Notes under the pieces: generated by a model
Database searches by the model: none
What the model was told of the DNA's origin: nothing
What the model saw: the letters and a program-made list of their open reading frames with translations, nothing else
Position numbers and translations under genes: made by a program
Part shown: in pieces, positions 1 to 64,000 of the stretch
Position numbering within the stretch: position 1 is the stretch's first letter
Layout: each line of letters begins with the position of its first letter
Assembly: GCF_003609775.1 (NCBI RefSeq)
Contig: NZ_AP018050.1
Span: forward strand, 310,001-374,000
Origin: Prevotella melaninogenica
GTDB lineage: Bacteria > Bacteroidota > Bacteroidia > Bacteroidales > Bacteroidaceae
Direction: 5' to 3'
Length of the DNA: 64,000 nucleotides

Positions 1-2927
1 ACCTTCGCAACAACCCTAAGATTACGCAGCTATATATATCTCACTCATCAGGAACAGTCAATACAGACGTGAAGTTTGAGAGCATTGATGTATCTCATTG
101 TCCTGAACTTTACTACTTCTATTGTGGTGGTAATAATCTTAAAGAGCTTAACTTAAGAAACAATCCAAAGCTCTTCACACTCTCTTGTGACCGTAACCTC
201 TTGAGAAAACTTGACGTTAGTCAGAACCCAATACTCTATAGTGTTAATGTACGATACAACTATATGGACTTTGCTACATTGCCTGAACCAGGCAACTGGT
301 TTGAGTATTACCACGAGCAAAACCCTATGGAGTTGAACGATACTTATAAGGTAGGTGATGTTATCGACCTTAGTAATCGTGTGCTTCGTCCAAAAACAAA
401 TACACAGGCAAGACTCTTCCGTGTTCCAAAGGCAGACCCAACAAAGCCTGTAGAGTTAGATGATAGCTATTATTCTTACGAGAATGGTAAGGTTACTTTG
501 AAGAAAGAACTTGATGAAGAAGTCTTTGTTCAGTTCAATAATAGCCGCCTGAAAGACTATCCTATCCGCACTGAAAACTTCCGTGTGAAGACTGTTGCAG
601 AGTTTGGTAAGGACGTGAAGGCTATTCAGCTCGCAAGTCTTGGCGACGCAGGTTCTCCTCTGAAGATGTCTGTCGGCATCCTTGGTGCTACAGCAGCTAA
701 TCCTGTAACTGTAAAGGTTGACTTAGGCGATGGTAATACTACTCCATTCCAGATTAAGGATGAGCGCCCAGCTACAGCCAATATCGTGACTACACGCACT
801 GGTGCTGGAGACATTATCGTATATGTTCCACAGGATAAGTACGTAACAAGTCTTGAGTCTGATGGTCAGTACATTGACAACATCGACCTCTCTGCACTCA
901 CAGAGCTTCGTACGCTTACATTGAAGAGAGCAAATCTTACTACTATCGACCTCTCTTATAACAATAAGCTTGAAAAGCTCGACCTCTCTCAAAACCAGCT
1001 TAGACGTGTTGACCTCCGTGGTCCATCATCTTACTTCAATAAGAGTAAGTTGTCTGATATCAACGTAAGCTACAATCAGATTGACTCATTGCTCTTCAAT
1101 ACCATCTATGGTGTAACCAAGCTTAATGTAAGTCATAACAAACTGAATAAGTTAGATCTTAAGGATGCTGACAACTTGCGTATGCTTGATATCTCTCACA
1201 ATAAGTTCACTCGTCTTCTCCTCAACCACAGCGAACTTATAGAGGATGTAAACGTTTCAAACAATGAGTTGACAGAGGTGAAGATTCCACCTGTAGCACC
1301 TATCAAGAAATTGAATGTTAGTGGTAACTACTTCACATTGGCAAATATGCCTAACGACTTCGGCTTGACTCGTGGTAACTTTATCTATGCACCACAGCAT
1401 GTATTGCAGATTTCAACCTCTTCACCAGGTATTGATCTCTCTGAACAGAATATTACAAAGAATGGTGCAACAACTAACTTTGTATGGAAGAAGAAAGATG
1501 GTTCATCGTTACAGTTGGGCAAGGACTACACCATCACCAATGGTTCAGCTAAGTTCATCAACCTTGCACTTGATTCTATCTATTGCGAGATGACGCATCC
1601 TGCTTATCCTGATTTCGAAGGACAGAACGTCTTCAAGACTACTAATGTTCATCCTATCGCCTTCCCTAAATACGAGTTGGCTTCCTTTACTACTGTTAAC
1701 CAGACTGATAGCGTAGTATTGTCTCTTGCAAGCTATATTCCTGGTAAGTCTGTTTACTTCGAGTGGGGTGGCAATGGAAATGTCACACAGTACACACTTG
1801 GAGATAAATATAAGATTTTCCAAGCTAAATCAAAGGCGAACACAAAGGTACGTGTACTCGTTGCTGAGGCTGATGATAAGGTGAAAGTCTTCAGTGTTGC
1901 AAACGTTAATATGACTGATGTAGACCTCACTGGTTTGAAGGAAGCAAAACTCATTGCTGTAACTCGTGCTGGACTGACATCAATTAAACTCCCTGCAGCA
2001 CCAAATCTTACCGACTTGAACCTTGAAGGAAATGAGTTGACTGACATTAACTTGTCAGCTTTCCCAAATCTTAATTTCATTTCACTAACGGGTAATAAGA
2101 TTAAGACATTCGACTTGTCACAAGCACCAAACCTTGGTATTGCTTACCTCTCAAGCAACAAGATGAAGGAAATTAAGCTTAACAACCCTAAGCTTTGGAA
2201 CCTTGACTTGAGTGATAACGACCTTGAAAACGTGTCACTTGACAAACTTCCTATGCTGGAGCAATTGTGGTTGAATGCCAACAAGTTGACAAAGGTTGAC
2301 GTATCTAAGAATACCAACCTTACAGTTCTTAATGTCGTTGGTAACCGTCTGAAGTTCTCTACAATGCCATTGCCAAGCAACAACGGTAAACCATTTAATA
2401 GATACTCTTACAACCTTCAGGCACCAATCGATGTTAAGTGCGTTAATGGTAAGGTAGACCTCAGCTCTGAGGCTGTCGTTGGAGGTGAGATGACAACCTA
2501 TCATTGGTTCATCGGTAATGTGACATATAGAGATGGCGAGTTGCAAGGTGAGAGATTAGAGCTAAATGAAGAGTACACACTTGAGAATGGTGTTACCACT
2601 TTGAAACTCGACAAGACATTCACCAACCTTGTTTGTGTGATGGCGAACGATAACTTCCCTAATGCTCTTATCTATACAAACTACATCACATTCACACCTG
2701 CAACTGGTATTGATGCAGTGACTACAGATAAGGATGTTAAGATTCAGTTCCTCGACGGTGCAATCAGCGTTCTTGGTGCACAGAATAGCACAGTTGCTAT
2801 CTACTCAATCGATGGCAAGCTCGTTTACCAGGGTAAGGTTGCTAACGATAGCAGCCGCATCCCTCTCAGTCGTGGTACTTACATTGTACGTGTAGGAAAC
2901 AAGGCAGCAAAGGTAAGCGTTAAGTAA
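1..2927 (+). CDS. LRR surface protein with T9SS sorting domain, 5' end cut by window
   Basis: The reading frame is open from base 3, so the true start lies left of the window; a GTG at 69 is just an internal Val codon. At least 974 residues are present. The protein has several blocks of leucine-rich repeats of the short bacterial type (pattern LxxLDLSxNxLxxxDL), near residues 1-75, 265-430 and 630-780 counted from the GTG. They alternate with beta-rich, Ig-like spacer regions. The last about 75 residues contain YSIDGKLVYQGKV, PLSRGTYIVRVGNKAAK and a terminal KVSVK, a type A C-terminal sorting domain as used by the type IX secretion system. The inferred role is a secreted or surface-anchored binding protein; the ligand cannot be read from sequence. 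A PorQ-like gene at 31.8-32.7 kb supports a working T9SS. Family assignment is firm, function is not. Confidence 0.9.
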   Translation, partial: LRNNPKITQLYISHSSGTVNTDVKFESIDVSHCPELYYFYCGGNNLKELNLRNNPKLFTLSCDRNLLRKLDVSQNPILYSVNVRYNYMDFATLPEPGNWFEYYHEQNPMELNDTYKVGDVIDLSNRVLRPKTNTQARLFRVPKADPTKPVELDDSYYSYENGKVTLKKELDEEVFVQFNNSRLKDYPIRTENFRVKTVAEFGKDVKAIQLASLGDAGSPLKMSVGILGATAANPVTVKVDLGDGNTTPFQIKDERPATANIVTTRTGAGDIIVYVPQDKYVTSLESDGQYIDNIDLSALTELRTLTLKRANLTTIDLSYNNKLEKLDLSQNQLRRVDLRGPSSYFNKSKLSDINVSYNQIDSLLFNTIYGVTKLNVSHNKLNKLDLKDADNLRMLDISHNKFTRLLLNHSELIEDVNVSNNELTEVKIPPVAPIKKLNVSGNYFTLANMPNDFGLTRGNFIYAPQHVLQISTSSPGIDLSEQNITKNGATTNFVWKKKDGSSLQLGKDYTITNGSAKFINLALDSIYCEMTHPAYPDFEGQNVFKTTNVHPIAFPKYELASFTTVNQTDSVVLSLASYIPGKSVYFEWGGNGNVTQYTLGDKYKIFQAKSKANTKVRVLVAEADDKVKVFSVANVNMTDVDLTGLKEAKLIAVTRAGLTSIKLPAAPNLTDLNLEGNELTDINLSAFPNLNFISLTGNKIKTFDLSQAPNLGIAYLSSNKMKEIKLNNPKLWNLDLSDNDLENVSLDKLPMLEQLWLNANKLTKVDVSKNTNLTVLNVVGNRLKFSTMPLPSNNGKPFNRYSYNLQAPIDVKCVNGKVDLSSEAVVGGEMTTYHWFIGNVTYRDGELQGERLELNEEYTLENGVTTLKLDKTFTNLVCVMANDNFPNALIYTNYITFTPATGIDAVTTDKDVKIQFLDGAISVLGAQNSTVAIYSIDGKLVYQGKVANDSSRIPLSRGTYIVRVGNKAAKVSVK

Positions 2928-2950
2928 ATAATAGCTAACTAATAGACATT

Positions 2951-3004
2951 CCCCTTGCTTGTTGTAGAATAAGTATTCAGCAACAAACAAGGGGATTGTT
3001 TTGT
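2951..3004 (+). terminator. Hairpin terminator after LRR gene
   Basis: Arms at 2951-2964 (CCCCTTGCTTGTTG) and 2981-2994 (CAACAAACAAGGGG) pair with one mismatch and are followed by a T-rich tail (ATTGTTTTG). It sits 24 bases after the stop of the LRR gene. Confidence 0.75.
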
Positions 3005-3041
3005 ATAAGCCCACGAAGTGTCAATCAAGATTCTCCTTCTG

Positions 3042-3151
3042 TAACAAAAATCAACGTGTTAAGCCTTAGCACCATTGGTGCTTACCATCAACACGACATG
3101 TGCTAAGCATCAACTCGCCCAGTAAAGATGACGTAAGTGAACAAATAAACA
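3042..3151. repeat. Five-unit 22-bp phased repeat block, family II copy 1
   Basis: Units begin at about 3042, 3064, 3086, 3108 and 3130. The first three are clear (each carries a TTAGCAC/GTGCTTA-like or AACACnnnATGTGCTAAG core with internal dyad symmetry); the last two are degenerate. Related blocks lie at 47053-47162 and 56876-56985. It is non-coding in all frames. Confidence 0.6.
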
Positions 3152-3514
3152 GGTGAAAAAGTCAACGAGTTATGTGTTTTTCAGTTTCGCTTAGATGTTT
3201 ATTGTGCAAAAAAACGAGAAAAAGTGTTATCATCTTGTGATTTATTTCTATCTTTGCAACTCCTTTCTAAGACAGCTAACTATCAACAGACTATCTGGTA
3301 TGAGAATCGTCCTACAAAACAATCGATCAGACAAGGTAGTGCGAAAGAAGAAAACCTTTAGTCTTCTATGTGTTTACCCATAAACTCTATGCGGTTATCC
3401 ATTAATAAGAAATACTATGTGTGAAGTAGGACTTACCTACTCTTTTTACACCATAGAAGCGTCTAAACAAGGTTAAAAGAAAATATTAAACGATAAAATT
3501 ATAATCAACAAGCA
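3152..3514. other. Intergenic, no gene seen
   Basis: AT-rich DNA between the family II repeat and the subtilase gene. A short frame at 3195-3383 has no recognisable features and I do not consider it a gene. A TATCTTTG at 3249-3256 could be a -7 promoter box, far upstream of the subtilase start. Confidence 0.5.
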
Positions 3515-5890
3515 ATGAGAAAATTTCTACTCACAGTATGTTGTTTGGGTATGTTTGGTTCTGCTTTTGGTCAATCAAAGCTTGACTTGAAGAGCCTGAT
3601 GGAGTTAAATAAGCTCCGCAACACATCAATCCCTACTTACAACGCCCGTACTCGTTCGTTAGAACAACCAAAGACTATTCCTACAAACATTATGGCAATG
3701 GTTGAACTGAAAGATCAGAACAACCGAGCTGATTTAGAAGCACAAGGTATAAAAGTGCTGCGTGTACGTGATAACATCGCTATTGCTTTGATTCCCTTAG
3801 CCGATGTTGAGCGTATTGCTAATTTGAAATGCGTTCGCCGAATGCAACTCCCTCGCCGTTTGTTCCAGAAAATGAACCTTGTACGCAAGGAAGTTGGCGT
3901 TGACAAGATTCACCAAGGCACAGACCTTCCACAAGCTTACACAGGTAAGGGAGTGGTAACTGCTGTTGTTGACGGTGGTGTTGACCCTAACCACATCAAT
4001 TTCTTTAAAGAAGATGGTACCAGCCGCTTTGCTTATGTGGGTAAGATAGTGGAAAATAAGCGGAATAAAAATGGCTATCAGTACGACAAGTATTATCCTC
4101 GTACCGTGCTTGACACCATGACACAGGCTAATAATGCGCACGCTCTTGAAACTTTCAAGACCGATAATGATGAGATTGTACATGGCACGCATACCTTAGG
4201 TATCATGGCTGGTGGATATAAAGGAAACATCACTTACGGAGAGGCTGTTGGAACGTATCAAGCAAAGTCTGTAACAGGAGTAAATCCTTTCTATGGTTCT
4301 GCAACAGAGTCAGAACTAATTGCTTCTTGTGGAGATCTTAATGACTTATATATTGCACTCGGTATTGATGATGCGATTGAATATGCTAAGACCTCTGGAC
4401 CAAGCCCTAAACCCTGCGTTATCAACCTCTCATTAGGTAGTAATATTGGTGTACACGACTCTACAAGTGTGATGAACAAATATCTTTCAAAGCAGGGAAA
4501 GGAAGCCATTATCTGTGTTGCTGCAGGAAACGAAGGCGAAAAGCCAATCGCATTGAAGAAGACTTTCGCTACTGCCGGAGAAACAGTTAAGACCTTCCTT
4601 ACACCGATGGATATTAGTCCTGTAGATGAAGGAGGAACCACTTACTATAACTTCCGCAACGGACAGATAGCAGCCTATAGCAAAGACTCTACTGTCTTTG
4701 AGTTTTATATCAATGTTGTCGACACAAAGCAGGACAATCGTACCATCCTAAGCATTGCTGTTCCAAACAACTTGAATGGAAGAGATGTGACTTACGCATC
4801 TAAAGCTAAGTATGTAAACAACAGCAACGATGTCAACAAAGACTTTGCGAAAGCTTTCGAAGGTTACGTCTCAGTCTCTTCTGCTATTGATTCTGAAACT
4901 AACCGTTACTATGCCTTTGCGGAGGTCATGACTGGCGACAATCAGACAACCAACCAAGATGAAGACTACAAGTTGACCTTAGAAATCAAAAGTAAGAAAG
5001 CAGGACAGAGAGTTGAGGTTTATACCGACGACCAGAATATCTACTTCGATGACAATGACGAGGATGGCTTTGTGAAAGGTTCAGCCAATGGTTCTATCAG
5101 CGACATGGCGTGTGCAACAAACATTATTACCGTTGGTAGCTATAATGTTCGTAATCACATAGCATCACTTGATGGTAGTATCTATAACTTTAACGGTCTT
5201 AGTTCTGGAGAAAGTTTCCCAATAGGTGAGATTTCAAGCTTCTCTTCTTTCGGTACACTCGGTGATGGTAGAAACTTGCCACATGTATGTGCACCGGGCG
5301 CAGCCGTCATCTCTTCTGTTAATACATACGCTGTCAAGAATAAGGACTTGGACTATGAAGACGACCAATTACAAGGTAAGTTGAAGAAAGGTAAGGATAC
5401 TTACTACTGGCATCAGTCAATAGGAACGTCAATGGCTACGCCTGTCGTGGCTGGTGGCGTCGCTCTCTGGCTTGAAGCTAACCCAAGCTTGACCATCAAG
5501 GACGTACTGCGTATTATCCAGCAGACTGCTAAAAAGGACGATTTTGTCAAAACAACGGGCGATCCAGTACAATGGGGTGCAGGCAAGTTTGATGCATACG
5601 AAGGTCTAAAGCAGGTGCTGCTTGAAAAGCAGACCAACGGAATCAATGGTGTCAGAACTACTGAAAGCAAGGATGCTTTTATCATTACGAAGGCTGGCGA
5701 TCGCACGTTCAACCTCTTCCTTGCTGGTGCTAAGCAGCTCAACGTACGTATCTTCACACCGAGCGGACAGCTCGTTCATTCGCTTTCCGCACAAGGCAAT
5801 GAATACAATCTGAATGCTTCTTCATGGAATAAGGGCATTTATCTTATTCAAGTGAATGGTAACAAGGCACAGCGTATTATCATCTATTAA
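3515..5890 (+). CDS. Secreted S8 (subtilisin-like) serine peptidase with T9SS sorting domain
   Basis: A 791-residue protein. Residues 1-20 form a signal peptide ending in FGQ. The S8 catalytic triad is complete: Asp153 in VVDGGVDPNH, His223 in HGTHTLG and Ser639 in GTSMATPVVAGG. A long insertion (about residues 350-500, beta-rich) lies between His and Ser, as in other large Bacteroidota subtilases. The last 70 residues (VRIFTPSGQLVHSL, KGIYLIQVNGNKAQRIIIY) are a type A C-terminal sorting domain, so export is expected through Sec and then the type IX system to the surface. The likely role is extracellular protein degradation for nutrition or host interaction; the substrate is unknown. It is monocistronic, with a hairpin terminator on both sides. 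Confidence 0.95.
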   Translation: MRKFLLTVCCLGMFGSAFGQSKLDLKSLMELNKLRNTSIPTYNARTRSLEQPKTIPTNIMAMVELKDQNNRADLEAQGIKVLRVRDNIAIALIPLADVERIANLKCVRRMQLPRRLFQKMNLVRKEVGVDKIHQGTDLPQAYTGKGVVTAVVDGGVDPNHINFFKEDGTSRFAYVGKIVENKRNKNGYQYDKYYPRTVLDTMTQANNAHALETFKTDNDEIVHGTHTLGIMAGGYKGNITYGEAVGTYQAKSVTGVNPFYGSATESELIASCGDLNDLYIALGIDDAIEYAKTSGPSPKPCVINLSLGSNIGVHDSTSVMNKYLSKQGKEAIICVAAGNEGEKPIALKKTFATAGETVKTFLTPMDISPVDEGGTTYYNFRNGQIAAYSKDSTVFEFYINVVDTKQDNRTILSIAVPNNLNGRDVTYASKAKYVNNSNDVNKDFAKAFEGYVSVSSAIDSETNRYYAFAEVMTGDNQTTNQDEDYKLTLEIKSKKAGQRVEVYTDDQNIYFDDNDEDGFVKGSANGSISDMACATNIITVGSYNVRNHIASLDGSIYNFNGLSSGESFPIGEISSFSSFGTLGDGRNLPHVCAPGAAVISSVNTYAVKNKDLDYEDDQLQGKLKKGKDTYYWHQSIGTSMATPVVAGGVALWLEANPSLTIKDVLRIIQQTAKKDDFVKTTGDPVQWGAGKFDAYEGLKQVLLEKQTNGINGVRTTESKDAFIITKAGDRTFNLFLAGAKQLNVRIFTPSGQLVHSLSAQGNEYNLNASSWNKGIYLIQVNGNKAQRIIIY

Positions 5891-5923
5891 AAGCGCATCA
5901 TCATACATTAAAAAGGAAAGAAC

Positions 5924-5979
5924 CTTTCAATGATTGGGAAGAAAATGGGAACTTAAAGTCTCATCCCAATCATTGAAAG
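5924..5979 (+). terminator. Long hairpin after the subtilase gene
   Basis: Perfect 16-bp arms at 5924-5939 and 5964-5979 (CTTTCAATGATTGGGA and its complement) with a 24-base loop. The tail is A-rich rather than T-rich on this strand, so it may be an mRNA-stabilising hairpin or a weak terminator. Confidence 0.55.
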
Positions 5980-6167
5980 AATCAAACAAAAAAGAATTGA
6001 AGACGCTCTTTTAAGAATACATCTAATATCAAGAGGAAAGCTCCTTATCTAAGCACCTTCATCATGAAGAAGACTGTTTATTACAAAGAAACAAGCTAAC
6101 TATATACAAAAACGGAAGTATGGTTAAAATTCGTCATAAAAGATTAGCTAATATGCCTTTTAATCCT

Positions 6168-6175
6168 TACCTTTG
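6168..6175 (+). promoter_or_regulatory. -7 box (TACCTTTG) of transporter gene
   Basis: Matches the Bacteroidota TAnnTTTG -7 element, 19 bases before the ATG at 6195. Confidence 0.7.
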
Positions 6176-6194
6176 CACAGAATAAATAATACTT

Positions 6195-7895
6195 ATGGAC
6201 TGGTTAATTGATATTTTTTCGGCAGAGAAGCAGGATACGGTAGCCCATATTATGCTATTGTATTCTATTGTCATCGCCTTGGGTATCTACCTTGGCAAAA
6301 TTAAATTTGGAGGTATTTCGCTTGGCGTTACCTTTGTGTTGTTTGTGGGCATCCTTGCAGGTCACATTAAATTTACAGGACCTATCCCCGTATTGACCTT
6401 TGTACAAGACTTTGGATTGATTCTCTTTGTCTTTATGATTGGTCTTCAGGTAGGACCCGGCTTCTTCGAGAGCTTTGGTAAAGGTGGTCTAAAACTAAAC
6501 ATCCTTTCGACGGTGGCAATTCTGCTCAACGTCCTTGTGATGTTTGCTTGCTACTACATTTTCTTTGACACGAAGGACTCAACAACCCTTCCAATGATGG
6601 TGGGTACGCTCTATGGTGCCGTAACTAACACCCCTGGTCTTGGTGCTGCTAATGAAGCTCTCCATAGTGTTTACAAGAATGGCATGGACTTCGACATCAC
6701 TTCAGGTTATGCTTGTGCTTATCCTTTGGGTGTAGTAGGTATCATCGGTGCAACGATTGCTATCCGTTATATCTGCAAGGTAAACCTCCAAGAGGAGAAT
6801 GAAAAGCTGAATGAGGAAGAGGCTGAGAATCCTAATGCAAAACCCCATTCAATGTATTTGAAGGTACAGAATGCTTATATCGCAGGACGTAACCTCAAGG
6901 AGATTTCAGAGTTCCTTAATCGTGACTTCGTTTGTACACGTCTTATGCACAATGGTGAACTCTCACTCCCAACCTTGGATACTGTCTTCGAGTTGGGCGA
7001 CGAGATTCTTGTTGTCAGCGCAGAGGGTGACGCAGAGGCTATTTGTGCCTTCGTTGGTCCAGAGATTGAAGTAGACTGGCACGAGGAAGACCAGCCACAG
7101 CAGTTGGTTAGCCGTCGTATCGTTATTACCAACAGCAAGATTAATGGTAAGACATTGGGAAGCATGCATTTCCGCTCAGTATATGGCGTGAACGTAACAC
7201 GTATCAGCCGTCAGGGCTTGGACCTCTTTGCTGGTCGTAACCACCGCTTCATCGTGGGTGACCGTATCATGGTTGTTGGTCCAGAGGAGAACGTAAACCG
7301 TGTTGCTGCTATCATGGGTAACTCTGAGAAGCGTCTTAACGCACCTAACATTGCAACCATCTTCGTGGGTATCATCGTTGGTATTATCTTCGGAATGTTG
7401 CCAATCGCTATTCCTCACATGCCTGTACCGATGAAGCTCGGTCTTGCAGGTGGTCCATTGGTTATCGCAATTCTTATTGGTCGTTTCGGTTATCGAATGG
7501 GACTTGTGACCTATACTACCACATCAGCTAACATGATGCTTCGTGAGATTGGTTTGGCACTCTTCCTTGCCTCGGTAGGTATTAAGGCAGGTGCAACCTT
7601 CTGGGACACCGTAGTACAGGGTGACGGATTGAAATATGTGTACACTGGTTTCATCATCACGATTGTTCCAATCCTTATCGTCGGCACTATTGCTCGTCTG
7701 AAGTATAAGTTCAATTACTTCACAATCATGGGTATGCTTGCCGGAACCTATACCGACCCACCAGCATTGGCTTACGCTAATTCAATTTGTACAGGTGAGG
7801 CTCCAGCTGTCGGTTACTCAACAGTTTATCCGCTCAGTATGTTCCTTAGAATCTTCTTAGCGCAGGTAATTGTACTATTCTTCTGCCAGATTTAG
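6195..7895 (+). CDS. AspT/YidE-family putative transporter with TrkA-C domains
   Basis: A 566-residue membrane protein with the mirror-image layout of the aspartate:alanine exchanger (AAEx/YidE) family. About five hydrophobic helices lie within residues 20-200. Two soluble RCK_C/TrkA-C domains follow at about 215-290 and 300-380 ([41 protein letters not shown]). A second membrane half follows at about 385-566. Glycine-rich segments ([20 protein letters not shown] and [13 protein letters not shown]) resemble the inverted-repeat signature of the family. It probably exchanges dicarboxylic amino acids or related anions; the substrate cannot be determined. It is monocistronic, with its own promoter and a hairpin 27 bases after the stop. 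Confidence 0.88.
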
Positions 7896-7921
7896 GATAG
7901 AATAAGTTATAAAAGAAAAAT

Positions 7922-7957
7922 AATTTGGGTGTGTCAGACTTCTGATACACCCAAATT
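7922..7957 (+). terminator. Hairpin terminator after transporter gene
   Basis: AATTTGGGTGTGTCAGA pairs with TCTGATACACCCAAATT (one G-T wobble) with a very small loop, followed by CGTTTATC. Confidence 0.65.
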
Positions 7958-8165
7958 CGTTTATCTCTCAATCAACAAGGACAGTTATTTAAACCCAAAT
8001 ACAAAAGCCCTCAACCATCTGCTTTTAAATGGCTATGAGCTTATTATGCGTTATGAATTTTCCTTACATTATCTCGCTATTAATTTGTCAAAAAGAGGCT
8101 AAAACTCATCTTTTCCCTCACCCTTCTAAGTTACTATCTATCAAGTGGTTGTAAAACTCCAATTC

Positions 8166-8275
8166 AAAAGGTGCTTACTTGGACTTCAAAAGGGCGTTAG
8201 TTAGACCTCAAAAGGGCATCTTTTGCAAGCCAAAAAGGCGTTAATTAAAAGCCAATTAACGCTCTTCTTATTTTC
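8166..8275 (+). repeat. Five-unit 22-bp phased repeat block, family I copy A
   Basis: Five contiguous 22-base units start at 8166, 8188, 8210, 8232 and 8254. Units begin AAAAGGTGCTTAC, AAAAGGGCGTTAG, AAAAGGGCATCTT, AAAAAGGCGTTAA and AATTAACGC. The last two units can fold into a hairpin (GGCGTTAATT with AATTAACGC). It lies 270 bases after the transporter gene, same strand. Confidence 0.9.
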
Positions 8276-8330
8276 AAACTTAGAATTTTATTTACATTAT
8301 ATCACCCGCCCTATACAAAAACATTATTTT

Positions 8331-8446
8331 GTTACTTATGTTGTTATTTACTTTGTTACTATGTCCTTAAATACTATGTTACCATATCTTCACTTATATT
8401 GTTACCATGTCTTTAAATACTATGTCTTTTGTTCATTATGTCTACC
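8331..8446. repeat. Five-unit 23-bp repeat, possible family V
   Basis: GTTAC or GTC motifs recur at 8331, 8355, 8378, 8401 and 8424, giving five units of 23-24 bases. Units two and four are close copies (GTTACTATGTCCTTAAATAC versus GTTACCATGTCTTTAAATAC). The block follows family I copy A by 55 bases. AT-richness makes the outer units less certain. Confidence 0.5.
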
Positions 8447-8452
8447 ACTGAA

Positions 8453-8495
8453 GTAATCATAATTATGAATTATGAATTGTGAATTATGAATTATA
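8453..8495. repeat. AATTATGAATT intergenic repeat
   Basis: Tandem (A)ATTATGAATT units preceded by TAATCATAATTATG. The same element recurs near 31460-31545, 35868-35905, 40946-40980 and, in part, 51340, always between genes. Confidence 0.7.
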
Positions 8496-8509
8496 TGAGA
8501 AAAGTTTTG

Positions 8510-8517
8510 TATATTTG
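8510..8517 (+). promoter_or_regulatory. -7 box (TATATTTG) of sensor kinase operon
   Basis: TAnnTTTG match, 45 bases before the ATG at 8563; it abuts the AATTATGAATT repeat, which may form the upstream half of the promoter. Confidence 0.55.
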
Positions 8518-8562
8518 CCTTTGATTTGTATATGACCAATAGCAAAGGCTATATAAAAGTAG

Positions 8563-11500
8563 ATGAAGAGAACAAAGACATACAGCATAATAACGGGATG
8601 GGTAGCTTGTCTATTCCTTCTATTACTTGCTGCATGTAGTGTTCCACATGTACAAGAAGTTGACGATTTGAACGATAAAGCCTATGTTTTGCACTATCGT
8701 AATCTCGACTCTGTAAGAATCTATGCCAACAAAGCATATAACTTAGCGGGGAAGTATGATGCGGGAAAGGCAGAAGCATTAAACAACCTTGCTTTTGTTG
8801 ACTTGATGAAGATGCGCTTTACTGCAGCCTATGCTAAGCTTGACTCTGTTCATAAAATCACTGACAACCAAGTAGAACTCTTAGTAGCTGATATCCAGCT
8901 GATGCGTCTTTGTCAGCGTGAGTCACTCAATAAGGAGTTCTACGACTACTATGAAAAGGCAAAGAAGCGAATTCATCGAATTGAAGAGGATGAGAAACTC
9001 CTCTCTCCTCGTCAGCGACGTCGCATGGTCTATGCGCGCTCTGAGTTTGCCATTGTCACTTCTACTTACTACTACTATGTAGGTTTAGAGCAGCCCTCTA
9101 TTAAAGCGATTAGCCAGATTAACCCCGATGGAGAGATTCAAACCGACATGGCACAGCTCTTGTCTTATTACTATAACATCGGAGCTGGTGGTATTATCAA
9201 TACAAATTCGCAGAAAGCTATTGAGCAAAAGGAGTTTGAATATCTTATCCGTTGCTATATGTTAGCACGTCAGCACAATATCCCTTATTGGGAAGCCAAC
9301 TCCTTGCAGGCTATCAGTGAACTGATTCTCAACGATAAGAGTAGAGCAACTCTGATGCATGATAACTTGCCTTCGTTCCAGTATATCAACCTTGACAACA
9401 TGCCTGAGAAGCTCCTTGCGGGTAACTTAGCACAGCGTTCACTGAATATCTTCAAACGTTATGGAGATGTTTATCAGACAGCTGGTTCCTATCGTACACT
9501 GGCTTCATGCTATTGGCAGATAAAGGATTATCGCTCGGCTATCATCTGTTTGAACAAAGCTTTGAACAATAACCCTGCTATCAAGCAAGCCCCTGACCTC
9601 GTTGCGTCTATTCGTGAGCAGTTGAGTGTGGCTTATTCGGCTATTAACAATAAACAGCAGAGTGATTATAATCGTAACATCTATCTTGACCTTCAGGACG
9701 AAACCCGTCAGGATAGATACCTTACATCACGTGCAGAACAATTAGAGCGCACCTCAAAACAGCTGAATCTTATTATCATTGCTGTGGCGCTCTCTATCTT
9801 CTTTGTACTTGCTTCGCTCGTCCTCTTCCATTATCTTCGTCGAAGAAAAGACACACAAGGTTCGTTGGACGACCTTCTCCTTCCACTTGAGCAGTGGCGT
9901 CAACAGCATCAACAGCACATGGAAGAGTTGGCTGAAAAGTATGAAGAAATATCAGAACAACTTGTTATCAACAAGTTACACCTCACGGACAATAAGCGTA
10001 AACACCTCGAACAGCGGGCTAAGATTTCGCTTGTTAATGGTGTTATCCCACTCATCGACCGTATGTTGCATGAGATTGAGAAACTCAAGAAGGGAGGAGA
10101 AAACGAAGCTGTACAGGCTGAGCGTTACACCTATATTCGTGAGTTAACCGATAAGATTAATGAACTTAACGCTGTACTTACAGAGTGGATTCAACTTAGA
10201 CAAGGTAAGCTGTCGCTGCATATTGAGAGTTTTCCAGTACAACAGGTGTTCAATATAGTGAAGAAAGGACGTATGGGCTTCCACATGAAGGGCATAGACC
10301 TACGTGTAGATGACACAAAGGCTGTTGTCAAAGCCGACCGTGTTCTGACGCTTTTCATGGTGAATACATTGGCTGATAATGCCCGTAAATTTACGGGAAA
10401 AGGAGGTAAGGTGACGATTACATCCATTGAGGAGCCAGACTATGTTGAGATATCTGTTGCCGATACAGGCTGTGGACTCACCGAAGAAGAACAACAACAC
10501 CTCTTTGACCATAAACCAATTCATGACCAAAAAGATAGTGCTTCGCATGGCTTTGGACTGATGAATTGTAATGGTATCATCAATAAATACAAGAAGATAA
10601 GCCAGATATTCTCTGTTTGTGAGATTGGCGTAGAGAGCCAGAAGGGCAAAGGAAGCCGTTTCTTCTTCCGTTTACCAAAGGGTATCAGCCGTATATTATT
10701 GGCATTTATCCTCGCTACTGCCTCCCTCTTGACTGCCCAGGCTCGTCCTACAAGAGCCAGCGATAAGGCTACAGCACTTGCTAAGAAAGACTATAATACC
10801 CTTGCAGGTATCTACGCTGACTCGGCTTACTTCTCAAACATCAATGGTGCTTACAACAAGACATTGGCGTATGCTGATACTTGTCGTTACTATCTGAATC
10901 AGCATTATCTCCAGCTTCGACCTAAAGGAAAGGATTTGATGAAGCAACTTGGAAGCCTTTCTATCGTTCCAGCAGAGATTAAGTGGTATCATGATAGTCT
11001 GCCGATGAACTATGGTATCATCCTCGACATACGCAATGAGAGTGCTGTGGCAGCATTGGCACTGCATGAATGGGATGTTTATAGATACAATAACTCTGTT
11101 TACACCCACCTTTTTAAGGAGCGTTATGCCGATAACTCATTGGGCGAATACTGTCGAATGATGATGAAGTCGGAGACGAATAAGAATGTGGCTGTTGCCC
11201 TTCTGGTACTCTTCTTACTTTCGATCTTCCCCGTTTATTACGTGATGTATTATCGTCATCGTCTTTCCTACCAGTTCTGTTTGGAGCGTGTGAAGCAGAT
11301 GAACACCACCCTTCTCAGCGATGTTAGCGAAGAAAACAAACTTAAAGAGATTGAGAAAGGGGTGAGCGACAGATTCCCAGAACGATTACTGGTTATCGTC
11401 AGACAGATTAAGGAGGCACTAATTGCCTCTGTGGAGGAGAACCAGAAGAGCCAATCAGACATTGAAATGCTGGAAGATGAGGTACGATGTGTGGAATACG

Positions 11501-12102
11501 AGAACGAGCGTTTACATATTAGTAACAGTATTCTTGACAACTGTCTATCAACGCTCAAGCATGAAACGATGTACTATCCTTCACGTATTCGACAGCTTGT
11601 AGACGAGCCTGATGGTGAACTTGAAGTGATTGACGAGTTGGCTATCTATTATAAAGAACTCTATCAGATTCTTAGTCAGCAAGCAATGAGCCAAGTAGAA
11701 TCCGTGAAACTCGTGTCACGCCCAGTAGACCTCTCGACGGTCGTAAGTACTGCAAAGTTGACAACAACCTTCGAGTCTCCACTTATCAATGGCGACCCGG
11801 TCTTCCTTGCTTATTTATTTGATATACTATATCTTATCAATAACAACCAACCACTGACGGTCACAGCCGAAGAACATCAGCCTGGTTATGTAACCCTACA
11901 TGTTCTCATGTCGACGTTGACACTCTCTGATGATATTTGTCGCGACCTCTTCCAGCCTTCTGCCGACCGTTTGATGTTCTTCATCTGCCGACAGATAGCC
12001 CGCGACAATGGCGAATCAACCAATAAACGTGGTTGTGGTATCTCAGCTATCGAGACACCGAATGGCGTGAGAATAGATGTGGTTTTGGCAAAAGCAAATT
12101 AA
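8563..12102 (+). CDS. Two-module membrane sensor histidine kinase (TPR sensor lipoprotein type)
   Basis: An 1179-residue protein. The N-terminus ends in a lipobox-like LLAACS (Cys about 25), followed by a helical TPR-like periplasmic region (to about 400), a membrane helix (about 405-425), a coiled coil and a HATPase domain with N-box Asn606 (LADNARKFT), G1 DTGCGL at 634-639 and GFGLMNCNG. Unusually the chain then continues. It has a second hydrophobic segment resembling a signal peptide (LLAFILATASLLTAQA, about 710), another periplasmic helical region, a second membrane helix (about 875-900), a coiled coil and a DHp-like stretch with His1000 in STLKHETMYYPSRI. A degenerate ATPase-like tail follows. 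No classical phospho-His is evident before the first HATPase. It heads an operon with the response regulator 26 bases downstream. The stimulus is unknown. The layout matches fused sensor kinases of oral Bacteroidota (DUF5112/DUF5113-like, by memory). Confidence 0.85.
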   Translation: MKRTKTYSIITGWVACLFLLLLAACSVPHVQEVDDLNDKAYVLHYRNLDSVRIYANKAYNLAGKYDAGKAEALNNLAFVDLMKMRFTAAYAKLDSVHKITDNQVELLVADIQLMRLCQRESLNKEFYDYYEKAKKRIHRIEEDEKLLSPRQRRRMVYARSEFAIVTSTYYYYVGLEQPSIKAISQINPDGEIQTDMAQLLSYYYNIGAGGIINTNSQKAIEQKEFEYLIRCYMLARQHNIPYWEANSLQAISELILNDKSRATLMHDNLPSFQYINLDNMPEKLLAGNLAQRSLNIFKRYGDVYQTAGSYRTLASCYWQIKDYRSAIICLNKALNNNPAIKQAPDLVASIREQLSVAYSAINNKQQSDYNRNIYLDLQDETRQDRYLTSRAEQLERTSKQLNLIIIAVALSIFFVLASLVLFHYLRRRKDTQGSLDDLLLPLEQWRQQHQQHMEELAEKYEEISEQLVINKLHLTDNKRKHLEQRAKISLVNGVIPLIDRMLHEIEKLKKGGENEAVQAERYTYIRELTDKINELNAVLTEWIQLRQGKLSLHIESFPVQQVFNIVKKGRMGFHMKGIDLRVDDTKAVVKADRVLTLFMVNTLADNARKFTGKGGKVTITSIEEPDYVEISVADTGCGLTEEEQQHLFDHKPIHDQKDSASHGFGLMNCNGIINKYKKISQIFSVCEIGVESQKGKGSRFFFRLPKGISRILLAFILATASLLTAQARPTRASDKATALAKKDYNTLAGIYADSAYFSNINGAYNKTLAYADTCRYYLNQHYLQLRPKGKDLMKQLGSLSIVPAEIKWYHDSLPMNYGIILDIRNESAVAALALHEWDVYRYNNSVYTHLFKERYADNSLGEYCRMMMKSETNKNVAVALLVLFLLSIFPVYYVMYYRHRLSYQFCLERVKQMNTTLLSDVSEENKLKEIEKGVSDRFPERLLVIVRQIKEALIASVEENQKSQSDIEMLEDEVRCVEYENERLHISNSILDNCLSTLKHETMYYPSRIRQLVDEPDGELEVIDELAIYYKELYQILSQQAMSQVESVKLVSRPVDLSTVVSTAKLTTTFESPLINGDPVFLAYLFDILYLINNNQPLTVTAEEHQPGYVTLHVLMSTLTLSDDICRDLFQPSADRLMFFICRQIARDNGESTNKRGCGISAIETPNGVRIDVVLAKAN

Positions 12103-12128
12103 GAAACATAACTAAACAAAATATACCT

Positions 12129-12854
12129 ATGGAGAATTTTAGAGTCATCATCGTTGAAGACGTACCCTTAGAGTTAAAAGGAACGGAGGGTATCTTCAGA
12201 AACGAAATCCCTGAAGCTGAGATTATCGGAACAGCAGAAAGTGAAGTTGCCTACTGGAAACTCATTAAGCAAAACCTACCTGATCTCGTTCTGCTTGACC
12301 TTGGATTGGGTGGTTCAACAACGGTGGGAGTAGAAATATGCCGTCAAACAAAGCAGACTTATCCACACGTGAAGGTGCTTATCTTTACAGGTGAGATATT
12401 GAATGAAAAGCTATGGGTTGACGTTCTTGATGCAGGTGCTGATGGTATCTGCTTGAAGAGTGGCGAGCTATTGACACGTGGCGACGTGGCAAGTGTAATG
12501 TCGGGCAAGCGAATGGTATTCAATCAGCCTATCCTTGAGAAGATTGTAGGCAGATTCAAGTTGAGCGTGAGCGGTCAGCTGATGCACCAAGAAGCAATGG
12601 TTAGCTACGAGATTGACGAGTATGATGAGCGCTTCCTTCGCCATCTTGCACTCGGTTATACCAAGGAGCAGATTACCAACCTTCGTGGTATGCCTTTCGG
12701 TGTGAAAAGTTTAGAGAAACGACAGAACGAACTCGTACAGAAGTTCTTCCCTGATGGTAACAATGGTATGAGCGTCAACGCAACGCGCCTTGTTGTACGT
12801 GCGTTAGAACTACGTATTATCGATATCGACAACCTCCATGCCGATGAGGAATAA
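12129..12854 (+). CDS. Response regulator, receiver plus HTH-like output domain
   Basis: A 241-residue protein. I chose the ATG at 12129 (MENFRVIIVEDVP) because the receiver fold begins there; the longer frame from 12033 overlaps the kinase gene. The receiver domain (1-125) has the acidic pair in VIIVEDV, the phospho-acceptor Asp in LVLLDLGLGG, Thr in IFTGE and Lys in CLKSGE. Residues about 165-235 form a helical output domain (FLRHLALGYTKEQITNLRG, VKSLEKRQNELVQKF) like the LuxR/NarL-type or BldM-like HTH seen with such kinases. It presumably takes phosphate from the preceding kinase and controls genes not identifiable here. Its 3' end overlaps the next gene by 17 bases, implying coupled translation. 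Confidence 0.88.
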   Translation: MENFRVIIVEDVPLELKGTEGIFRNEIPEAEIIGTAESEVAYWKLIKQNLPDLVLLDLGLGGSTTVGVEICRQTKQTYPHVKVLIFTGEILNEKLWVDVLDAGADGICLKSGELLTRGDVASVMSGKRMVFNQPILEKIVGRFKLSVSGQLMHQEAMVSYEIDEYDERFLRHLALGYTKEQITNLRGMPFGVKSLEKRQNELVQKFFPDGNNGMSVNATRLVVRALELRIIDIDNLHADEE

Positions 12855-13488
12855 GTTAGGTTACATTGTCTTAGTGCTTCTCATAGCCCAGTTAGCACTG
12901 ATACTGCTCTCATGGCTTCTAACGGCAGCTTTTCCCGAGCTACCGATGCGGTCTATGTTGAGTAGTGAGGGCATCCGTTGGTTCTTTGGCTCCTTTGTCA
13001 GCAACCAACTTTCACCACTGCTCATCTACTTTATTATGACAGTGATGGCAGCAGGTGCGTGCGTTCGTAGCCGTCTTTATACTGCACTACGTGCAATGCT
13101 ATCAAATATGAGAAGCAGCCTAACAAACTCCACAAACAATCGTTACAAATTCCATTATCGTGAGAAGGCAGGTCTTCGCGTGGCATTGGTCGAGTTTATC
13201 GTCTATGTGATTATCATGATTCTTCTCACAGCTGTTCCGCACGCAATTCTCCTAAGTGTGACAGGGCAGCTATTCCCCAGTTCCTTCTCATCCAGTTTTA
13301 TCCCTTCTCTATCGCTCATCGTCACGATTATGTCACTAACCTACGGTGTGGCAAGTGGTACGATAGACAGCGTTGCCAAGATGCACAAGATTCTTGTAGG
13401 CGGTTTGGAAGTAGGATCAAGACTTGTCCCCACCTACCTTATTGGCATTCAATTGTATATGTCGATAAGGTATGTATTTATTTTATAG
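12838..13488 (+). CDS. Four- to five-helix membrane protein, third gene of signalling operon
   Basis: A 216-residue integral membrane protein I cannot name. Hydrophobic segments lie at about 8-30, 55-78, 112-140, 145-180 (Ser/Ile-rich) and 195-214. Between helices 2 and 3 is a basic cytoplasmic loop (RSRLYTALRAM, FHYREKAGLR). The start at 12838 overlaps the response regulator by 17 bases; a second ATG at 12844 is equally possible. Fixed linkage to a kinase and regulator suggests it modulates the sensor or is the effector of the pathway, but this is inference only. The motif RWFFGSFVSNQL brings to mind parts of AbgT-type transporters, but length and topology do not fit a full transporter. Confidence 0.75.
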   Translation: MPMRNKLGYIVLVLLIAQLALILLSWLLTAAFPELPMRSMLSSEGIRWFFGSFVSNQLSPLLIYFIMTVMAAGACVRSRLYTALRAMLSNMRSSLTNSTNNRYKFHYREKAGLRVALVEFIVYVIIMILLTAVPHAILLSVTGQLFPSSFSSSFIPSLSLIVTIMSLTYGVASGTIDSVAKMHKILVGGLEVGSRLVPTYLIGIQLYMSIRYVFIL

Positions 13489-13492
13489 CCTC

Positions 13493-13546
13493 AACCAATC
13501 GGTCATTAGAGCCTAAACTTATTATGGTCTAATGACCGATTTGGGT
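13493..13546 (+). terminator. Hairpin terminator of signalling operon
   Basis: Arms AATCGGTCATTAGA (13497-13510) and TCTAATGACCGATT (13528-13541) pair perfectly and the pairing extends through AACC/GGGTT. The right arm (GGTCTAATGACCGATTT) recurs at 39600. Confidence 0.7.
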
Positions 13547-13560
13547 TAAATATATACTAC

Positions 13561-13669
13561 AATAAGTTTGTTTTCATTTGCTGTCACTTTTAACATTTTG
13601 AGAAAACTCATTGTAAATCAATTATATAAGCATTCGTTAAAGGTGACAGGAATGACAGCAAACTTATTT
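13561..13669. repeat. GCTGTCAC-ended inverted-repeat element, copy 1
   Basis: The ends are imperfect inverted repeats: AATAAGTTTG...TGTCAC at 13561-13587 against GTGACA...CAAACTTATT at 13643-13669. A relative, in inverted internal order, lies at 39624-39716. Both follow the sequence GGTCTAATGACCGATTT. No coding capacity. Confidence 0.6.
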
Positions 13670-14022
13670 TAGTTCAACTTGTCTATGCAGATTAAGCACA
13701 CATAAGAGCAGGAAAAACCTTAAATCATTCGTTACACTTAGAGAACGCTGTGCATATATTACAATTGCACCATGATGATTGCCTTAAACTTCTTTATCAT
13801 TGTTTAGTTACTCAATGACTTACAATGACTTATAAAACACGCCCACCATTACGAGGAGTAGCCGTAAACGCAATTACAAAGATAATGATCCCAAAGCAAA
13901 GAGCTGCAGGCTTTTTTCTTACATACTACTTTATGACTGACCTTTCCTAAAGTGAGAATACTGCTAAAAGAGGAAGAAGTACTATGCTTAAAGAATTACT
14001 ATATTTCTCTAACTTGCCACCT
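13670..14022. other. Intergenic, trailer side of CRISPR array
   Basis: No gene, RNA or repeat recognised between the inverted-repeat element and the first, degenerate CRISPR repeat. The DNA is AT-rich. Confidence 0.5.
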
Positions 14023-15278
14023 CTACTTATCCTTGTTTTAATGGAAGATACGCTCAGAGGAGAATTTAGCAATAACACAAAAGGACTTTTGCAGTCTTAA
14101 TCCTTGTTTTAATGGAAGATACTCTCAGAGTGCACTTGACAACATATCTAAGTACTTTAAAGAGTCTTAATCCTTGTTCTAATGGAAGAGACTCTCAGAG
14201 AGCAAACGAAGACTACAAGAAACGAATTAAACAAGCAGTCTTAATCCTTGTTCTAATGGAAGATACTCTCAGAGTTGAATACCAACAATGAAGATTGACG
14301 AATATAAGGTCTTAATCCTTGTTCTAATGGAAGATACCCTCAGAGATAAAAAAAGCTATGTTAGAAATAATTATAATAAGTCTTAATCCTTGTTCTAATG
14401 GAAGATACCCTCAGAGATAAAAAAAGCTATGTTAGAAATAATTATAATAAGTCTTAATCCTTGTTCTAATGGAAGATACCCTCAGAGGTTTTGATAATAT
14501 TGATGCTAACTGGTTGATTATGGGTCTTAATCCTTGTTCTAATGGAAGATACTCTCAGAGTAGTAACTCCTTACCAGTCTACAAGAAGAGTGAGTCTTAA
14601 TCCTTGTTTTAATGGAAGATACCCTCAGAGTCAGTGCGTGATAATGTGTGTGTTGTTCACATTGCGTCTTAATCCTTGTTTTAATGGAAGATACCCTCAG
14701 AGAAGGTGATATGTGGGAGGAAGAAGCAAAAGAGTCTTAATCCTTGTTTTAATGGAAGATACTCTCAGAGCTCCACTGTTAAAACTTCAATAAGATTTAG
14801 AATGGCACTGTCTTAATCCTTGTTTTAATGGAAGATACTCTCAGAGTTTTATATTTATTAGTTTTATGTGGTTAGTATATAGTCTTAATCCTTGTTTTAA
14901 TGGAAGATACTCTCAGAGATGTACCGATGAACATCAAAAAAAAACTCGGGCAGTCTTAATCCTTGTTTTAATGGAAGATACTCTCAGAGAAAGCAAAGGA
15001 CGGTGATGATGACTCTATCAATGGGTCTTAATCCTTGTTTTAATGGAAGATACTCTCAGAGCTCTCGAGAAGGGTGATGTATTCATGGTATTTGGTGTCT
15101 TAATCCTTGTTTTAATGGAAGATACTCTCAGAGGGAGATATTGATGATATTTATGCAGGTTGTAGTGTGTCTTAATCCTTGTTTTAATGGAAGATACTCT
15201 CAGAGTGCGACGTAAAAAGGCTATACGGCGAAAAGATGTACGTCTTAATCCTTGTTTTAATGGAAGATACTCTCAGAG
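14023..15278 (-). CRISPR. CRISPR array, 18 repeats and 17 spacers, no cas genes in window
   Basis: Repeats are 37 bases, beginning GTCTTAATCCTTGTTTTAAT (positions 1-20) and ending ATGGAAGATACTCTCAGAG on the plus strand. Starts: 14023 (degenerate), 14094, 14164, 14238, 14309, 14380, 14451, 14524, 14594, 14666, 14734, 14810, 14882, 14953, 15025, 15097, 15169, 15242. Spacers are 31-39 bases. Repeats 3-8 carry the variant TTGTTCTAATGG; 5-7, 9 and 10 carry ACCCTCAGAG; the rightmost eight are identical. Spacers 14346-14379 and 14417-14450 are identical. The degenerate repeat and variants on the left, uniform repeats on the right, a promoter at 15384-15414 and a minus-strand repeat end ATTAAGAC (like the ATTGAAAC tag of type I/III repeats) all point to a leader on the right and minus-strand transcription. 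The type cannot be fixed without cas genes; I favour type III or I-B. Confidence 0.97.
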
Positions 15279-15383
15279 TCAGAGAGCAAAACCTAAGAAT
15301 CCTTGAGTTCAGAGGTTTTGATAATAGTAAGACCTATAAAATCGGCTTTTGTTAATAGAAATTAACTGCTTTAAAAGCGAGTG
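15279..15383 (-). promoter_or_regulatory. Probable CRISPR leader
   Basis: AT-rich 105 bases between the last perfect repeat and the promoter. It holds AAGAATCCTTGAGTTCAGAG (15295-15314), which looks like an internally deleted repeat. This is followed by GTTTTGATAATA, identical to the start of the spacer at 14488. Confidence 0.65.
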
Positions 15384-15414
15384 CAAAGGTAGTGATTTTT
15401 AAACAAAAAGTCAA
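15384..15414 (-). promoter_or_regulatory. Promoter reading into the CRISPR array
   Basis: On the minus strand TTGAC (15414-15410), 18-base spacer, TACCTTTG (15391-15384). The segment 15377-15394 (GCGAGTGCAAAGGTAGTG as plus strand) is identical to 44643-44660 upstream of the initiator tRNA, arguing for a strong constitutive promoter. Confidence 0.75.
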
Positions 15415-15454
15415 GGAACGCAGGGTTAAATCTTATTAAGCAAAGACTACTTTT

Positions 15455-15940
15455 TTATAAGTTCTTGTCTTCATGGGCTTTCCAAAAGTGGGAGGTGATA
15501 TCCTCAAAGCTGCCATCGGGACTGCGGCGGTACATTCGCTGATTGGTGCGAGGAGAGTCGAGGGCACCGAGATGGCGGAGATAAGGTCCCACTTTGATAT
15601 AGTCGAAACGCTGTTGGTCAATGAGCGGAGAGATAGCTGTGCGCCCAGTGTACCACCCGATTTTTAGTCCAGCATGATGACATCTTACGTATTCAGCGAG
15701 TCTGTCAACTTCAGCAGGGTCGGCATCGCCCCCCATAAAACCCACACAGGTAATCGTGGCTTCCGTCTCACGAATCAGTGCAGATAGTGCTTCAACCGTC
15801 AATTCCTCTCCTCTGTCTGCCCACAGAAACTGACTATGGCAACCGGGACAGCGACACGGACATCCCGAGATATTGATGGCAAGCGTCACCTCATCGGGAA
15901 ACTCCTGAAAGACGATATCTGTATTGATATAACGAAGCAT
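15455..15940 (-). CDS. nrdG: Anaerobic ribonucleotide reductase activating protein (radical SAM)
   Basis: A 161-residue protein using the start at 15940 (MLRYINTDIVFQEFPDEV), where family members begin; the frame continues 17 codons upstream. The radical SAM cysteine motif CxxxCxxC is present as Cys27, Cys31 and Cys34 (CPCRCPGC), followed by a glycine pair (FMGGDAD) for SAM binding. It would generate the glycyl radical on the class III reductase NrdD under anaerobic conditions, using SAM and a 4Fe-4S cluster. Length is normal. The usual partner nrdD is not within the window on either side, so this copy sits alone beside the CRISPR leader; its base composition is visibly more GC-rich than the flanks. 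Family assignment is confident. Confidence 0.88.
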   Translation of the reverse strand: MLRYINTDIVFQEFPDEVTLAINISGCPCRCPGCHSQFLWADRGEELTVEALSALIRETEATITCVGFMGGDADPAEVDRLAEYVRCHHAGLKIGWYTGRTAISPLIDQQRFDYIKVGPYLRHLGALDSPRTNQRMYRRSPDGSFEDITSHFWKAHEDKNL

Positions 15941-15991
15941 TACTATCTGACTATATTTGCTAAACACGCTTATGCGCAAGTGATTATCCAC

Positions 15992-16559
15992 ACCCTTGCA
16001 ACATCGTGCTGTCTCCTTTTAGAAGAGCGATTTTTTACTCCACAAAGATATAAAGAAAGTATTAAACAAAGCAGACTTTATCTGGAATTATTGATAAAAT
16101 CACTAAGTTTCATCTCTCTTTTAAGATATGAGGTAAAAAATAAGCCCATTATATGCTGAGATAGAAGAACTTTAGATCGCTGGAAACGGTAAGTATGGAA
16201 CTGTACGAGAATAGTTATAATCTCACAGTCCAACATACAGCAGGCGTAGTTACGATGCAGCTTGCTGAATACTTGGAACATGTACTTTTCCAACTTGGAA
16301 GTAAAATACTTGCAAAACCATCAAATATACAGAATCTTTCTACTAAACCTGTATCACTCATAGAAGTGAATGTTTCTTCCTAACCACTTGATTTATAGAT
16401 ATAAATTTACAAAAACATCCTATTCACTCAACTTTTTATAGGTTTTCTTATACCAAACTTATTTTCAATAAAGTTTTGAACTGATTCAACGCTTTCTTCC
16501 AATTGCTTTTGTATCTATCACTCCCTTTATTTTTCCATTTGTATACCGCATTTCACTCG
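15992..16559. other. Intergenic, no convincing gene
   Basis: Short overlapping frames exist on both strands (16078-16293 minus, 16195-16383 plus), but neither has a recognisable domain, promoter or ribosome site. It may hold remnants of an earlier gene. Confidence 0.4.
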
Positions 16560-17339
16560 TTATTTGTCACCTTTATTCATCACAATCTCCACTCCGTCAC
16601 TTAAGGATTTGATGGCTGAAGGTAGATGGATATTATCATTACCGTCCTTTTCCAACGACGCAAGTATATCCCCTTGTCCGTTCTCCGAAAAGTGTTCATA
16701 TTGCGAGAAATACTTGTAATAGTGATACAATCGTGTTGCCACTTTTTCAAGTTCAGGAATCCTAATCAAGAAGTTTGCAACATCTTTGGTCGTAATACTC
16801 TTCACCCTCGAAAAGCCCTTATCTTTCAATTGTTGTTTCGATTGCTTTTTTATCGTCAACTCCTCCAGATTATCATCCAATGTTAGCTGTCCCAAGAATT
16901 TATCTTCCATCGTCAACTCCCACAAATGATCTATAAAGACGCCATCAAATATCTGTCCCGTATTTTTCAACTGTTCTATGTATACCTCTTTACGCTCCAA
17001 CATAGAGTTGGCATACTCTATTAATCTCAGATCTAGTTCTTCATAAGTTCGTTTCTTGCCTGAACACTGTATGTATAGGGTGAATAAACAATCGGTAAAG
17101 CAACAACGCAACAGCAATCCCATCGGTAACTGAAAAAATGAAATCTTTCCAGTTTTCAAGACCTGCGCAGTTAACAGCAGTGATGAATAAAGATTTGAGT
17201 AGATACGGTATAACAGGAGTAGCTTAACCTTCTCAATCCGTTCCAGTTCATCCTGTGAATGTCCTTTCCCATACTTTTGAATCTTCTTCAACAAGGTTAA
17301 CTCTTCAGCAAACAGTTGTTTTATTTCTGTCATCATCAT
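16560..17339 (-). CDS. Unknown helical protein, third gene of the Avs1-like operon
   Basis: A 259-residue, mostly alpha-helical, soluble protein I do not recognise. It begins MMMTEIKQLFAEELTLLKKIQKYG; any of the three ATGs could be used. Features visible are a Lys/Glu-rich amphipathic N-terminus (coiled-coil-like, 5-45), a Cys-containing hydrophobic patch (LLLRCCFTDCLFTLYIQCSG, about 90-112), a charged middle and a C-terminal helix pair with HYYKYFSQYEHFSENG. No catalytic motif is obvious. It starts 66 bases after the stop of the trypsin-STAND gene on the same strand and is probably cotranscribed. The CC..C..C spacing could be structural rather than metal binding. In context it may be an accessory or regulator of the putative defence system; this is inference. 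Confidence 0.7.
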   Translation of the reverse strand: MMMTEIKQLFAEELTLLKKIQKYGKGHSQDELERIEKVKLLLLYRIYSNLYSSLLLTAQVLKTGKISFFQLPMGLLLRCCFTDCLFTLYIQCSGKKRTYEELDLRLIEYANSMLERKEVYIEQLKNTGQIFDGVFIDHLWELTMEDKFLGQLTLDDNLEELTIKKQSKQQLKDKGFSRVKSITTKDVANFLIRIPELEKVATRLYHYYKYFSQYEHFSENGQGDILASLEKDGNDNIHLPSAIKSLSDGVEIVMNKGDK

Positions 17340-17405
17340 TATAGCTCGTACAACTATTCAATATAAGGAGTTTATAACACTCCTTTTCTAATTGAATAAG
17401 CATTA

Positions 17406-20400
17406 TTATTCAGTATCTTTTTTTCTTTCTTTCAACACATTCTTACTCATCATCTTCATCAACTCATTTTCGTCCATTTCATTTATCTGATTGAGGAATT
17501 CTTCTGAGAGTGATGGAAAATCTTTCTTCTCAAACTTCACACGTTCTCTTGACGGTGCTGGTGGTTCATTCCTCAATGGCTGTATCCTGTCTATTTCCTT
17601 ACCCACCCTATAAGCAGCAGCTCCTGTTAGTCGTACTATTAACGCATGAGGATGATTACCATATTGCTTCTCTCCTACCAGACTCCAGAACAACACCAAA
17701 CCTTTTTCCTCCATATATTCATCCAGTTTGCTACGTAATACCAACAATGCACGCAGAGGATCACCTGGTATATTTCGATTAATTGCTACAATTTCGTCGT
17801 GTTCATTGCGAATAATACCGCGTTCAGCTGTATGCCATCCGAACATCTCCATCATTTCCTTGCATGGCATATAAGCAGTACTCATAAATTGACATTCATC
17901 ATCAATACCCTTATAATCCTCTTGTAATTGAGCTTCGTAAGCCAATTTCATTTCTCCGCCACCTTCGTCAAAGATATCGTCGTCCTCGCCTCCTAATTGC
18001 AAATAACTATCTGCCCATGGATATTCATTCCATCTGTAATCAATACTACCATTATACTCTGGCATCCAACGTCCATAGAAATTCTTGTCTGAAGCCCAGT
18101 TTCTCAGCTGCTCAAAATTATTTTTATTTGCAAACGCTCCATTGTATAACACAAATTGCTCACGTTTATCATCACCCTTCTCTTCCTTAATGGTACTATA
18201 GGCTTGTAAAACAATCCACTCATTTCCATCGTGATCTTTCAAGCTAAAATACAATGGAGGCATCTGGCGCTCATCTTGCAACCATTCTTTGGCAATTTGC
18301 TTCATTGTCGATGCTGGTCGTAACACATCAAACAGTTGGTGTGACTTCTCCAAAGTCAAATCCTTATCCGTGAGCGTAGGATCGTAGTAATCATGCTCTC
18401 TGGCATACCAAGGGTAGTTCTTTTCTGCAAATCGTTCTCGTGCAGACCAGAGGTTAATCCTTATCTGACAAGTATCGCACAGATAGGCATAGACCCTATA
18501 CATACCTATCCACTGGTATTTCTTTCCTATACGTTCTACAGAGTTCTCTGCGCGAGCCTGATATGGCACATCTGAATCATATTTACCCAACTCATCATTC
18601 CATCCAAACTTATGCTTTATCAAATAAGCTATTGCATACTCAATTTTCCTCAAGCTCACGCCTTTTCCGTCGCGGAAGAAGATTCTGGATACGTTGTTAC
18701 TGTTTGTTCCGATAATGTAACGGCTGAAGTCCCAATGAAACAGCGAACGGGTAATCTGCTTTCCACCATCTGTTTCACCAAAATATCCATCAGCCTCGTA
18801 GTCATCTTCGGGCATCTCTGCAAAAATATCTTCAGTTACATTATAAGGCGGTTGAGCTTTACTCCATGCATCTATTGTAGGATCTTGATGATTAGCCAAC
18901 TCTAGAATCTTAAGCGTCCAATGCCTAACCATCAAGTCTTGTGGCACTTTTCCTGCTTCTCCGTAATGGTAAGATAAAATCTTTTCTGCAATAACTCTGC
19001 TGAAATCAGCTTTGTCAACAATTACACCATAAACTGCAGCATACAATCCCCATAAAATATATGGGTCATCAACTGCATGGAACTTATCAATAACATATTC
19101 CGTTTGGCAAGGATTTTCTGACAGAAGAATCTTCACCTTTCTCATTACATACGCCCTCAGATAGGGATAACTGGCACTCAACATCCATATCTCTACCGTC
19201 AGCAAGGTCTTCACTTCATGATCAAGAGTCGGTTCAAGAGCTTTTATCAAATCCATGTATATGCCCCCATCAAAGAGTCCATTCACTTTAGTAGTCCATT
19301 TCAGGTCACGTTCTGCCATTTTCATGGACATCAGTTGTCTATGCACTTCATCCATCAACCCTTGGCTATAAAGTTCCATGTTTCTCAAAATCAATTCTGG
19401 ATCTATATAATCAGGATTCTGCCGGAGTATATCATCTATAATATCCGCAGTTAGTGTATTCTTGTCATCACGTAGATTCCTCATTGACATACTACTCAGC
19501 AAAAGGCTTGTCAACTTGCCATTCATGAACTCTCGTTTCTTCCAAAAGACAGCAGATGGGTTCCACACACTGAGAAAGGCCTTGATAAAATTATACTTTT
19601 TCTGCCAATTGAGTCTAACATGATAGGCAGCATCCATTTGGTCATACAATCTTTCCAACGTCCTGAATCGATCACCATCATCACACTTACGATTCAATAA
19701 TCGTTCTGCTTTCAGATAGTCACCCATGGAGTCAAACTCAAAATCTACAAAATCACCTTCAGAGGTAGTATATTCGCGAAGGAGGTTCGCATCCAGGCAA
19801 TTCTTCAGCAGGCTCTTGCTCCATGTCCTGAACGGGCACACCCTATATGAACGTTTATAAGCTTGCTGTCTTGGTATGTCCTCACACTGCCATTGTTCAA
19901 GCGATCTCTCTGCTACCCATAGTATATATTTTGTTGTTACATGCTGTTTCACATCTTCATCCACACCGTCAGTTATTTCGTAGTTACGCTTTTCTAAATA
20001 ACGCTTATAGATAGGAAGCCTTAATACCTTCTCACGTTCTTCTTCTGTCTGACTATAGTAAGTTTCACAAAACATTCTCAGAAATAACGGATTGGTGAAT
20101 TCCGTTATTTCTGTATATGGCACTTCATCCGTCATAATCTCGTATGCCTCGAAATACTTCCTGATAGCCTTTTTTCGGTTCTTAAAACCTTCTACCCTCA
20201 AAGAATGCCAATCGTTTATCAAGATATCGTTGAGTTGGTCTTCTTTCGAAAGCGTTCTAAGCGATACTATCATCTTCAGATGACTGTAACGGGAAATCTT
20301 GTTCTTTAGAATTGGTAATTGCTCCATCCAAAAGTGAGTACCCGCTCCTTCATTCAAAGCATCAATAATGATAGTTGCAGTTTTCCCTTCTTCACGTGCA

Positions 20401-21632
20401 AGTTTATCATCCAGTTCTTTAAGCGAATCACTACTTTTCCACCCCATAACACGTGCTATTGTTTTCTCCGGATCTTCCAAGGGTGAAAATTCCGAACCCA
20501 ATAGCATATATATCTGTTGGCGATTACTTATTTCAAGAGCCTCCCTATAAAGCAAATGAGACTTTCCACACCCAGCAGTACCACTAACGTGCATGAATTG
20601 TCTTTCTTCATATAACGTCTTATTATGAAGCCATGTATATATTTTGTTATAAATGGCTTGCAACTCCTTCCTGTGGTCAGCATGGAGTTTCTTTTCGCTA
20701 CCCCTCAAACAAAATAGCTTCTCCATTCCGCCTTTGACCCCATCTGTGATAATTCCATCTTGTAAATAGTTTACAAGTTGAATAATACTATCAATATATG
20801 TTAGTCTGTCACCAGCCATTTTATCATGCCAAGACTTATACTCATCATGTATTTCAAGCCGTTCTTCTTCAAAGCCATAGCCACAAAATCGCTGTATAGT
20901 CTTTTCTACTTCCTCATTTTCTACATGAACCTTGTCATTATAACGTGTTTTGAGCATGTCGGCAGTGTGCTCTCGTATGTGGTTATAACTCCTTCTCAGA
21001 CCATACGGGGTGTTATCATATAAATCGTCATTCTCTTCAATTCTGATTTCTGTTTCCTTTTCAACCAGTTCTTTAATCGCTGCGATGGAAAGATAGCCTA
21101 ACGAAGAGTAGAGTTGGTCTGTTTCTATACCTACAACCATTCCGAAATCATTTATCACTGGCGACCCTGAAAAACCTTCATAGCTATTGAAGCCAAAACT
21201 ATCAGTTCTTACAACCATTCGGTCAAAGCCCCCTTTAAGGTCTGCTTTCTCCCGACTATTTTTCACAGTCACTCCGAAATAATCCACGCCGTTTCCCAGT
21301 TCTCTCGGATATCCGACTATCAACAAATCAATTCTCTCTTTAAACTTACTGGCTAATAATGGCAGTACATACTCATTAGGGCATATATAGTCAACACTTT
21401 CCAATATAGCGACATCAGGGTCGGCTTGATGTACAAGTACGCGGCAAACCTTGTGCTCATCTTCCACAACCACTGCAACCATTGTCTCTTTGTCTAAAAT
21501 ATACTCAGCTACAACATGGCCTGCTGTTAATAGGTATGTTGGCGTTACAAAGAAAGCGGTGCCACTTACATAGCCCCCACAAAATACGGGAACTACACCC
21601 TTATTTCCGTAATTGTCAATATTCAAATTCAT
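17406..21632 (-). CDS. Trypsin-like protease fused to STAND (NACHT-like) NTPase, Avs1-like
   Basis: A 1408-residue protein. Residues 1-195 are a trypsin-fold protease with an intact triad: His39 (LTAGHV), Asp73 (DPDVAIL) and Ser155 (GFSGSPV). A linker (200-330) is helical. The NTPase module has Walker A GTAGCGKS at 351-358 and Walker B IIIDALNEG at 421-429 (Asp424), then a sensor-like IVSLRT near 450; DALNE is typical of STAND NTPases of the AVAST/Avs group. The remaining 850 residues are a large helical region with no simple TPR pattern, the usual place for ligand recognition. The Met start overlaps the upstream MBL gene by 17 bases. In known type 1 AVAST systems an MBL protein, a trypsin-like protease and a STAND protein are separate; here protease and sensor are one chain. 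The likely role is phage-triggered oligomerisation and proteolysis; function is inferred, domains are seen. Confidence 0.88.
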   Translation of the reverse strand: MNLNIDNYGNKGVVPVFCGGYVSGTAFFVTPTYLLTAGHVVAEYILDKETMVAVVVEDEHKVCRVLVHQADPDVAILESVDYICPNEYVLPLLASKFKERIDLLIVGYPRELGNGVDYFGVTVKNSREKADLKGGFDRMVVRTDSFGFNSYEGFSGSPVINDFGMVVGIETDQLYSSLGYLSIAAIKELVEKETEIRIEENDDLYDNTPYGLRRSYNHIREHTADMLKTRYNDKVHVENEEVEKTIQRFCGYGFEEERLEIHDEYKSWHDKMAGDRLTYIDSIIQLVNYLQDGIITDGVKGGMEKLFCLRGSEKKLHADHRKELQAIYNKIYTWLHNKTLYEERQFMHVSGTAGCGKSHLLYREALEISNRQQIYMLLGSEFSPLEDPEKTIARVMGWKSSDSLKELDDKLAREEGKTATIIIDALNEGAGTHFWMEQLPILKNKISRYSHLKMIVSLRTLSKEDQLNDILINDWHSLRVEGFKNRKKAIRKYFEAYEIMTDEVPYTEITEFTNPLFLRMFCETYYSQTEEEREKVLRLPIYKRYLEKRNYEITDGVDEDVKQHVTTKYILWVAERSLEQWQCEDIPRQQAYKRSYRVCPFRTWSKSLLKNCLDANLLREYTTSEGDFVDFEFDSMGDYLKAERLLNRKCDDGDRFRTLERLYDQMDAAYHVRLNWQKKYNFIKAFLSVWNPSAVFWKKREFMNGKLTSLLLSSMSMRNLRDDKNTLTADIIDDILRQNPDYIDPELILRNMELYSQGLMDEVHRQLMSMKMAERDLKWTTKVNGLFDGGIYMDLIKALEPTLDHEVKTLLTVEIWMLSASYPYLRAYVMRKVKILLSENPCQTEYVIDKFHAVDDPYILWGLYAAVYGVIVDKADFSRVIAEKILSYHYGEAGKVPQDLMVRHWTLKILELANHQDPTIDAWSKAQPPYNVTEDIFAEMPEDDYEADGYFGETDGGKQITRSLFHWDFSRYIIGTNSNNVSRIFFRDGKGVSLRKIEYAIAYLIKHKFGWNDELGKYDSDVPYQARAENSVERIGKKYQWIGMYRVYAYLCDTCQIRINLWSARERFAEKNYPWYAREHDYYDPTLTDKDLTLEKSHQLFDVLRPASTMKQIAKEWLQDERQMPPLYFSLKDHDGNEWIVLQAYSTIKEEKGDDKREQFVLYNGAFANKNNFEQLRNWASDKNFYGRWMPEYNGSIDYRWNEYPWADSYLQLGGEDDDIFDEGGGEMKLAYEAQLQEDYKGIDDECQFMSTAYMPCKEMMEMFGWHTAERGIIRNEHDEIVAINRNIPGDPLRALLVLRSKLDEYMEEKGLVLFWSLVGEKQYGNHPHALIVRLTGAAAYRVGKEIDRIQPLRNEPPAPSRERVKFEKKDFPSLSEEFLNQINEMDENELMKMMSKNVLKERKKDTE

Positions 21633-22821
21633 ATGTATTGTCTGTACTCAACTGTGTATGATGATTATTAAGCAATTGTATTGCCTTTTCTTTTTTCAGT
21701 TCTTTCCAAAGGTTAATTCCTTTCTCATGGTTATAATGAATCACCCGTTGTTCTATTCCCTCTGCCAGCGGTTTCATAGCTATTTTTGCAACAGTTTCAA
21801 TATCTGGCCCTTCATTATCTTTCCCGCCTGTAAAAAAGTAGTGAGCTGAATCAACTTTAGCATTCAGTTCTATACTAGTATTATGCTTGCTCCCGTGGTG
21901 TGACACCTTCACAGCTTCAAACCATATTCCATCATCATCGATGTAATTTAATTCTTTCACGACTTGCGATGACACAGCATCTCCCATCAGAAGAATGCGT
22001 TTCTTCTCGTCACCACCTTCCCAACAGAAAGCGAGTGATGCTTTATTAGAATTGGTAACACCTTTTTCTTCAGCTTCTGTTTTTGCGCTCTTATTCAACG
22101 TTTCTTTAGTTATAGCCCCTGCACTGGTCTTTCTTGCCAAAGAAGGGCTTTTTCGTAGTTCTGCTAATCGTAGCATCAATTCATAGTATTTATCTTGATC
22201 TACAAATGCCTCGTTTGGAGGTGCAGAGCCTAATCTTTTGGCATATTCTAACTTCACATCGTGTAGCAAATCGTCCATCACGTCTTGTGCTGGAGACAGC
22301 ACTCTAAGTCTTCCCCATTTTTCTTTATTACCAAGCGGTATCGTTTCCCCTGCCAATATCGGAGTTTGTCTCCATACGAATTTCCATTGCGGATGCTTAT
22401 TTAACTCTGTGATTAAACATGCCGCATCCATTCCATTCGTTTTTTGAAATGCTTCATCTATCGTCGGCGGCAACAATTCAGCCGCTGCCTGCAGTTTTGC
22501 TATAGTTTGAGGGGGCAAAGTCTGAGGTTGCTCTGTTTGCGGCTGGAAACCGTTGAATAGAATCATACCTATTTGCATATCTGCAAAATCAGAGTTACGC
22601 ATTAGCTTGGTTATACCATTTGCATGGTCACGGTCAATATGAGTAACTATGAGTACATCTATATGTTTGTCAAGTTCATCACGTATATAAGTTTTTATCT
22701 CATTTGTCAATACATTGCAGTCCATCATAATATGAAAAAAGCTGCCATCCATCTCATCTTTTATTACGAGAAAGATACAGTCGCCAGCTCCCGATTCAAA
22801 GGTTTTTATTATTGCTTTCAT
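21616..22821 (-). CDS. ComEC-like metallo-beta-lactamase-fold hydrolase, first gene of Avs1-like operon
   Basis: A 401-residue soluble protein. The MBL metal motif HxDxDH is intact as His61, Asp63, Asp65 and His66 (VTHIDRDHANG). A later Asp in LLMGDAVSSQV and the SHHGSKHN signature match ComEC/Rec2-type MBL domains, which act on nucleic acid or other phosphoesters. There are no membrane helices, unlike ComEC itself. A helical insertion (about 75-240) separates the two halves. The gene overlaps the trypsin-STAND gene by 17 bases, so the two products are probably made in fixed ratio. In type 1 AVAST loci such an MBL protein is a required partner. No -7 box is evident in the about 220 bases upstream. 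Confidence 0.85.
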   Translation of the reverse strand: MKAIIKTFESGAGDCIFLVIKDEMDGSFFHIMMDCNVLTNEIKTYIRDELDKHIDVLIVTHIDRDHANGITKLMRNSDFADMQIGMILFNGFQPQTEQPQTLPPQTIAKLQAAAELLPPTIDEAFQKTNGMDAACLITELNKHPQWKFVWRQTPILAGETIPLGNKEKWGRLRVLSPAQDVMDDLLHDVKLEYAKRLGSAPPNEAFVDQDKYYELMLRLAELRKSPSLARKTSAGAITKETLNKSAKTEAEEKGVTNSNKASLAFCWEGGDEKKRILLMGDAVSSQVVKELNYIDDDGIWFEAVKVSHHGSKHNTSIELNAKVDSAHYFFTGGKDNEGPDIETVAKIAMKPLAEGIEQRVIHYNHEKGINLWKELKKEKAIQLLNNHHTQLSTDNTYEFEY

Positions 22822-23045
22822 CTCCTATTCGTATTTCTTTTTTACTCCTATACATTTCACACATCTCCAATAGCTGCTTAAACATCTCCAACCTCTCTAT
22901 CTTTAAGTTCCCATTGTTATACAACTCCTCCTCAAGATAGTGTTTCACTGTTTTCCTATCATCTCATACCATGAAACTCATTAGCTCATTACATTTTATC
23001 AACCATCGATTATTCTAAATCATATTCCGAGTGTCCTATCCTAAG

Positions 23046-24308
23046 TTACCCTTCCATCAGCCACTTCCACACCGGCACCACAGGTATTTCCTTTTCTGTG
23101 TCCTCCTCATCATACGTAATCAGCAGGCACTTCCAGTCTTCGTGCGTCTTGGCATATTTCACTAATGGCGACACCTCCCTATTGTAAGTAGTCTCATCCT
23201 TGATGCTATAAGACACTTGTATAGCCAACTTCTCGTCGGGTACAATGAAGTCTATCTCCTTATCCACATTCAGGAAAAACACATTCTTTTTGCCACACCG
23301 CCTACACAGTTCCACCGCCACCATATTCTCCAGTAGCGATGTCTCTGAATTCATCAGGAACAAGTTCAGTAAACCGTTATCAACAAAGTAGTACTTCTTC
23401 TGCGTCTCCTTCTCCGTCAGCTTCCCAATCTCATTTTCCATGGGTAATATCAGCCAACTGTCAGCGGCATAATCCACATAGTCTATCGTAGTAGGTACAC
23501 TGATGGGCGACCCCGTTGCCACTATCACGTTCTTCAGCCTGTTATACGACAGTGGTTGCTTTACGCTTTCTGCCATCTTCTTAATCAGGATATTCAACAC
23601 CCTATCGTTCTTAATATTGTTTCGGACACAAATGTCACCCAAGTAAATCTTCTGGTACAAACTCGAAAGCATAGCCCGCTTGTTCTTAAACGACAGAATC
23701 TCTGGCAGACCACCGTAATAAAAGTACTCATTCAGATGTCGCTTCACTTCGCTTCGCTGAATCGTGTCATACTCCCAATGCTTCCTCAGTTCCACCTGCT
23801 TCGCTGCCAGATACTCTTTGAAAGAATATGGGTACGCATCGTAGATAAAGAACCGTCCACCCAACGTAGTTGCCACCTCCTTACTCAGCATCTTCGCATT
23901 ACTGCCCGTCACGTACACCCTGTATTTCGCATCAGCCAACCTGCGCACGAACTTATCCCAATACGGAATGTTCTGCACTTCGTCCAAAAATACCACTGGC
24001 TTTTTACCATACAGTTCCAGATGGGCTTCCAACAAACTGTTAAAGTCTTCCGGTTGGAATTCCGCCAGACGCTCATCTTCAAAGTCCACAAACAGAATCT
24101 CATCCCATCCCTTTCCTGCTGCCTGCAGTTGCCGCACGCGCTGATACAGCAGATACGACTTACCCGCATGTCTTACACCAACTATCACATAGTTGCCATT
24201 CTCTTCAAAATCTGTGGGACGGTTCACAATCACCGCCTCATCCACTTCGTGCTGCTTACTAATCAGACACTGTTTGATAACATCTTTACTAATACTCATA
24301 TAAACCAC
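23046..24308 (-). CDS. AAA ATPase with DUF4143-type C-terminus
   Basis: About 420 residues. Walker A is GVRHAGKSYLLY (about 43-54) and Walker B VVFLDEVQN (about 105-113), followed by VTGSNAKML as sensor. The C-terminal half (about 200-420) with EYFYYGGLPE, YFVDNGLLN and a restriction-nuclease-like IDFIV...IQVSYS segment matches the widespread AAA_14 plus DUF4143 family. The start may be 24299 (MSISKDV), three codons inside. These proteins are common and often sit in variable regions; their biochemical role is unresolved (they have been proposed as ATP-dependent nucleases or toxin-like genes). A -7 box lies 40 bases upstream, so it is transcribed separately from the Avs1-like operon, 224 bases away. 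Confidence 0.9.
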   Translation of the reverse strand: MVYMSISKDVIKQCLISKQHEVDEAVIVNRPTDFEENGNYVIVGVRHAGKSYLLYQRVRQLQAAGKGWDEILFVDFEDERLAEFQPEDFNSLLEAHLELYGKKPVVFLDEVQNIPYWDKFVRRLADAKYRVYVTGSNAKMLSKEVATTLGGRFFIYDAYPYSFKEYLAAKQVELRKHWEYDTIQRSEVKRHLNEYFYYGGLPEILSFKNKRAMLSSLYQKIYLGDICVRNNIKNDRVLNILIKKMAESVKQPLSYNRLKNVIVATGSPISVPTTIDYVDYAADSWLILPMENEIGKLTEKETQKKYYFVDNGLLNLFLMNSETSLLENMVAVELCRRCGKKNVFFLNVDKEIDFIVPDEKLAIQVSYSIKDETTYNREVSPLVKYAKTHEDWKCLLITYDEEDTEKEIPVVPVWKWLMEG

Positions 24309-24347
24309 ATTTGATAAGAATTACGTATTCTTATAAAGTATAGTTTA

Positions 24348-24355
24348 CAAAGGTA
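24348..24355 (-). promoter_or_regulatory. -7 box (TACCTTTG on minus) of DUF4143 ATPase gene
   Basis: CAAAGGTA on the plus strand, about 40-48 bases before the start codon at 24308. Confidence 0.65.
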
Positions 24356-24450
24356 CATATTTCCTATAAAACAAACTTAATAACCTCTGCCTTTTTTATC
24401 ATAAATCATTATTTCTTATAACCTATACTTGTGCTAAGGTATATTTATGA

Positions 24451-24702
24451 CGTACTAATGAAAACTCTGTCCGAACAATTATAAAGTCTTCTCTCACAGA
24501 ATCCACAGATGAACAGAAGCAGCAGAAGCACAGAAACCTAAAGGTCATTTGAAGACACAGACACGATGGATATACATTTGCAAAGCTGATCGGTGTATTC
24601 CAAGACCTTTAGGTCTCTGAGCCTTTTATTCAGCAAAAAGGAAATCTGCTCTTTCTGTTTATCTGTGTGTTCTGTGAGAGAATGAAAACACAAAATAAAC
24701 TT
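24451..24702. repeat. Long inverted-repeat element, direct copy 1
   Basis: Begins CGTACTAATGAAAACTCTG and holds two arms that are roughly inverted: CTCTCACAGAATCCACAG near 24491 and TCTGTGTGTTCTGTGAGAG near 24663. They flank a core with ACCTAAAGGTC and GACCTTTAGGTCT, so a large cruciform is possible. It is repeated directly at 24753. No ORF of substance. Confidence 0.8.
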
Positions 24703-24752
24703 TGCACTTTATGATTTGACTTTTAAACGTTAGTAGCTAATCAAAATTATGG

Positions 24753-25052
24753 CGTACTAATGAAAACTCTGTCCGAACAATTATAAAGTCTTCTCTCACA
24801 GAATCCACAGATGAACAGAAGCAACAGAAACAAAGACTATTTTCTCTCTCACAGAGTACACAGATGAACAGATGCAACAGAAGCACAGAGACCTAAAGGT
24901 CATTTGAAGACACAGACACGATGGATATACATTTGCAAAGCTGCTCGGTGTATTCCAAGACCTTTAGGTCTCTGAGCTTTTTACTCAGCAAAAAGGAAAT
25001 CTGCTCTTTCTGTTTATCTGTGTATTCTGTGAGAGAATAAAAACATAAAATA
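24753..25052. repeat. Long inverted-repeat element, direct copy 2
   Basis: Near-identical to 24451-24702 but with an internal duplication of about 48 bases around 24830-24880 that repeats the CTCTCACAG...CACAGATGAACAGA arm. Truncated relatives are at 31627-31772 and 51480-51563. Confidence 0.8.
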
Positions 25053-25112
25053 GAAAAAGACTGAGGGGAAGAAGGCTTCAACTTGTGATTTGTAATAAAA
25101 AAATCACCACTC

Positions 25113-25222
25113 ATAAATCAATAGATGCTCTATTAGCTTCCAATTAACGCCCAATTAGCTTGCAAAAGATGCCCTTTAAGACCCTTACTAACGCCCTTTT
25201 GAAGTCTTATTAAGCACCTTTT
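25113..25222 (-). repeat. Five-unit 22-bp phased repeat block, family I copy B
   Basis: On the minus strand five 22-base units run from 25222 to 25113, starting AAAAGGTGCTTAATAAG, AAAAGGGCGTTAGTAAG, TAAAGGGCATCTTTTGC, AATTGGGCGTTAATTGG and AATAGAGCATCTATTG. It lies 212 bases downstream of the SusD gene and is co-oriented with it. Confidence 0.9.
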
Positions 25223-25361
25223 AGAAAACAACCTCATAACTACTTTATAACAAGATAGTTACAAAGGCAATAAATTTAGTGTTTTTAGGCATTTGACAAG
25301 CTGATTTCCTTACTCATAATGTAAAGAAAATTCAGAAGCGCAAGGCGTAAAAAGAATAAGA

Positions 25362-25395
25362 TTAAGGCTTAGTTAGAATCCTAACTAAGCCTTAA
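25362..25395 (-). terminator. Terminator of susCD operon
   Basis: Perfect 15-bp stem (TTAAGGCTTAGTTAG and complement) with a 4-base loop AATC; on the minus strand it is followed by TCTTATTCTTTTT. It lies 39 bases after the SusD stop. Confidence 0.9.
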
Positions 25396-25434
25396 TTGTA
25401 GCATTATGAAAATACTTTTAGAGAGATAAAAGCA

Positions 25435-27189
25435 TTAGTTACTTCTTGGATTTTGCTCTAAATTACCCTTATAGGCATTGATAGCCGACTGTGGTATGAA
25501 GTAAATCACACGATAATCAGTTGCTGGGATGTCAACCATTGGCTGATGAGGGCCAGGGAAACGACGAGTGAGGGTGTCGCCATTGCGGAACACATCGTAG
25601 CTGCGCTCTGCCTCAAACGCCAACTCTAACTGACGTTCTTTATCCACCAAAGTCTTTGCAGTAGCAGCAGTAAACTGAGCACTCGTATAGCTTCCACCCA
25701 CGATCGCACGCTCACGAATCGTGTTCACGTCAGCCATTGCACTGGCGATATTACCCAATTTCACATTTGCTTCTGCACGATTAAGATACATTTCGTCAAG
25801 ACGAGAGATGATAGGCGAATACAACTGATTCTCCTTACCACCCTGACGAGAGCACTTCACCACATAGAACATAGGATAAACGCGGTTGAGCTTCATCTGA
25901 TAGTCAAGCACACCACGATAGGTATGTCCCTGATAAGTAATCGAATAAAGACGCTGTGCAGGGTCGATTGGGGTGAGAACAAGTGGAGTAGTGTGTCCCG
26001 TTCCAGTGGTATCACAAGTCAAACTATTGTCTGGCTGGCGGGTATAACGCAACTGTACGTAGTTGAAATTCACCTGATTGCCACTTGCATCATAGACATT
26101 CTTGATGAAACGGAAGACAGGGACATACTTATCAGTCTTGTCTTTTACATACTGTGGCTCAATGAATTGCGCACGAATATCGGTGTACTTCTTATTAAAC
26201 CAGTCGTTCTGACCCGTCTCATTAAGCAAGTCAAGATACTTACCAGACGCATACATTTCGCCCCAACCCATACCGCCGATATTTGAATACATACCGCCGA
26301 TGGTGTAATAATAATCCCAACCGGGGAACTCAGAGTCTACCCTTTTCACCACAAAGATGTTTTCAGGGTTGTTTTCTGGTTCGAGTGTGTTGCTAACGCC
26401 ATAGTCCTTACGGCTCAACAGACTAAACTTACCAGAGTCGATTACCTTTGTTGCATACTCAACACTCTTCTGAGCGTAGGCAGTGTTAGGGCTTTCGTAA
26501 GTCCCACTCATATAGAGATAGATTCTACTCAACATAGCCCAAGCAGCCTCTTTAGAAGCAAAGATACAACGTTCTTCGCTGTGCAAGTCTTCTGTCATCA
26601 GCGAAGCCGCCTTCTCTAAGTCCTTAATCGCCTGCTCGTAAGTTTCCTTTACGGTAGAACGATTCGGCAACACAGTGTTTACAGGGTCGTCAGGTGTACC
26701 GTTAACGATAGGCATACCAAGGTTTGTATCGGGGTTTTGTGCGTATGGTCTACCGTATGCACGACAGAGATAGAAGTAAATCATGCCACGCAGATAGTAG
26801 CATTCGCCCAACTGCGTATCGGTGATTGCACTCTTCCCTTCAGGAACATCCTTGATAATATTAGATGCCTGCGCAACCACTTTATAGCTATAATCCCAGA
26901 AATTCTGCAATCGGTAGTTATTAGGCGTGCGCGAATAAGAGATAAACTCATAGAAAGCATCGGTGGAAGTACCACGAATCATGATATTATCTCCAGCATA
27001 TTCGCCACAGCGATACATAGGGTCCGACCACGTTTTTAGGAATCCATAGCATCCATTCAGTAGCGATGGAAAACTCTCATCAATGTTTTTAGTCATGGTA
27101 TCATCATCCATCATGTATTCAGGATGACGCTCTACGCTACACGATACCATTGCAATAGCTGCTAAGAGCAGCACATATATTTTTTTCAT
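25435..27189 (-). CDS. RagB/SusD family outer-membrane nutrient-binding lipoprotein
   Basis: A 584-residue protein. The N-terminus MKKIYVLLLAAIAMVSCS is a lipoprotein signal with the acylated Cys at about 17. The order of segments is that of SusD/RagB proteins: an N-terminal helical SusD-like domain (SFPSLLNGCYGFLKTW, YYLRGMIYFYLCRAYG, KEAAWAMLSRIYLYM) followed by the RagB-type C-terminus (LYSPIISRLDEMYLNRAEAN, TVRERA-like NTIRERAIV, ERQLELAFEAERSYDVFRNG). Such proteins cap the SusC channel as a lid and bind the substrate. The gene follows SusC by 16 bases. No glycan-degrading enzyme, sulfatase or regulator lies next to it, so the substrate (glycan or peptide) cannot be told. Confidence 0.95.
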   Translation of the reverse strand: MKKIYVLLLAAIAMVSCSVERHPEYMMDDDTMTKNIDESFPSLLNGCYGFLKTWSDPMYRCGEYAGDNIMIRGTSTDAFYEFISYSRTPNNYRLQNFWDYSYKVVAQASNIIKDVPEGKSAITDTQLGECYYLRGMIYFYLCRAYGRPYAQNPDTNLGMPIVNGTPDDPVNTVLPNRSTVKETYEQAIKDLEKAASLMTEDLHSEERCIFASKEAAWAMLSRIYLYMSGTYESPNTAYAQKSVEYATKVIDSGKFSLLSRKDYGVSNTLEPENNPENIFVVKRVDSEFPGWDYYYTIGGMYSNIGGMGWGEMYASGKYLDLLNETGQNDWFNKKYTDIRAQFIEPQYVKDKTDKYVPVFRFIKNVYDASGNQVNFNYVQLRYTRQPDNSLTCDTTGTGHTTPLVLTPIDPAQRLYSITYQGHTYRGVLDYQMKLNRVYPMFYVVKCSRQGGKENQLYSPIISRLDEMYLNRAEANVKLGNIASAMADVNTIRERAIVGGSYTSAQFTAATAKTLVDKERQLELAFEAERSYDVFRNGDTLTRRFPGPHQPMVDIPATDYRVIYFIPQSAINAYKGNLEQNPRSN

Positions 27190-27205
27190 AGGGCAGATTC
27201 TTTAT

Positions 27206-30200
27206 TTAGAAAGTAACGTTAACGCCAAGCATAAACTTGCGAACAGAAGGATAAACACCAGCGCCTGTTGAGATTGAAAGGGCTGTTGAGCGTTCGCCAG
27301 AAGCATTGCGACCACCATCGGCAGCAGGCAATTCAGGGTCAACACCAGAGTAATTGGTGATGCAGAAGAGGTTTTCACCACTGAGATAAACGCGCAGTGC
27401 CTTCACAATATCACTCTTAAGATTGAAGTTGTAACCCAAAGTAATTGAGCGAAGCTTCAAGAAGTCAGAGCTCTCTAAGTAGCGAGTTGATGCCTTGTTA
27501 GAGTTAGATGGGTTGTTATAGGCAGCAACTGGGTGTGTTGCAACGTCTCCCTTCTGTGCCCATCTCTTCCAACCTTTCTGCAAACTGAACTGATTACGAT
27601 CGGTATATGCACCATCTGAGTCATACTCCTGACGTGAGTAGTTATAGATGTAAGCACCCAATGAGTAGCCGAAGACAGCATTAAAGTCGAAATTCTTGTA
27701 TGTTAAGGTCGTTGAGAAACTACCGAAAACGGTTGGCGTAGCGTGTTTGTCAAGTGCTATTTGGTCAGCCTTAGCATAGTTGTTAGTAATAATACGATTG
27801 CCATTCGCATCAGTTGTGTACCATTGTGGCGCACCATTCTCTGGGTCAACGCCTGCCCATTCACGCAAGTAATAGGTATCTGCGCTCAGTCCTGGGCGTA
27901 ACAACGTGTTGGTTGAACCAGCAATACCATCACCTTGGATAATCTGATCTCTACCGCTATACAGCTTCTTAATCTTGTTAGAGTTGGTAGAAAGGTTGGC
28001 ATCAACGGTCCAAGTGAGGTCCTTAGCCTTGATGATATCTGCAGAGAGTGTCGTTTCAAAACCAGTGTTGGTAAGCTCACCAATGTTCTGCCAGATGCTT
28101 GTCACACCGATAACACCAGATATAGGCACAGCAAAGAGTAGGTTGCTTGTACGCTTACTATAGAAGTCGAAGGTCATACGCAGGCGTTTAAACATATTCA
28201 GGTCGATACCTACACCAGTGGTATAACTCTTCTCCCAAGTCAGTTTCTTATTGGCAAGCTGAGCGATGACAGCACCAGGAACCTCGTTATAGCTTGCACC
28301 TAAGCTGTAAAGTCCGTATTGAGGGTAGAGGCTGTTAGGGCGACTACCTACTGAACCAAACGATGCACGCACCTTCAAATAGTCAATGCAAGGCACCTTA
28401 AACCACTTCTCAGCCGTAGCAACCCAGCCACCACTGACAGAGAAGAAGGTTCCGTATGCAGCATCCGATCCAAAGTTACTTGCACCATCGGTTCTCAATG
28501 AGAGCTGAAGCAAATACTTATTAGCATAGTCAGCATTGAGGTTTGCGAAGAAAGACTGCACTGCCCACTCATATTTATTACCTCCAACAGATTCAGGTGT
28601 AGAGGTGATATCAAGTTGAGCAAAGCCCGGAACCAAACCTGTTCCATCGCTGCTATGATAACGATATTCACCATCATTGAACTCATAACCGAGCATTAAG
28701 AAGCCGTGATAATCACCGAAACTACGTGTCGCTTTCAGCAGTTGGTTGGTATATCGACGTGTGTTCGTACTCGTGCTTTCACTCACTCGACCCTTACCCT
28801 CTGCTCCTGATGTACGAGGATCAGAATAACTCTTATCGAGGTGGGTACTCCAACGATAGCTATTCACAGAAGAGAACGTAAGCCAATCAGTGAGATAGAT
28901 ATCAAAGTCGAAGTTGCCATTAAAGGCATAAGAATCGTACTTGCTCCAATTATACTGCAATTCGTAAAGATAGTTAGTAGAGTTACTATTCACCCATGAC
29001 GATGATCTATTGCCAACAATCTTGCCCTCTTCATCGTAAGGGCTATCCCATGGCAGCATAGAATACATAGAATAAGTTGAGCGTTGGCGGTCGTCAATCA
29101 CTCCCTTACTACCATTAAAGGATGGACGGATAGCTATCCAAGAATAAGGTTTGAAGTTCAGTTTCATCATGGTATTATATCGAGTGAAGTCGTATCCACG
29201 TACGGCACCATCCTCCTTATAGACACCACCAGTAAAGACAGCACTCAGTTTCTCGCCACCACTGTTAATAGCAAGGTCATAGTTCTGCACATTTCCCGTG
29301 TGTGTAGCTAACTTCCACCAATCGAAATTACTATCACGGAGCTTATCATTCCAACGTGGGAAAGCAATCTCTGCAACATTAGTAAACGACTTATAGTAGT
29401 CGTATAGCTCGGCACCATCCATCATCTTCACATTACCATTGTTCAGAGTTGAAACGCCCATCTTGGCAGAGAAGGTAATAGAAGTCTTACCAGACTTAGC
29501 CCCCTTGGTTGTCACAACGATAACACCATTGGCACCCTGCGAACCATAGATAGCTGTTGAGGCAGCATCTTTGAGTACGGTAAGAGTCTCGATATCGTTA
29601 GGATTAATGTCACCTGGGTCTTTACCGACAATTACTCCATCGATAACCCACAGCGGAGCAGTGCTACCGTTGATAGTAGACTTACCACGAACGATGATAG
29701 CACCAAACGAACCCGGCTTACCAGAACCCGGCATAACGTTCATACCCGGCACCTTACCCGTCAACATATTGGTGACATTAGCAGTCGTGATATTAGTAAG
29801 CTCCTTACTATCAATACTCTGCATAGAACCCGTCAGGCTGTTACGTTTCTGCGTGCTATAACCCACCACGACCGTTTCATTAAGCATTGTAGATGAAGAA
29901 ACCATGCTTACGGTCATGTTGTTTTCAGCTCGCACCGTCGTTTTCTCATAGCCTAAGGACGTAATCACCAGCTCGTCACCAGCCTTTGCGTCGATAGAGA
30001 ACTCACCATCAATGTTGGTAAGTGTAATTTTCTTCGTCCCCTTCACGGTGATACTGGCACTTATAACCGGTTCACCCGTACGTGAGTCGATAACTTTTCC
30101 TTTGATAACTGAGGCCTGTGCCTGTATGGTTACTGTCTGGGTGGCGTATGCCTTATGCACCGTATAAGGGCAGCACATAAGGGGCACTACCAACAGCAGC

Positions 30201-30235
30201 GACCTTCCAAGGTTAGTTTTTCTCATAGCTTTCAT
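27206..30235 (-). CDS. SusC/RagA family TonB-linked outer-membrane protein
   Basis: A 1009-residue protein (start 30235 or the ATG at 30226). After a signal peptide (ending near KAYA) come a carboxypeptidase-D-like regulatory domain (VIKGKVIDSRTGEPVISASI), the TonB box region (ETVVVGYSTQ), the plug (LTGKVPGMNVMPGSG, IIVRGKSTING, VIDGV, VLKDAASTAIYGSQGANGVI) and a 22-strand type beta-barrel ending in FMLGVNVTF. It transports the ligand captured by the SusD-like partner across the outer membrane using TonB energy. A TonB protein is encoded at 32.9 kb. It heads a two-gene operon; the 600-base upstream region contains family I repeat copy C. Confidence 0.97.
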   Translation of the reverse strand: MKAMRKTNLGRSLLLVVPLMCCPYTVHKAYATQTVTIQAQASVIKGKVIDSRTGEPVISASITVKGTKKITLTNIDGEFSIDAKAGDELVITSLGYEKTTVRAENNMTVSMVSSSTMLNETVVVGYSTQKRNSLTGSMQSIDSKELTNITTANVTNMLTGKVPGMNVMPGSGKPGSFGAIIVRGKSTINGSTAPLWVIDGVIVGKDPGDINPNDIETLTVLKDAASTAIYGSQGANGVIVVTTKGAKSGKTSITFSAKMGVSTLNNGNVKMMDGAELYDYYKSFTNVAEIAFPRWNDKLRDSNFDWWKLATHTGNVQNYDLAINSGGEKLSAVFTGGVYKEDGAVRGYDFTRYNTMMKLNFKPYSWIAIRPSFNGSKGVIDDRQRSTYSMYSMLPWDSPYDEEGKIVGNRSSSWVNSNSTNYLYELQYNWSKYDSYAFNGNFDFDIYLTDWLTFSSVNSYRWSTHLDKSYSDPRTSGAEGKGRVSESTSTNTRRYTNQLLKATRSFGDYHGFLMLGYEFNDGEYRYHSSDGTGLVPGFAQLDITSTPESVGGNKYEWAVQSFFANLNADYANKYLLQLSLRTDGASNFGSDAAYGTFFSVSGGWVATAEKWFKVPCIDYLKVRASFGSVGSRPNSLYPQYGLYSLGASYNEVPGAVIAQLANKKLTWEKSYTTGVGIDLNMFKRLRMTFDFYSKRTSNLLFAVPISGVIGVTSIWQNIGELTNTGFETTLSADIIKAKDLTWTVDANLSTNSNKIKKLYSGRDQIIQGDGIAGSTNTLLRPGLSADTYYLREWAGVDPENGAPQWYTTDANGNRIITNNYAKADQIALDKHATPTVFGSFSTTLTYKNFDFNAVFGYSLGAYIYNYSRQEYDSDGAYTDRNQFSLQKGWKRWAQKGDVATHPVAAYNNPSNSNKASTRYLESSDFLKLRSITLGYNFNLKSDIVKALRVYLSGENLFCITNYSGVDPELPAADGGRNASGERSTALSISTGAGVYPSVRKFMLGVNVTF

Positions 30236-30574
30236 GCTTTAAAAGGTTTTTATATAATATTGCGTTTAGGTCTTTTGATTATAGAGACGCGCTTAGATTA
30301 TTGATTGTTTAGATAAATGCAAATTTAAATTATTTTTTTTAAACCACATGTGTTTCATATTCTTTAACATGTATCTCCCATGACTTTTTTATTCTTCTTG
30401 TATCTAAGACACATAATAGTGCGTATTTTGTAGTGTGTACCTTATATAAAAAGCGGCACGAAAAGATTAAGTTGCTTCTGAAAACAAACATGAAACAACA
30501 CATTGACAAGAAGGATAAAATACAAGGAAAAGAAGGATAGCATCTGATTAGTTGTAATAAAAAAATCACTAACA

Positions 30575-30684
30575 AAAAATCAATAGATGCTTAATTGGCT
30601 TCGAAAAGACGCCTAATTGACTTGTAAAAGATGCCCTTTAAGACCCTTACTAACGCCCTTTTGAAGTCCAAGTAAGCACATTTT
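30575..30684 (-). repeat. Five-unit 22-bp phased repeat block, family I copy C
   Basis: Minus-strand units from 30684 down to 30575 start AAAATGTGCTTACTTGG, AAAAGGGCGTTAGTAAG, TAAAGGGCATCTTTTAC, AATTAGGCGTCTTTTCG and AATTAAGCATCTATTG. It lies 165 bases downstream of the zinc-ribbon gene on the same strand and about 340 bases upstream of susC. Confidence 0.9.
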
Positions 30685-30849
30685 GAAATGCAGTTCTGTA
30701 ACGATTTGATTATCTGTTGGTTACAATACCCTGCTTTTAGCTGCTTTTTTAGGTAAAAAAGGGGCTAAAAGAGTGTATGAATTGTAAGGATTTTTCCAAC
30801 ATCCTACTGCTTAACAACTGAAGAAAAGAGGATATAAGAAACGCAAAAA

Positions 30850-31410
30850 TTAGAACGAATTTCTTATTTCAATATAGTTCTTAAACAGCCATGAATGGCC
30901 CTCAGACAGGAGTTTTACCACCTCTGCACAGATGAAAAGACCTGCAATGACCGAGAGGATGAAAACAAAACTGAAACCAAAGAATATCCAGAGGTCGCCA
31001 TCCGTGTATTTCTCCTGAAAACGACGAAGGCGTGAAGATGATTTAGTAACAAACTCACTGGTGCTTTCTGTCGCATTCTTCAAGGTTTCACCAGCCTGCT
31101 TAGACACGTGAAGGGCACGCTGAGAGGCCTCAACCAACTTACTTCTCATCTCGGCAAGCTTCTCTTTTGAAGGCGAACTGATGAGATTGGTTGAGACAGT
31201 AGGAAGATTCTCGGCCTTCTTTACTTCGATAGGTGAAGCCTCAGCCAAAGGAATAACGGAACGAGCACGAGTACGAAAAGACTTCGGCGCATCAAACCTA
31301 CAGTTCAACACGTTACCACAATAGGGGCAACGATACTTCATTGTCCCATAGCTCTCAGTCTCAGCCACAAAGTCGCGACCACAGTTATTGCATTTGACAG
31401 TATATCTCAT
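30850..31410 (-). CDS. Zinc-ribbon protein with C-terminal membrane helix
   Basis: I place the start at 31410 (MRYTVKCNNCG) rather than the longer frame to 31476, whose N-terminus is encoded by repeat-like DNA. The 186-residue product begins with a zinc ribbon, CNNC (7-10) and CPYC (about 29-32). A Ser/Lys-rich linker and a predicted amphipathic region follow, then one membrane helix near the C-terminus (LWIFFGFSFVFILSVIAGLFICAEVV). The ribbon sits outside the membrane anchor and may bind nucleic acid or protein. I do not recognise the family. It is isolated, with the family I repeat following it. Confidence 0.75.
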   Translation of the reverse strand: MRYTVKCNNCGRDFVAETESYGTMKYRCPYCGNVLNCRFDAPKSFRTRARSVIPLAEASPIEVKKAENLPTVSTNLISSPSKEKLAEMRSKLVEASQRALHVSKQAGETLKNATESTSEFVTKSSSRLRRFQEKYTDGDLWIFFGFSFVFILSVIAGLFICAEVVKLLSEGHSWLFKNYIEIRNSF

Positions 31411-31459
31411 GATGGGAGCAAAATTATAAAAAAATGTTGAAAAGAAAGCAGGAAAGAGT

Positions 31460-31545
31460 GTTAATTCATAATTCAAAATTCATAATTCATAATTATGATT
31501 TGTCTTAATTCATAATCCAGAATTCATAATTCATAATTATGATTA
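31460..31545. repeat. AATTATGAATT intergenic repeat, second site
   Basis: Inverted and direct copies of TTCATAATTCATAATTATGA; the motif CATAATTATG is itself palindromic. It is followed by GTAAACTGTGGTTTATTGCTA, also present at 51353. Confidence 0.65.
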
Positions 31546-31626
31546 CTGTTGTAAACTGTGGTTTATTGCTATGAGTACCATGTTAACTTGTTTTCTCGTT
31601 TACTTGCTAAGAATCTGTGTTATCTC

Positions 31627-31772
31627 TGACCTTTAGGTCTCTGTGGCGTAAGCAATCTGCTCATCTGTGCCATCTGTGAGAGAGTGATTTGAGCTTTGAA
31701 TATCCCTTTGAGAGTAATTATAATTGTGAGCTGTGACGTACTGATGATAACTTCATTCGAATAATTGTGGAT
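31627..31772. repeat. Truncated relative of the 24.45-kb inverted-repeat element
   Basis: Contains CTGACCTTTAGGTCTCTG, CATCTGTGAGAGAG and GACGTACTGATGATAAC...AATAATTGTGG, matching in part both ends of the element at 24451-24702 but in swapped order. Confidence 0.6.
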
Positions 31773-31784
31773 TACCAACGATTT

Positions 31785-32729
31785 TTAAAAGGAGTACGCC
31801 AAGTTAACTAATATCGAGTTGCTGGATGCATGATACTTACCGTATGCGAGGTTCAACTTGAATTGCTCAAGGTTGATACCCGCACCAACGCTGAATCCAG
31901 CACCATGTGCACTGGCGTTATCAGACTTACCAATGGTCATTTCGTCTGCCTTACGGAAGTTGTAACCACCTCCAACCCAAATACTTTCAGACAATAAGAT
32001 GTCTGCACCAAGGTTAAGATGATTGATAAAACGATAGTCGTAATGGGTAAGATCGACGAGCGTTGCCGATACTCTGACTGGGAGAGCAGCAAAAGTTTTA
32101 CTCACACCGACCTGCACGTCAATAGGCATCTTACCATAATCCTCTTCGTAGGCCTTGATTTGTCCACCGAGGTTCTTGGCAACTAAAGATACTGACCATT
32201 GTCTTTCAGGCTCATACCAGTTAAGACCAAGATCAACACCCACTGCCATAGAGTTATAATTACCAATGTAAGAAGTGATGAACTTAGCCGTGATACCACC
32301 CATAAGGTTGCGTGCCAACTCGTAGGCAAAGATACCTTCAACAGCGATTTCGCTGGCATTGAAAGTACCCGTCTGTACGTTGTTCGCATCGACCTCCTTC
32401 ATCTTTCCGTAGTTCATATACTGTACTCCACCTGCCAACGTAGCCTTCTCGCCCAATGCTTTGGTATAAGAAGCACCCATATAATGCGCCCCACGCATAT
32501 AATTCATATAGCTGAGTCCCACCGTCTTATCGCTCACAGAAGAAGCCAAAGCAGGGTTAGAGAACATCAGTGAAGGGTCGTCCTCAATGATAGTAATATT
32601 CTCTCCGCCCAATGCCGCAGCGTGTGCACTCACTGGAAGACGTAAGAAGTTGTATTCAGTTTGACTCTCCTGTGCCTGCATTACAACCGCAAAAAGGGTG
32701 AACAGGAGGGTGAAAACGATTTTTTTCAT
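31785..32729 (-). CDS. porQ: Type IX secretion system PorQ-like outer-membrane beta-barrel protein
   Basis: A 314-residue protein with a signal peptide ending MQAQ (about residue 20). The N-terminal motif EYNFLRLPVSAHAAALGGENI with DPSLMFSNPALAS is the hallmark of the PorV/PorQ/UPF0164-like (FadL-related) barrel family, and the length is that of PorQ. PorQ is needed for T9SS function; together with the two T9SS cargo genes at 1-5.9 kb this shows the secretion route is in use. cmk is found 3 kb away; I recall porQ and cmk being close in other Bacteroidota. It is transcribed divergently from tonB with a -7 box just upstream. Confidence 0.85.
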   Translation of the reverse strand: MKKIVFTLLFTLFAVVMQAQESQTEYNFLRLPVSAHAAALGGENITIIEDDPSLMFSNPALASSVSDKTVGLSYMNYMRGAHYMGASYTKALGEKATLAGGVQYMNYGKMKEVDANNVQTGTFNASEIAVEGIFAYELARNLMGGITAKFITSYIGNYNSMAVGVDLGLNWYEPERQWSVSLVAKNLGGQIKAYEEDYGKMPIDVQVGVSKTFAALPVRVSATLVDLTHYDYRFINHLNLGADILLSESIWVGGGYNFRKADEMTIGKSDNASAHGAGFSVGAGINLEQFKLNLAYGKYHASSNSILVNLAYSF

Positions 32730-32751
32730 TTAATCTAAATTAATTTCTCGG

Positions 32752-32759
32752 CAAAGTTA
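32752..32759 (-). promoter_or_regulatory. -7 box (TAACTTTG on minus) of porQ
   Basis: CAAAGTTA on the plus strand, 22 bases before the porQ ATG; it faces the divergent -7 box at 32782. Confidence 0.7.
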
Positions 32760-32781
32760 CATCTTTTTCCGAATATCTTAT

Positions 32782-32789
32782 TACTTTTG
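32782..32789 (+). promoter_or_regulatory. -7 box (TACTTTTG) of tonB-like gene
   Basis: TAnnTTTG match. Transcription should start near 32796, which excludes the longest reading frame (from 32787) as the protein start. Confidence 0.6.
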
Positions 32790-32870
32790 TCGTTGCAACT
32801 TATAATGTGGCGTTTTTGTGCCCATTATGGATTGTATAACGGCAGAAAAAGGTGTTTAGTATATCTTATC

Positions 32871-33668
32871 TTGGAAATAAAGAAGTCAAATAGAGCAGAT
32901 TTAGAGAATAAGCGGTGGGTTGGTTTCCTATTGGGAATCATCGTTGCGCTGTCCTTCTTCTTTGTTGCCATAGAGTATAATGCAACGGGGAGTGACGATG
33001 ATTCGGCTAATACTAAGGCCATCAAGAATGTCACACTCCATGATATGGATATGCTACCTGCCATTGACCAGCAAGATCTTGCTAAGACACAAGAGGACAA
33101 GAAACCAACGATGGAGGATCTGCTCAACCTCAAACGCCGTGATATTCCGAATAAGGTAACGCCTCACGATGCGGGAAGTATGAACGCAAACGATGAGAAG
33201 ACGGGGGCACCACAGGTGAGTGATGAACCGATTATCATGCCTAAGATAACCACAACTCCTGAACCTCCGAAGGTGAAGGAAGAAGCAAAGAAGGAGATGG
33301 AGAAGATGACGGATGACAATTCCGACAAGGTTGTGGAACGCTATGATGATAAGGTTAGCAAACGAATCCTCTCCGAAACGCCAACACCTCCAGGTGGATG
33401 GGTGGAGTTTATGAAGTGGCTCACGAAGACGTTACAGTACCCTGCGGCTGCAAAGGAAAGCAAACTGCAAGGAACAGTGAATATAACTTTCATCATCAAT
33501 GCCGATGGCACGGTGGATGATGTCAAAATAAAGAATGGCAAAGTGCCTGTTCTCAACGACGAAGCACTGCGCGTTCTCAAGACAATGGGTAAGTGGAAGC
33601 CGGGCATTGAGAAGAATAAACCATGCCGTTCGCTGATAGAAATACCGATTGTTTTCCAACTCTCATGA
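32871..33668 (+). CDS. tonB: TonB family energy transducer
   Basis: The best start by family likeness is TTG at 32871 (MEIKKSNRADLENKRW), giving 265 residues; an in-frame ATG at 32805 would add 22 residues not expected for the family. One N-terminal membrane helix (about 19-38, WVGFLLGIIVALSFFFVAIEY) is followed by a long Pro/Lys/Glu-rich periplasmic spacer (about 60-175) and the TonB C-terminal domain (about 180-265: WLTKTLQYPAAAKESKLQGTV, GKWKPG, EIPIVFQLS). It couples the proton motive force of the inner membrane to TonB-dependent receptors such as the SusC-like protein and those at 54.3 and 60.9 kb. The prenyl synthase gene follows by 65 bases. Confidence 0.9.
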   Translation: MEIKKSNRADLENKRWVGFLLGIIVALSFFFVAIEYNATGSDDDSANTKAIKNVTLHDMDMLPAIDQQDLAKTQEDKKPTMEDLLNLKRRDIPNKVTPHDAGSMNANDEKTGAPQVSDEPIIMPKITTTPEPPKVKEEAKKEMEKMTDDNSDKVVERYDDKVSKRILSETPTPPGGWVEFMKWLTKTLQYPAAAKESKLQGTVNITFIINADGTVDDVKIKNGKVPVLNDEALRVLKTMGKWKPGIEKNKPCRSLIEIPIVFQLS

Positions 33669-33733
33669 TGCTTCCGAGCTATGAGAGAATATTTAAACGA
33701 TGAATATAAAATAACTTTTAACTTCAACTCTAT

Positions 33734-34708
33734 ATGTACACTGCCGATGAAATTCTGAGTAAAGTAAACGAGTATATAAACAATCTCAGTTATGACCGTA
33801 AGCCACAAAGCTTGTACGAACCGATAAAATACGTCCTATCATTGGGTGGTAAGCGCATCCGTCCTACGCTGATGCTTCTTTCTTACAATCTTTTTAAGGA
33901 CGATCCAGAAACGATTCTCTCACCAGCTTGTGCCCTTGAGACCTATCATAACTATACACTCTTGCACGATGACTTGATGGATGATGCGCCACTTCGCCGT
34001 GGACAGCAGACCGTTCACGTACGTTGGGATGCCAATACGGCTATCCTTTCGGGCGACTCTATGCTTGTGTTGGCCTTTGAAAGAATGGCACAGTGCGACA
34101 GCAAACACCTCAGTGAGGTGCTTCATCTCTTCACCATTACGGCACTTGAGATTGGTGAGGGTCAGCAGTACGACATGGAGTTTGAGAATCGTAATGACGT
34201 AAAGGAGGAAGAATACATTGAGATGATTCGTTTGAAGACCAGTGTTCTGTTGGCTTGTGCGATGAAGATTGGTGCTATCCTTGCTGATGCACCAGCTGAA
34301 GACGTAGAGAATCTCTATAAGTTTGGCGAGCAGATTGGTCTGGCTTTCCAGCTGCAAGACGATTACCTCGATGTCTATGGCGACCCAAAGGTATTCGGAA
34401 AGAAGGTGGGTGGCGACATTATCTGCAACAAGAAGACCTACATGCTCATCAATGCTTTCAACAAAGCAAACGCTCGTCAGCGTAAAGAATTGGAGAAATG
34501 GATTGGCTCTGAGAACTTTAATCACGAGGAGAAGGTGGCTGCTGTCACTAATCTTTATAATAGCATTGGCGTTGACAAGATGGCTATGGAGCGCATCAAC
34601 TACTATTTTGATGAGGCAAACAAGTATCTCGCTGCAATAAACCTACCTGATGAACGGAAGGCAGAACTGTTAGCTTATGCGCAGAGGATGCTGCATAGGA
34701 AGTGGTGA
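33734..34708 (+). CDS. Polyprenyl (trans-isoprenyl) diphosphate synthase
   Basis: A 324-residue protein with both aspartate-rich motifs of trans-prenyltransferases: the first as Asp79-Asp80-Leu-Met-Asp83-Asp84 (LLHDDLMDDAPLRRG) and the second as Asp209-Asp210-Tyr-Leu-Asp213 (QLQDDYLDVYGD). GGKRIRP near the N-terminus binds pyrophosphate. It chains isopentenyl diphosphate onto an allylic primer to make the long prenyl tail of menaquinone or a C15-C20 precursor; chain length cannot be read reliably. Follows tonB by 65 bases on the same strand, possibly cotranscribed. Confidence 0.93.
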   Translation: MYTADEILSKVNEYINNLSYDRKPQSLYEPIKYVLSLGGKRIRPTLMLLSYNLFKDDPETILSPACALETYHNYTLLHDDLMDDAPLRRGQQTVHVRWDANTAILSGDSMLVLAFERMAQCDSKHLSEVLHLFTITALEIGEGQQYDMEFENRNDVKEEEYIEMIRLKTSVLLACAMKIGAILADAPAEDVENLYKFGEQIGLAFQLQDDYLDVYGDPKVFGKKVGGDIICNKKTYMLINAFNKANARQRKELEKWIGSENFNHEEKVAAVTNLYNSIGVDKMAMERINYYFDEANKYLAAINLPDERKAELLAYAQRMLHRKW

Positions 34709-34800
34709 AGCCTCCCCCGACCCCTCCGAAAGGAGGGGAGCCCAAATAGGATAAAGCCCCACCCCGACCCTCCCCGAACGGGGAGGGAGGCAAATAGGAT
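34709..34800. repeat. GC-rich CCCTCCCC palindromic repeat, copy 1
   Basis: Two tandem units, each with a G-rich/C-rich palindrome (CCCTCCGAAAGGAGGGGAG and CCCTCCCCGAACGGGGAGGG) preceded by CCCCGACC. Stands out from the AT-rich surroundings. Related copy at 46889-46972. Confidence 0.8.
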
Positions 34801-34816
34801 AAGGTTAGGAAAATCA

Positions 34817-34903
34817 TCAACACCCAACATTCAACACCCAACACCCAATAAACACTTCATCAACACCCAATATTCAACACCCAACACTCATCACCCAACA
34901 CCT
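34817..34903 (+). repeat. CAACACCCAACA repeat abutting a start codon, copy 1
   Basis: Tandem degenerate copies of CAACACCCAACATT ending directly at the ATG of the TatD gene. The segment has almost no G. Related tracts precede the starts at 47239 and 48567. Confidence 0.75.
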
Positions 34904-35728
34904 ATGATCATAGATACGCACGCACATTTAGACGTTGAAGACTTTGCTGACGACCTGCCAGCGGTAATCAGCCGTGCCCATGAAGCGGGCGTAGGAAAGA
35001 TATTTCTGCCTGCTATCGACCTCAAATCAGTGGATACTGTATTGGCTGTTTGCCGACAGTTTCCTGATACCTGCTATCCAATGATTGGACTGCAGCCAGA
35101 GGAGGTGCGTGATGATTGGCGTGAGGTGTTGGACGCTATGCACGAACGAATCCTACTCTCGCTCCGTCAGAAGGCTGAGGGAACAGTAAAACCGGGTGAG
35201 ACTGTCGTTGCGATTGGTGAGGTAGGACTCGATTTCTATTGGACACGTGAATACGAAAAGCAGCAACTTGCGGCCTTTGAAGAGGCTGTGAAGTGGAGTG
35301 TTGAGACTCGTCTTCCTCTGATGATTCACTGCCGTAAGGCACAAAACGAGATGCTACACATCATGCGTCCGTATGAGAAGGAGCTGCCAGGTGGTGTCTT
35401 CCATTGCTTTACTGGTAATCAGAAGGAGGCTGAGGAGTTCCTACGTTTCGACCGCTTCGTGCTTGGTGTCGGTGGTGTATCAACCTTTAAGAGCAGTCAT
35501 CTACGCGAAGACTTGCCCGCAGCCGTCCCTCTTGACCGCATCGTCCTTGAGACCGACAGTCCTTACATGGCACCTGTTCCTCATCGTGGTAAGCGCAACG
35601 AGAGTGCCTTCATCGTTGAAGTTATGCGCACACTTGCCCTTAGTTATGGCGTTGATGAAGCCGAATTTGCCCGCCAAACCAATGAGAATGTACGTAGGGT
35701 GTTTGGTGATTTTTTGGGTGATAGGTGA
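34904..35728 (+). CDS. TatD family metal-dependent hydrolase (DNase)
   Basis: A 274-residue TIM-barrel hydrolase. It begins MIIDTHAHLD with metal ligands His6 and His8. Further ligands are the Glu in VAIGEVGLDFYW, the His in PLMIHCRKA, the His in GGVFHCFTG and the Asp in IVLETDSPYMAP. TatD proteins are magnesium-dependent 3'-5' exonucleases/D-aminoacyl-tRNA-deacylase relatives; the exact substrate of this one is not known. Residues near 75-100 (ILLSLRQKAEGTVKPG) form a short extension over typical members. The start is fixed by the family N-terminus; the leader is the CA-rich repeat with no ribosome-binding site. Confidence 0.93.
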   Translation: MIIDTHAHLDVEDFADDLPAVISRAHEAGVGKIFLPAIDLKSVDTVLAVCRQFPDTCYPMIGLQPEEVRDDWREVLDAMHERILLSLRQKAEGTVKPGETVVAIGEVGLDFYWTREYEKQQLAAFEEAVKWSVETRLPLMIHCRKAQNEMLHIMRPYEKELPGGVFHCFTGNQKEAEEFLRFDRFVLGVGGVSTFKSSHLREDLPAAVPLDRIVLETDSPYMAPVPHRGKRNESAFIVEVMRTLALSYGVDEAEFARQTNENVRRVFGDFLGDR

Positions 35729-35732
35729 TGGA

Positions 35733-35905
35733 TGTTGGGTGTTGATGATTTGTTAAGTTGTGGGTGATAATGAGTTTACAAACTATGGGTAGGGTGTTTG
35801 GTGTTGAATGATGAGTGATAATGAATTGACAAGCTGTGTGTAGCAATAAACATATCAAGCAATGGTAATCATAATTATGAATTATGAATTGTGAATTATG
35901 AATTA
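35733..35905. repeat. Mixed intergenic repeats (GTGTTGGGTG tract and AATTATGAATT tract)
   Basis: Begins with the complement of the CAACACCCAACA repeat (GATGTTGGGTGTTGATG) and ends with GGTAATCATAATTATG and tandem AATTATGAATT. The latter runs into the leader of cmk. Confidence 0.65.
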
Positions 35906-35932
35906 ACAAAGTATTATGAATTAACAAAGTAT

Positions 35933-36625
35933 ATGAAGAAAATAACCATCGCCATTGACGGCTATTCATCTTGTGGAAAGAGCACAATGGCAAAAGACCT
36001 TGCCAAAGAGATTGGCTATATCTATGTTGATACAGGTGCGATGTATCGTTCTGTAACACTCTATGCCCTGCGTAACAACCTCTTCAATGCTGACGGAAGC
36101 ATCCGTGAACAGGAGTTGCAGAAGCAGATGAAGAACATCAACATCAGTTTCCAATTCAATAAGGAGACTGGTCGTCCTGACACCTATCTCAATGGTGAGA
36201 AAGTTGAAAACGACATCCGTACGATGGAGGTGTCGTCACACGTAAGCCCTATTGCCACACTCGCTTTTGTGCGAAAGGCTCTTGTAGAACAGCAGCAGCG
36301 TATGGGTGCAGAGAAAGGTATCGTTATGGACGGACGCGATATTGGTACGGTCGTCTTCCCTGATGCCGAATTAAAGATATTCGTTACCGCATCTGCCGAG
36401 GTTCGTGCGCAACGTCGCTACGACGAGTTGAAGGCGAAAGGCATGGAAGCAGACTTTGCCGACATCCTCAAGAACGTACAAGAGCGCGACTATATCGACT
36501 CGCATCGTGAGACGTCACCCCTCCGCAAGGCTGATGACGCCCTCGAACTCGACAACAGTCAGCTAACAATTGCCGAGCAAAAGCAGTGGCTTTACGACCA
36601 GTATTGTAAGGCTGCTGAGGTATAA
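35933..36625 (+). CDS. cmk: Cytidylate kinase
   Basis: A 230-residue protein. I start at the ATG at 35933 ([18 protein letters not shown]); the longer frame from 35891 only translates the AATTATGAATT repeat. The P-loop is GYSSCGKST (10-18). [11 protein letters not shown], the [10 protein letters not shown] segment, [23 protein letters not shown] and the arginine-rich lid ([21 protein letters not shown]) are all in place for CMP/dCMP phosphorylation from ATP. Cytoplasmic, essential for pyrimidine nucleotide supply. Length is normal. A strong terminator follows. Confidence 0.96.
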
Positions 36626-36649
36626 CGAGCTAATAAAAAGTTATCCTTT

Positions 36650-36715
36650 TAGGTCCTTTCGTTAAAAGCGGTGTGACAAACGTATACGCAATTAACGAAA
36701 GGACCTATCTTTTTT
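36650..36715 (+). terminator. Strong terminator after cmk
   Basis: Perfect 16-bp arms at 36650-36665 and 36692-36707 (TAGGTCCTTTCGTTAA and complement) followed by TCTTTTTTATT. Confidence 0.9.
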
Positions 36716-36930
36716 ATTCTTCAAAGCAGTCCTAAACACTATCAACAAGCTATCTCGCCTCATCCTTTCACACTGAAAACGACACATTCATAACATCGTT
36801 AAAACGACAACAAGGCTTTGAAAAATCATTACATAATTGCGATTAAAACCACGTATAAAAAGGCGAAAAACACCCGGAAAAACTAAGTCTGCAATCATCA
36901 GTAAATCAATTAGTTACCAAGTTACACAAG

Positions 36931-37040
36931 AAAAGGTGCTTAATAAGACTTCAAAAGGGCGTTAGTAAGGGTCTTAAAGGGCATCTTTTGCAAGTCAATT
37001 GGGCGTCTTTTAGAAGCTAAAAGAGCATGTATTGATTTCG
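36931..37040 (+). repeat. Five-unit 22-bp phased repeat block, family I copy D
   Basis: Units start at 36931, 36953, 36975, 36997 and 37019: AAAAGGTGCTTAATAAG, AAAAGGGCGTTAGTAAG, TAAAGGGCATCTTTTGC, AATTGGGCGTCTTTTAG, AAAAGAGCATGTATTG. It lies 305 bases after cmk, same strand. Confidence 0.92.
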
Positions 37041-37211
37041 AAGTGATAGAAAATAATTTACAAATACACGTTAAAAAGCAAGTCGTCATGATAGTAGCAA
37101 GCGAGAAAATGAACTAACGCAAGAAGCAATAAATCTATGATTTATGAATTAAGAAATACTAAAATCAACAGAATTATACAGTCTTCGGACCGCTATCTCA
37201 ACTTAAAATGT

Positions 37212-37219
37212 TATCTTTG
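37212..37219 (+). promoter_or_regulatory. -7 box (TATCTTTG) unusually close to the GH25 start
   Basis: Only five bases separate the box from the ATG at 37225, so the transcript may begin at or next to the start codon. Confidence 0.65.
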
Positions 37220-37224
37220 CATCT

Positions 37225-37932
37225 ATGAAGTTTAAAAAGATAATACTGCTCATTGCCTGCATATTCTCTTTTGCAGGCTTAAAGGCACAATATACGATTC
37301 AATGTGAAGACACCTGCAGCCACGTTCATGGACTTGATATGAGCCATTATCAGGGTGATGTTTGGTGGGAAACAGTGGCTGAAAACAGCAATCATAAGCT
37401 CAATTATGTCTACTTAAAAGCCACTGAAGGCGGATCACGCATTGACCAACGCTACCTTGAGAATATCGAGGCTGCACGACGATGTGGTATGAACGTGGGG
37501 TCTTACCACTTCTATCGTCCTGCTGTTCCACAAGAGGAGCAGTTGCGCAACTTCCGCATGCAGTGTCGTCCACAAGACCAAGACCTCATTCCGATGGTAG
37601 ACATTGAGACTACTGGAGGACTGAGCACGGAGGCATTACGCGATAGTTTAGACAAATTCCTTGTGCTTATGACAAAGGAGTATGGTGTCAAACCATTGGT
37701 TTACACCTATACAAACTTCTATAATAAACACCTTAGCGGTGCGCTTGACGGCTATTTGCTCTTCATTGCACAGTATAATGGACGTGAACCAGAACTGAAT
37801 GATGGAAGAGATATCTTTGCTTGGCAGTACACAGGAAAGGGACGTATCAACGGCGTGAAAGGATATGTTGATAAGTCAAGACTGATGGGCAAACACAGTA
37901 TGCGTGAACTACGATACCGACGAAGACGTTAG
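37225..37932 (+). CDS. Secreted GH25 lysozyme (muramidase)
   Basis: A 235-residue protein. Residues 1-21 are a signal peptide ending LKAQ. The GH25 fold follows with the catalytic-site strands HGLDMSHYQGDV, YVYLKATEGG, GSYHFYRP, PMVDIETTG (the conserved Asp-x-Glu pair) and the barrel-closing WQYTGKGRINGVKGYVDKSR. GH25 enzymes cleave the MurNAc-GlcNAc bond of peptidoglycan. The protein ends with a basic tail (RELRYRRRR). It is likely periplasmic or secreted and may act in wall turnover or against other bacteria. A second GH25 domain is encoded at 51960-53690. Confidence 0.92.
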   Translation: MKFKKIILLIACIFSFAGLKAQYTIQCEDTCSHVHGLDMSHYQGDVWWETVAENSNHKLNYVYLKATEGGSRIDQRYLENIEAARRCGMNVGSYHFYRPAVPQEEQLRNFRMQCRPQDQDLIPMVDIETTGGLSTEALRDSLDKFLVLMTKEYGVKPLVYTYTNFYNKHLSGALDGYLLFIAQYNGREPELNDGRDIFAWQYTGKGRINGVKGYVDKSRLMGKHSMRELRYRRRR

Positions 37933-37995
37933 CTTCAACTCAAAGAGACAAGGAATAGATATTTATCCACACTACTATAATCTTACGTTAGACAA

Positions 37996-39405
37996 ATGAT
38001 TATCAAATGCCCTGAATGTGGCCATCAAGTGAGCGACAAAGCTCCTGTATGCCCAAGCTGCGGTGTAGAGATTGCCGGACATATCGTTAAATGTTCTAAT
38101 TGCAGTGAATTATACCTCAAAGAGGAATCATCATGTCCGAATTGTCATCATACGGAAAGCCATACAGAGCCTTCCGCAGCTGCTGCTGAGCACCACACTA
38201 ACGAGGCGACTAACGAAAATAAGATACAGGAACCAGTTGTTCTCATGTCTGTTGACACGGAGGAAACAACGGAGAATGATGATGTTATTATCCCAGTAGA
38301 GGAAACAGAGGAACACGTAACGGATAATTACAACGACAAGACACCAGATTCTTTTATTGAACCAGAGATGAAGGAAGAGGCGGTTGATGCCGATTTCATC
38401 ATGGATGATGATGCTGACGAAGAAGTGATAGCCAATGCCGAAGCAGTAGCTGAGGACGAAGAGGAAAGTACTCCTGATAAAAACAATCATCTTTCATTGG
38501 CTGTATCTCTGCTCATCGCTGCTATCACTGCTGCCGTTTTGCTATTCCTCTATAACCAAGGAGTGGGCATCAGCAAGGCAAACAACGAGCAGGAGGCGTT
38601 CGCACAAGCAATTAGTAGTAGCGAACCAACTGTACTGACGAATTATCTGAAGGAGAATCCAACTGCTTCTAAGGCACATCGTGATAGTGTATCAGCTCGA
38701 TTAAAGGAGTTGACAACTGCCACAGAGAGTATGCAACAAGCCAATAACGACTTGTCGGTAGCATTAGCAAGCAACTCAAAGGAAGTGTTACAGCAGTTCA
38801 TTGCTAAATATCCAGACTCAAAGCATCGTGGTGAGTTTGAGGCTAAGATTGACGAGATGGATTGGGCACAGGCTGTAGCTAAGAATGATGAGAATGCTTA
38901 TCTTGGCTATAAAGCACAGCACCCTAATGGTGTTCATAGCAAGGAGGCTGATGAGAAACTGAAGAAACTCTTAGCCCCTACAACTGCCGAACCAAAGGAA
39001 AAGACTGAGCCAAAACCTGCCCCAGTAGAGCCAAAGGTATCGGAGGGTGAACGCTCAAGAGCTGTCGCTGCCGTACGCCAACTCTTACAAGGTATTAATA
39101 GCAAGAGCAGCGACAAGATTGCAGGTGCTGTTGCTCCATCATTGAACTTCCTTGGTGCAGGTGGTTCTACATCAAAGGATATTCGTCGTTACATGACTGA
39201 CAAACTTTATCAGGCTGATGTAAAGACTCTTAACTGGCACCTTGGTCCACCTGCTGAGGTAAGCAAGAAGAGCAATGATGCTGCAGAGGTTCGTATAAAG
39301 ATTCCTGCAACACTGGATATCGAACGAAAAGGCGGTAAGTCTAAGCGTAGTTATGTCATCTCTGCAACTGTCAAAGATGGTAGAATAACCCAGATTAATT
39401 GGTAA
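37996..39405 (+). CDS. Double zinc-ribbon protein with membrane helix and helical/NTF2-like C-terminus
   Basis: A 469-residue protein. Two zinc ribbons occupy residues 1-52 (CPECG, CPSCG, CSNC, CPNC; eight cysteines). A very acidic linker (about 60-165, Glu/Asp-rich) follows, then one membrane helix (about 170-190, LSLAVSLLIAAITAAVLLFLY). After it comes a helical repeat region (about 200-310, with LQQFIAKYPDSKHRGEFEAKI and YLGYKAQHPNGVHSKEADEKL looking like TPR or Sel1-type units). A proline-rich stretch and a C-terminal domain of about 110 residues with an NTF2-like appearance complete it. I do not recognise a named family. The N-terminus is presumably cytoplasmic. Confidence 0.82.
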   Translation: MIIKCPECGHQVSDKAPVCPSCGVEIAGHIVKCSNCSELYLKEESSCPNCHHTESHTEPSAAAAEHHTNEATNENKIQEPVVLMSVDTEETTENDDVIIPVEETEEHVTDNYNDKTPDSFIEPEMKEEAVDADFIMDDDADEEVIANAEAVAEDEEESTPDKNNHLSLAVSLLIAAITAAVLLFLYNQGVGISKANNEQEAFAQAISSSEPTVLTNYLKENPTASKAHRDSVSARLKELTTATESMQQANNDLSVALASNSKEVLQQFIAKYPDSKHRGEFEAKIDEMDWAQAVAKNDENAYLGYKAQHPNGVHSKEADEKLKKLLAPTTAEPKEKTEPKPAPVEPKVSEGERSRAVAAVRQLLQGINSKSSDKIAGAVAPSLNFLGAGGSTSKDIRRYMTDKLYQADVKTLNWHLGPPAEVSKKSNDAAEVRIKIPATLDIERKGGKSKRSYVISATVKDGRITQINW

Positions 39406-39599
39406 ATAGATTCAGGACTTACCCTTTAAGACAAATAAGTCATTAGCACTTAACAAGTTTTGTTTTATTGTCGAACAGATTAATTGCCTTTATTTCTAAG
39501 GAGTAATGATTTACTCCAAGACAGAAAGGCTTACAAAATAGCGACAATAAAACAAGACACTTAGGAAACAACGCAAAAACAAGAATTCTTGAAACATTG

Positions 39600-39716
39600 T
39601 GGTCTAATGACCGATTTAGGTTAAAACTTGCTGTCACTCCTGTCACTCATAGCAAGCTGATAAATGCCTACATTTCATTCATTTACACGAAATGTTAAAA
39701 GTGACAGCAACTCTTT
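39600..39716. repeat. GCTGTCAC-ended inverted-repeat element, copy 2
   Basis: GGTCTAATGACCGATTTAGG is followed by a block bounded by AACTTGCTGTCAC (39625) and GTGACAGCAA (39700). It is related to 13526-13669 with the interior inverted. A further GACAGCAGC lies at 39770. Confidence 0.6.
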
Positions 39717-39826
39717 TATAAAATTATCAAGTGATTTCTCTTAGTCTTTATATGAGAGATGTTAAATAGGACAGCAGCTCATTTTACAAACTATCAACAC
39801 CCAACATTTAACACCCAACACCCACG

Positions 39827-40210
39827 TTAATTCTCAATCTGGTCAATTGTAGGCTTCTTAATCTCAGGCACTGGAGCCTTTACAACAGGTTCTGTCTGTC
39901 CTTCTGGAACGTTAGGAACAATGACAGGGTTCTCTGGATCAGTCGTTTCCTCCGACTCAGAAGATTCTGTCTTAGGAACTTCAGTCTTCTTATCTTCCTT
40001 TACCTCAACTTCCTTCTCCTCTTCCTTTGTCAATACAGGAATCTTCGGACCATTATCAATACCGATAACTTCACCCGACATATCGACCTCATACTTACGA
40101 GGAGGAGCCATCTCGCGTGTTTCCATGAGGATGGTAAGTATTACTGCACCCAACACCAGCACAATAGCACAGATGGACACAGGCACTTTATAGGTTGGTT
40201 TCTTTTTCAT
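39827..40210 (-). CDS. Small membrane-anchored acidic, proline-rich protein
   Basis: A 127-residue protein of unknown family. A basic N-terminus (MKKKPTYKVP) and one membrane helix (about 10-30, VSICAIVLVLGAVILTILME) are followed by an extended Glu/Lys/Pro-rich tail (EEEKEVEVKEDKKTEVPKTE) without cysteines. The tail resembles a periplasmic spacer like that of TonB but lacks any TonB C-terminal domain. It starts 42 bases downstream of the stop of the next gene on the same strand, so the two may be cotranscribed. Confidence 0.7.
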   Translation of the reverse strand: MKKKPTYKVPVSICAIVLVLGAVILTILMETREMAPPRKYEVDMSGEVIGIDNGPKIPVLTKEEEKEVEVKEDKKTEVPKTESSESEETTDPENPVIVPNVPEGQTEPVVKAPVPEIKKPTIDQIEN

Positions 40211-40251
40211 TATCTACGTTTTCTATCCGTTATTTTAATTCCTTTTTAGCC

Positions 40252-40734
40252 TTACTCCGTAATCTGCACACAATAAGGAAGTGGCTGCTGGAGCGTCAGG
40301 AAACTAATCGTTGGCTGATTATCCTTCGTGCAAATTAGCGTACTTTTGTCGCCTTTCACCGCATTACCCATGTCATAACCCATCGCCTTTACCTGCGCTT
40401 GCAAGCCCGCAAAGGCTGTACGATTGAAGACATAGATATAAACCGTCTTGCCATCTTGCGCCAAGAGTACCATACTGGAGTTACCACGTCCCATCGCAGT
40501 AGGTAGGAAGTCGCTGGTTAAGTTCATATTCTTCACCCAGTTATAATCCTTTCCAAACTCATCAGACGACACACCTTTATAGATATAGCCTTGCTTTTCA
40601 AGCACCTGCTTACCAACTTGTAACGTCTTAGCTTGGAAGATCTTAATCGCATCTGCCACTGAAACAATATCTTTTTGCGCACGCACTCCTATTGTAAAGA
40701 GTAGAGCAGTGAGTAAAAGTAGTATTTTTCTCAT
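40252..40734 (-). CDS. Small exported protein of unknown function
   Basis: I choose the start at 40734 (MRKILLLLTALLFTIGVRAQ), which gives a clean signal peptide; the frame extends 20 codons further but without a signal. The 160-residue product is a soluble periplasmic or secreted protein. It has a segment (KIFQAKTLQVGKQVLEKQGYIYKG) and beta strands (MVLLAQDGKTVYIYVFN) but no motif I know. The -7 box at 40807-40814 gives a leader of about 65 bases. Confidence 0.72.
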   Translation of the reverse strand: MRKILLLLTALLFTIGVRAQKDIVSVADAIKIFQAKTLQVGKQVLEKQGYIYKGVSSDEFGKDYNWVKNMNLTSDFLPTAMGRGNSSMVLLAQDGKTVYIYVFNRTAFAGLQAQVKAMGYDMGNAVKGDKSTLICTKDNQPTISFLTLQQPLPYCVQITE

Positions 40735-40806
40735 TTGTTTTCGTTCCTTTATACTATGCTTGCAGTTGCTCCCATTGCTTTGACACAACCGCATTATGAC
40801 ACGTTA

Positions 40807-40814
40807 CAAAAGTA
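40807..40814 (-). promoter_or_regulatory. -7 box (TACTTTTG on minus) of the exported-protein gene
   Basis: CAAAAGTA on the plus strand, 73 bases before the start at 40734. Confidence 0.55.
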
Positions 40815-40867
40815 TGAAAAATATAGAGAATGCGCAAGAAAAGAAAGAAAAAAGACAATTGGCCGTG

Positions 40868-40980
40868 TCAACAAGTTGACAAGTGAACAAGTTGACAAGT
40901 AACCGAGTTAACAAGTTATTTGTATCAATAAACACTGTTAACAATGGTAATCATAATTATGAATTATGAATTATGAATTA
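40868..40980. repeat. AAGTTGACAAGT and AATTATGAATT repeats
   Basis: Three 16-base units (AAGTTGACAAGTGAAC-like) at 40873-40920 followed by GGTAATCATAATTATG and AATTATGAATT units. The same order of partial motifs occurs near 51370-51450 and 35820-35905. Confidence 0.65.
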
Positions 40981-41027
40981 ACAAAGGTGCACCCTAATAG
41001 TCGTCCTATTATTGATACACCTTTGTT
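40980..41027 (-). terminator. Hairpin terminator after marR-type gene
   Basis: AACAAAGGTG at 40980 pairs with CACCTTTGTT at 41018, with inner pairing CCTAATAG/ATTATTG. It lies between the stop at 41053 and the downstream repeats. Confidence 0.7.
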
Positions 41028-41052
41028 ACTTTATACTATAAAGCAATTGAAA

Positions 41053-41568
41053 TTACTTTCTATTTCTTTTAGAAGCCAAACGCTCTTCGCGTATCTTAGC
41101 CAAAGCTTCCTCCTTCTCCTTAGAACGCTGTCCTGAAAGACGAGCAATGAGACGGTCAAGATCTGTAGCTATCTCCTTGAATTGAACGAACTCATCTTCG
41201 TTCTCAAACAGCTTTCCTACCATGCAAGATGGGATATCCTTTGCCTTCTCCTGCAAAGCTTTTCCATGCTCAGTAAGTGACACATAGGTTTCTCTTCCAT
41301 CTTTCTCACCTTTTACACGTTCAACCAATCCAAGTTGAGCCATACGCTGAACAAGTGGAGTCATGGTGTTTGAGTCAAGATAAAGACGATGAGCAAGTTC
41401 CATCACCTTTTGGTTGTCTTCCTCCCAGAGAGCCATCAGTACAAGATACTGAGGATAGGTAATACCTAAATTCTCAAGCAATGGATAATAAGTTTGAGTA
41501 ACTAGTCGGCTCACTGTGTACAATCTGAAGCAGAGTTGATTCTGCAATTTTAGTTGGTCGTATACCAT
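41053..41568 (-). CDS. MarR family transcriptional regulator
   Basis: A 171-residue protein with the MarR fold: an N-terminal dimer helix (LQNQLCFRLYTVSRLVTQTYYPLLENLGITYPQYLVLMAL), then winged HTH (KVMELAHRLYLDSNTMTPLVQRMAQLGLVERVKGEKDGRETYVSLT shown here only by its parts: recognition helix around SNTMTPLVQRM, wing around GEKDGRETYV). A Cys at about 13 recalls the OhrR-type redox-sensing Cys and the sequence around it (LCFRLY) fits OhrR/SarZ-like peroxide sensors. Target genes are unknown; no ohr-type gene is adjacent. The C-terminus is a basic tail (EERLASKRNRK). Confidence 0.9.
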   Translation of the reverse strand: MVYDQLKLQNQLCFRLYTVSRLVTQTYYPLLENLGITYPQYLVLMALWEEDNQKVMELAHRLYLDSNTMTPLVQRMAQLGLVERVKGEKDGRETYVSLTEHGKALQEKAKDIPSCMVGKLFENEDEFVQFKEIATDLDRLIARLSGQRSKEKEEALAKIREERLASKRNRK

Positions 41569-41656
41569 ACTTTTCTTCCTTAAATGTTTTGATTACTTCA
41601 AAATTATGAAGCAACTTTGATCTCTTTGTTACCTGAAATAAATCTATTTGTTCTGC

Positions 41657-41664
41657 AAAGGTAC
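41657..41664 (-). promoter_or_regulatory. -7 box (TACCTTTG on minus) of marR-type gene
   Basis: CAAAGGTA on the plus strand; leader of about 80 bases that could hold an operator. Confidence 0.65.
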
Positions 41665-41752
41665 AACAATTTATATTTTTCGTTAATGATATAAGCCTAT
41701 TTTTAACATTAATTGTATAGTAGAAACCGTGTTTTGATAACATAAATCAATA

Positions 41753-41794
41753 ATAGGCGGTCATAAACGATACAAATCGTCTATGCCCGCCTAT
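41753..41794 (-). terminator. Hairpin after MaoC-like gene
   Basis: ATAGGCGG (41753-41760) pairs with CCGCCTAT (41787-41794), 27 bases beyond the stop of the MaoC-like gene. Confidence 0.6.
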
Positions 41795-41820
41795 GTCTAT
41801 TTATAAGAGTTTACCTCTAC

Positions 41821-42285
41821 TTATTCGAAGTAATAAAGGAAGGTAGCAACACCCTCAAGTGCTGGCTTACGTTCGCCTTCAATCTCAATCTGGAACTTGA
41901 TACCAGCCTTACAGATACCACGGATATTCTCAATGCTATCGAGTGTGGCAACAAGACGAATGCGTGAGTTCACGAGGACTGGACGGCCGAATCGCATCTT
42001 GTCCATACCATAGTTGACCATCATCTTGATATTATGCACCTCCATAATCTCCTGCCACATGTGTGGGAGTAGTGAAAGTGTCAGATAGCCATGAGCAATT
42101 GTACTCTTAAATTGGCTTTCTACAGCTGCACGCTCTGTGTCAACATGAATCCACTGATGGTCGAGGGTAGCATCAGCAAAGAGGTTAATTCTCTCTTGGT
42201 CAACGAGTAACCACTCGCTCTCACCAAGCTTCTCACCCAGTCGGGCAGCAAGCTCATCGTAATTGTTTACTGTTAATTTTGCCAT
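41821..42285 (-). CDS. MaoC-like (R)-hydratase / hot-dog fold protein
   Basis: A 154-residue single hot-dog domain. The hydratase signature is visible: FADATLDHQWIHVDTERA with the catalytic Asp-His pair and IAHGYLTLSLLP with the conserved Gly. Members hydrate enoyl-CoA or enoyl-thioesters; the physiological substrate is not known. It is a stand-alone gene with a -7-like box (TATTTTTG, minus, 42401-42394) and its own hairpin terminator. Confidence 0.9.
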   Translation of the reverse strand: MAKLTVNNYDELAARLGEKLGESEWLLVDQERINLFADATLDHQWIHVDTERAAVESQFKSTIAHGYLTLSLLPHMWQEIMEVHNIKMMVNYGMDKMRFGRPVLVNSRIRLVATLDSIENIRGICKAGIKFQIEIEGERKPALEGVATFLYYFE

Positions 42286-42438
42286 AGTTATTGTTTCATG
42301 TAATTTCTACATTACTGCGAACGATAGCTTTTCTTTGTCCTCCCTCCCCTTATATATATTAAGGTATGAAGGGATGCACTATCATTCAGTGTACAAAAAT
42401 ACAAAAAACTTTCCAATTGCCCAAATCATCTTACGTTA

Positions 42439-43800
42439 CTAAGATGCTGGGAACTGTACACGCAAAGTTTGTTCCTTACCCGTTACAGCCACCTCGTTTA
42501 CATAGACAAGCTTATACTTAACATCAAGGAAATTGCCAGATTTCACAGCACTTAACACCTCAACACGTGGATCTAAGAGATAGATATCCATGTATTTTGC
42601 CATACCACTACCTGGTACCCATGCTGTAAGAAGATTGTTTCCATTACCTGCTTGTACCTCGTTTGGATATAAAACAATGACTTCACCATCACGATTCAAC
42701 GACATCTGAACATTCTTAAACCATACTCTTGGGTCAAACGCCTTCACTGCTGCCGAATAATCACCATCTGCCTTGTTTCTAAAATACTTACCGAAGAACT
42801 TTCCAACCTCCGCGCTGTTAGCTATATGAAGTTCATTATTCAGTGCAGAAAGAGGCTTAAAACCAGTAACTTCCACTTCAAAGTCGGCCAACTCTGTATC
42901 GTGACCATCCTTTGCAACAAGATTGATTGAGAGTCGTAACGAATTAGCACCATTATCTTTGTGCTTTCCCTTGAGATAAGGTACAAACTTATCACTATCA
43001 AACTTCAACAAAGAAGTGTAGAAAACATCCGCATGCTCGTACACACCACGCATATACAACTTACTTGCTCGCTCGCTGTTTGTAGTAACCAAAGTAGCGT
43101 AATACGTGTTCTTATCAAAAGGAACATTAGGCGAACTATTGCCCGTGTTACCCTTTCTGCCCTTGTAAGTAATCGTAAACGCAATACGTCCTGAATAGCT
43201 TCCGCCAATATAGCGCACATCGCTAATCGTCGTATTAGCCCAATCTTCTGGTGTAAAAGTGTAATGCTTATTGCCTTCAACGCTTGAAGAAGACAGGTCT
43301 ACAAACTGCTGCAAATACGCCGCAGTAAACTTACTATTATCTTTCAGACGATAAAGTGTATCGAAATCAAAGTATTTCAGATAGTTAACGTCTGCTTTCC
43401 ACGAAGCAACAGCACGTGAAACCATCTCGTAATCAGTAGGTTTCTGAGCGAAACCAGTATATTCTACGTCCTTAGTGAAGGCTTTATCAACACTATTACC
43501 GATAACTCTCAACGTAAACGTACCCCTTTCTTCATCTTTATTCAGCACGTTCACAGCGATAACACTCACCAACTTACCGTTGACAGTCTTATTTCCTAAA
43601 CTTGCCTTTACTTTTTCTAAAGCCTGATAAACATTCAGTTGCTTATCAAGATTGAAATACTCAACGATATCATTCGTCGTTACTTCAGAAACATTCTGCT
43701 CAGTAGATGGGGTTGGTAGTATTGGATCCGACGAATTTCCGTCGCTTCCACAAGCGGCAAAAAGTAATGCTATAAATGCCGCAATAATAGCTTTTCTCAT
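42439..43800 (-). CDS. Large lipoprotein of unknown function
   Basis: A 453-residue protein with a lipoprotein signal (MRKAIIAAFIALLFAACGSDG, Cys at 17) followed by a Ser/Pro/Thr-rich linker, so probably lipidated and possibly surface exposed. The body appears to be three or four beta-rich domains with repeating themes such as LNKDEERGTFTLRV, SGRIAFTITYKGRKG and VLSAVKSGNFLDVKYKL. No catalytic motif is evident and I do not recognise the family. The -7 box at 43912-43919 gives a leader of about 100 bases. Confidence 0.78.
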   Translation of the reverse strand: MRKAIIAAFIALLFAACGSDGNSSDPILPTPSTEQNVSEVTTNDIVEYFNLDKQLNVYQALEKVKASLGNKTVNGKLVSVIAVNVLNKDEERGTFTLRVIGNSVDKAFTKDVEYTGFAQKPTDYEMVSRAVASWKADVNYLKYFDFDTLYRLKDNSKFTAAYLQQFVDLSSSSVEGNKHYTFTPEDWANTTISDVRYIGGSYSGRIAFTITYKGRKGNTGNSSPNVPFDKNTYYATLVTTNSERASKLYMRGVYEHADVFYTSLLKFDSDKFVPYLKGKHKDNGANSLRLSINLVAKDGHDTELADFEVEVTGFKPLSALNNELHIANSAEVGKFFGKYFRNKADGDYSAAVKAFDPRVWFKNVQMSLNRDGEVIVLYPNEVQAGNGNNLLTAWVPGSGMAKYMDIYLLDPRVEVLSAVKSGNFLDVKYKLVYVNEVAVTGKEQTLRVQFPAS

Positions 43801-43911
43801 TTAATTATCCTCTCTCTAATTTGTAATTGGTATGCCTTACTTCCCACTTTTTAGTCGTTACGATAATGATATAATGGTTTCGTATATTTATAGCATACAA
43901 AAAATCGAACA

Positions 43912-43919
43912 CAAAGATA
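43912..43919 (-). promoter_or_regulatory. -7 box (TATCTTTG on minus) of the lipoprotein gene
   Basis: CAAAGATA on the plus strand, 112 bases before the start codon. Confidence 0.6.
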
Positions 43920-44191
43920 CTTTAAAAAGTTGAAATGTCAGTAACGACACATAAAATTAACACAATGATATAGCATAAAACATCCCGCACAATCTATCAC
44001 CTAACACGCTGACTACAAAGCATGAATCTACATAAGTCTACTCTACTCCCTATTTTCTTGGTCCTAATCACACGCTCCGTCTTTACATGATTCGCTCAAT
44101 ACAAGACAGCCATAATATCCTAACACAAATTATTAAAAACAACAACCCAAGTCTTCCTACTGCATAACTTGTAACAAATTTTCAAACCCTG

Positions 44192-44301
44192 CAAATCCAA
44201 CTCATGCTCCTTTGCCTTTCAATTAACGCCCTTTTGGCTTGCAAAAGATGCCCTTTAAGCCTCTTACTAACGCCCTTTTGAACCCTTACTAAGCACCTTT
44301 T
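44192..44301 (-). repeat. Five-unit 22-bp phased repeat block, family I copy E
   Basis: Minus-strand units from 44301 to 44192 start AAAAGGTGCTTAGTAAG, AAAAGGGCGTTAGTAAG, TAAAGGGCATCTTTTGC, AAAAGGGCGTTAATTG and AAAGGAGCATGAG. It lies about 220 bases downstream of the initiator tRNA, same strand. Confidence 0.92.
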
Positions 44302-44520
44302 GAAACCCACTCATGCAAACACTTGACTACAAGACATTTACAAAGATACTTAAATCACTTGTTTTTAACTCTGTTCTAAGCCTTTTTACACAAAAGTTTG
44401 TAAGTGTTTTTCAGAAGACTAAACAAGTTTTTTCTCATAGATAGTAAGGTTAAAAAGATCTTCAAACACGAAATAAAAAAAGCTTAGAAAACTTATTACT
44501 AAGTATTTCTAAGCTAAAAG

Positions 44521-44593
44521 TTGCGGGTGCAGGACTCGAACATGCGACCTCCAGGTTATGAGCCTGGCGAGCTACCAACTGCTCCAACCCGCG
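44521..44593 (-). tRNA. tRNA-Met (CAU), initiator type
   Basis: The cloverleaf reads 5'-CGCGGGT at 44593 to ACCCGCAA at 44521. The anticodon loop is CTCATAA (CAU). The first pair is C1 with A72, the mismatch that marks bacterial initiator tRNA. The anticodon stem is CCAGG/CCTGG, so only two of the usual three consecutive G-C pairs next to the loop are present. The T-stem GCATG/CCTGC contains one U-C mismatch (52-62). No CCA is encoded. A -7 box lies upstream at 44657-44650. Confidence 0.9.
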
Positions 44594-44642
44594 ATATTAA
44601 TTAAAATCAATTCGTCTATGAACCGAGGTGCATTTCTGAATT

Positions 44643-44660
44643 GCGAGTGCAAAGGTAGTG
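44643..44660 (-). promoter_or_regulatory. Promoter of initiator tRNA
   Basis: TACCTTTG on the minus strand (44657-44650). The 18 bases GCGAGTGCAAAGGTAGTG (plus strand) are identical to the CRISPR leader promoter at 15377-15394. Confidence 0.75.
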
Positions 44661-44747
44661 GTTTATTACGAAACCGCCAAAGAATTATACATTATTTAAC
44701 AAACTATCCACTCTGCTCCTGCCGCTTCCAAACTCTCTTTACTACCA

Positions 44748-45638
44748 TTACCGATAGGTAACTCCGCAGGTATGTGTGCCTGCATTTCGTCCCATAAGGA
44801 TGTCAAATTCAGTATCACCTACCACAAGCGTTTCATGCGCTTCGACGTTGAAATGACTTAAAGTCTTGAGCACTGATTCAGCTGCTGGTTTCTTATCGAC
44901 AACATCATCGGCAGCAATCAGATAAGTGATATACTTCGAGAGGTCTAATTCGTCCATCAGTTTTGCGAGCGTTCTATGGCTACGACTACTTGCAATAGAC
45001 ATCAGAATGTCTTGCGAAGAAAGTCTTTCCAACGTTTCTACCACACCCGGAAAGGCTTTTACAACACCCGGAACATTCTTCACATTGAATATTTCGCTAT
45101 ACACTTTAGCACACTCCTCAGCCTGCTCATCGCTCATCGGGATGATTGATGAGAAACATTCCTTCAATGGTAAACCAATCGTTCGGGCGCACTCCTCACG
45201 ACTTCGCTTTGGAAGGTTCAACCTCTCTATCGTTGCAAGCATCGTATCGGTAATCAACTTTTGGGAATCGCCAAGCGTTCCGTCAAAGTCGAAGATGACA
45301 AGACGAATACCAGAGAGAATCTCAGGATTAGTAAAAAGGTCGGGACAATAGCGAGGGTTTGTATCGCCATCATCCTTCGCAGCCTCAGCTTTCGCCTGCT
45401 TCTTCCGTTTAAAATAGCCCTTCACACGTTTGTAGCCTTCCTTTCCAAGGATAGCAATACCGCCATATTGAAAGCTTTTTGCCAGTCCGAAGAATATGGT
45501 AAACAGTACGCCTTTCGTCGTTGTTGACACTGGGAAAAACACTTGAACAAATGAGAGGATATAAAAAGGGATGCACATTAGGAGTACGATAACTCCCGTG
45601 CGAAAAGACAGTTGTTGAAGTTTACTTTTAATAGACAT
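44748..45638 (-). CDS. HAD-family hydrolase (phosphoglycolate phosphatase-like) with two N-terminal membrane helices
   Basis: I start at 45638 (MSIKSKLQQLSFR), giving 296 residues; ATGs 5 and 10 codons upstream are possible. Two hydrophobic helices (about 12-36 and 42-65) anchor the protein, unusual for this group. The soluble HAD domain has motif I IFDFDGTLGDS, motif II IASSRS, motif III Lys in DKKPAAES and motif IV VVGDTEFDILMGRNAG, with a helical cap carrying RTIGLPL. It would dephosphorylate a small phosphorylated metabolite; the substrate is unknown. The gene ends 155 bases before the tRNA on the same strand. Confidence 0.88.
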   Translation of the reverse strand: MSIKSKLQQLSFRTGVIVLLMCIPFYILSFVQVFFPVSTTTKGVLFTIFFGLAKSFQYGGIAILGKEGYKRVKGYFKRKKQAKAEAAKDDGDTNPRYCPDLFTNPEILSGIRLVIFDFDGTLGDSQKLITDTMLATIERLNLPKRSREECARTIGLPLKECFSSIIPMSDEQAEECAKVYSEIFNVKNVPGVVKAFPGVVETLERLSSQDILMSIASSRSHRTLAKLMDELDLSKYITYLIAADDVVDKKPAAESVLKTLSHFNVEAHETLVVGDTEFDILMGRNAGTHTCGVTYR

Positions 45639-45665
45639 ATCTGCACGCAGCATTATTTCAGAACG

Positions 45666-45673
45666 CAAATTTA
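45666..45673 (-). promoter_or_regulatory. -7 box (TAAATTTG on minus) of HAD gene
   Basis: CAAATTTA on the plus strand; 27 bases before the chosen start. Confidence 0.55.
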
Positions 45674-45780
45674 GTTAAAAACTTCCTATTACACGACATT
45701 CTAAACCTAATTAAATGATAAAAAGAAGCATATAGCATAAAATCTAACGCTGTGCTTTCGCACATTCCAACAATTATTAG

Positions 45781-45788
45781 TAAATTTG
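45781..45788 (+). promoter_or_regulatory. -7 box (TAAATTTG) of LacI-type regulator gene
   Basis: TAnnTTTG match 35 bases before the ATG at 45824. Confidence 0.6.
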
Positions 45789-45823
45789 CAGCGCAAAAAT
45801 ATTATATTCACTTCCCATAATTT

Positions 45824-46888
45824 ATGGCAGAAAAGATTAGAATCAAAGACATTGCAGAACGTGCAGGCGTAAGCGTTGGAACAGTTGACAGAGTATTGCA
45901 TAAACGTCCGAACGTGTCGGAGGCTGCTCTAAAACGCGTCGAGAAGGTGTTAAAGGAGATGAATTATCAGCCAAATGTCTACGCAAGTGCACTGGCTTAT
46001 AACAAGAGTTACACGTTCTATTGTTTAATTCCAAAGCATAGTAGCGAGGCTTATTGGGAAGAGATTGAGATTGGTGCAATGAAGGCTGTAGAGGCACGTA
46101 GAGACTTTTATATCGACTTGGAAATCATGTATTACAGCCGATTAGACCCTCACTCTTTTATCGAGACCTACCAGAAATGCCTTAGGAAGAATCCGGATGG
46201 CGTTATCCTTGTCCCTACAACATTAGAGGTGACACGCCAGTTTACCGACGAATTGCATGATCGCAACATCCCTTTCATTCTCCTCGACTCTTACATGCCA
46301 TCGCTGCAACCGCTGTCGTTCTACGGACAAGACTCTATCCAGAGTGGTCGTTTTGCTGCGCGAATGTTGATGCTCATTGCACAAAAAGAGGAAAGCATCA
46401 TGCTTATGAAGCAGACAAAGGATGGAAAGATGGCGAGTCGTCAGCAAGAGAATCGTGAGGTAGGCTTCCGTCATTATATGGAAGAGAACTTCCCTAACAT
46501 TAAGATTTTAGAAGTAAACCTGCCATTAGATGAGGAGCGAAAGCGTTACGATCATATCTTAGAAAAGTTCTTCAGCGAGCATCCAGAGGTGCATCATTGT
46601 ATCACCCTTAACTCAAAAGCACATATCGTGGGTAAGTTCTTGCTGAAAACCCACCGACATAACGTCCAGATTATGGGCTATGACGTGGTGCATAAGAATG
46701 CTGACTGTCTGCGAGAAGGGAGTATATCGTTCCTCATCGCACAGCATGCTTACCAACAAGGCTACTTCAGTGTTGACTCTCTCTTCCGTGCTATCGTCCT
46801 GAAGAAGAAGGTGGAACCAGTCAATTATATGCCTATCGACTTGCTCACACCAGAGAATATCGACTTCTATCATAGGGCTTGGGGGTAA
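45824..46888 (+). CDS. LacI family transcriptional regulator
   Basis: A 354-residue protein. The N-terminal HTH (IRIKDIAERAGVSVGTVDRVLH) and hinge helix (VEKVLKEMNYQPNVYASAL) are those of LacI/GalR proteins. A periplasmic-binding-protein-like sugar-sensing domain follows (residues 60-354; FYCLIPKHSSEAYWEEIEIGA, PDGVILVPTT, FILLDSYMP, GYDVVHKNADCLREGSISFLIAQHAYQQGY). The ligand is probably a sugar or related metabolite, and the regulator would bind as a dimer. No sugar operon is adjacent; the NhaC gene follows 350 bases on, separated by repeats. Confidence 0.93.
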   Translation: MAEKIRIKDIAERAGVSVGTVDRVLHKRPNVSEAALKRVEKVLKEMNYQPNVYASALAYNKSYTFYCLIPKHSSEAYWEEIEIGAMKAVEARRDFYIDLEIMYYSRLDPHSFIETYQKCLRKNPDGVILVPTTLEVTRQFTDELHDRNIPFILLDSYMPSLQPLSFYGQDSIQSGRFAARMLMLIAQKEESIMLMKQTKDGKMASRQQENREVGFRHYMEENFPNIKILEVNLPLDEERKRYDHILEKFFSEHPEVHHCITLNSKAHIVGKFLLKTHRHNVQIMGYDVVHKNADCLREGSISFLIAQHAYQQGYFSVDSLFRAIVLKKKVEPVNYMPIDLLTPENIDFYHRAWG

Positions 46889-46972
46889 AGCCCCACCCCG
46901 ACCCACACGAAAGGAAAGGTTAGAGAGAAAGCCCCACCCCAACCCTCCCCGAAAGGGGAGGGAGGCAAAATT
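46889..46972. repeat. GC-rich CCCTCCCC palindromic repeat, copy 2
   Basis: Two tandem units starting AAAGCCCCACCCCGACC and AAAGCCCCACCCCAACC, the second containing CCCTCCCCGAAAGGGGAGGG. Same family as 34709-34800. Confidence 0.8.
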
Positions 46973-47052
46973 GCTAAAAGAAGATGAAAGAGAGGATGTA
47001 AAAGGGGGATAAAATTAGATAATAAGGAGGACAAAATTAGATAAAAGAAGGC

Positions 47053-47162
47053 GTTGATAAAAATGGTACTGACACTCAACACAAGATGTGCTAACGCTTA
47101 ACACATAATGTGCGAAGGCTTAACACAAAATGTGCGAAGGCTCAAAATAAGATTTGATAAGT
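47053..47162. repeat. Five-unit 22-bp phased repeat block, family II copy 2
   Basis: Units start at 47053, 47075, 47097, 47119 and 47141. The three central units are clear: CTCAACACAAGATGTGC, CTTAACACATAATGTGCG and CTTAACACAAAATGTGCG, each 22 bases. The outer two are degenerate. Non-coding. Confidence 0.8.
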
Positions 47163-47198
47163 AAGAAGAGGGAATGAACAATAGGTTAATAGAAATCA

Positions 47199-47238
47199 TC
47201 AACACTCAACATTTAACACCCAACATCCAACACAACAC
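47199..47238 (+). repeat. CAACACCCAACA repeat abutting a start codon, copy 2
   Basis: CATCAACACTCAACATTTAA and following CAACACCCAACATCC run directly into the ATG at 47239, with no G-rich ribosome site. Confidence 0.7.
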
Positions 47239-48522
47239 ATGACAGAAAATAAAAAAGGACTCCTCGCGTTGAGTCCACTACTTGTATTCATCGTTCTATA
47301 TCTGGTCACCTCAATCGTATCGGGCGACTTCTATAAGGTACCGATTACCGTGGCATTCATGGCATCAAGTATCTTTGCTATCGCCATATCAGGAGGCTAT
47401 CCACTCGCAAAACGAATTCAGATATATAGCAAGGGAGCCAGCACAGAAAACATGATGATGATGCTGTGGATATTCGTACTTGCTGGAGCATTCGCTAACT
47501 CGGCTAAGGACATGGGCAGTATTGATGCTACGGTCAACCTAACTCTCTCCATCCTACCAGATAATATGCTGCTACCGGGACTCTTCCTCGCTGCTTGTTT
47601 CATTTCAATCAGTATTGGAACGAGCGTCGGAACCATCGTTGCTCTCACCCCTATCGCAGCAGGTATTGCCACTTCTACGGGGAGTTCGCTTCCTTTCGTC
47701 GTCGCAGTCGTCGTCGGTGGTTCGTTCTTTGGAGATAACCTTTCGTTCATCAGCGACACAACCGTTGTAGCAACGAGAACACAAGAGTGTAAGATGGCAG
47801 ATAAGTTTAGGGTAAACTTCTTCATCGTTGCCCCTGCAGCAGTTCTGATTCTGCTTATCTATATCTTCATGGGAAGAGACATACACACAACCGGACAGAC
47901 CGCAATCGTTGACATCCACAGAGTCATTCCTTACATGGCAGTACTGATTTGCGCGCTCTTTGGCATGAACGTCATGGCTGTATTGACCATTGGAATCGTC
48001 CTCACAGGTGCTATTGGCATCATTGATGGTAGCTACGATGTCTATGGTTGGTTTGGAAGTATGGGCGCAGGTATCACTGGTATGGGCGAACTGATTATCA
48101 TCACGATGATGGCAGGTGGTATGTTGGAGATTATCCGTGAGAATGGTGGTATCGACTATCTCATTAAGATGATTACCCGACACGTCAACAGTAAGCGCGG
48201 AGCAGAGCTAACAATAGCCTTCCTCGTCAGTTTGGTGGATATCTGTACAGCCAATAATACGGTGGCAATCCTCACCGTGGGCGGTATTGCAAAGCAGATT
48301 GGCGACCGATACGGTGTAGACAAACGTAAGGCAGCCAGCATCCTCGACACCTTCTCATGCTGTGCACAAGGTCTGATTCCATACGGTGCACAGATATTGA
48401 TGGCAGCAGGATTGGCAAAGGTAAACCCTGTGAGTATCATCCCATTCCTCTACTATCCAATCCTTTTGGGCGTCACAGCCTTCCTCGCTATCCTCTTCCA
48501 TTATCCACGCCGCTACTCATAA
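47239..48522 (+). CDS. NhaC family Na+/H+ antiporter
   Basis: A 427-residue membrane protein of about 11-12 helices. Family features include the polar stretch IGTSVGTIVALTPIAAGIA, GGSFFGDNLSFISDTTVVATRTQ (the charged FGDNxSPISDTT-type signature of NhaC antiporters), LVDICTANNTVAILTVGGIAKQI and CCAQGLIPYGAQILMAAG. It would exchange cytoplasmic Na+ (or an organic cation/acid in related members) for protons. It starts directly after a CA-rich repeat. The next gene follows by 44 bases, so the two may form an operon. Confidence 0.92.
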   Translation: MTENKKGLLALSPLLVFIVLYLVTSIVSGDFYKVPITVAFMASSIFAIAISGGYPLAKRIQIYSKGASTENMMMMLWIFVLAGAFANSAKDMGSIDATVNLTLSILPDNMLLPGLFLAACFISISIGTSVGTIVALTPIAAGIATSTGSSLPFVVAVVVGGSFFGDNLSFISDTTVVATRTQECKMADKFRVNFFIVAPAAVLILLIYIFMGRDIHTTGQTAIVDIHRVIPYMAVLICALFGMNVMAVLTIGIVLTGAIGIIDGSYDVYGWFGSMGAGITGMGELIIITMMAGGMLEIIRENGGIDYLIKMITRHVNSKRGAELTIAFLVSLVDICTANNTVAILTVGGIAKQIGDRYGVDKRKAASILDTFSCCAQGLIPYGAQILMAAGLAKVNPVSIIPFLYYPILLGVTAFLAILFHYPRRYS

Positions 48523-48527
48523 CATAG

Positions 48528-48566
48528 TCATCAACTCCCAACATTCATCACCTAACACCCAACACC
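48528..48566 (+). repeat. CAACACCCAACA repeat abutting a start codon, copy 3
   Basis: CATCAACTCCCAACATTCAT and then CACCTAACACCCAACACC end at the ATG at 48567. Confidence 0.7.
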
Positions 48567-49406
48567 ATGCAACCAATAGAATCATCTGGAATGGACATCA
48601 TTCAGCGCAACTTCTTCCGTATCCTATGTTCGGGCGCATTCGGCACACAGTCGAACCTTGAACCGATGTCGCCTTTCAAGTGGCGAAGACTCATACAGAT
48701 GGTTGACGCACAACAGGTGATGCCCATCTTCATCAATGGTATCGCAAGACACTCGATGGATGAAGGACTTAACCTGCCAGAGAGTATCATCACAGACATC
48801 AAAGCAAAGCAGGAAGAACGCAAGACATTAACTGCAAGAATACCCAAGACGGTTAAACTTAGCAATGCGTTACTGAACCGAAGACTAAAGAATCTCATTT
48901 ACAACGAACTGCACAGTATTGACACTTCGATTGAGGCACTTGACCTATTGAAGTTGATTGTCAACAACTCTGAAACCATGTTTACACGTGGCATGAACTT
49001 AGGAGGAATCATCACGATGGGCGAATACCTAAGAACTCGTGGACACAAAGTTGACTTCGTAAAGTTGGAGAACTGGCTCAACACACTGCAACTGCGTGCT
49101 ATGGCTGAGCTACAAGGCAACGTCCTCATCTCCGTCTTTGGCTTTGAAGAAGACGAAATCCCCTTCGTTAGCAAGAGTGACCCAAATGCCTATCGCCTCA
49201 CATTACGCAGTATTTCAGACTTAGCTAAGGACACTGCTCACGAATGGCACTTCAAACAAACCTCTACAGGATTCGTACAAAACAATGGAACCGTACTTCG
49301 TCGCAACCTCCGTCGAAGCATACGCTACGTTAGATATGCACCCATTGAGACAACGAGCAACTTCTTTAGCAACTTTGTCAAAAGTCTCTCTGAGATTGAA
49401 GAGTAA
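48567..49406 (+). CDS. Conserved-looking cytoplasmic protein of unknown function
   Basis: A 279-residue soluble, helical protein (MQPIESSGMDIIQRNFFRILCSGAFG). Its first 70 residues (FFRILCSGAFGTQSNLEPMSPFKWRRLIQMVDAQQVMPIFINGI) resemble the N-terminus of a nucleotidyltransferase-like family of Bacteroidota, but the catalytic GS...DxD is absent, so I do not assign it. The middle part has a Leu/Asn-rich helical segment (TRGMNLGGIITMGEYLRTRGHKV), and the C-terminus is Arg-rich (RRNLRRSIRYVRYA). It could be cotranscribed with the antiporter gene 44 bases upstream, and a terminator hairpin follows. Confidence 0.75.
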   Translation: MQPIESSGMDIIQRNFFRILCSGAFGTQSNLEPMSPFKWRRLIQMVDAQQVMPIFINGIARHSMDEGLNLPESIITDIKAKQEERKTLTARIPKTVKLSNALLNRRLKNLIYNELHSIDTSIEALDLLKLIVNNSETMFTRGMNLGGIITMGEYLRTRGHKVDFVKLENWLNTLQLRAMAELQGNVLISVFGFEEDEIPFVSKSDPNAYRLTLRSISDLAKDTAHEWHFKQTSTGFVQNNGTVLRRNLRRSIRYVRYAPIETTSNFFSNFVKSLSEIEE

Positions 49407-49421
49407 GCCTACTAAAATATA

Positions 49422-49460
49422 GATAATGCCTTGCCCCACGTGGGTAAGGCATTATTCTTT
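49422..49460 (+). terminator. Terminator after 48567-49406
   Basis: AATGCCTT pairs with AAGGCATT, with an inner CCCACGTGGG palindrome, followed by ATTCTTTATT. Confidence 0.8.
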
Positions 49461-49525
49461 ATTCAATGATAAGTAGTTTTTCTACACTTTTTCCCTCCAT
49501 TAAGTGTTTAATCACTTTTTTTTCG

Positions 49526-49533
49526 TATCTTTG
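49526..49533 (+). promoter_or_regulatory. -7 box (TATCTTTG) of GH20 gene
   Basis: TAnnTTTG match with a T-rich region upstream (CACTTTTTTTTCG); 60 bases before the ATG. Confidence 0.7.
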
Positions 49534-49593
49534 CCTTTGGATACTTGAAATCCGTTATTAAAACCTAAATACAAAATATTCATATTAATCAGA

Positions 49594-51204
49594 ATGAAGA
49601 AAATCTTACTTTCAGTGGCATTGATGATTGCGAGCATCTCGCTTCATGCCACAGATGCGAACTATCAAGTAGTTCCGCTCCCACAGAGCATTACTGCTGA
49701 GAAGGGTGCAGCATTCGTTTTGGATGCTAACACTGTTGTCAACGTAGCAAGCAATGACGAGGCTATGCTCCGTAATGGTGAGTTCTTGAAGCAGTATATC
49801 CAAGAGAAAACGGGTATTGTGCTCAATGGTATGAACAAGAAGGGCAATACCATCACCTTGAAACTCAATGCAAAGGTTGAGAATGAGGAGGGCTATGTTA
49901 TCACCGTAAAGGGTAAGAATATTACAGTTGAGGGCAAGACTCCACGTGGTGTATTCTATGGTGTACAGACTCTTCGCAAGTCATTGCCATTGGAGAAGGC
50001 TGAGAATGTAACCTTCCCAGCAACTCGCATCGTAGACTATCCACGCTTCGGCTATCGTGGTACGATGCTCGATTGCGCTCGTCACTACTTCAAGATGAGC
50101 TTCATTAAGGAGTTTATTGATATGTTGGCACTTCACAATGTCAACACCTTCCACTGGCACCTCACTGAGGATCAGGGCTGGCGTGCACAGATCGACCGCT
50201 ATCCTAAGCTTACAGAGGTTGGTTCAAAGCGTGCGCAGACAGTTATCGGTCGTATGACAGACCTCTATGATGAGACTCCATACGGTGGTTACTATACAAA
50301 GGATGAGATGCGTGAAGTTGTGAAGTATGCAGCTGATCGTTACATCACCGTTATCCCTGAGATTGATATGCCGGGCCACATGCTCGGCGCATTGGCTGCT
50401 TATCCAGAGCTCGGTTGTACTGGTGGTCCTTATAAAGTAGCTGAGACTTGGGGCGTATTCCCAGACATCCTCTGTGCAGGTAACCCTAAGACCTACGAGT
50501 TCGTAAACAATGTTCTCGACGAGATTATTGACATCTTCCCATCTAAGTATATCCACCTTGGTGGCGACGAGGCTCCACGTGCTCGTTGGAAGACCTGTCC
50601 ACGCTGTCAGGCTGAAATCAAACGTCTCGGTTTGAAGGGCTCTAACGGCTTTCCAGCAGAGGCTCAGTTGCAGGCTCACTTCATGAATCAGGCAGCTAAG
50701 CACTTGGCAGAAAAGGGTCGTAACATCATCGGTTGGGACGAGATTCTTGAGGGTGATGTAGATAAGGGTACAACTGTCATGAGCTGGCGTGGTGTGAATG
50801 GTGGTATCGAGGCAGCTAAGCGTGGCTTGGATGCAATCATGACTCCAGTAAACTACTACTATCTCGACTACTATCAGAGAAAGGATAACACGATGATCCT
50901 CATCGGTGGTTTCCTCCCAGTTGAGACCACTTACGGCTACAACCCAGTGCCAGACGACGCTGCACCAGAGTTAAAGAAGCACGTTAAGGGTGTACAGGCA
51001 AACCTCTGGACAGAGTATGTTATCGGTCGCGACCTCGCTTTCTTCCAGCTCCTCCCACGTGTTGCTGCAATGGCAGAGACTGGTTGGACAGAGAACGACA
51101 AGAAGGACTTCGCTTCTTTCAAGGAGCGTGAGACACGCCTTAACGAGCTCTACAAGCACTTCGGTTGGAAGACTTGCCAGGACCTCTACAAGGAGAAGAA
51201 GTAA
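49594..51204 (+). CDS. Secreted beta-N-acetylhexosaminidase, GH20
   Basis: A 536-residue protein. Signal peptide residues 1-19 (ending LHA). Then the GH20b alpha-beta domain (about 25-130) and the GH20 barrel, with FHWHLTEDQGWR, EIDMPGH and the catalytic Asp325-Glu326 in HLGGDEAPRARW, followed by TVMSWRG and VQANLWTEYV. It removes terminal GlcNAc or GalNAc from glycoconjugates such as mucin or peptidoglycan fragments by substrate-assisted catalysis. Codon use is strongly biased toward what look like preferred codons in this genome, hinting at high expression. It is monocistronic with a strong terminator. Confidence 0.96.
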   Translation: MKKILLSVALMIASISLHATDANYQVVPLPQSITAEKGAAFVLDANTVVNVASNDEAMLRNGEFLKQYIQEKTGIVLNGMNKKGNTITLKLNAKVENEEGYVITVKGKNITVEGKTPRGVFYGVQTLRKSLPLEKAENVTFPATRIVDYPRFGYRGTMLDCARHYFKMSFIKEFIDMLALHNVNTFHWHLTEDQGWRAQIDRYPKLTEVGSKRAQTVIGRMTDLYDETPYGGYYTKDEMREVVKYAADRYITVIPEIDMPGHMLGALAAYPELGCTGGPYKVAETWGVFPDILCAGNPKTYEFVNNVLDEIIDIFPSKYIHLGGDEAPRARWKTCPRCQAEIKRLGLKGSNGFPAEAQLQAHFMNQAAKHLAEKGRNIIGWDEILEGDVDKGTTVMSWRGVNGGIEAAKRGLDAIMTPVNYYYLDYYQRKDNTMILIGGFLPVETTYGYNPVPDDAAPELKKHVKGVQANLWTEYVIGRDLAFFQLLPRVAAMAETGWTENDKKDFASFKERETRLNELYKHFGWKTCQDLYKEKK

Positions 51205-51249
51205 CATCAAAGCGTATTAGCACGGTCTAATACAGGCTTTAAATATATT

Positions 51250-51297
51250 CAGCTGATAAGGCGTGAGGACTCTCCCCACAACTTATCAGCTGTTTTT
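51250..51297 (+). terminator. Terminator after GH20 gene
   Basis: Perfect 11-bp arms CAGCTGATAAG (51250-51260) and CTTATCAGCTG (51282-51292) followed by TTTTT. Confidence 0.9.
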
Positions 51298-51563
51298 CGT
51301 CATTCACAATTCGCAATTTCTCATCAGTATGCCATAATTATGGTTACTATCGTAAACTGTGGTTTATTGCTACAAACACCTTGTCAACTTGTTAACTCCT
51401 CTACAAAATCATGTTTTTATGTTACTTTGTCTACTATACAAGTAACTTGTTAACTCGTCTACTAAAATTCTGTGCAATCTATGACCTTTAGGTCTCTGAG
51501 CGTTTCAGCAAGCAAAAAAGGCTCTGTTCTTTCTGTTTATCTGTGAGTTCTGTGAGAGAATGC
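51298..51563. repeat. Cluster of intergenic repeat fragments
   Basis: Contains CATAATTATGGTTACTATCG and GTAAACTGTGGTTTATTGCT (also at 31545), GTTAACTC tandem motifs, and at 51480-51563 a truncated copy of the 24.45-kb element (GACCTTTAGGTCTCTGAGC and TTATCTGTGAGTTCTGTGAG). Confidence 0.65.
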
Positions 51564-51713
51564 ACCGCAACTTTAAGATTGAAATTTTGAACCTCTTTCT
51601 TTGAAATATTATTACAATTTATTCAAAAAAAAGCAGAGAAAAGGACTAAAAAACAAGCAATTTTAGCATCGCTGTAAGTAACTCGTTATCAAACAGTTGT
51701 GAGAGTGCGTTTC

Positions 51714-51823
51714 AAAAGGTGCTTACTTGGACTTCAAAAGGGCGTTAGTAAGAGGCTTAAAGGGCATCTTTTGCAAGCCAAAAGGGCGTTAATTGAAAGC
51801 CAATTAACGCCCTTTTTATTTTC
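51714..51823 (+). repeat. Five-unit 22-bp phased repeat block, family I copy F
   Basis: Units start at 51714, 51736, 51758, 51780 and 51802: AAAAGGTGCTTACTTGG, AAAAGGGCGTTAGTAAG, TAAAGGGCATCTTTTGC, AAAAGGGCGTTAATTG and AATTAACGCCCTTTTT. The last two form a 14-bp hairpin plus T-run, like a terminator. It lies 510 bases after the GH20 gene, same strand. Confidence 0.92.
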
Positions 51824-51959
51824 AAGATATGAAGTTTCTTTACAAAACGGAGCAATATTGATAAGAGAAAACTTACTCTTTACCCTTAATTGATTAGTAC
51901 GCACGACAACCAACAACTACTCATCAAATTTGGGTTTCTTACTTTCCAAACCCCTCCCC

Positions 51960-53690
51960 TTAGAAGCAATGGCGTTTAAGGAAGTCCTCATACTGATTGC
52001 GATAGCCATTGAAGACGTTGATATCGACATCGCCACGGATGCCACGCACCTTGCCATCAGGACTCAACTGCCAGTAAGCCAATTTGAAGTTGGGCTTATA
52101 TTCGCCATAACGGGCTATCCACACGTGGTAGTTATCGCCCAAATCGGGTGCCAAAGGCATGTAGGTATTGGCAAACATCTGACTGATATAAAGGATTGGA
52201 CGCTTACCCGTTTGCTTCTGCACACGGCTCATCCACGCACGAATATTGCGGAACATCACCTCTGCTCCACCCATCGCAACAATCTGTGCATCGGTTGGCT
52301 CAACGTCTAATACTGGGGGTAGGTCGCCCTTATTAAACTTACTACATTTAAGGAAATACTCCGCCTGCGCTGCTCCTGCTGATGTAGTCGAAAAGAAATG
52401 ATAGGTACCTGTTCGAATACCATGCGCACGTGCCGCCTTATAATCAGCTTCATAATAAGCATTCAGCACCGTACAACCCTCCGTAGACTTCACGTATGCG
52501 AAGGAAACGGGATAGTCCACCTTACCCTTTATAGTCTTCGTACTCAGCGTACCGAGGTCGGTGATGCGCAGTTTATCCCAATAGATGTTATAGACCTTAT
52601 TGTTCTGCTCATGCTGATGACGTGAGAGGTCGATGCCATAGATGCGGTCAGCGGTGTAGGTAAGGCGTTCACCTTTGAATACATCCGCCTTCCATTCGCC
52701 CACTTGAAGATACTCGTGTGGTGCGACATAGATACCAAATCCGTCGCGTTTGCCGTCCTTCCAATGTCCGTCATAGAAACTACCATCGTCGCCATAGAGC
52801 TTACCATAACCATTCGGAATGCCCTTCTGGCTCTCACCCTCATATCGTCCACCAGCAATACGAATACCCTTTGCAAGGCTGCCGATAGTTGCCACGTGGG
52901 TTTTATAATATGCGTTCAGTGCGTCTATCGCCCCACCCTTTTGCAAACGAGTAATCAAACGAATAGGAGTTCTTTTGCTTTCGGTTTGCAGGAGTACGCA
53001 ATTATTCTCTTTATCTATCTCCAAGCGGTTGCAATAAGTAGGCTTTCCCTTCTTAGAAGAGGGCTGAATAGCATAGCGATTCTGCTGTCGGATACGCAGC
53101 TGAGCAGAAGAAGTTGAAAGCGAATCCAACACCTTTATCATCCGACGAAGCGAATCCATCTGATGCACCACCTCGGTATGATACTCCGCAATCTTATTAT
53201 ATCCGTAATCCTGAACACTGTGTACACGAAGATAATAGCCCATCTCGTTGCGCTTCGTTTGCAGTCCATCCAACTCCGAATCCATCTGAGCAATCGTCTG
53301 ACGAACAACGTTTTGCACGCCTTTACCCCTTAGATTGACGATTGTAGACGGTTTATAATCCCACCGAATGAGAATACGTCCATGACAAGAAGGCACAACG
53401 GGCAATCGATTCACCCAATAACCGCGCTGCGTGATACTGCGTGTATGAATTGAATCCTTATTGACGGAGCCACCCACAAAGGCTGAGTCGGTATAATCGG
53501 CAAAGTATGCAAAGGGCTTACCATCAGCCTCTAAGGTGTAATACGCCTCCTGACGAATGGTCACAGCACTCTTATCTACCTCCTCTTGCGAAGGGGGTAG
53601 ACAACGAAAGACAATATATATGAGTAGAAGGACAAGCAAAATGCCTCCTCCTACATACAGGGTTCGCCTTGAAGGGCGGTAGTTGAACAT
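51960..53690 (-). CDS. Membrane-anchored MORN-repeat / GH25 lysozyme protein
   Basis: A 576-residue protein. One N-terminal signal-anchor helix (about 13-31, VGGGILLVLLLIYIVFRCL) is followed by a long helical region (about 90-200, heptad-like in QTIAQMDSELDGLQTKRNEMG). MORN motifs come next at about 275-345 (YEGESQKGIPNGYGKLYGDD, YDGHWKDGKRDGFGIYV, GEWKADVFKGERL), then a GH25 domain to the C-terminus (YGIDLSRHQHEQ, FAYVKSTEGCTVLN, GTYHFFS, PPVLDVEPTD, WIARYGEY, YWQLSPDGKVRG). It should cleave peptidoglycan while tethered to the inner membrane; the MORN part may bind lipid or a division or wall partner. The combination is unusual to me. A divergent promoter region separates it from the metal operon. 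Confidence 0.9.
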   Translation of the reverse strand: MFNYRPSRRTLYVGGGILLVLLLIYIVFRCLPPSQEEVDKSAVTIRQEAYYTLEADGKPFAYFADYTDSAFVGGSVNKDSIHTRSITQRGYWVNRLPVVPSCHGRILIRWDYKPSTIVNLRGKGVQNVVRQTIAQMDSELDGLQTKRNEMGYYLRVHSVQDYGYNKIAEYHTEVVHQMDSLRRMIKVLDSLSTSSAQLRIRQQNRYAIQPSSKKGKPTYCNRLEIDKENNCVLLQTESKRTPIRLITRLQKGGAIDALNAYYKTHVATIGSLAKGIRIAGGRYEGESQKGIPNGYGKLYGDDGSFYDGHWKDGKRDGFGIYVAPHEYLQVGEWKADVFKGERLTYTADRIYGIDLSRHQHEQNNKVYNIYWDKLRITDLGTLSTKTIKGKVDYPVSFAYVKSTEGCTVLNAYYEADYKAARAHGIRTGTYHFFSTTSAGAAQAEYFLKCSKFNKGDLPPVLDVEPTDAQIVAMGGAEVMFRNIRAWMSRVQKQTGKRPILYISQMFANTYMPLAPDLGDNYHVWIARYGEYKPNFKLAYWQLSPDGKVRGIRGDVDINVFNGYRNQYEDFLKRHCF

Positions 53691-53712
53691 TAAAATAAAT
53701 TTAAAATATTTG

Positions 53713-53720
53713 CAAAGTTA
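53713..53720 (-). promoter_or_regulatory. -7 box (TAACTTTG on minus) of MORN-GH25 gene
   Basis: CAAAGTTA on the plus strand, 22 bases before its ATG; 12 bases separate it from the plus-strand box at 53733, so the two promoters overlap. Confidence 0.7.
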
Positions 53721-53732
53721 CAAATAATTATC

Positions 53733-53740
53733 TAACTTTG
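53733..53740 (+). promoter_or_regulatory. -7 box (TAACTTTG) of metal-handling operon
   Basis: TAnnTTTG match 11 bases before the ATG at 53752; its upstream half coincides with the divergent -7 box. Confidence 0.7.
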
Positions 53741-53751
53741 CAGCCAAGTTT

Positions 53752-54132
53752 ATGAGAAAAACGACAGACATATTACTATCCCTTCTATTGTCAACGATGA
53801 TAGTATGGATTGGTTCGGGCATCATGACAGTGGTGTGCGCACATACTGGCAATGTGTCTGTTGCTAAGATGGAAGATAAAGGTCATTGCAATGATAACGA
53901 TGTTAAGGATTGCATGAAGATTGAGGTAAAAAGCTTGTCGCCCACAGACATGGCGCACAATGACTTTTATCACATTCAGCCTATACAGCTTTCGCTGCTC
54001 CCACAATTCATAAGCAATTGTCAATTATTGCCTTTGCCCGTTCTGACAAAGGCTCCAGAGAGGATGTTGTCGTTGCTCTGGCATAGTCCGCCACGCCAAT
54101 ACCTCCAATTACTTACGACACTTATCATTTGA
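53752..54132 (+). CDS. Small exported Cys/His protein heading the TonB-receptor/HMA operon
   Basis: A 126-residue protein. The N-terminus has a hydrophobic signal or anchor (about 8-28). A Cys-His pair (VVCAHTGN), further Cys/His (KGHCNDNDVKDC) and a Pro-Pro near the C-terminus (HSPPRQYLQ) follow. This pattern resembles the small HYC_CC_PP-type proteins found before TonB receptors in Bacteroidota; I am moderately sure. The Cys/His content and the HMA protein downstream suggest metal binding, perhaps copper, in the periplasm. It begins 11 bases after a -7 box and is followed by the TonB receptor after 157 bases. Confidence 0.7.
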   Translation: MRKTTDILLSLLLSTMIVWIGSGIMTVVCAHTGNVSVAKMEDKGHCNDNDVKDCMKIEVKSLSPTDMAHNDFYHIQPIQLSLLPQFISNCQLLPLPVLTKAPERMLSLLWHSPPRQYLQLLTTLII

Positions 54133-54289
54133 TTTTTTGTTGTTTTCTGTTCCTCATGTTATGGGCTACAGAAGGTTTATCGTACCTGTTACACAAGTGT
54201 GTTCGGGTAAAAAAGCGTATCAGTATGTTTCCCATTCTGATACCACACAGGCTTTATAAATTTTAAATAACAACTGAAAATCAAACAAA

Positions 54290-56338
54290 ATGAATAAAAT
54301 CATATATTTAGCAGGACTGACCTTGCTGTCTGTCCTACCTGCTACCGCACAGGAAACTGCTGTCGACACGACCGCAACCATGAAAGATCAGACATTGGAT
54401 AACGTGACCGTTACAACACGAAGAGCCTCTGTGCGCTCGTTGGCTGGAGCCATCAACGGCAAAGACATCCTACGTGACGAACTCTTCAAGGCTGCTTGCT
54501 GTAACCTTGGTGAGAGCTTTGTCAACAATGCTTCGGTAGATGTAAACTACTCAGATGCGACAACGGGAGCCAAACAAATCAAACTCCTTGGTCTTAGTGG
54601 TACGTATGTTCAGATGCTGACCGAGAACCTTCCTAACTTTCGTGGTGCTGCCCTCCCTTACGGTTTAGGCTATGTTCCAGGCAGTTGGATGAAGAGTATG
54701 CAGGTGAGTAAGGGTAATACATCCGTCAAGAATGGCTACGAAGCGATGACAGGTCAGATTAATGTAGAATACGTTAAACCTGAAGATCCAACAGGAATGA
54801 GTGTCAACCTCTATGGCAGTACGATGGGTAAATTCGAGGCAAATGCGGATGGTAACATTCATATCAATGGCAACAAGAACCTCAGTACGGAAATTCTTGC
54901 TCACTTTGAGAACAACTGGCGACACCATGATGGCAATAGCGACGGCTTCCAAGATGCCCCAAAGGTGAGACAATACAACCTGCAGAACCGTTGGTTTTGG
55001 AAGCAGGGCGATTATATCTTACATGCTGGTTTGTCGCTGTTGAAGGAAGACCGCGTGAGTGGTCAGACTCCTCATGCTGCTGCAACGAATCCTTATCGCA
55101 TTGATATCGGCACCGACCGCTACGAGGCTTATATGAAACATGCCTTTGTTCTCAATAAGGAACACGCCACAAACATCGCTTTGATGGGTAATGTATCTAT
55201 GCACAAGCAGCAGGCGCAATATGGTATTAAGCAGTATGATGTCAACGAGAAGAATGCTTATGCATCACTTATGTTTGAGACAAACTTCACCGATAAGCAC
55301 AATCTCTCTGCTGGTTTGAGCCTCAACCACGATTATTTGCATCAGAGTCTGACACTCCCAGCAACGGCTGTACCTTCTGATTACGGTAATATCTACCCGC
55401 TCACGCGTGGCATTGAGAGTGAGACGACACCGGGCGCATACGTTCAGTACACCTATAATCTGCATAGTCGATTCATCGCTATGGCAGGATTGCGCATCGA
55501 CCATAGCAACGTCTATGGCACCTTCTTCACTCCTCGCTTCCACTTGAAATGGGTGCCAGCTGACTTCCTGACCCTCCGCCTCTCGGCAGGTAAGGGCTAT
55601 CGCAGTCCGCACGCATTAGCTGAGAACAACTACCTAATGGCTTCGGGCCGTCGATTCATCATCGACAAGCTCGATCAAGAGGCTGCATGGAACTATGGTG
55701 CGAGTCTTAACTTCAACATTCCAATAGGAAGTAAGCTACTGAAAATCAATACTGATTACTATTACACGCACTTCCTTTCACAGATGTTGATTGACTATGA
55801 TAGCAACCCAGAGGAGCTGCATATCACTAATCTCAATGGTAAAAGCTTCTCGCACACCTTCCAAATCGATGCTTCCTACCCTCTTTTCAAGGGCTTTGAA
55901 CTGACGGCAGCCTACCGATACAACCTCGTGAAGGCTACTTACGGTGGTCAGCTGAGATGGAAACCATTGCAGAGTCGTTACAAAGGACTCTTAACACTCA
56001 GCTATAAAACGCCTTTAGGACTCTGGCAGTTTGATGCTACTGCAGCCTTGAACGGAGGCGGCAGAATGCCTGAAAGCTATGCACTGCCATCGGGCGAACG
56101 CTCATGGTCGGGCAGCTATAAGGCTTACGGACAGCTTAGCGGGCAGGTGACACGCTACTTCCGCCACTTCTCTCTTTACATTGGTGGGGAAAACCTTACC
56201 AATTACAAGCAGAAGAACCCTATCATCGGCTATCAAAATCCGTGGGCTAACGGCTTCGAACCAACAATGACCTATGGTCCTATTGAGGGCGCAATGGCAT
56301 ACGTTGGTATCCGTCTGAACCTCGGTAAACGACAGTAA
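54290..56338 (+). CDS. TonB-dependent outer-membrane receptor, probable metal uptake
   Basis: A 682-residue protein. Signal peptide ending ATAQ (about 21), TonB box region (LDNVTVTTRRAS), plug domain with LGESFVNNASVDVNYSDA, KLLGLSGTYVQMLTENLP and GYEAMTGQINVEY, and a beta-barrel ending in YVGIRLNLGKR with a basic last residue. It lacks the carboxypeptidase-like N-terminal domain of SusC proteins. Context, with a small Cys/His protein before it and an HMA metal-binding protein after it, points to uptake of a metal or metallophore such as copper. Ligand specificity is inference. Intergenic distance to the HMA gene is 95 bases. Confidence 0.92.
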   Translation: MNKIIYLAGLTLLSVLPATAQETAVDTTATMKDQTLDNVTVTTRRASVRSLAGAINGKDILRDELFKAACCNLGESFVNNASVDVNYSDATTGAKQIKLLGLSGTYVQMLTENLPNFRGAALPYGLGYVPGSWMKSMQVSKGNTSVKNGYEAMTGQINVEYVKPEDPTGMSVNLYGSTMGKFEANADGNIHINGNKNLSTEILAHFENNWRHHDGNSDGFQDAPKVRQYNLQNRWFWKQGDYILHAGLSLLKEDRVSGQTPHAAATNPYRIDIGTDRYEAYMKHAFVLNKEHATNIALMGNVSMHKQQAQYGIKQYDVNEKNAYASLMFETNFTDKHNLSAGLSLNHDYLHQSLTLPATAVPSDYGNIYPLTRGIESETTPGAYVQYTYNLHSRFIAMAGLRIDHSNVYGTFFTPRFHLKWVPADFLTLRLSAGKGYRSPHALAENNYLMASGRRFIIDKLDQEAAWNYGASLNFNIPIGSKLLKINTDYYYTHFLSQMLIDYDSNPEELHITNLNGKSFSHTFQIDASYPLFKGFELTAAYRYNLVKATYGGQLRWKPLQSRYKGLLTLSYKTPLGLWQFDATAALNGGGRMPESYALPSGERSWSGSYKAYGQLSGQVTRYFRHFSLYIGGENLTNYKQKNPIIGYQNPWANGFEPTMTYGPIEGAMAYVGIRLNLGKRQ

Positions 56339-56433
56339 ACATTGATTCATTCACAACAGAATAACATAAACGACAACACAGAGAGACGTCTTGAAACACG
56401 CTTTCGGACGTCTCCCACAAACAAACAACAATT

Positions 56434-56763
56434 ATGAAAAAAGCTATTTTCACAATGCTGATGCTCATGGTAGCCATGATTGCAACAGCCAAAGACATCA
56501 AAACAGTTATCTTCACCACTACTCCACAGATGCACTGTGCTAACTGTGAGAACACTATCAAGGGTAACCTTCGCTTTGAAAAGGGTGTGAAGGAGATTAA
56601 GACAAGTGTTGAAGAACAGAAGGTATATGTAACCTACGATGCCCAAAAGACCAATGAAGAAAAGCTTCAGAAGGCTTTTGAGAAGTTTGGTTATAAGGCA
56701 GAAAAGACTACAAAGGAGGCAAAAATCCCTGTTCATGAGAACGAGGAGTGCGAGAATATGTAA
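56434..56763 (+). CDS. Exported heavy-metal-associated (HMA) domain protein
   Basis: A 109-residue protein with a signal peptide (1-19, ending ATA) and one HMA ferredoxin-like domain. The metal loop is MHCANCENT, a MxCxxC metallochaperone site. The C-terminal tail has EECENM with an extra Cys. It would bind a soft metal such as Cu(I) in the periplasm and pass it on. Fits with the TonB receptor upstream. Terminator 56792-56836 closes the operon. Confidence 0.93.
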   Translation: MKKAIFTMLMLMVAMIATAKDIKTVIFTTTPQMHCANCENTIKGNLRFEKGVKEIKTSVEEQKVYVTYDAQKTNEEKLQKAFEKFGYKAEKTTKEAKIPVHENEECENM

Positions 56764-56791
56764 TCGCTAACTGTAAAGTCTATAAGTAAGT

Positions 56792-56836
56792 AATCGACCA
56801 TTACATGGCTCTCTGTAGCCTATGTGATGGTCGATT
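56792..56836 (+). terminator. Terminator of metal-handling operon
   Basis: AATCGACCAT and ATGGTCGATT form the outer arms with inner pairing ACAT/ATGT and GCT/AGC, followed by CTTCTTTAAC. Confidence 0.8.
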
Positions 56837-56875
56837 CTTCTTTAACCCATATCCTTTACAAAATAAAGAAATGGT

Positions 56876-56985
56876 ATCATAGATTGATACGGAGGTTCCG
56901 CACGTTTGGTGCTAAGCGTCCGCACATTTGGTGTTAAGCCTTAGCACGCCTGTAAGAGAGTGTTGAGAGGTGAGAGGATAGGTAT
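56876..56985. repeat. Five-unit 22-bp phased repeat block, family II copy 3
   Basis: Two good units at 56898-56919 and 56920-56941 (CCGCACGTTTGGTGCTAAG and CCGCACATTTGGTGTTAAG), a third at 56942 (TAGCACGCCTG) and degenerate flanks. It is the reverse orientation of copy 2 at 47053. Confidence 0.6.
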
Positions 56986-57040
56986 TAGCCTCCCTTTTCC
57001 TATGCGTTTATACTATTAAACGTCTTTATAGGGAAGCTGC

Positions 57041-57868
57041 TTATTTCTTCCCCTTTGACATCCTTACCCACAACTGGAACAGTGCAGGAACAAAGATGCA
57101 GAGCGAGAAGAACAGACCTCCGTACATCATGCGGTCGTTGCCGTGGAAGAAGTCGATGAGTTTTCCGTCGTTCATCTGTGGCATGAGGTTGAACATAAGA
57201 TAAGCCACCGTATTATTCACCCAATGAAATACGAAGCCCGGCAGAATACTACCCGTTTTCGAATAGAGCCAACCCAATAGCAGACCTACCAAAAAGGCGT
57301 GTAAACCTTGTGCTAAATTGAAATGGATAATACCGAAGATGAGGGCTGAAACGACAATGGCTATCCATCGATTTCGCTCGCCTAATGCGTTTTGTAGTAC
57401 ACGTTGAATAGCTCCACGGAAGACTATCTCTTCGGCTATTGGCACCATGATTCCCAAGGCGACATAACCCCAAGACACCTTCATGATACTTTTAAACATC
57501 TCTTCTGTTCCCTCTGGCATCGTTAGGTTAATCTTCTCGGCAAGGAATTCCATAGGGAGTATCGAACCTAAAGCTATGAGGGCTGACCACGTGAGTACTC
57601 CCCAAGGACGCGTCTTCAAATAGTTGCCAGATACGGGTGCCCACTTTGTACTGATGAAGAGGATAAAGGTTGCAAGACTACTGATGACTGCTGTTATTGC
57701 AAGAATCTCACCATTTTTCGTCAGATAGTCACCATCAGCAGCCCCTACCCCTCCAAGTAGACTTACAAGCTGCTTACCTCCCTCGAAAGAAAGACTTTGT
57801 ATCAAGATGAAAAGTGAAACAAATAAGATGACATAGAGCGTTGCGCTCAAAGCGTTTTTACTGTTCAT
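57041..57868 (-). CDS. CPBP family intramembrane glutamic protease
   Basis: A 275-residue protein with about seven membrane helices. The CPBP (CaaX protease and bacteriocin-processing-type) motifs are present: EEIVFRGAIQRVL (EExxxR, catalytic Glu), FGIIHFNLAQ (FxxxH) and the later HWVNNTVAY (HxxxN). The family cleaves within membranes; natural substrates of bacterial members are mostly unknown, some give bacteriocin immunity. It starts 11 bases after the stop of ribF, so the two form an operon. Confidence 0.92.
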   Translation of the reverse strand: MNSKNALSATLYVILFVSLFILIQSLSFEGGKQLVSLLGGVGAADGDYLTKNGEILAITAVISSLATFILFISTKWAPVSGNYLKTRPWGVLTWSALIALGSILPMEFLAEKINLTMPEGTEEMFKSIMKVSWGYVALGIMVPIAEEIVFRGAIQRVLQNALGERNRWIAIVVSALIFGIIHFNLAQGLHAFLVGLLLGWLYSKTGSILPGFVFHWVNNTVAYLMFNLMPQMNDGKLIDFFHGNDRMMYGGLFFSLCIFVPALFQLWVRMSKGKK

Positions 57869-57879
57869 TTCTGCAAATC

Positions 57880-58851
57880 TTAGGGTGTATTAATAATATT
57901 CTCTTGTATGTTATAAGCCTCATCAAACAAGCGGTTGATATTGTCCTTGTCTTGCTTCAGCTGTTGCGCTAAGGCTTCTAAAGAATCGAACTTATGCTCG
58001 TCTCTTATCTTACTAATGAAGCTTACAAGGAGTTCCTGCCCATAGAGATTGCCTGTGAAATTAAAAAGATTCACCTCCATGGAGGTGGTTGTGCCATTGA
58101 AAGTAGGCCGATGCCCAATGTTCATCATCCCTCGCTTCCATCCAACAGAGTCCTTCAAGCGAACCAAAACGGCATAGACGCCAGATGCAGGGAGCAGCTG
58201 CTGACAGCTGTTCACATCGAGATTGGCTGTTGGGAAACCCATCTTGCGCCCATTCTGATAGCCGTTGACAATCCGACTCTCAATCGTATAGTCATAGCCC
58301 AAAAGTCGATTGGCTGCCTCTATCTTGCCCTCACGCAGATAATTCCTGATAATCGACGAACTCACCTTCTCGTCATTTGGCAGGAAGGCATCGGCACGAA
58401 TGACCTCAATACCCATCTCCTTGCCATACTGAACATAGTCTTCAAAAGTCTCAGAGCGGTTGTGTCCGAAGCGGTTATCATAACCAATGATGAGTTTCTT
58501 TACGTTCAACTGCTTACACAACACCTCTTGCATGAAGTCATGGGCTGAGAGCGCAGCCAGCGAAGCATCAAAATTCAACACGAAACTATTGTCAATACGT
58601 GTCTTAGAAAGCAACAGCAGTTTCTCATCAAGTGTTGACAACAGTTGTGGCTGATAGTCAGCCTGCAGCACCTGACGTGGATGTCGGTCGAAGGTAATGA
58701 CTGCCGACGCCATCCCCGACCGTTCAGCCTCATCAATGACACGACTAATCAAGAACTGATGTCCACGATGCACCCCATCAAAGAACCCGATAGTTGCAAC
58801 CTGTTCCACCAGTTCATGCGTATCTCCCTGCTTGATATATATTGTATTCAA
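57880..58851 (-). CDS. ribF: Bifunctional riboflavin kinase / FAD synthetase
   Basis: A 323-residue protein, normal for RibF. The N-terminal FAD synthetase domain has TIGFFDGVHRGHQFL (nucleotide-binding GxFDGxHxGH) and FDRHPRQVL, plus IGYDNRFGHNRS and SSSIIRNYLREGK. The C-terminal riboflavin kinase domain (about 190-310) has GYQNGRKMGFPTANLDV and MNIGHRPTFNG with NLFNFTGNLYGQ. It makes FMN and then FAD. The promoter region (58871-58979) is a five-unit array with repeated -7-like boxes. Confidence 0.96.
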   Translation of the reverse strand: MNTIYIKQGDTHELVEQVATIGFFDGVHRGHQFLISRVIDEAERSGMASAVITFDRHPRQVLQADYQPQLLSTLDEKLLLLSKTRIDNSFVLNFDASLAALSAHDFMQEVLCKQLNVKKLIIGYDNRFGHNRSETFEDYVQYGKEMGIEVIRADAFLPNDEKVSSSIIRNYLREGKIEAANRLLGYDYTIESRIVNGYQNGRKMGFPTANLDVNSCQQLLPASGVYAVLVRLKDSVGWKRGMMNIGHRPTFNGTTTSMEVNLFNFTGNLYGQELLVSFISKIRDEHKFDSLEALAQQLKQDKDNINRLFDEAYNIQENIINTP

Positions 58852-58870
58852 TCCTCTTGTCTTATAGTTC

Positions 58871-58979
58871 GTTTACTTTCTTGCAAAGGTATTTTCATTT
58901 CTCTGCAAAGCGGTATTTACTTCCCTGCAAAGATATGTCACCTCACAACAAGGTAGTGTTTACTTTCTTGCAAAGGTAC
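58871..58979 (-). repeat. Five-unit 22-bp phased repeat block, family IV, overlapping ribF promoter
   Basis: Units start at 58871, 58893, 58915, 58937 (21 bases) and 58958. Each carries TTTCnnTGCAAAG or a variant; the first and last share GTTTACTTTCTTGCAAAGGT. As minus strand the motif reads TACCTTTG or TATCTTTG, the -7 box, at 58891-58884, 58934-58927 region and 58978-58971. Confidence 0.8.
58884..58891 (-). promoter_or_regulatory. -7 box (TACCTTTG on minus) of ribF
   Basis: The array copy nearest the gene, 32 bases before the ATG at 58851; the other array units supply upstream duplicates. Confidence 0.65.
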
Positions 58980-59073
58980 TCCAAATCACCCACAAACCCA
59001 CGCTCGTGCAAACAAAATGTGTTAAAACATTAAATTTCCTTACTATCCTTTCTCTTTTCCCAATTTATTTCAT

Positions 59074-59081
59074 TATCTTTG
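59074..59081 (+). promoter_or_regulatory. -7 box (TATCTTTG) of tRNA-CAU gene
   Basis: TAnnTTTG match 21 bases before the tRNA 5' end. Confidence 0.7.
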
Positions 59082-59102
59082 CACCCGAATTTATAAAATT
59101 CA

Positions 59103-59176
59103 GGACTTGTAGCTCAGTTGGTTAGAGCAACAGACTCATAATCTGGAGGTCCCTGGTTCAAGCCCAGGCTGGTCCA
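59103..59176 (+). tRNA. tRNA with CAU anticodon, elongator Met most likely
   Basis: Begins GGACTTGTAGCTCAG and ends GCTGGTCCA. The anticodon loop is CTCATAA. G1-C72 pairs, so it is not an initiator. An Ile-CAU (lysidine) identity cannot be wholly excluded. The acceptor stem contains one T-T mismatch (6-67). The 3' end is the likely attachment site of the island that follows. Confidence 0.92.
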
Positions 59177-59234
59177 CAAATAGGTTTCAAAAGGATGTCA
59201 AACAATACGTCATTTTAGCCTTCAAAACAAGGAT

Positions 59235-59270
59235 AATCGCTGTAAAATCAAGGTTTTACAGCGATTTTTT
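59235..59270 (+). terminator. Strong terminator after tRNA-CAU
   Basis: Perfect 13-bp arms AATCGCTGTAAAA and TTTTACAGCGATT (59235-59247, 59254-59266), loop TCAAGG, then TTTTG. Confidence 0.92.
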
Positions 59271-59484
59271 GTTTTTATCCATATCCGTTTGACTGCCAAA
59301 CTATACCTTTTGATAGTCATCATTCGGTCATTTTCTGCTACAGAAATTGCTACACAAAAGCAGAGTCTCAAAAAATGTAGCAATGAATGGAAAATGACTA
59401 TTAAATTGACGGCATGCAAAACTTTCATTTTCAAGAACTTATGTCGAGCTTTGTAGCCAAAAAGCTACACTAAAATGATGCGTT
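59271..59484. other. Possible integrase arm-site region
   Basis: Non-coding. The motif GCTACA or its complement TGTAGC recurs at about 59336, 59348, 59376, 59452 and 59464, the sort of short repeats bound by tyrosine recombinases beside an attachment site. Confidence 0.4.
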
Positions 59485-59661
59485 ATGAAAACGACTTTTA
59501 AAGTATCCTACTACCTACGTTCCAACTATGAGAACAAAGAAGGAAAATCACCTGTAATGCTCCGAATATATCTCGGTGGCGAAAAGGCAAATCTTGGATT
59601 CACTAAAAACACCGCTCTTAGGGTCTTAGGGAGGCTTTTTTTACACTCGAGGAGAGATTAA
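59485..59661 (+). pseudogene. N-terminal remnant of a tyrosine recombinase (integrase)
   Basis: The 58-residue frame starts MKTTFKVSYYLRSNYENKEG and continues KSPVMLRIYLGGEKANLGFT, the typical N-terminal arm-binding region of Bacteroidota phage/CTn integrases (normally about 400 residues). After codon 45 or so (KNTAL) similarity stops and the DNA is joined to the middle of a different gene. It lies 309 bases after a tRNA gene, the usual place for an integrase. No catalytic part remains in the window. Confidence 0.75.
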
Positions 59662-60412
59662 TAAAGCCATTGATTATGTGCAACTCTCGCTCGAAGATGC
59701 CAACTTTTACGATACACGTCAGCGCAAAATAGAAATTGGAAACATTCTTCCCATCATCGAACAAGAACACTTAACCATGCTACAACAGCAGCGAAACAGC
59801 ATGGCTATTGCCGCTTTCGTAGTCATTTGCCTTCTTCTTGGCTTGATATATGGCGTTTGGGTGATTAAAAAGCAAATGAAAAAGCTGCACAAAGCGCAAG
59901 AAATTATCGAAGAATAGAATAACAGCTTGGTGCAATCGAATATGAAGTTGAACGAGGCAAACAAGATAAAAGACGAGTATATAGGGTGCTCTTTCTATCT
60001 AAATGCAGAGTATATTTCGAAACTCAAAAAGCTTTATAAAGGCATTGAGCGCAAGATTATAAGTAGACAATTCGACTCTTTGCGTCAAAGTGTAAACGAA
60101 TCGGTGCTCGAAAGCGAGCGAAAGAGTATGTATTCAGACTTCGATGAAACCTTTTTAAAGCTCTTTTCGCACTTTATAGACAGCTATGAGCAACTCTTTG
60201 AGCCCACAACTCAACGTCGTTCGATGCTGAATGAGCATCTAACAACAGAGATGCGCATCTTCGCTCTCATTCGTTTAGGCATACAAGACAGCAAAAGAAT
60301 TGCTAAATTCTTAAACTATTCGGTTCACACCATCAACACTTATAAAACCCGAGTGAAGAACAAGTTGTGGATAGAAAACGATTTGTTTGAACAGAAAATC
60401 ATGGAGATTTAG
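59630..60412 (+). pseudogene. Truncated and nonsense-interrupted DUF6377-like regulator
   Basis: The frame opens after a TAG at 59627 and reads YTRGEINKAIDYVQLSLEDA, the end of a TPR region. A membrane helix (AIAAFVVICLLLGLIYGVWVI) and coiled coil follow, then an in-frame TAG at 59915-59917. The same frame goes on to 60412 with a cytoplasmic domain and a C-terminal HTH (DSKRIAKFLNYSVHTINTYKTRVKNKLW). This is the layout of Bacteroidota TPR/DUF6377 transcriptional regulators; the N-terminal TPR part is missing, replaced by the integrase stub. Two lesions show it is dead. It precedes a TonB receptor that it may once have controlled. Confidence 0.8.
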
Positions 60413-60612
60413 TTCTCATTCCAAGCTTTTGCCGTTTCAATTCCTTGGAATAGCTTTCCTCCTTGCCACTATCTTATCCCTTTTTGCTTGCCTGTTGGTG
60501 TGCAAAAGGGTAGAGTGTGTGGCCTATTTTTAGAACTTTAAGTAGGTAAAAGCACCGTCCTCATCTATCTTTCTTTCCCCTTTTTCTCTTCAAGTCGTAG
60601 CCGTTCCATTGC
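60413..60612. other. Intergenic, island
   Basis: No gene or RNA recognised before the family III repeat. Text is T/C-rich on the plus strand. Confidence 0.4.
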
Positions 60613-60722
60613 AATAGATTGGGCATAGCAAAACAATTACATTGCTTTTGCCCTCCAAAAGCAATGCAATTGCACCCTAAAAGCATAACTATTGCAATGT
60701 AAAAGCAATGCTTTTATTTTTT
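60613..60722. repeat. Five-unit 22-bp phased repeat block, family III
   Basis: Units start at 60613, 60635, 60657, 60679 and 60701: AATAGATTGGGCATAGC, AATTACATTGCTTTTGC, AAAAGCAATGCAATTGC, AAAAGCATAACTATTGC and AAAAGCAATGCTTTT. Each begins AAAA, AATT or AATA as in family I, but the rest differs (GCAAT-based). Confidence 0.8.
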
Positions 60723-60910
60723 AGTTTCATTTAGAACGTATCTCGAAAGCAAAATAACATAGATGCAGTTTCGTATAATCTCTTTGCGTATCTCACAACT
60801 ATTGGGTATTTGTTTTTATCGGTCGCATTTGTTACCTCAATATCTTTTTCATTTTTTTAATTTTGCATTCGAAATGAATATCAAGGCGTTCATTCTCTCA
60901 AATACTATAA

Positions 60911-63148
60911 ATGAAGAATTATCTCTTGAACTTACATAAAGCAATATTTGCCTTTTTAAGTCTTATCTGTTCTTTTGTTGCAGTGCATGCTCAACAAAAA
61001 AGCAATTTAAACGACACCGTTATATTATTGGAAGAAGTGTCGGTTAAGCCCAAATTCAGTCTTACTTCACCCGATATGATGCAGGCTTTAGCCTATCAAA
61101 GGCGCATTGCAGGCAGCACATCTCTTGTAGAAATACGCCCAGATAATCAGCGAATAGCCACGATAAAAGATGCCTTAAAGATGCAACCAGGCGTTATGAT
61201 ACAAGAATTCTTTGGCTCAAACGATCAGCCCCGCTTAAATATTAGGGGCTCAGGAATACAGAGTAATCCTCAAAGACGAGGTGTTTATCTGCTTCAAGAT
61301 GGTATTCCTGTGAACTTTTCAGATGGCTCTTATGTGGTAGGTATAATGGATGCGATGACCGCTCGCTATGTAGAAGTATTTAAAGGAGCGAATGCTTTGC
61401 GGTTTGGAGCAGGCACATTGGGTGGCGCATTGAACTTTGTTAGTAGAACAGCGCAAACAGATAGCACCACAAGTGTAAAGCTCGAAGGAGGCTCTTACGG
61501 CACAATAGGCTTAACATTCACCACAGGAAAGCGTATGGGTGCATGGGATATGTTTGTTGCTTCTACCTATAATGCTCAAAAAGGATACCGTATTTATAAC
61601 GAAAACAATCGTCTAACCGCTTCTATTAACGTAGGGTGGAAAAACCAAAAGCACACTATCGAGAACCGAACCTTTATGCATTTCACACATCTTTACTTTC
61701 AAATGCCAGGTCCATTAACCCTCGATCAGCTTTTAACCAACCCCAAACAAGTGAGCGTAGGCGTTGACCTTCCCTTCTCAATGGGTCCTAATATCTTGAG
61801 AGATAAGCCTCATCGCAATGTCGATATGTTTCGAATTTCCAATCAAACAGGTATTGTTCTCAATGCAAAAAGCAATCTTTTAGCATCGGTCTACTATCAA
61901 TATGCCGACGATAGGTTTGCCTTTCCCATCACCATCTCAATACCTCATTCTTTTAATAACGATCTTGGTGCAACCCTTTATTATAACTATTCCACCTCAA
62001 AACTACAGCTTTCGGCAGGCGCTTTAGCCTCTTTAGGTTGGATGAATCGACGCCATTACATCAACAAAGATGGTAAAGAGTCGTTTATGTTTGCATGGGA
62101 TAAGTTACATTCTGCCAACTTTACCGCCTTTATTGAAGCCGATTATGCCTTGAATAAACAGCTACATGTGGTGTTAGATGTGCATGGAGTGCATAATATT
62201 CGCAATAGTAAAGACGTGTTTAGTGATCCAACTCTTCGCCCATGGTACAGCCATATGTCGAGAAAATATCGCTATTTCTATTCAGAAAACAGTACACTAA
62301 ATCAGCAATTCACTGCCTTTAATCCTCGAATAGGTGTGGTTTACAATCCTATTCAACAAAAAGATATCCAGCTATTTGCCAATATTAGTAATAGTTATGA
62401 GCCTCCAACGTTCGACGAATTGGTAGGAACAGAGGTGACATCGAATATCAATACCAGTCCAAAGAAACTCTTTTCTATCGCTTTAAAGAAACAAACAGCC
62501 ACCACATTTGAGGTTGGTAGCAAGGGACGTTTAACGCAATTGTCTTGGAATGTGGCTTTTTATAATTCGTGGGTAACCAACGAAATACTCGAAATAAAAG
62601 ACTATGTGCGAGGCTTAAAGCGTACAGAAAACTACCCAAAGACCCTTCATCAGGGCTTAGAAGTAGGGCTTCAGGTGGCAAGTAAGCCCCATGTTTTAGG
62701 GCATAATATCGGTAGTTTCACCTTAGGAGCAGTGTATAATTATAGTCGTTTCATCTTTAAAGGTGGCAAATATGATGGAAAGTATCTAGCAGGAGTTCCA
62801 CAACATTACATCAATAGCTCGCTCGATTATCAACATTCTTGTGGTTTTAATGGTTCTATATCATTAGAACTGAAACCAGGAAACACTCCAATCGACCACA
62901 CAAACACCATGTTTCAGCCTGCTTATCATGTGTGGAACGCCCGTTTGGGCTATCAGTTCAACTCAAAATGGCATATCTATGTCGAGATGAAAAATATCGC
63001 AAATAAACGCTATTCATCAAGTTATGTCATCAGTGATGAGATACATAACCCCGCAATACCATTCCCAAACTTCACCGCAAAGCAACTAACTTTCTTCATT
63101 CCAGGGCAACCTCGAAGTGTATTTGCAGGCTTAACGTGGCGTTGGTAG
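60911..63148 (+). CDS. TonB-dependent outer-membrane receptor (FecA-like), island gene
   Basis: A 745-residue protein with a signal peptide ending VHAQ (about 28), a TonB box (LLEEVSVKP), a plug (KMQPGVMIQEF, RLNIRGSGIQ, GVYLLQDGIPVNFSDG, VEVFKGANALRFGAGTLGGAL) and a barrel with a C-terminal aromatic (FAGLTWRW). The plug pattern GVRGxG with LQDGIP is that of siderophore/iron-citrate type receptors (FecA/FhuA-like), so iron-chelate import is plausible. It has a codon style (more TTA, AAA) different from the SusC gene, and lies in the tRNA-linked island behind the dead regulator. Confidence 0.92.
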   Translation: MKNYLLNLHKAIFAFLSLICSFVAVHAQQKSNLNDTVILLEEVSVKPKFSLTSPDMMQALAYQRRIAGSTSLVEIRPDNQRIATIKDALKMQPGVMIQEFFGSNDQPRLNIRGSGIQSNPQRRGVYLLQDGIPVNFSDGSYVVGIMDAMTARYVEVFKGANALRFGAGTLGGALNFVSRTAQTDSTTSVKLEGGSYGTIGLTFTTGKRMGAWDMFVASTYNAQKGYRIYNENNRLTASINVGWKNQKHTIENRTFMHFTHLYFQMPGPLTLDQLLTNPKQVSVGVDLPFSMGPNILRDKPHRNVDMFRISNQTGIVLNAKSNLLASVYYQYADDRFAFPITISIPHSFNNDLGATLYYNYSTSKLQLSAGALASLGWMNRRHYINKDGKESFMFAWDKLHSANFTAFIEADYALNKQLHVVLDVHGVHNIRNSKDVFSDPTLRPWYSHMSRKYRYFYSENSTLNQQFTAFNPRIGVVYNPIQQKDIQLFANISNSYEPPTFDELVGTEVTSNINTSPKKLFSIALKKQTATTFEVGSKGRLTQLSWNVAFYNSWVTNEILEIKDYVRGLKRTENYPKTLHQGLEVGLQVASKPHVLGHNIGSFTLGAVYNYSRFIFKGGKYDGKYLAGVPQHYINSSLDYQHSCGFNGSISLELKPGNTPIDHTNTMFQPAYHVWNARLGYQFNSKWHIYVEMKNIANKRYSSSYVISDEIHNPAIPFPNFTAKQLTFFIPGQPRSVFAGLTWRW

Positions 63149-63215
63149 AGGGCAATTTCATAGCAACTAATCAATAAAAACAAGCAACAATAATCGAAAC
63201 TAAAACGAAAAAACA

Positions 63216-63992
63216 ATGGTAGAGAAACGCATGAACATGGAACAAGGTCACTGGGTACTAGCAAAATTAGGTAAGAAAGTGTTGCGACCAGGTGGCCAAG
63301 AGTTAACTCACGAAATGCTAAAAGCAATGAACATCACTTCAAATGATGATGTAATAGAGTTCGCTCCGGGCTTAGGTTACACCGCAAAGCTTGCTCTTTC
63401 TCATCAACCTCATAGCTATGTGGCAGTAGAACTTAATGCAGAAGCAGCCAAACGAGTTGAAAATAACGTGCAAAACGATAAAATGCAGATCGTAATAGGA
63501 AACGCTTCAGAAACAGGTTTACCTGCAAATAGCGCCTCAAAGGTGTATGGAGAAGCCATGTTAACAATGCAAAGTAAACCACAAAAGCAAGCTATTATAG
63601 CCGAAGCAGCACGTTTATTGCGTCCAGGAGGGCTTTATGGCATTCATGAAATAGGTATATATCCCGACAATACATCACAAGAAGTGCGCAAAGAGATAGA
63701 GAGTGATCTTGCAAAAGGAATCAAAACCAATGTTCGTCCCTTAACTCTTGTAGAGTGGAAGGACATCTTAGAGGACAATGGTTTCGACATTTCGTATGTC
63801 GAAAGCAGACCAATGCACTTGTTAGAGCAGGCTCGTATGATTGCAGATGAAGGCTTTTGGAATTTCATTCGCATTGTATTTAGAATGTTAAAGAATAGCC
63901 ATGCTCGTAAAAGAGTATTAGAAATGCGACGCATTTTCCGTAAACATGGCAACCACATCAATGCTATTTGCATTGTAGCACGTAAGCGATAG
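63216..63992 (+). CDS. Class I SAM-dependent methyltransferase
   Basis: A 258-residue cytoplasmic protein. The SAM-binding motif I is VIEFAPGLGYTAKLAL (about 48-63), followed by the acidic VAVELNAEAAK and IVIGNASETGLPANSASKVYGEAMLTM, then LLRPGGLYGIHEIG (motif post-II/III). The C-terminal half is helical and basic. The substrate is unknown. It follows the TonB receptor by 67 bases on the same strand, so it is likely cotranscribed and could modify the imported compound or its carrier. The stop is inside the window, eight bases from the right edge. Confidence 0.9.
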   Translation: MVEKRMNMEQGHWVLAKLGKKVLRPGGQELTHEMLKAMNITSNDDVIEFAPGLGYTAKLALSHQPHSYVAVELNAEAAKRVENNVQNDKMQIVIGNASETGLPANSASKVYGEAMLTMQSKPQKQAIIAEAARLLRPGGLYGIHEIGIYPDNTSQEVRKEIESDLAKGIKTNVRPLTLVEWKDILEDNGFDISYVESRPMHLLEQARMIADEGFWNFIRIVFRMLKNSHARKRVLEMRRIFRKHGNHINAICIVARKR

Positions 63993-64000
63993 AACCACAA

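Follow-up and report, generated by a model that had tools for sequence, protein, structure and literature searches.

Arrays of 22-bp units in the intergenic DNA of Prevotella: one period, many sequences and a mobile-type family

The intergenic DNA of Prevotella carries a sharp excess of arrays with a period of 22 bp. This period is far better kept than the sequence of the units, and one array family, family I, belongs to a mobile-type element that moved as a block. The analysis covers a 64,000-nucleotide stretch of Prevotella melaninogenica (the window), further stretches of the same genome, and related species.

A sharp 22-bp period between genes

Within the window, intergenic DNA (25 regions, 12.8 kb, counted after masking a CRISPR-like array at 14094-15210) holds 27 runs at lag 22 against 0.37 in 60 shuffles and 10 at lag 44 against 0.32, with at most 7 runs at each remaining lag from 10 to 59. 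This is the lag-22 excess over shuffled DNA that an earlier, sequence-only reading of the window had proposed to look for. It recurs in a sample of the genome drawn without repeat-based choice (the window plus ten stretches, 264 kb), where 79 lag-22 runs compare with 2, 2, 2, 1, 0 and 0 in six shuffles, harmonics are present at lags 44 and 66, and the 43 segments at lag 22 far outnumber those at the neighbouring lags 21 (2) and 23 (3). Lag-22 segments occur in 35 of the 123 intergenic regions of this sample. Over 464 kb there are 142 runs versus 4.3 after shuffling (maximum 9, 15 shuffles), 8 lag-22 runs in 372 kb of coding DNA, and 78 arrays spread over 70 of 231 intergenic regions, family II being inflated because ten of the twenty stretches were placed on family II matches. 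Lag 77 is also high here (63 runs), with 59 runs from the single locus L030:12923-15579. In another set of twenty stretches, seven (L195, L196, L197, L202, L203, L211 and L212) were placed on known matches; periods below 15 were left out of later array counts. Taken together, the shuffles and the neighbouring lags rule out a chance origin of the signal. The window contains the following features.

3068..3124, minus strand: family II array, about 3-4 clear units (lag runs, block shuffle test)
8166..8260, minus strand: family I array core of 22-bp units (gapless profile match, block shuffle test)
25128..25222, plus strand: family I array core (gapless profile match, block shuffle test)
30590..30684, plus strand: family I array core (profile, block test); close species G088 has a related sequence at the orthologous position
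36652..36705, no strand: palindromic end GGTCCTTTCGTTAA...TTAACGAAAGGACC of a decayed family I element
36931..37025, minus strand: family I array core within this longer, decayed element (profile, block test)
44207..44301, plus strand: family I array core (gapless profile match, block shuffle test)
46996..47052, plus strand: short lag-22 repeat adjoining the next array, a cluster of its own (lag runs)
47061..47161, plus strand: family II array, about 4-5 units (block test); related arrays in G124 and G088
51714..51808, minus strand: family I array core (profile, block test)
56882..56952, minus strand: family II array (block test); G124 orthologue equal in length, 71 bp
58871..58980, plus strand: 'family IV', weak and single-copy (block test)
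60609..60715, plus strand: family III array (block shuffle test, second copy found)

The second end of the decayed element may lie at 37111-37127, with 5 mismatches to the consensus end. For the blocks at 3042, 47053, 56876, 60613 and 58871 and for the six family I cores, none of 2000 shuffles reached the observed lag 22+44 matches, which upholds the periodicity proposed for the first four. Block 58871 also passes this test, but it is single-copy, and the orthologous sequences of two close species carry indels and lack the periodicity. The family II blocks hold as periodic, but not all their outer units do: the final unit of block 3042 agrees with the others at 4/22 positions, and the outer units of block 56876 at 9/22 and 7/22. 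A 23-24-base version had been suspected at 8331-8446; Tandem Repeats Finder assigns this stretch a period of 23 with 3.3 copies, and it shows no lag-22 signal (p=0.99, shuffle test). Rfam at gathering score reports only two tRNAs in the window. Array units abut and are related over their whole length, which sets them apart from CRISPRs with their conserved repeats and unique spacers of similar length.

One period across sequences and species

Grouped by sequence, the 114 arrays that reach 60 bp or more form 37 clusters, 26 of them with a single member (some overlapping loci were entered twice in this clustering, as in the counts by gap orientation and for other genera and families). Since lag 22 is common to all 37, the period is better preserved than the sequence. 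The view that length and phasing, not sequence, are selected or copied stands as far as the period goes but not as to a mechanism that would make 22-bp arrays; selection on spacing would look alike. Closely examined genomes each contain several families. As rounded lag-detected lengths, with the minimum set by the 60-bp cut-off and diverged outer units missed, arrays have 3 (46 arrays), 4 (48), 5 (14), 6 (4), 9 (1) or 16 (1) units. The five-unit layout claimed from the window is no more than typical, since most lag-detected lengths are three or four units. It suits family I, with its core of 95 columns, family VI, whose 7 clear copies span 88-100 bp, and family III, whose one other copy (G000:C2:383958-384064, 83% identical) matches over 107 bp. 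That arrays are copied as blocks agrees with this block-sized second copy and with family I, which behaves as a unit.

In other Prevotella, 80 loci picked by a protein gave 60 lag-22 segments against 6.4 per control lag, with 15 at lag 21 and 9 at lag 23. Four other genera (60 kb sampled) gave 3 against 0.24 per control lag, a count too small to locate the origin, and eight other families of the same order showed no lag-22 excess (2 segments versus 2).

Species about 90% identical mostly keep the arrays in place. Where an array-bearing region of P. melaninogenica has an orthologous region, an array is also found there in 3 of 3 cases (G124) and 6 of 7 (G088), the sole miss being a CAACACC microsatellite. 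Equal lengths of orthologous arrays, as at 56882..56952, come from a separate comparison in which they were a selection criterion rather than a test. Mean array identity is 0.78 (G124) and 0.81 (G088) versus 0.58 and 0.67 in the flanks of the same regions, and the array at 51714..51808 reaches 0.90 with G124, the remainder of its intergenic region 0.45. Array identity does not exceed that of the flanks in 2 of 3 (G124) and 2 of 7 (G088) regions, so 4 of 10 comparisons run contrary to conservation as proof of selection; as array-free regions also reach 0.86 (n=3, G124) and 0.76 (n=10, G088), we claim no special conservation of the arrays. P. jejuni has a different 22-bp array at the place orthologous to the family II array 47061..47161. 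Its array at the orthologue of 51706 is by eye in register with family I, with half-sites changed, so that the families need not all be unrelated.

Arrays might also be functionless minisatellites grown by slippage in place, 22 being a mutational preference of the lineage. A 22-column gap that separates P. multiformis from P. denticola in one array (flanks about 95% identical), another array as long as 346 bp (about 16 units), the many single-member clusters and the inconsistent conservation relative to flanks are all in keeping with this. Against slippage in place speak the many dispersed copies of families I and II, the single unit order of family I (27 copies in 464 kb), its inverted ends and target duplications described below, and arrays mostly kept in place between close species, and we consider it improbable. 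At L035:12335 of P. denticola no clean insertion boundary was found against P. multiformis, so that an empty site is not claimed there. The comparison of rumen species was mostly unalignable; a short gap free of arrays is present in many of the other species at L064:8317.

Family I as a mobile-type element

Four family I elements, three from P. multiformis and one from P. jejuni, measure 587, 588, 588 and 605 bp, with the array near the centre. Their inverted ends are alike at 20, 20, 21 and 19 of 23 positions and their target duplications at 8, 8, 8 and 7 of 8 (chance of at least 7: 0.001). A tandem array flanked by inverted ends and target duplications in a non-coding element makes family I a minisatellite within a MITE, and shows it to be a mobile-type element that moved as a block; among the families, I alone is shown to be carried in this way. 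The core is gapless in an alignment of 24 lag-picked copies; the profile scan was gapless by design and misses copies with indels, and the full alignment gives 40 of 41 copies, L036 being omitted as the same locus as L212. A scan of viral contigs for the family I end returned 19 stretches. Families II and VI align only within the array or just past its edges. Family VI copies have inverted ends (15-19 of 19 positions in 7 of 9 called copies), but no target duplications were seen in them.

The genome of P. melaninogenica has 6 matches to ISL3 transposases, and target duplications of 8 bp are among the traits of the ISL3 family. Family I shares such duplications, and its ends start with GGTTCTTC, as do the ends of the element to which the ISL3 genes belong; past this start the two diverge (GGTTCTTCAGGAATTTGG vs GGTTCTTCCGTTAAATG, 12/17), and family I has its central array in addition to what ISL3 elements and their MITEs contain. 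At L213 and L216 we had considered an ISL3 element containing the array. This reading was withdrawn because the end of the ISL3 element sits between the gene and the array; ISL3 is here a neighbour of family I sequence. Nor is ISL3 a universal mover of arrays, since a search of 16 genomes, one of them entered twice, gave no ISL3 match in 8 despite arrays in their loci.

Possible functions and relation to known repeats

Our best overall explanation, to which we give slightly less than an even chance, is that 22-bp arrays were spread by mobile elements and that their spacing is kept as phased sites bound by a dimer. The dispersed blocks have a core of tandem 22-bp units, and one unit spans roughly two helical turns. 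A transposase acting in trans, probably from the ISL3 family, would have moved family I, most of whose copies would later have lost their ends and retained the core. As the least certain step, each unit may serve as a site, often a dyad, for a dimeric DNA-binding protein, perhaps a nucleoid protein of the host or the element's transposase, so placed that adjacent sites share one face of the helix. Families that differ in sequence might be bound by different proteins, or by a single one that evolves fast. Two turns of relaxed B-DNA take about 21 bp, which we count against phasing at 22 bp.

Dyad symmetry is significant in 35 of 90 arrays (p<=0.05, phase-permuted controls); the other 55 show none against these controls. 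A second dyad at 11 bp was dropped as separate evidence, because any dyad in a 22-bp periodic sequence entails another 11 bp off. Family II arms read RCAC-n5-GTGY. In 115 13-mers chosen because their arms were similar, the two bases of the outermost pair change independently of each other (70 Watson-Crick pairs, 70.9 expected), which is how a protein site should behave, and its mismatches are 26 A-C versus 19 G-T; positions just inside the arms covary (54 versus 37.7). In family I, one register shows covariation between half-sites (35 double-change cells versus 18.9 shuffled, 0/500). This one-register signal and the inner covariation of family II fit hairpins and count against protein sites.

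Arrays might accordingly be read as RNA hairpins near gene ends, with a part in ending or stabilising transcripts, a role proposed for REP/BIME; this is a reading we regard as possible, if on the unlikely side. Folding z-scores on the two strands are negative throughout: -1.8/-2.5 for family I (20 of 41 copies), -2.7/-2.4 for family II (20 of 27), -4.4/-4.1 for family VI (9) and -2.3/-2.2 for 45 arrays of other species; gaps between convergent genes are richest in arrays. Yet good folding follows automatically once a periodic sequence contains a dyad, and hairpins do not require an exact 22-nt period. The family I covariation is absent from the other register and consists mostly of two alternative words and hence few independent events; register A of family I has 24 A-C cells beside 31 G-T cells. 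The family II outermost pair, independent and richer in A-C than G-T, also argues against pairing, and the strand of family I in co-directional gaps is not significantly biased (19 versus 13, p=0.38). Phased sites for a dimeric protein are the function we favour, if unproven. A wider version, in which spacing rather than sequence is selected and platforms phased at two helical turns per site for a dimeric protein or a set of fast-diverging ones, carried by mobile vehicles, organise or insulate intergenic DNA across Prevotella and some related genera, seems to us rather doubtful.

BOX elements of pneumococcus and plasmid iterons are likewise modular repeats of variable unit number, iterons being spaced about two helical turns apart; neither is known to comprise many sequence families with one period. 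REP/BIME, in the accessible part of their description, are multi-copy intergenic palindromes of small size that can stand in tandem (PMC3733652). Arrays spread by a REP-associated Y1 (RAYT) transposase would explain why they are short, often palindromic, intergenic and multi-copy, and why their families vary among species, but the units stand in tandem at a fixed 22 bp. This origin is contradicted in P. melaninogenica by 0 matches to the Y1 transposase PF01797, with control matches in 5 of 14 genomes, and has next to no probability left.

The closest relative appears to be BrickBuilt of Porphyromonas gingivalis, in the accessible text a 23-nt minisatellite within an intergenic MITE, one family of 19 elements with 1 to 22.8 units and IS5-like ends (PMC4596501). 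As far as that text goes, both have tandem short units as the core of a MITE-like intergenic element with leader, tail and inverted ends, distal ends lost with repeats kept, unit numbers varying between strains, predicted stem-loops, and target duplications (4 bp in BrickBuilt, 8 bp in family I). Prevotella differs in its 22-bp unit, in several families per genome throughout the genus, and in ends that begin like ISL3 in family I and are not recognised in family II. Its arrays thus look like a genus-wide, many-family relative of this minisatellite-in-MITE, and the term 'new class', used in the sequence-only reading, is too strong. The literature searched, with subscription papers mostly outside its coverage, held no description of such Prevotella arrays that we recognised.

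In the sample of this genome drawn without repeat-based choice, 35 of 123 intergenic regions are touched by the arrays, and one period common to 37 clusters across a genus implies that a fixed length is being read or made by something. This suggests that BrickBuilt may be one case of a wider kind.

Period 22 in Prevotella intergenic DNA

The sequence-only reading had proposed that different intergenic sequence families share a layout of about five 22-bp units. This architecture is real and extends further than claimed, with a lag-22 excess over shuffles in this genome and over control lags in other Prevotella loci. The genome analyzed (3.09 Mb, 3 contigs; the window is C2:310001-374000) belongs to a Prevotella near P. 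jejuni, since the window protein at 47239-48522 is closest to that species (93% identity; P. multiformis 89%, P. denticola 87%, P. veroralis 84%). Two close species, G124 and G088, mostly match the corresponding region at 85-92%.

Autocorrelation of the window's intergenic DNA gave 27 lag-22 runs versus 0.37 in shuffles. In 464 kb of the same genome there were 142 versus 4.3, with harmonics at lags 44 (70) and 66 (30), and coding DNA held 8 runs in 372 kb. As 10 of the 20 stretches in this sample had been positioned on family II matches, we recounted without those ten: the window and the other 10 stretches (264 kb, 123 intergenic regions) yielded 79 runs, where each of six shuffles had 0-2; segments numbered 43, versus a control-lag mean of 2.85 and maximum of 7. 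Lag 77 was also high in the 464-kb sample, nearly all from the single locus L030:12923-15579, where such repeats span 2.6 kb of one gap (59 runs), perhaps a second CRISPR-like array. Further repeats and features of the window are listed here.

Other repeats and features of the window
14094-15210: CRISPR-like array, repeat GTCTTAATCCTTGTTCTAATGGAAGATACYCTCAGAG, period ~71 bp
17406-21632, minus strand: large ORF, 1408 aa, near the CRISPR-like array
34708-34802 and 46928-46974: CCCCAACCCTCCCCGAAAGGGGAGGG-type palindromic repeat, matched also elsewhere in the genome, in relatives and in G013, from another family
8461-8494, 35873-35905 and 40955-40980: AATTATG 7-bp microsatellites in gene gaps
34817-34901, 39795-39824, 47199-47233 and 48532-48566: CAACACC/CAACATC microsatellites adjoining ORF ends or starts

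Beyond this genome, 80 protein-picked loci (1433 kb; titles nearly all Prevotella or Prevotellaceae) contained 60 segments at lag 22, versus a mean of 6.4 and a maximum of 15 over control lags; lags 21 and 23 had 15 and 9. Lag 21 is thus raised over the mean, and 21-bp arrays occur in some rumen Prevotella loci (e.g. L060, L061, L062, L077, L082, L089). A pooled set of 156 loci, including overlapping loci and loci sited on matches, gave 176 lag-22 segments versus 18, and 38 at lag 21. A 60-kb sample from four other genera in the family to which Prevotella belongs had 3 segments versus 0.24 per control lag, and 20 loci (328 kb) from eight further families in the order had 2 versus 2. Two of the other genera carry 22-bp dyad arrays, AAACAATATTGTTT and TTTATCACRCGTGATAAA (L319:14153 and L322:475).

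Sequence families

The lag-22 segments of the home genome sample fall into family I (28), II (27), VI (9, two unconvincing) and single segments (16). Across Prevotella loci, the 114 arrays reaching 60 bp or more formed 37 sequence clusters, 26 single and 11 with at least two members, some of the latter consisting of one locus fetched twice. Rumen genomes have array sets of their own; that of G025 includes three recurring units, TGCACAnTTTGTGCA, GTAGATGACGGYGGAAYGAC and AAAACGnTGTTTTC, and one G030 array is 346 bp long. The nearest described element that we found is BrickBuilt of P. gingivalis, whose paper (PMC4596501) also mentions tandem repeats of 41, 23 and 22 nt in strain W83.

Family I as a mobile-type element

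Comparison of loci from this genome, P. jejuni and P. multiformis shows that family I homology extends well past the array. Among family I copies in general, flanks seldom align past about 40-80 bp; families II and VI align inside the array and little past its edges. Four complete family I copies (587, 588, 588 and 605 bp; three from P. multiformis, one from P. jejuni) have inverted ends matching at 20, 20, 21 and 19 of 23 positions, and their flanking 8-mers are identical at 8, 8, 8 and 7 of 8 (chance of at least 7, 0.001). Family I is a mobile-type element. Two copies in the home genome, L024 and window 36652-37127, have at least one decayed end, and inspection by eye found no target duplication at either.

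A first look gave 172, 188 and 195 candidates in the home genome, G088 and G124, with 7 per genome scored. The core is gap-free in an alignment of 24 lag-picked copies, and a gapless profile scan found 41 (27 home, 6 P. multiformis, 5 P. jejuni, 2 P. veroralis from one locus, 1 P. denticola), both procedures being biased toward indel-free copies.

The ends of family I and of the ISL3 element next to it at L213 and L216 have GGTTCTTC in common; further in, the sequences diverge. We infer that an ISL3 enzyme transposed family I. The home genome has 6 ISL3 transposase matches. A search of 16 genomes, one of which was entered twice, left 8 with no match, and loci of all eight contain arrays. At L213 and L216 an ISL3 gene is followed by family I sequence, and we considered the ISL3 element as its container; the element's own end falls between gene and array, so family I is there a neighbour or an insertion. 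Near an ISL3 gene with an internal stop, L238:1-590 contains several adjacent 22-bp arrays that belong to different clusters.

Stability, gene context and symmetry

Where array-bearing regions of the home genome had an orthologous region, an array was also present there in 3/3 (G124) and 6/7 (G088); for a further 21 and 17 regions the stretches retrieved contained no orthologue. Mean identity was 0.78 and 0.81 for arrays, 0.58 and 0.67 for flanks, and 0.86 and 0.76 for array-free regions; array identity did not exceed that of flanks in 2/3 and 2/7 regions. Upstream of window 47239, the more distant P. jejuni has a different 22-bp array, and no array is present in P. multiformis or P. veroralis. 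At the window 51706 region P. jejuni has an array, its register with family I judged by eye. A 22-column gap distinguishes P. multiformis from P. denticola at L034:3886/L205:9759.

Arrays occurred in 55/209 convergent, 90/574 co-directional and 29/257 divergent gaps (convergent versus divergent, p=3e-5; versus co-directional, p=0.001), with genes called by ORF length alone, related species and some overlapping loci. The trend is not seen in all sets: P. jejuni had 3/11, 8/27 and 2/8, and P. multiformis 1/14, 2/20 and 1/10, in the same order.

Gaps with arrays, by gap length
150-350 bp: convergent 12/80, co-directional 14/222, divergent 2/109
350-600 bp: convergent 20/50, co-directional 30/120, divergent 6/43
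600-1200 bp: convergent 19/33, co-directional 35/92, divergent 16/46

Dyad symmetry exceeded phase-permuted versions (p<=0.05) in 35/90 arrays. The half-sites of family I covary in one register (0/500 shuffles for percentage paired, double-change cells and score), and the same test found no covariation in the other. The outermost arm pair of family II varies independently (70 versus 70.9 expected), and the pair just inside the arms covaries (54 versus 37.7). These data do not discriminate protein dyads from hairpins. Block mobility is established for one family only, and we infer a function for the arrays.
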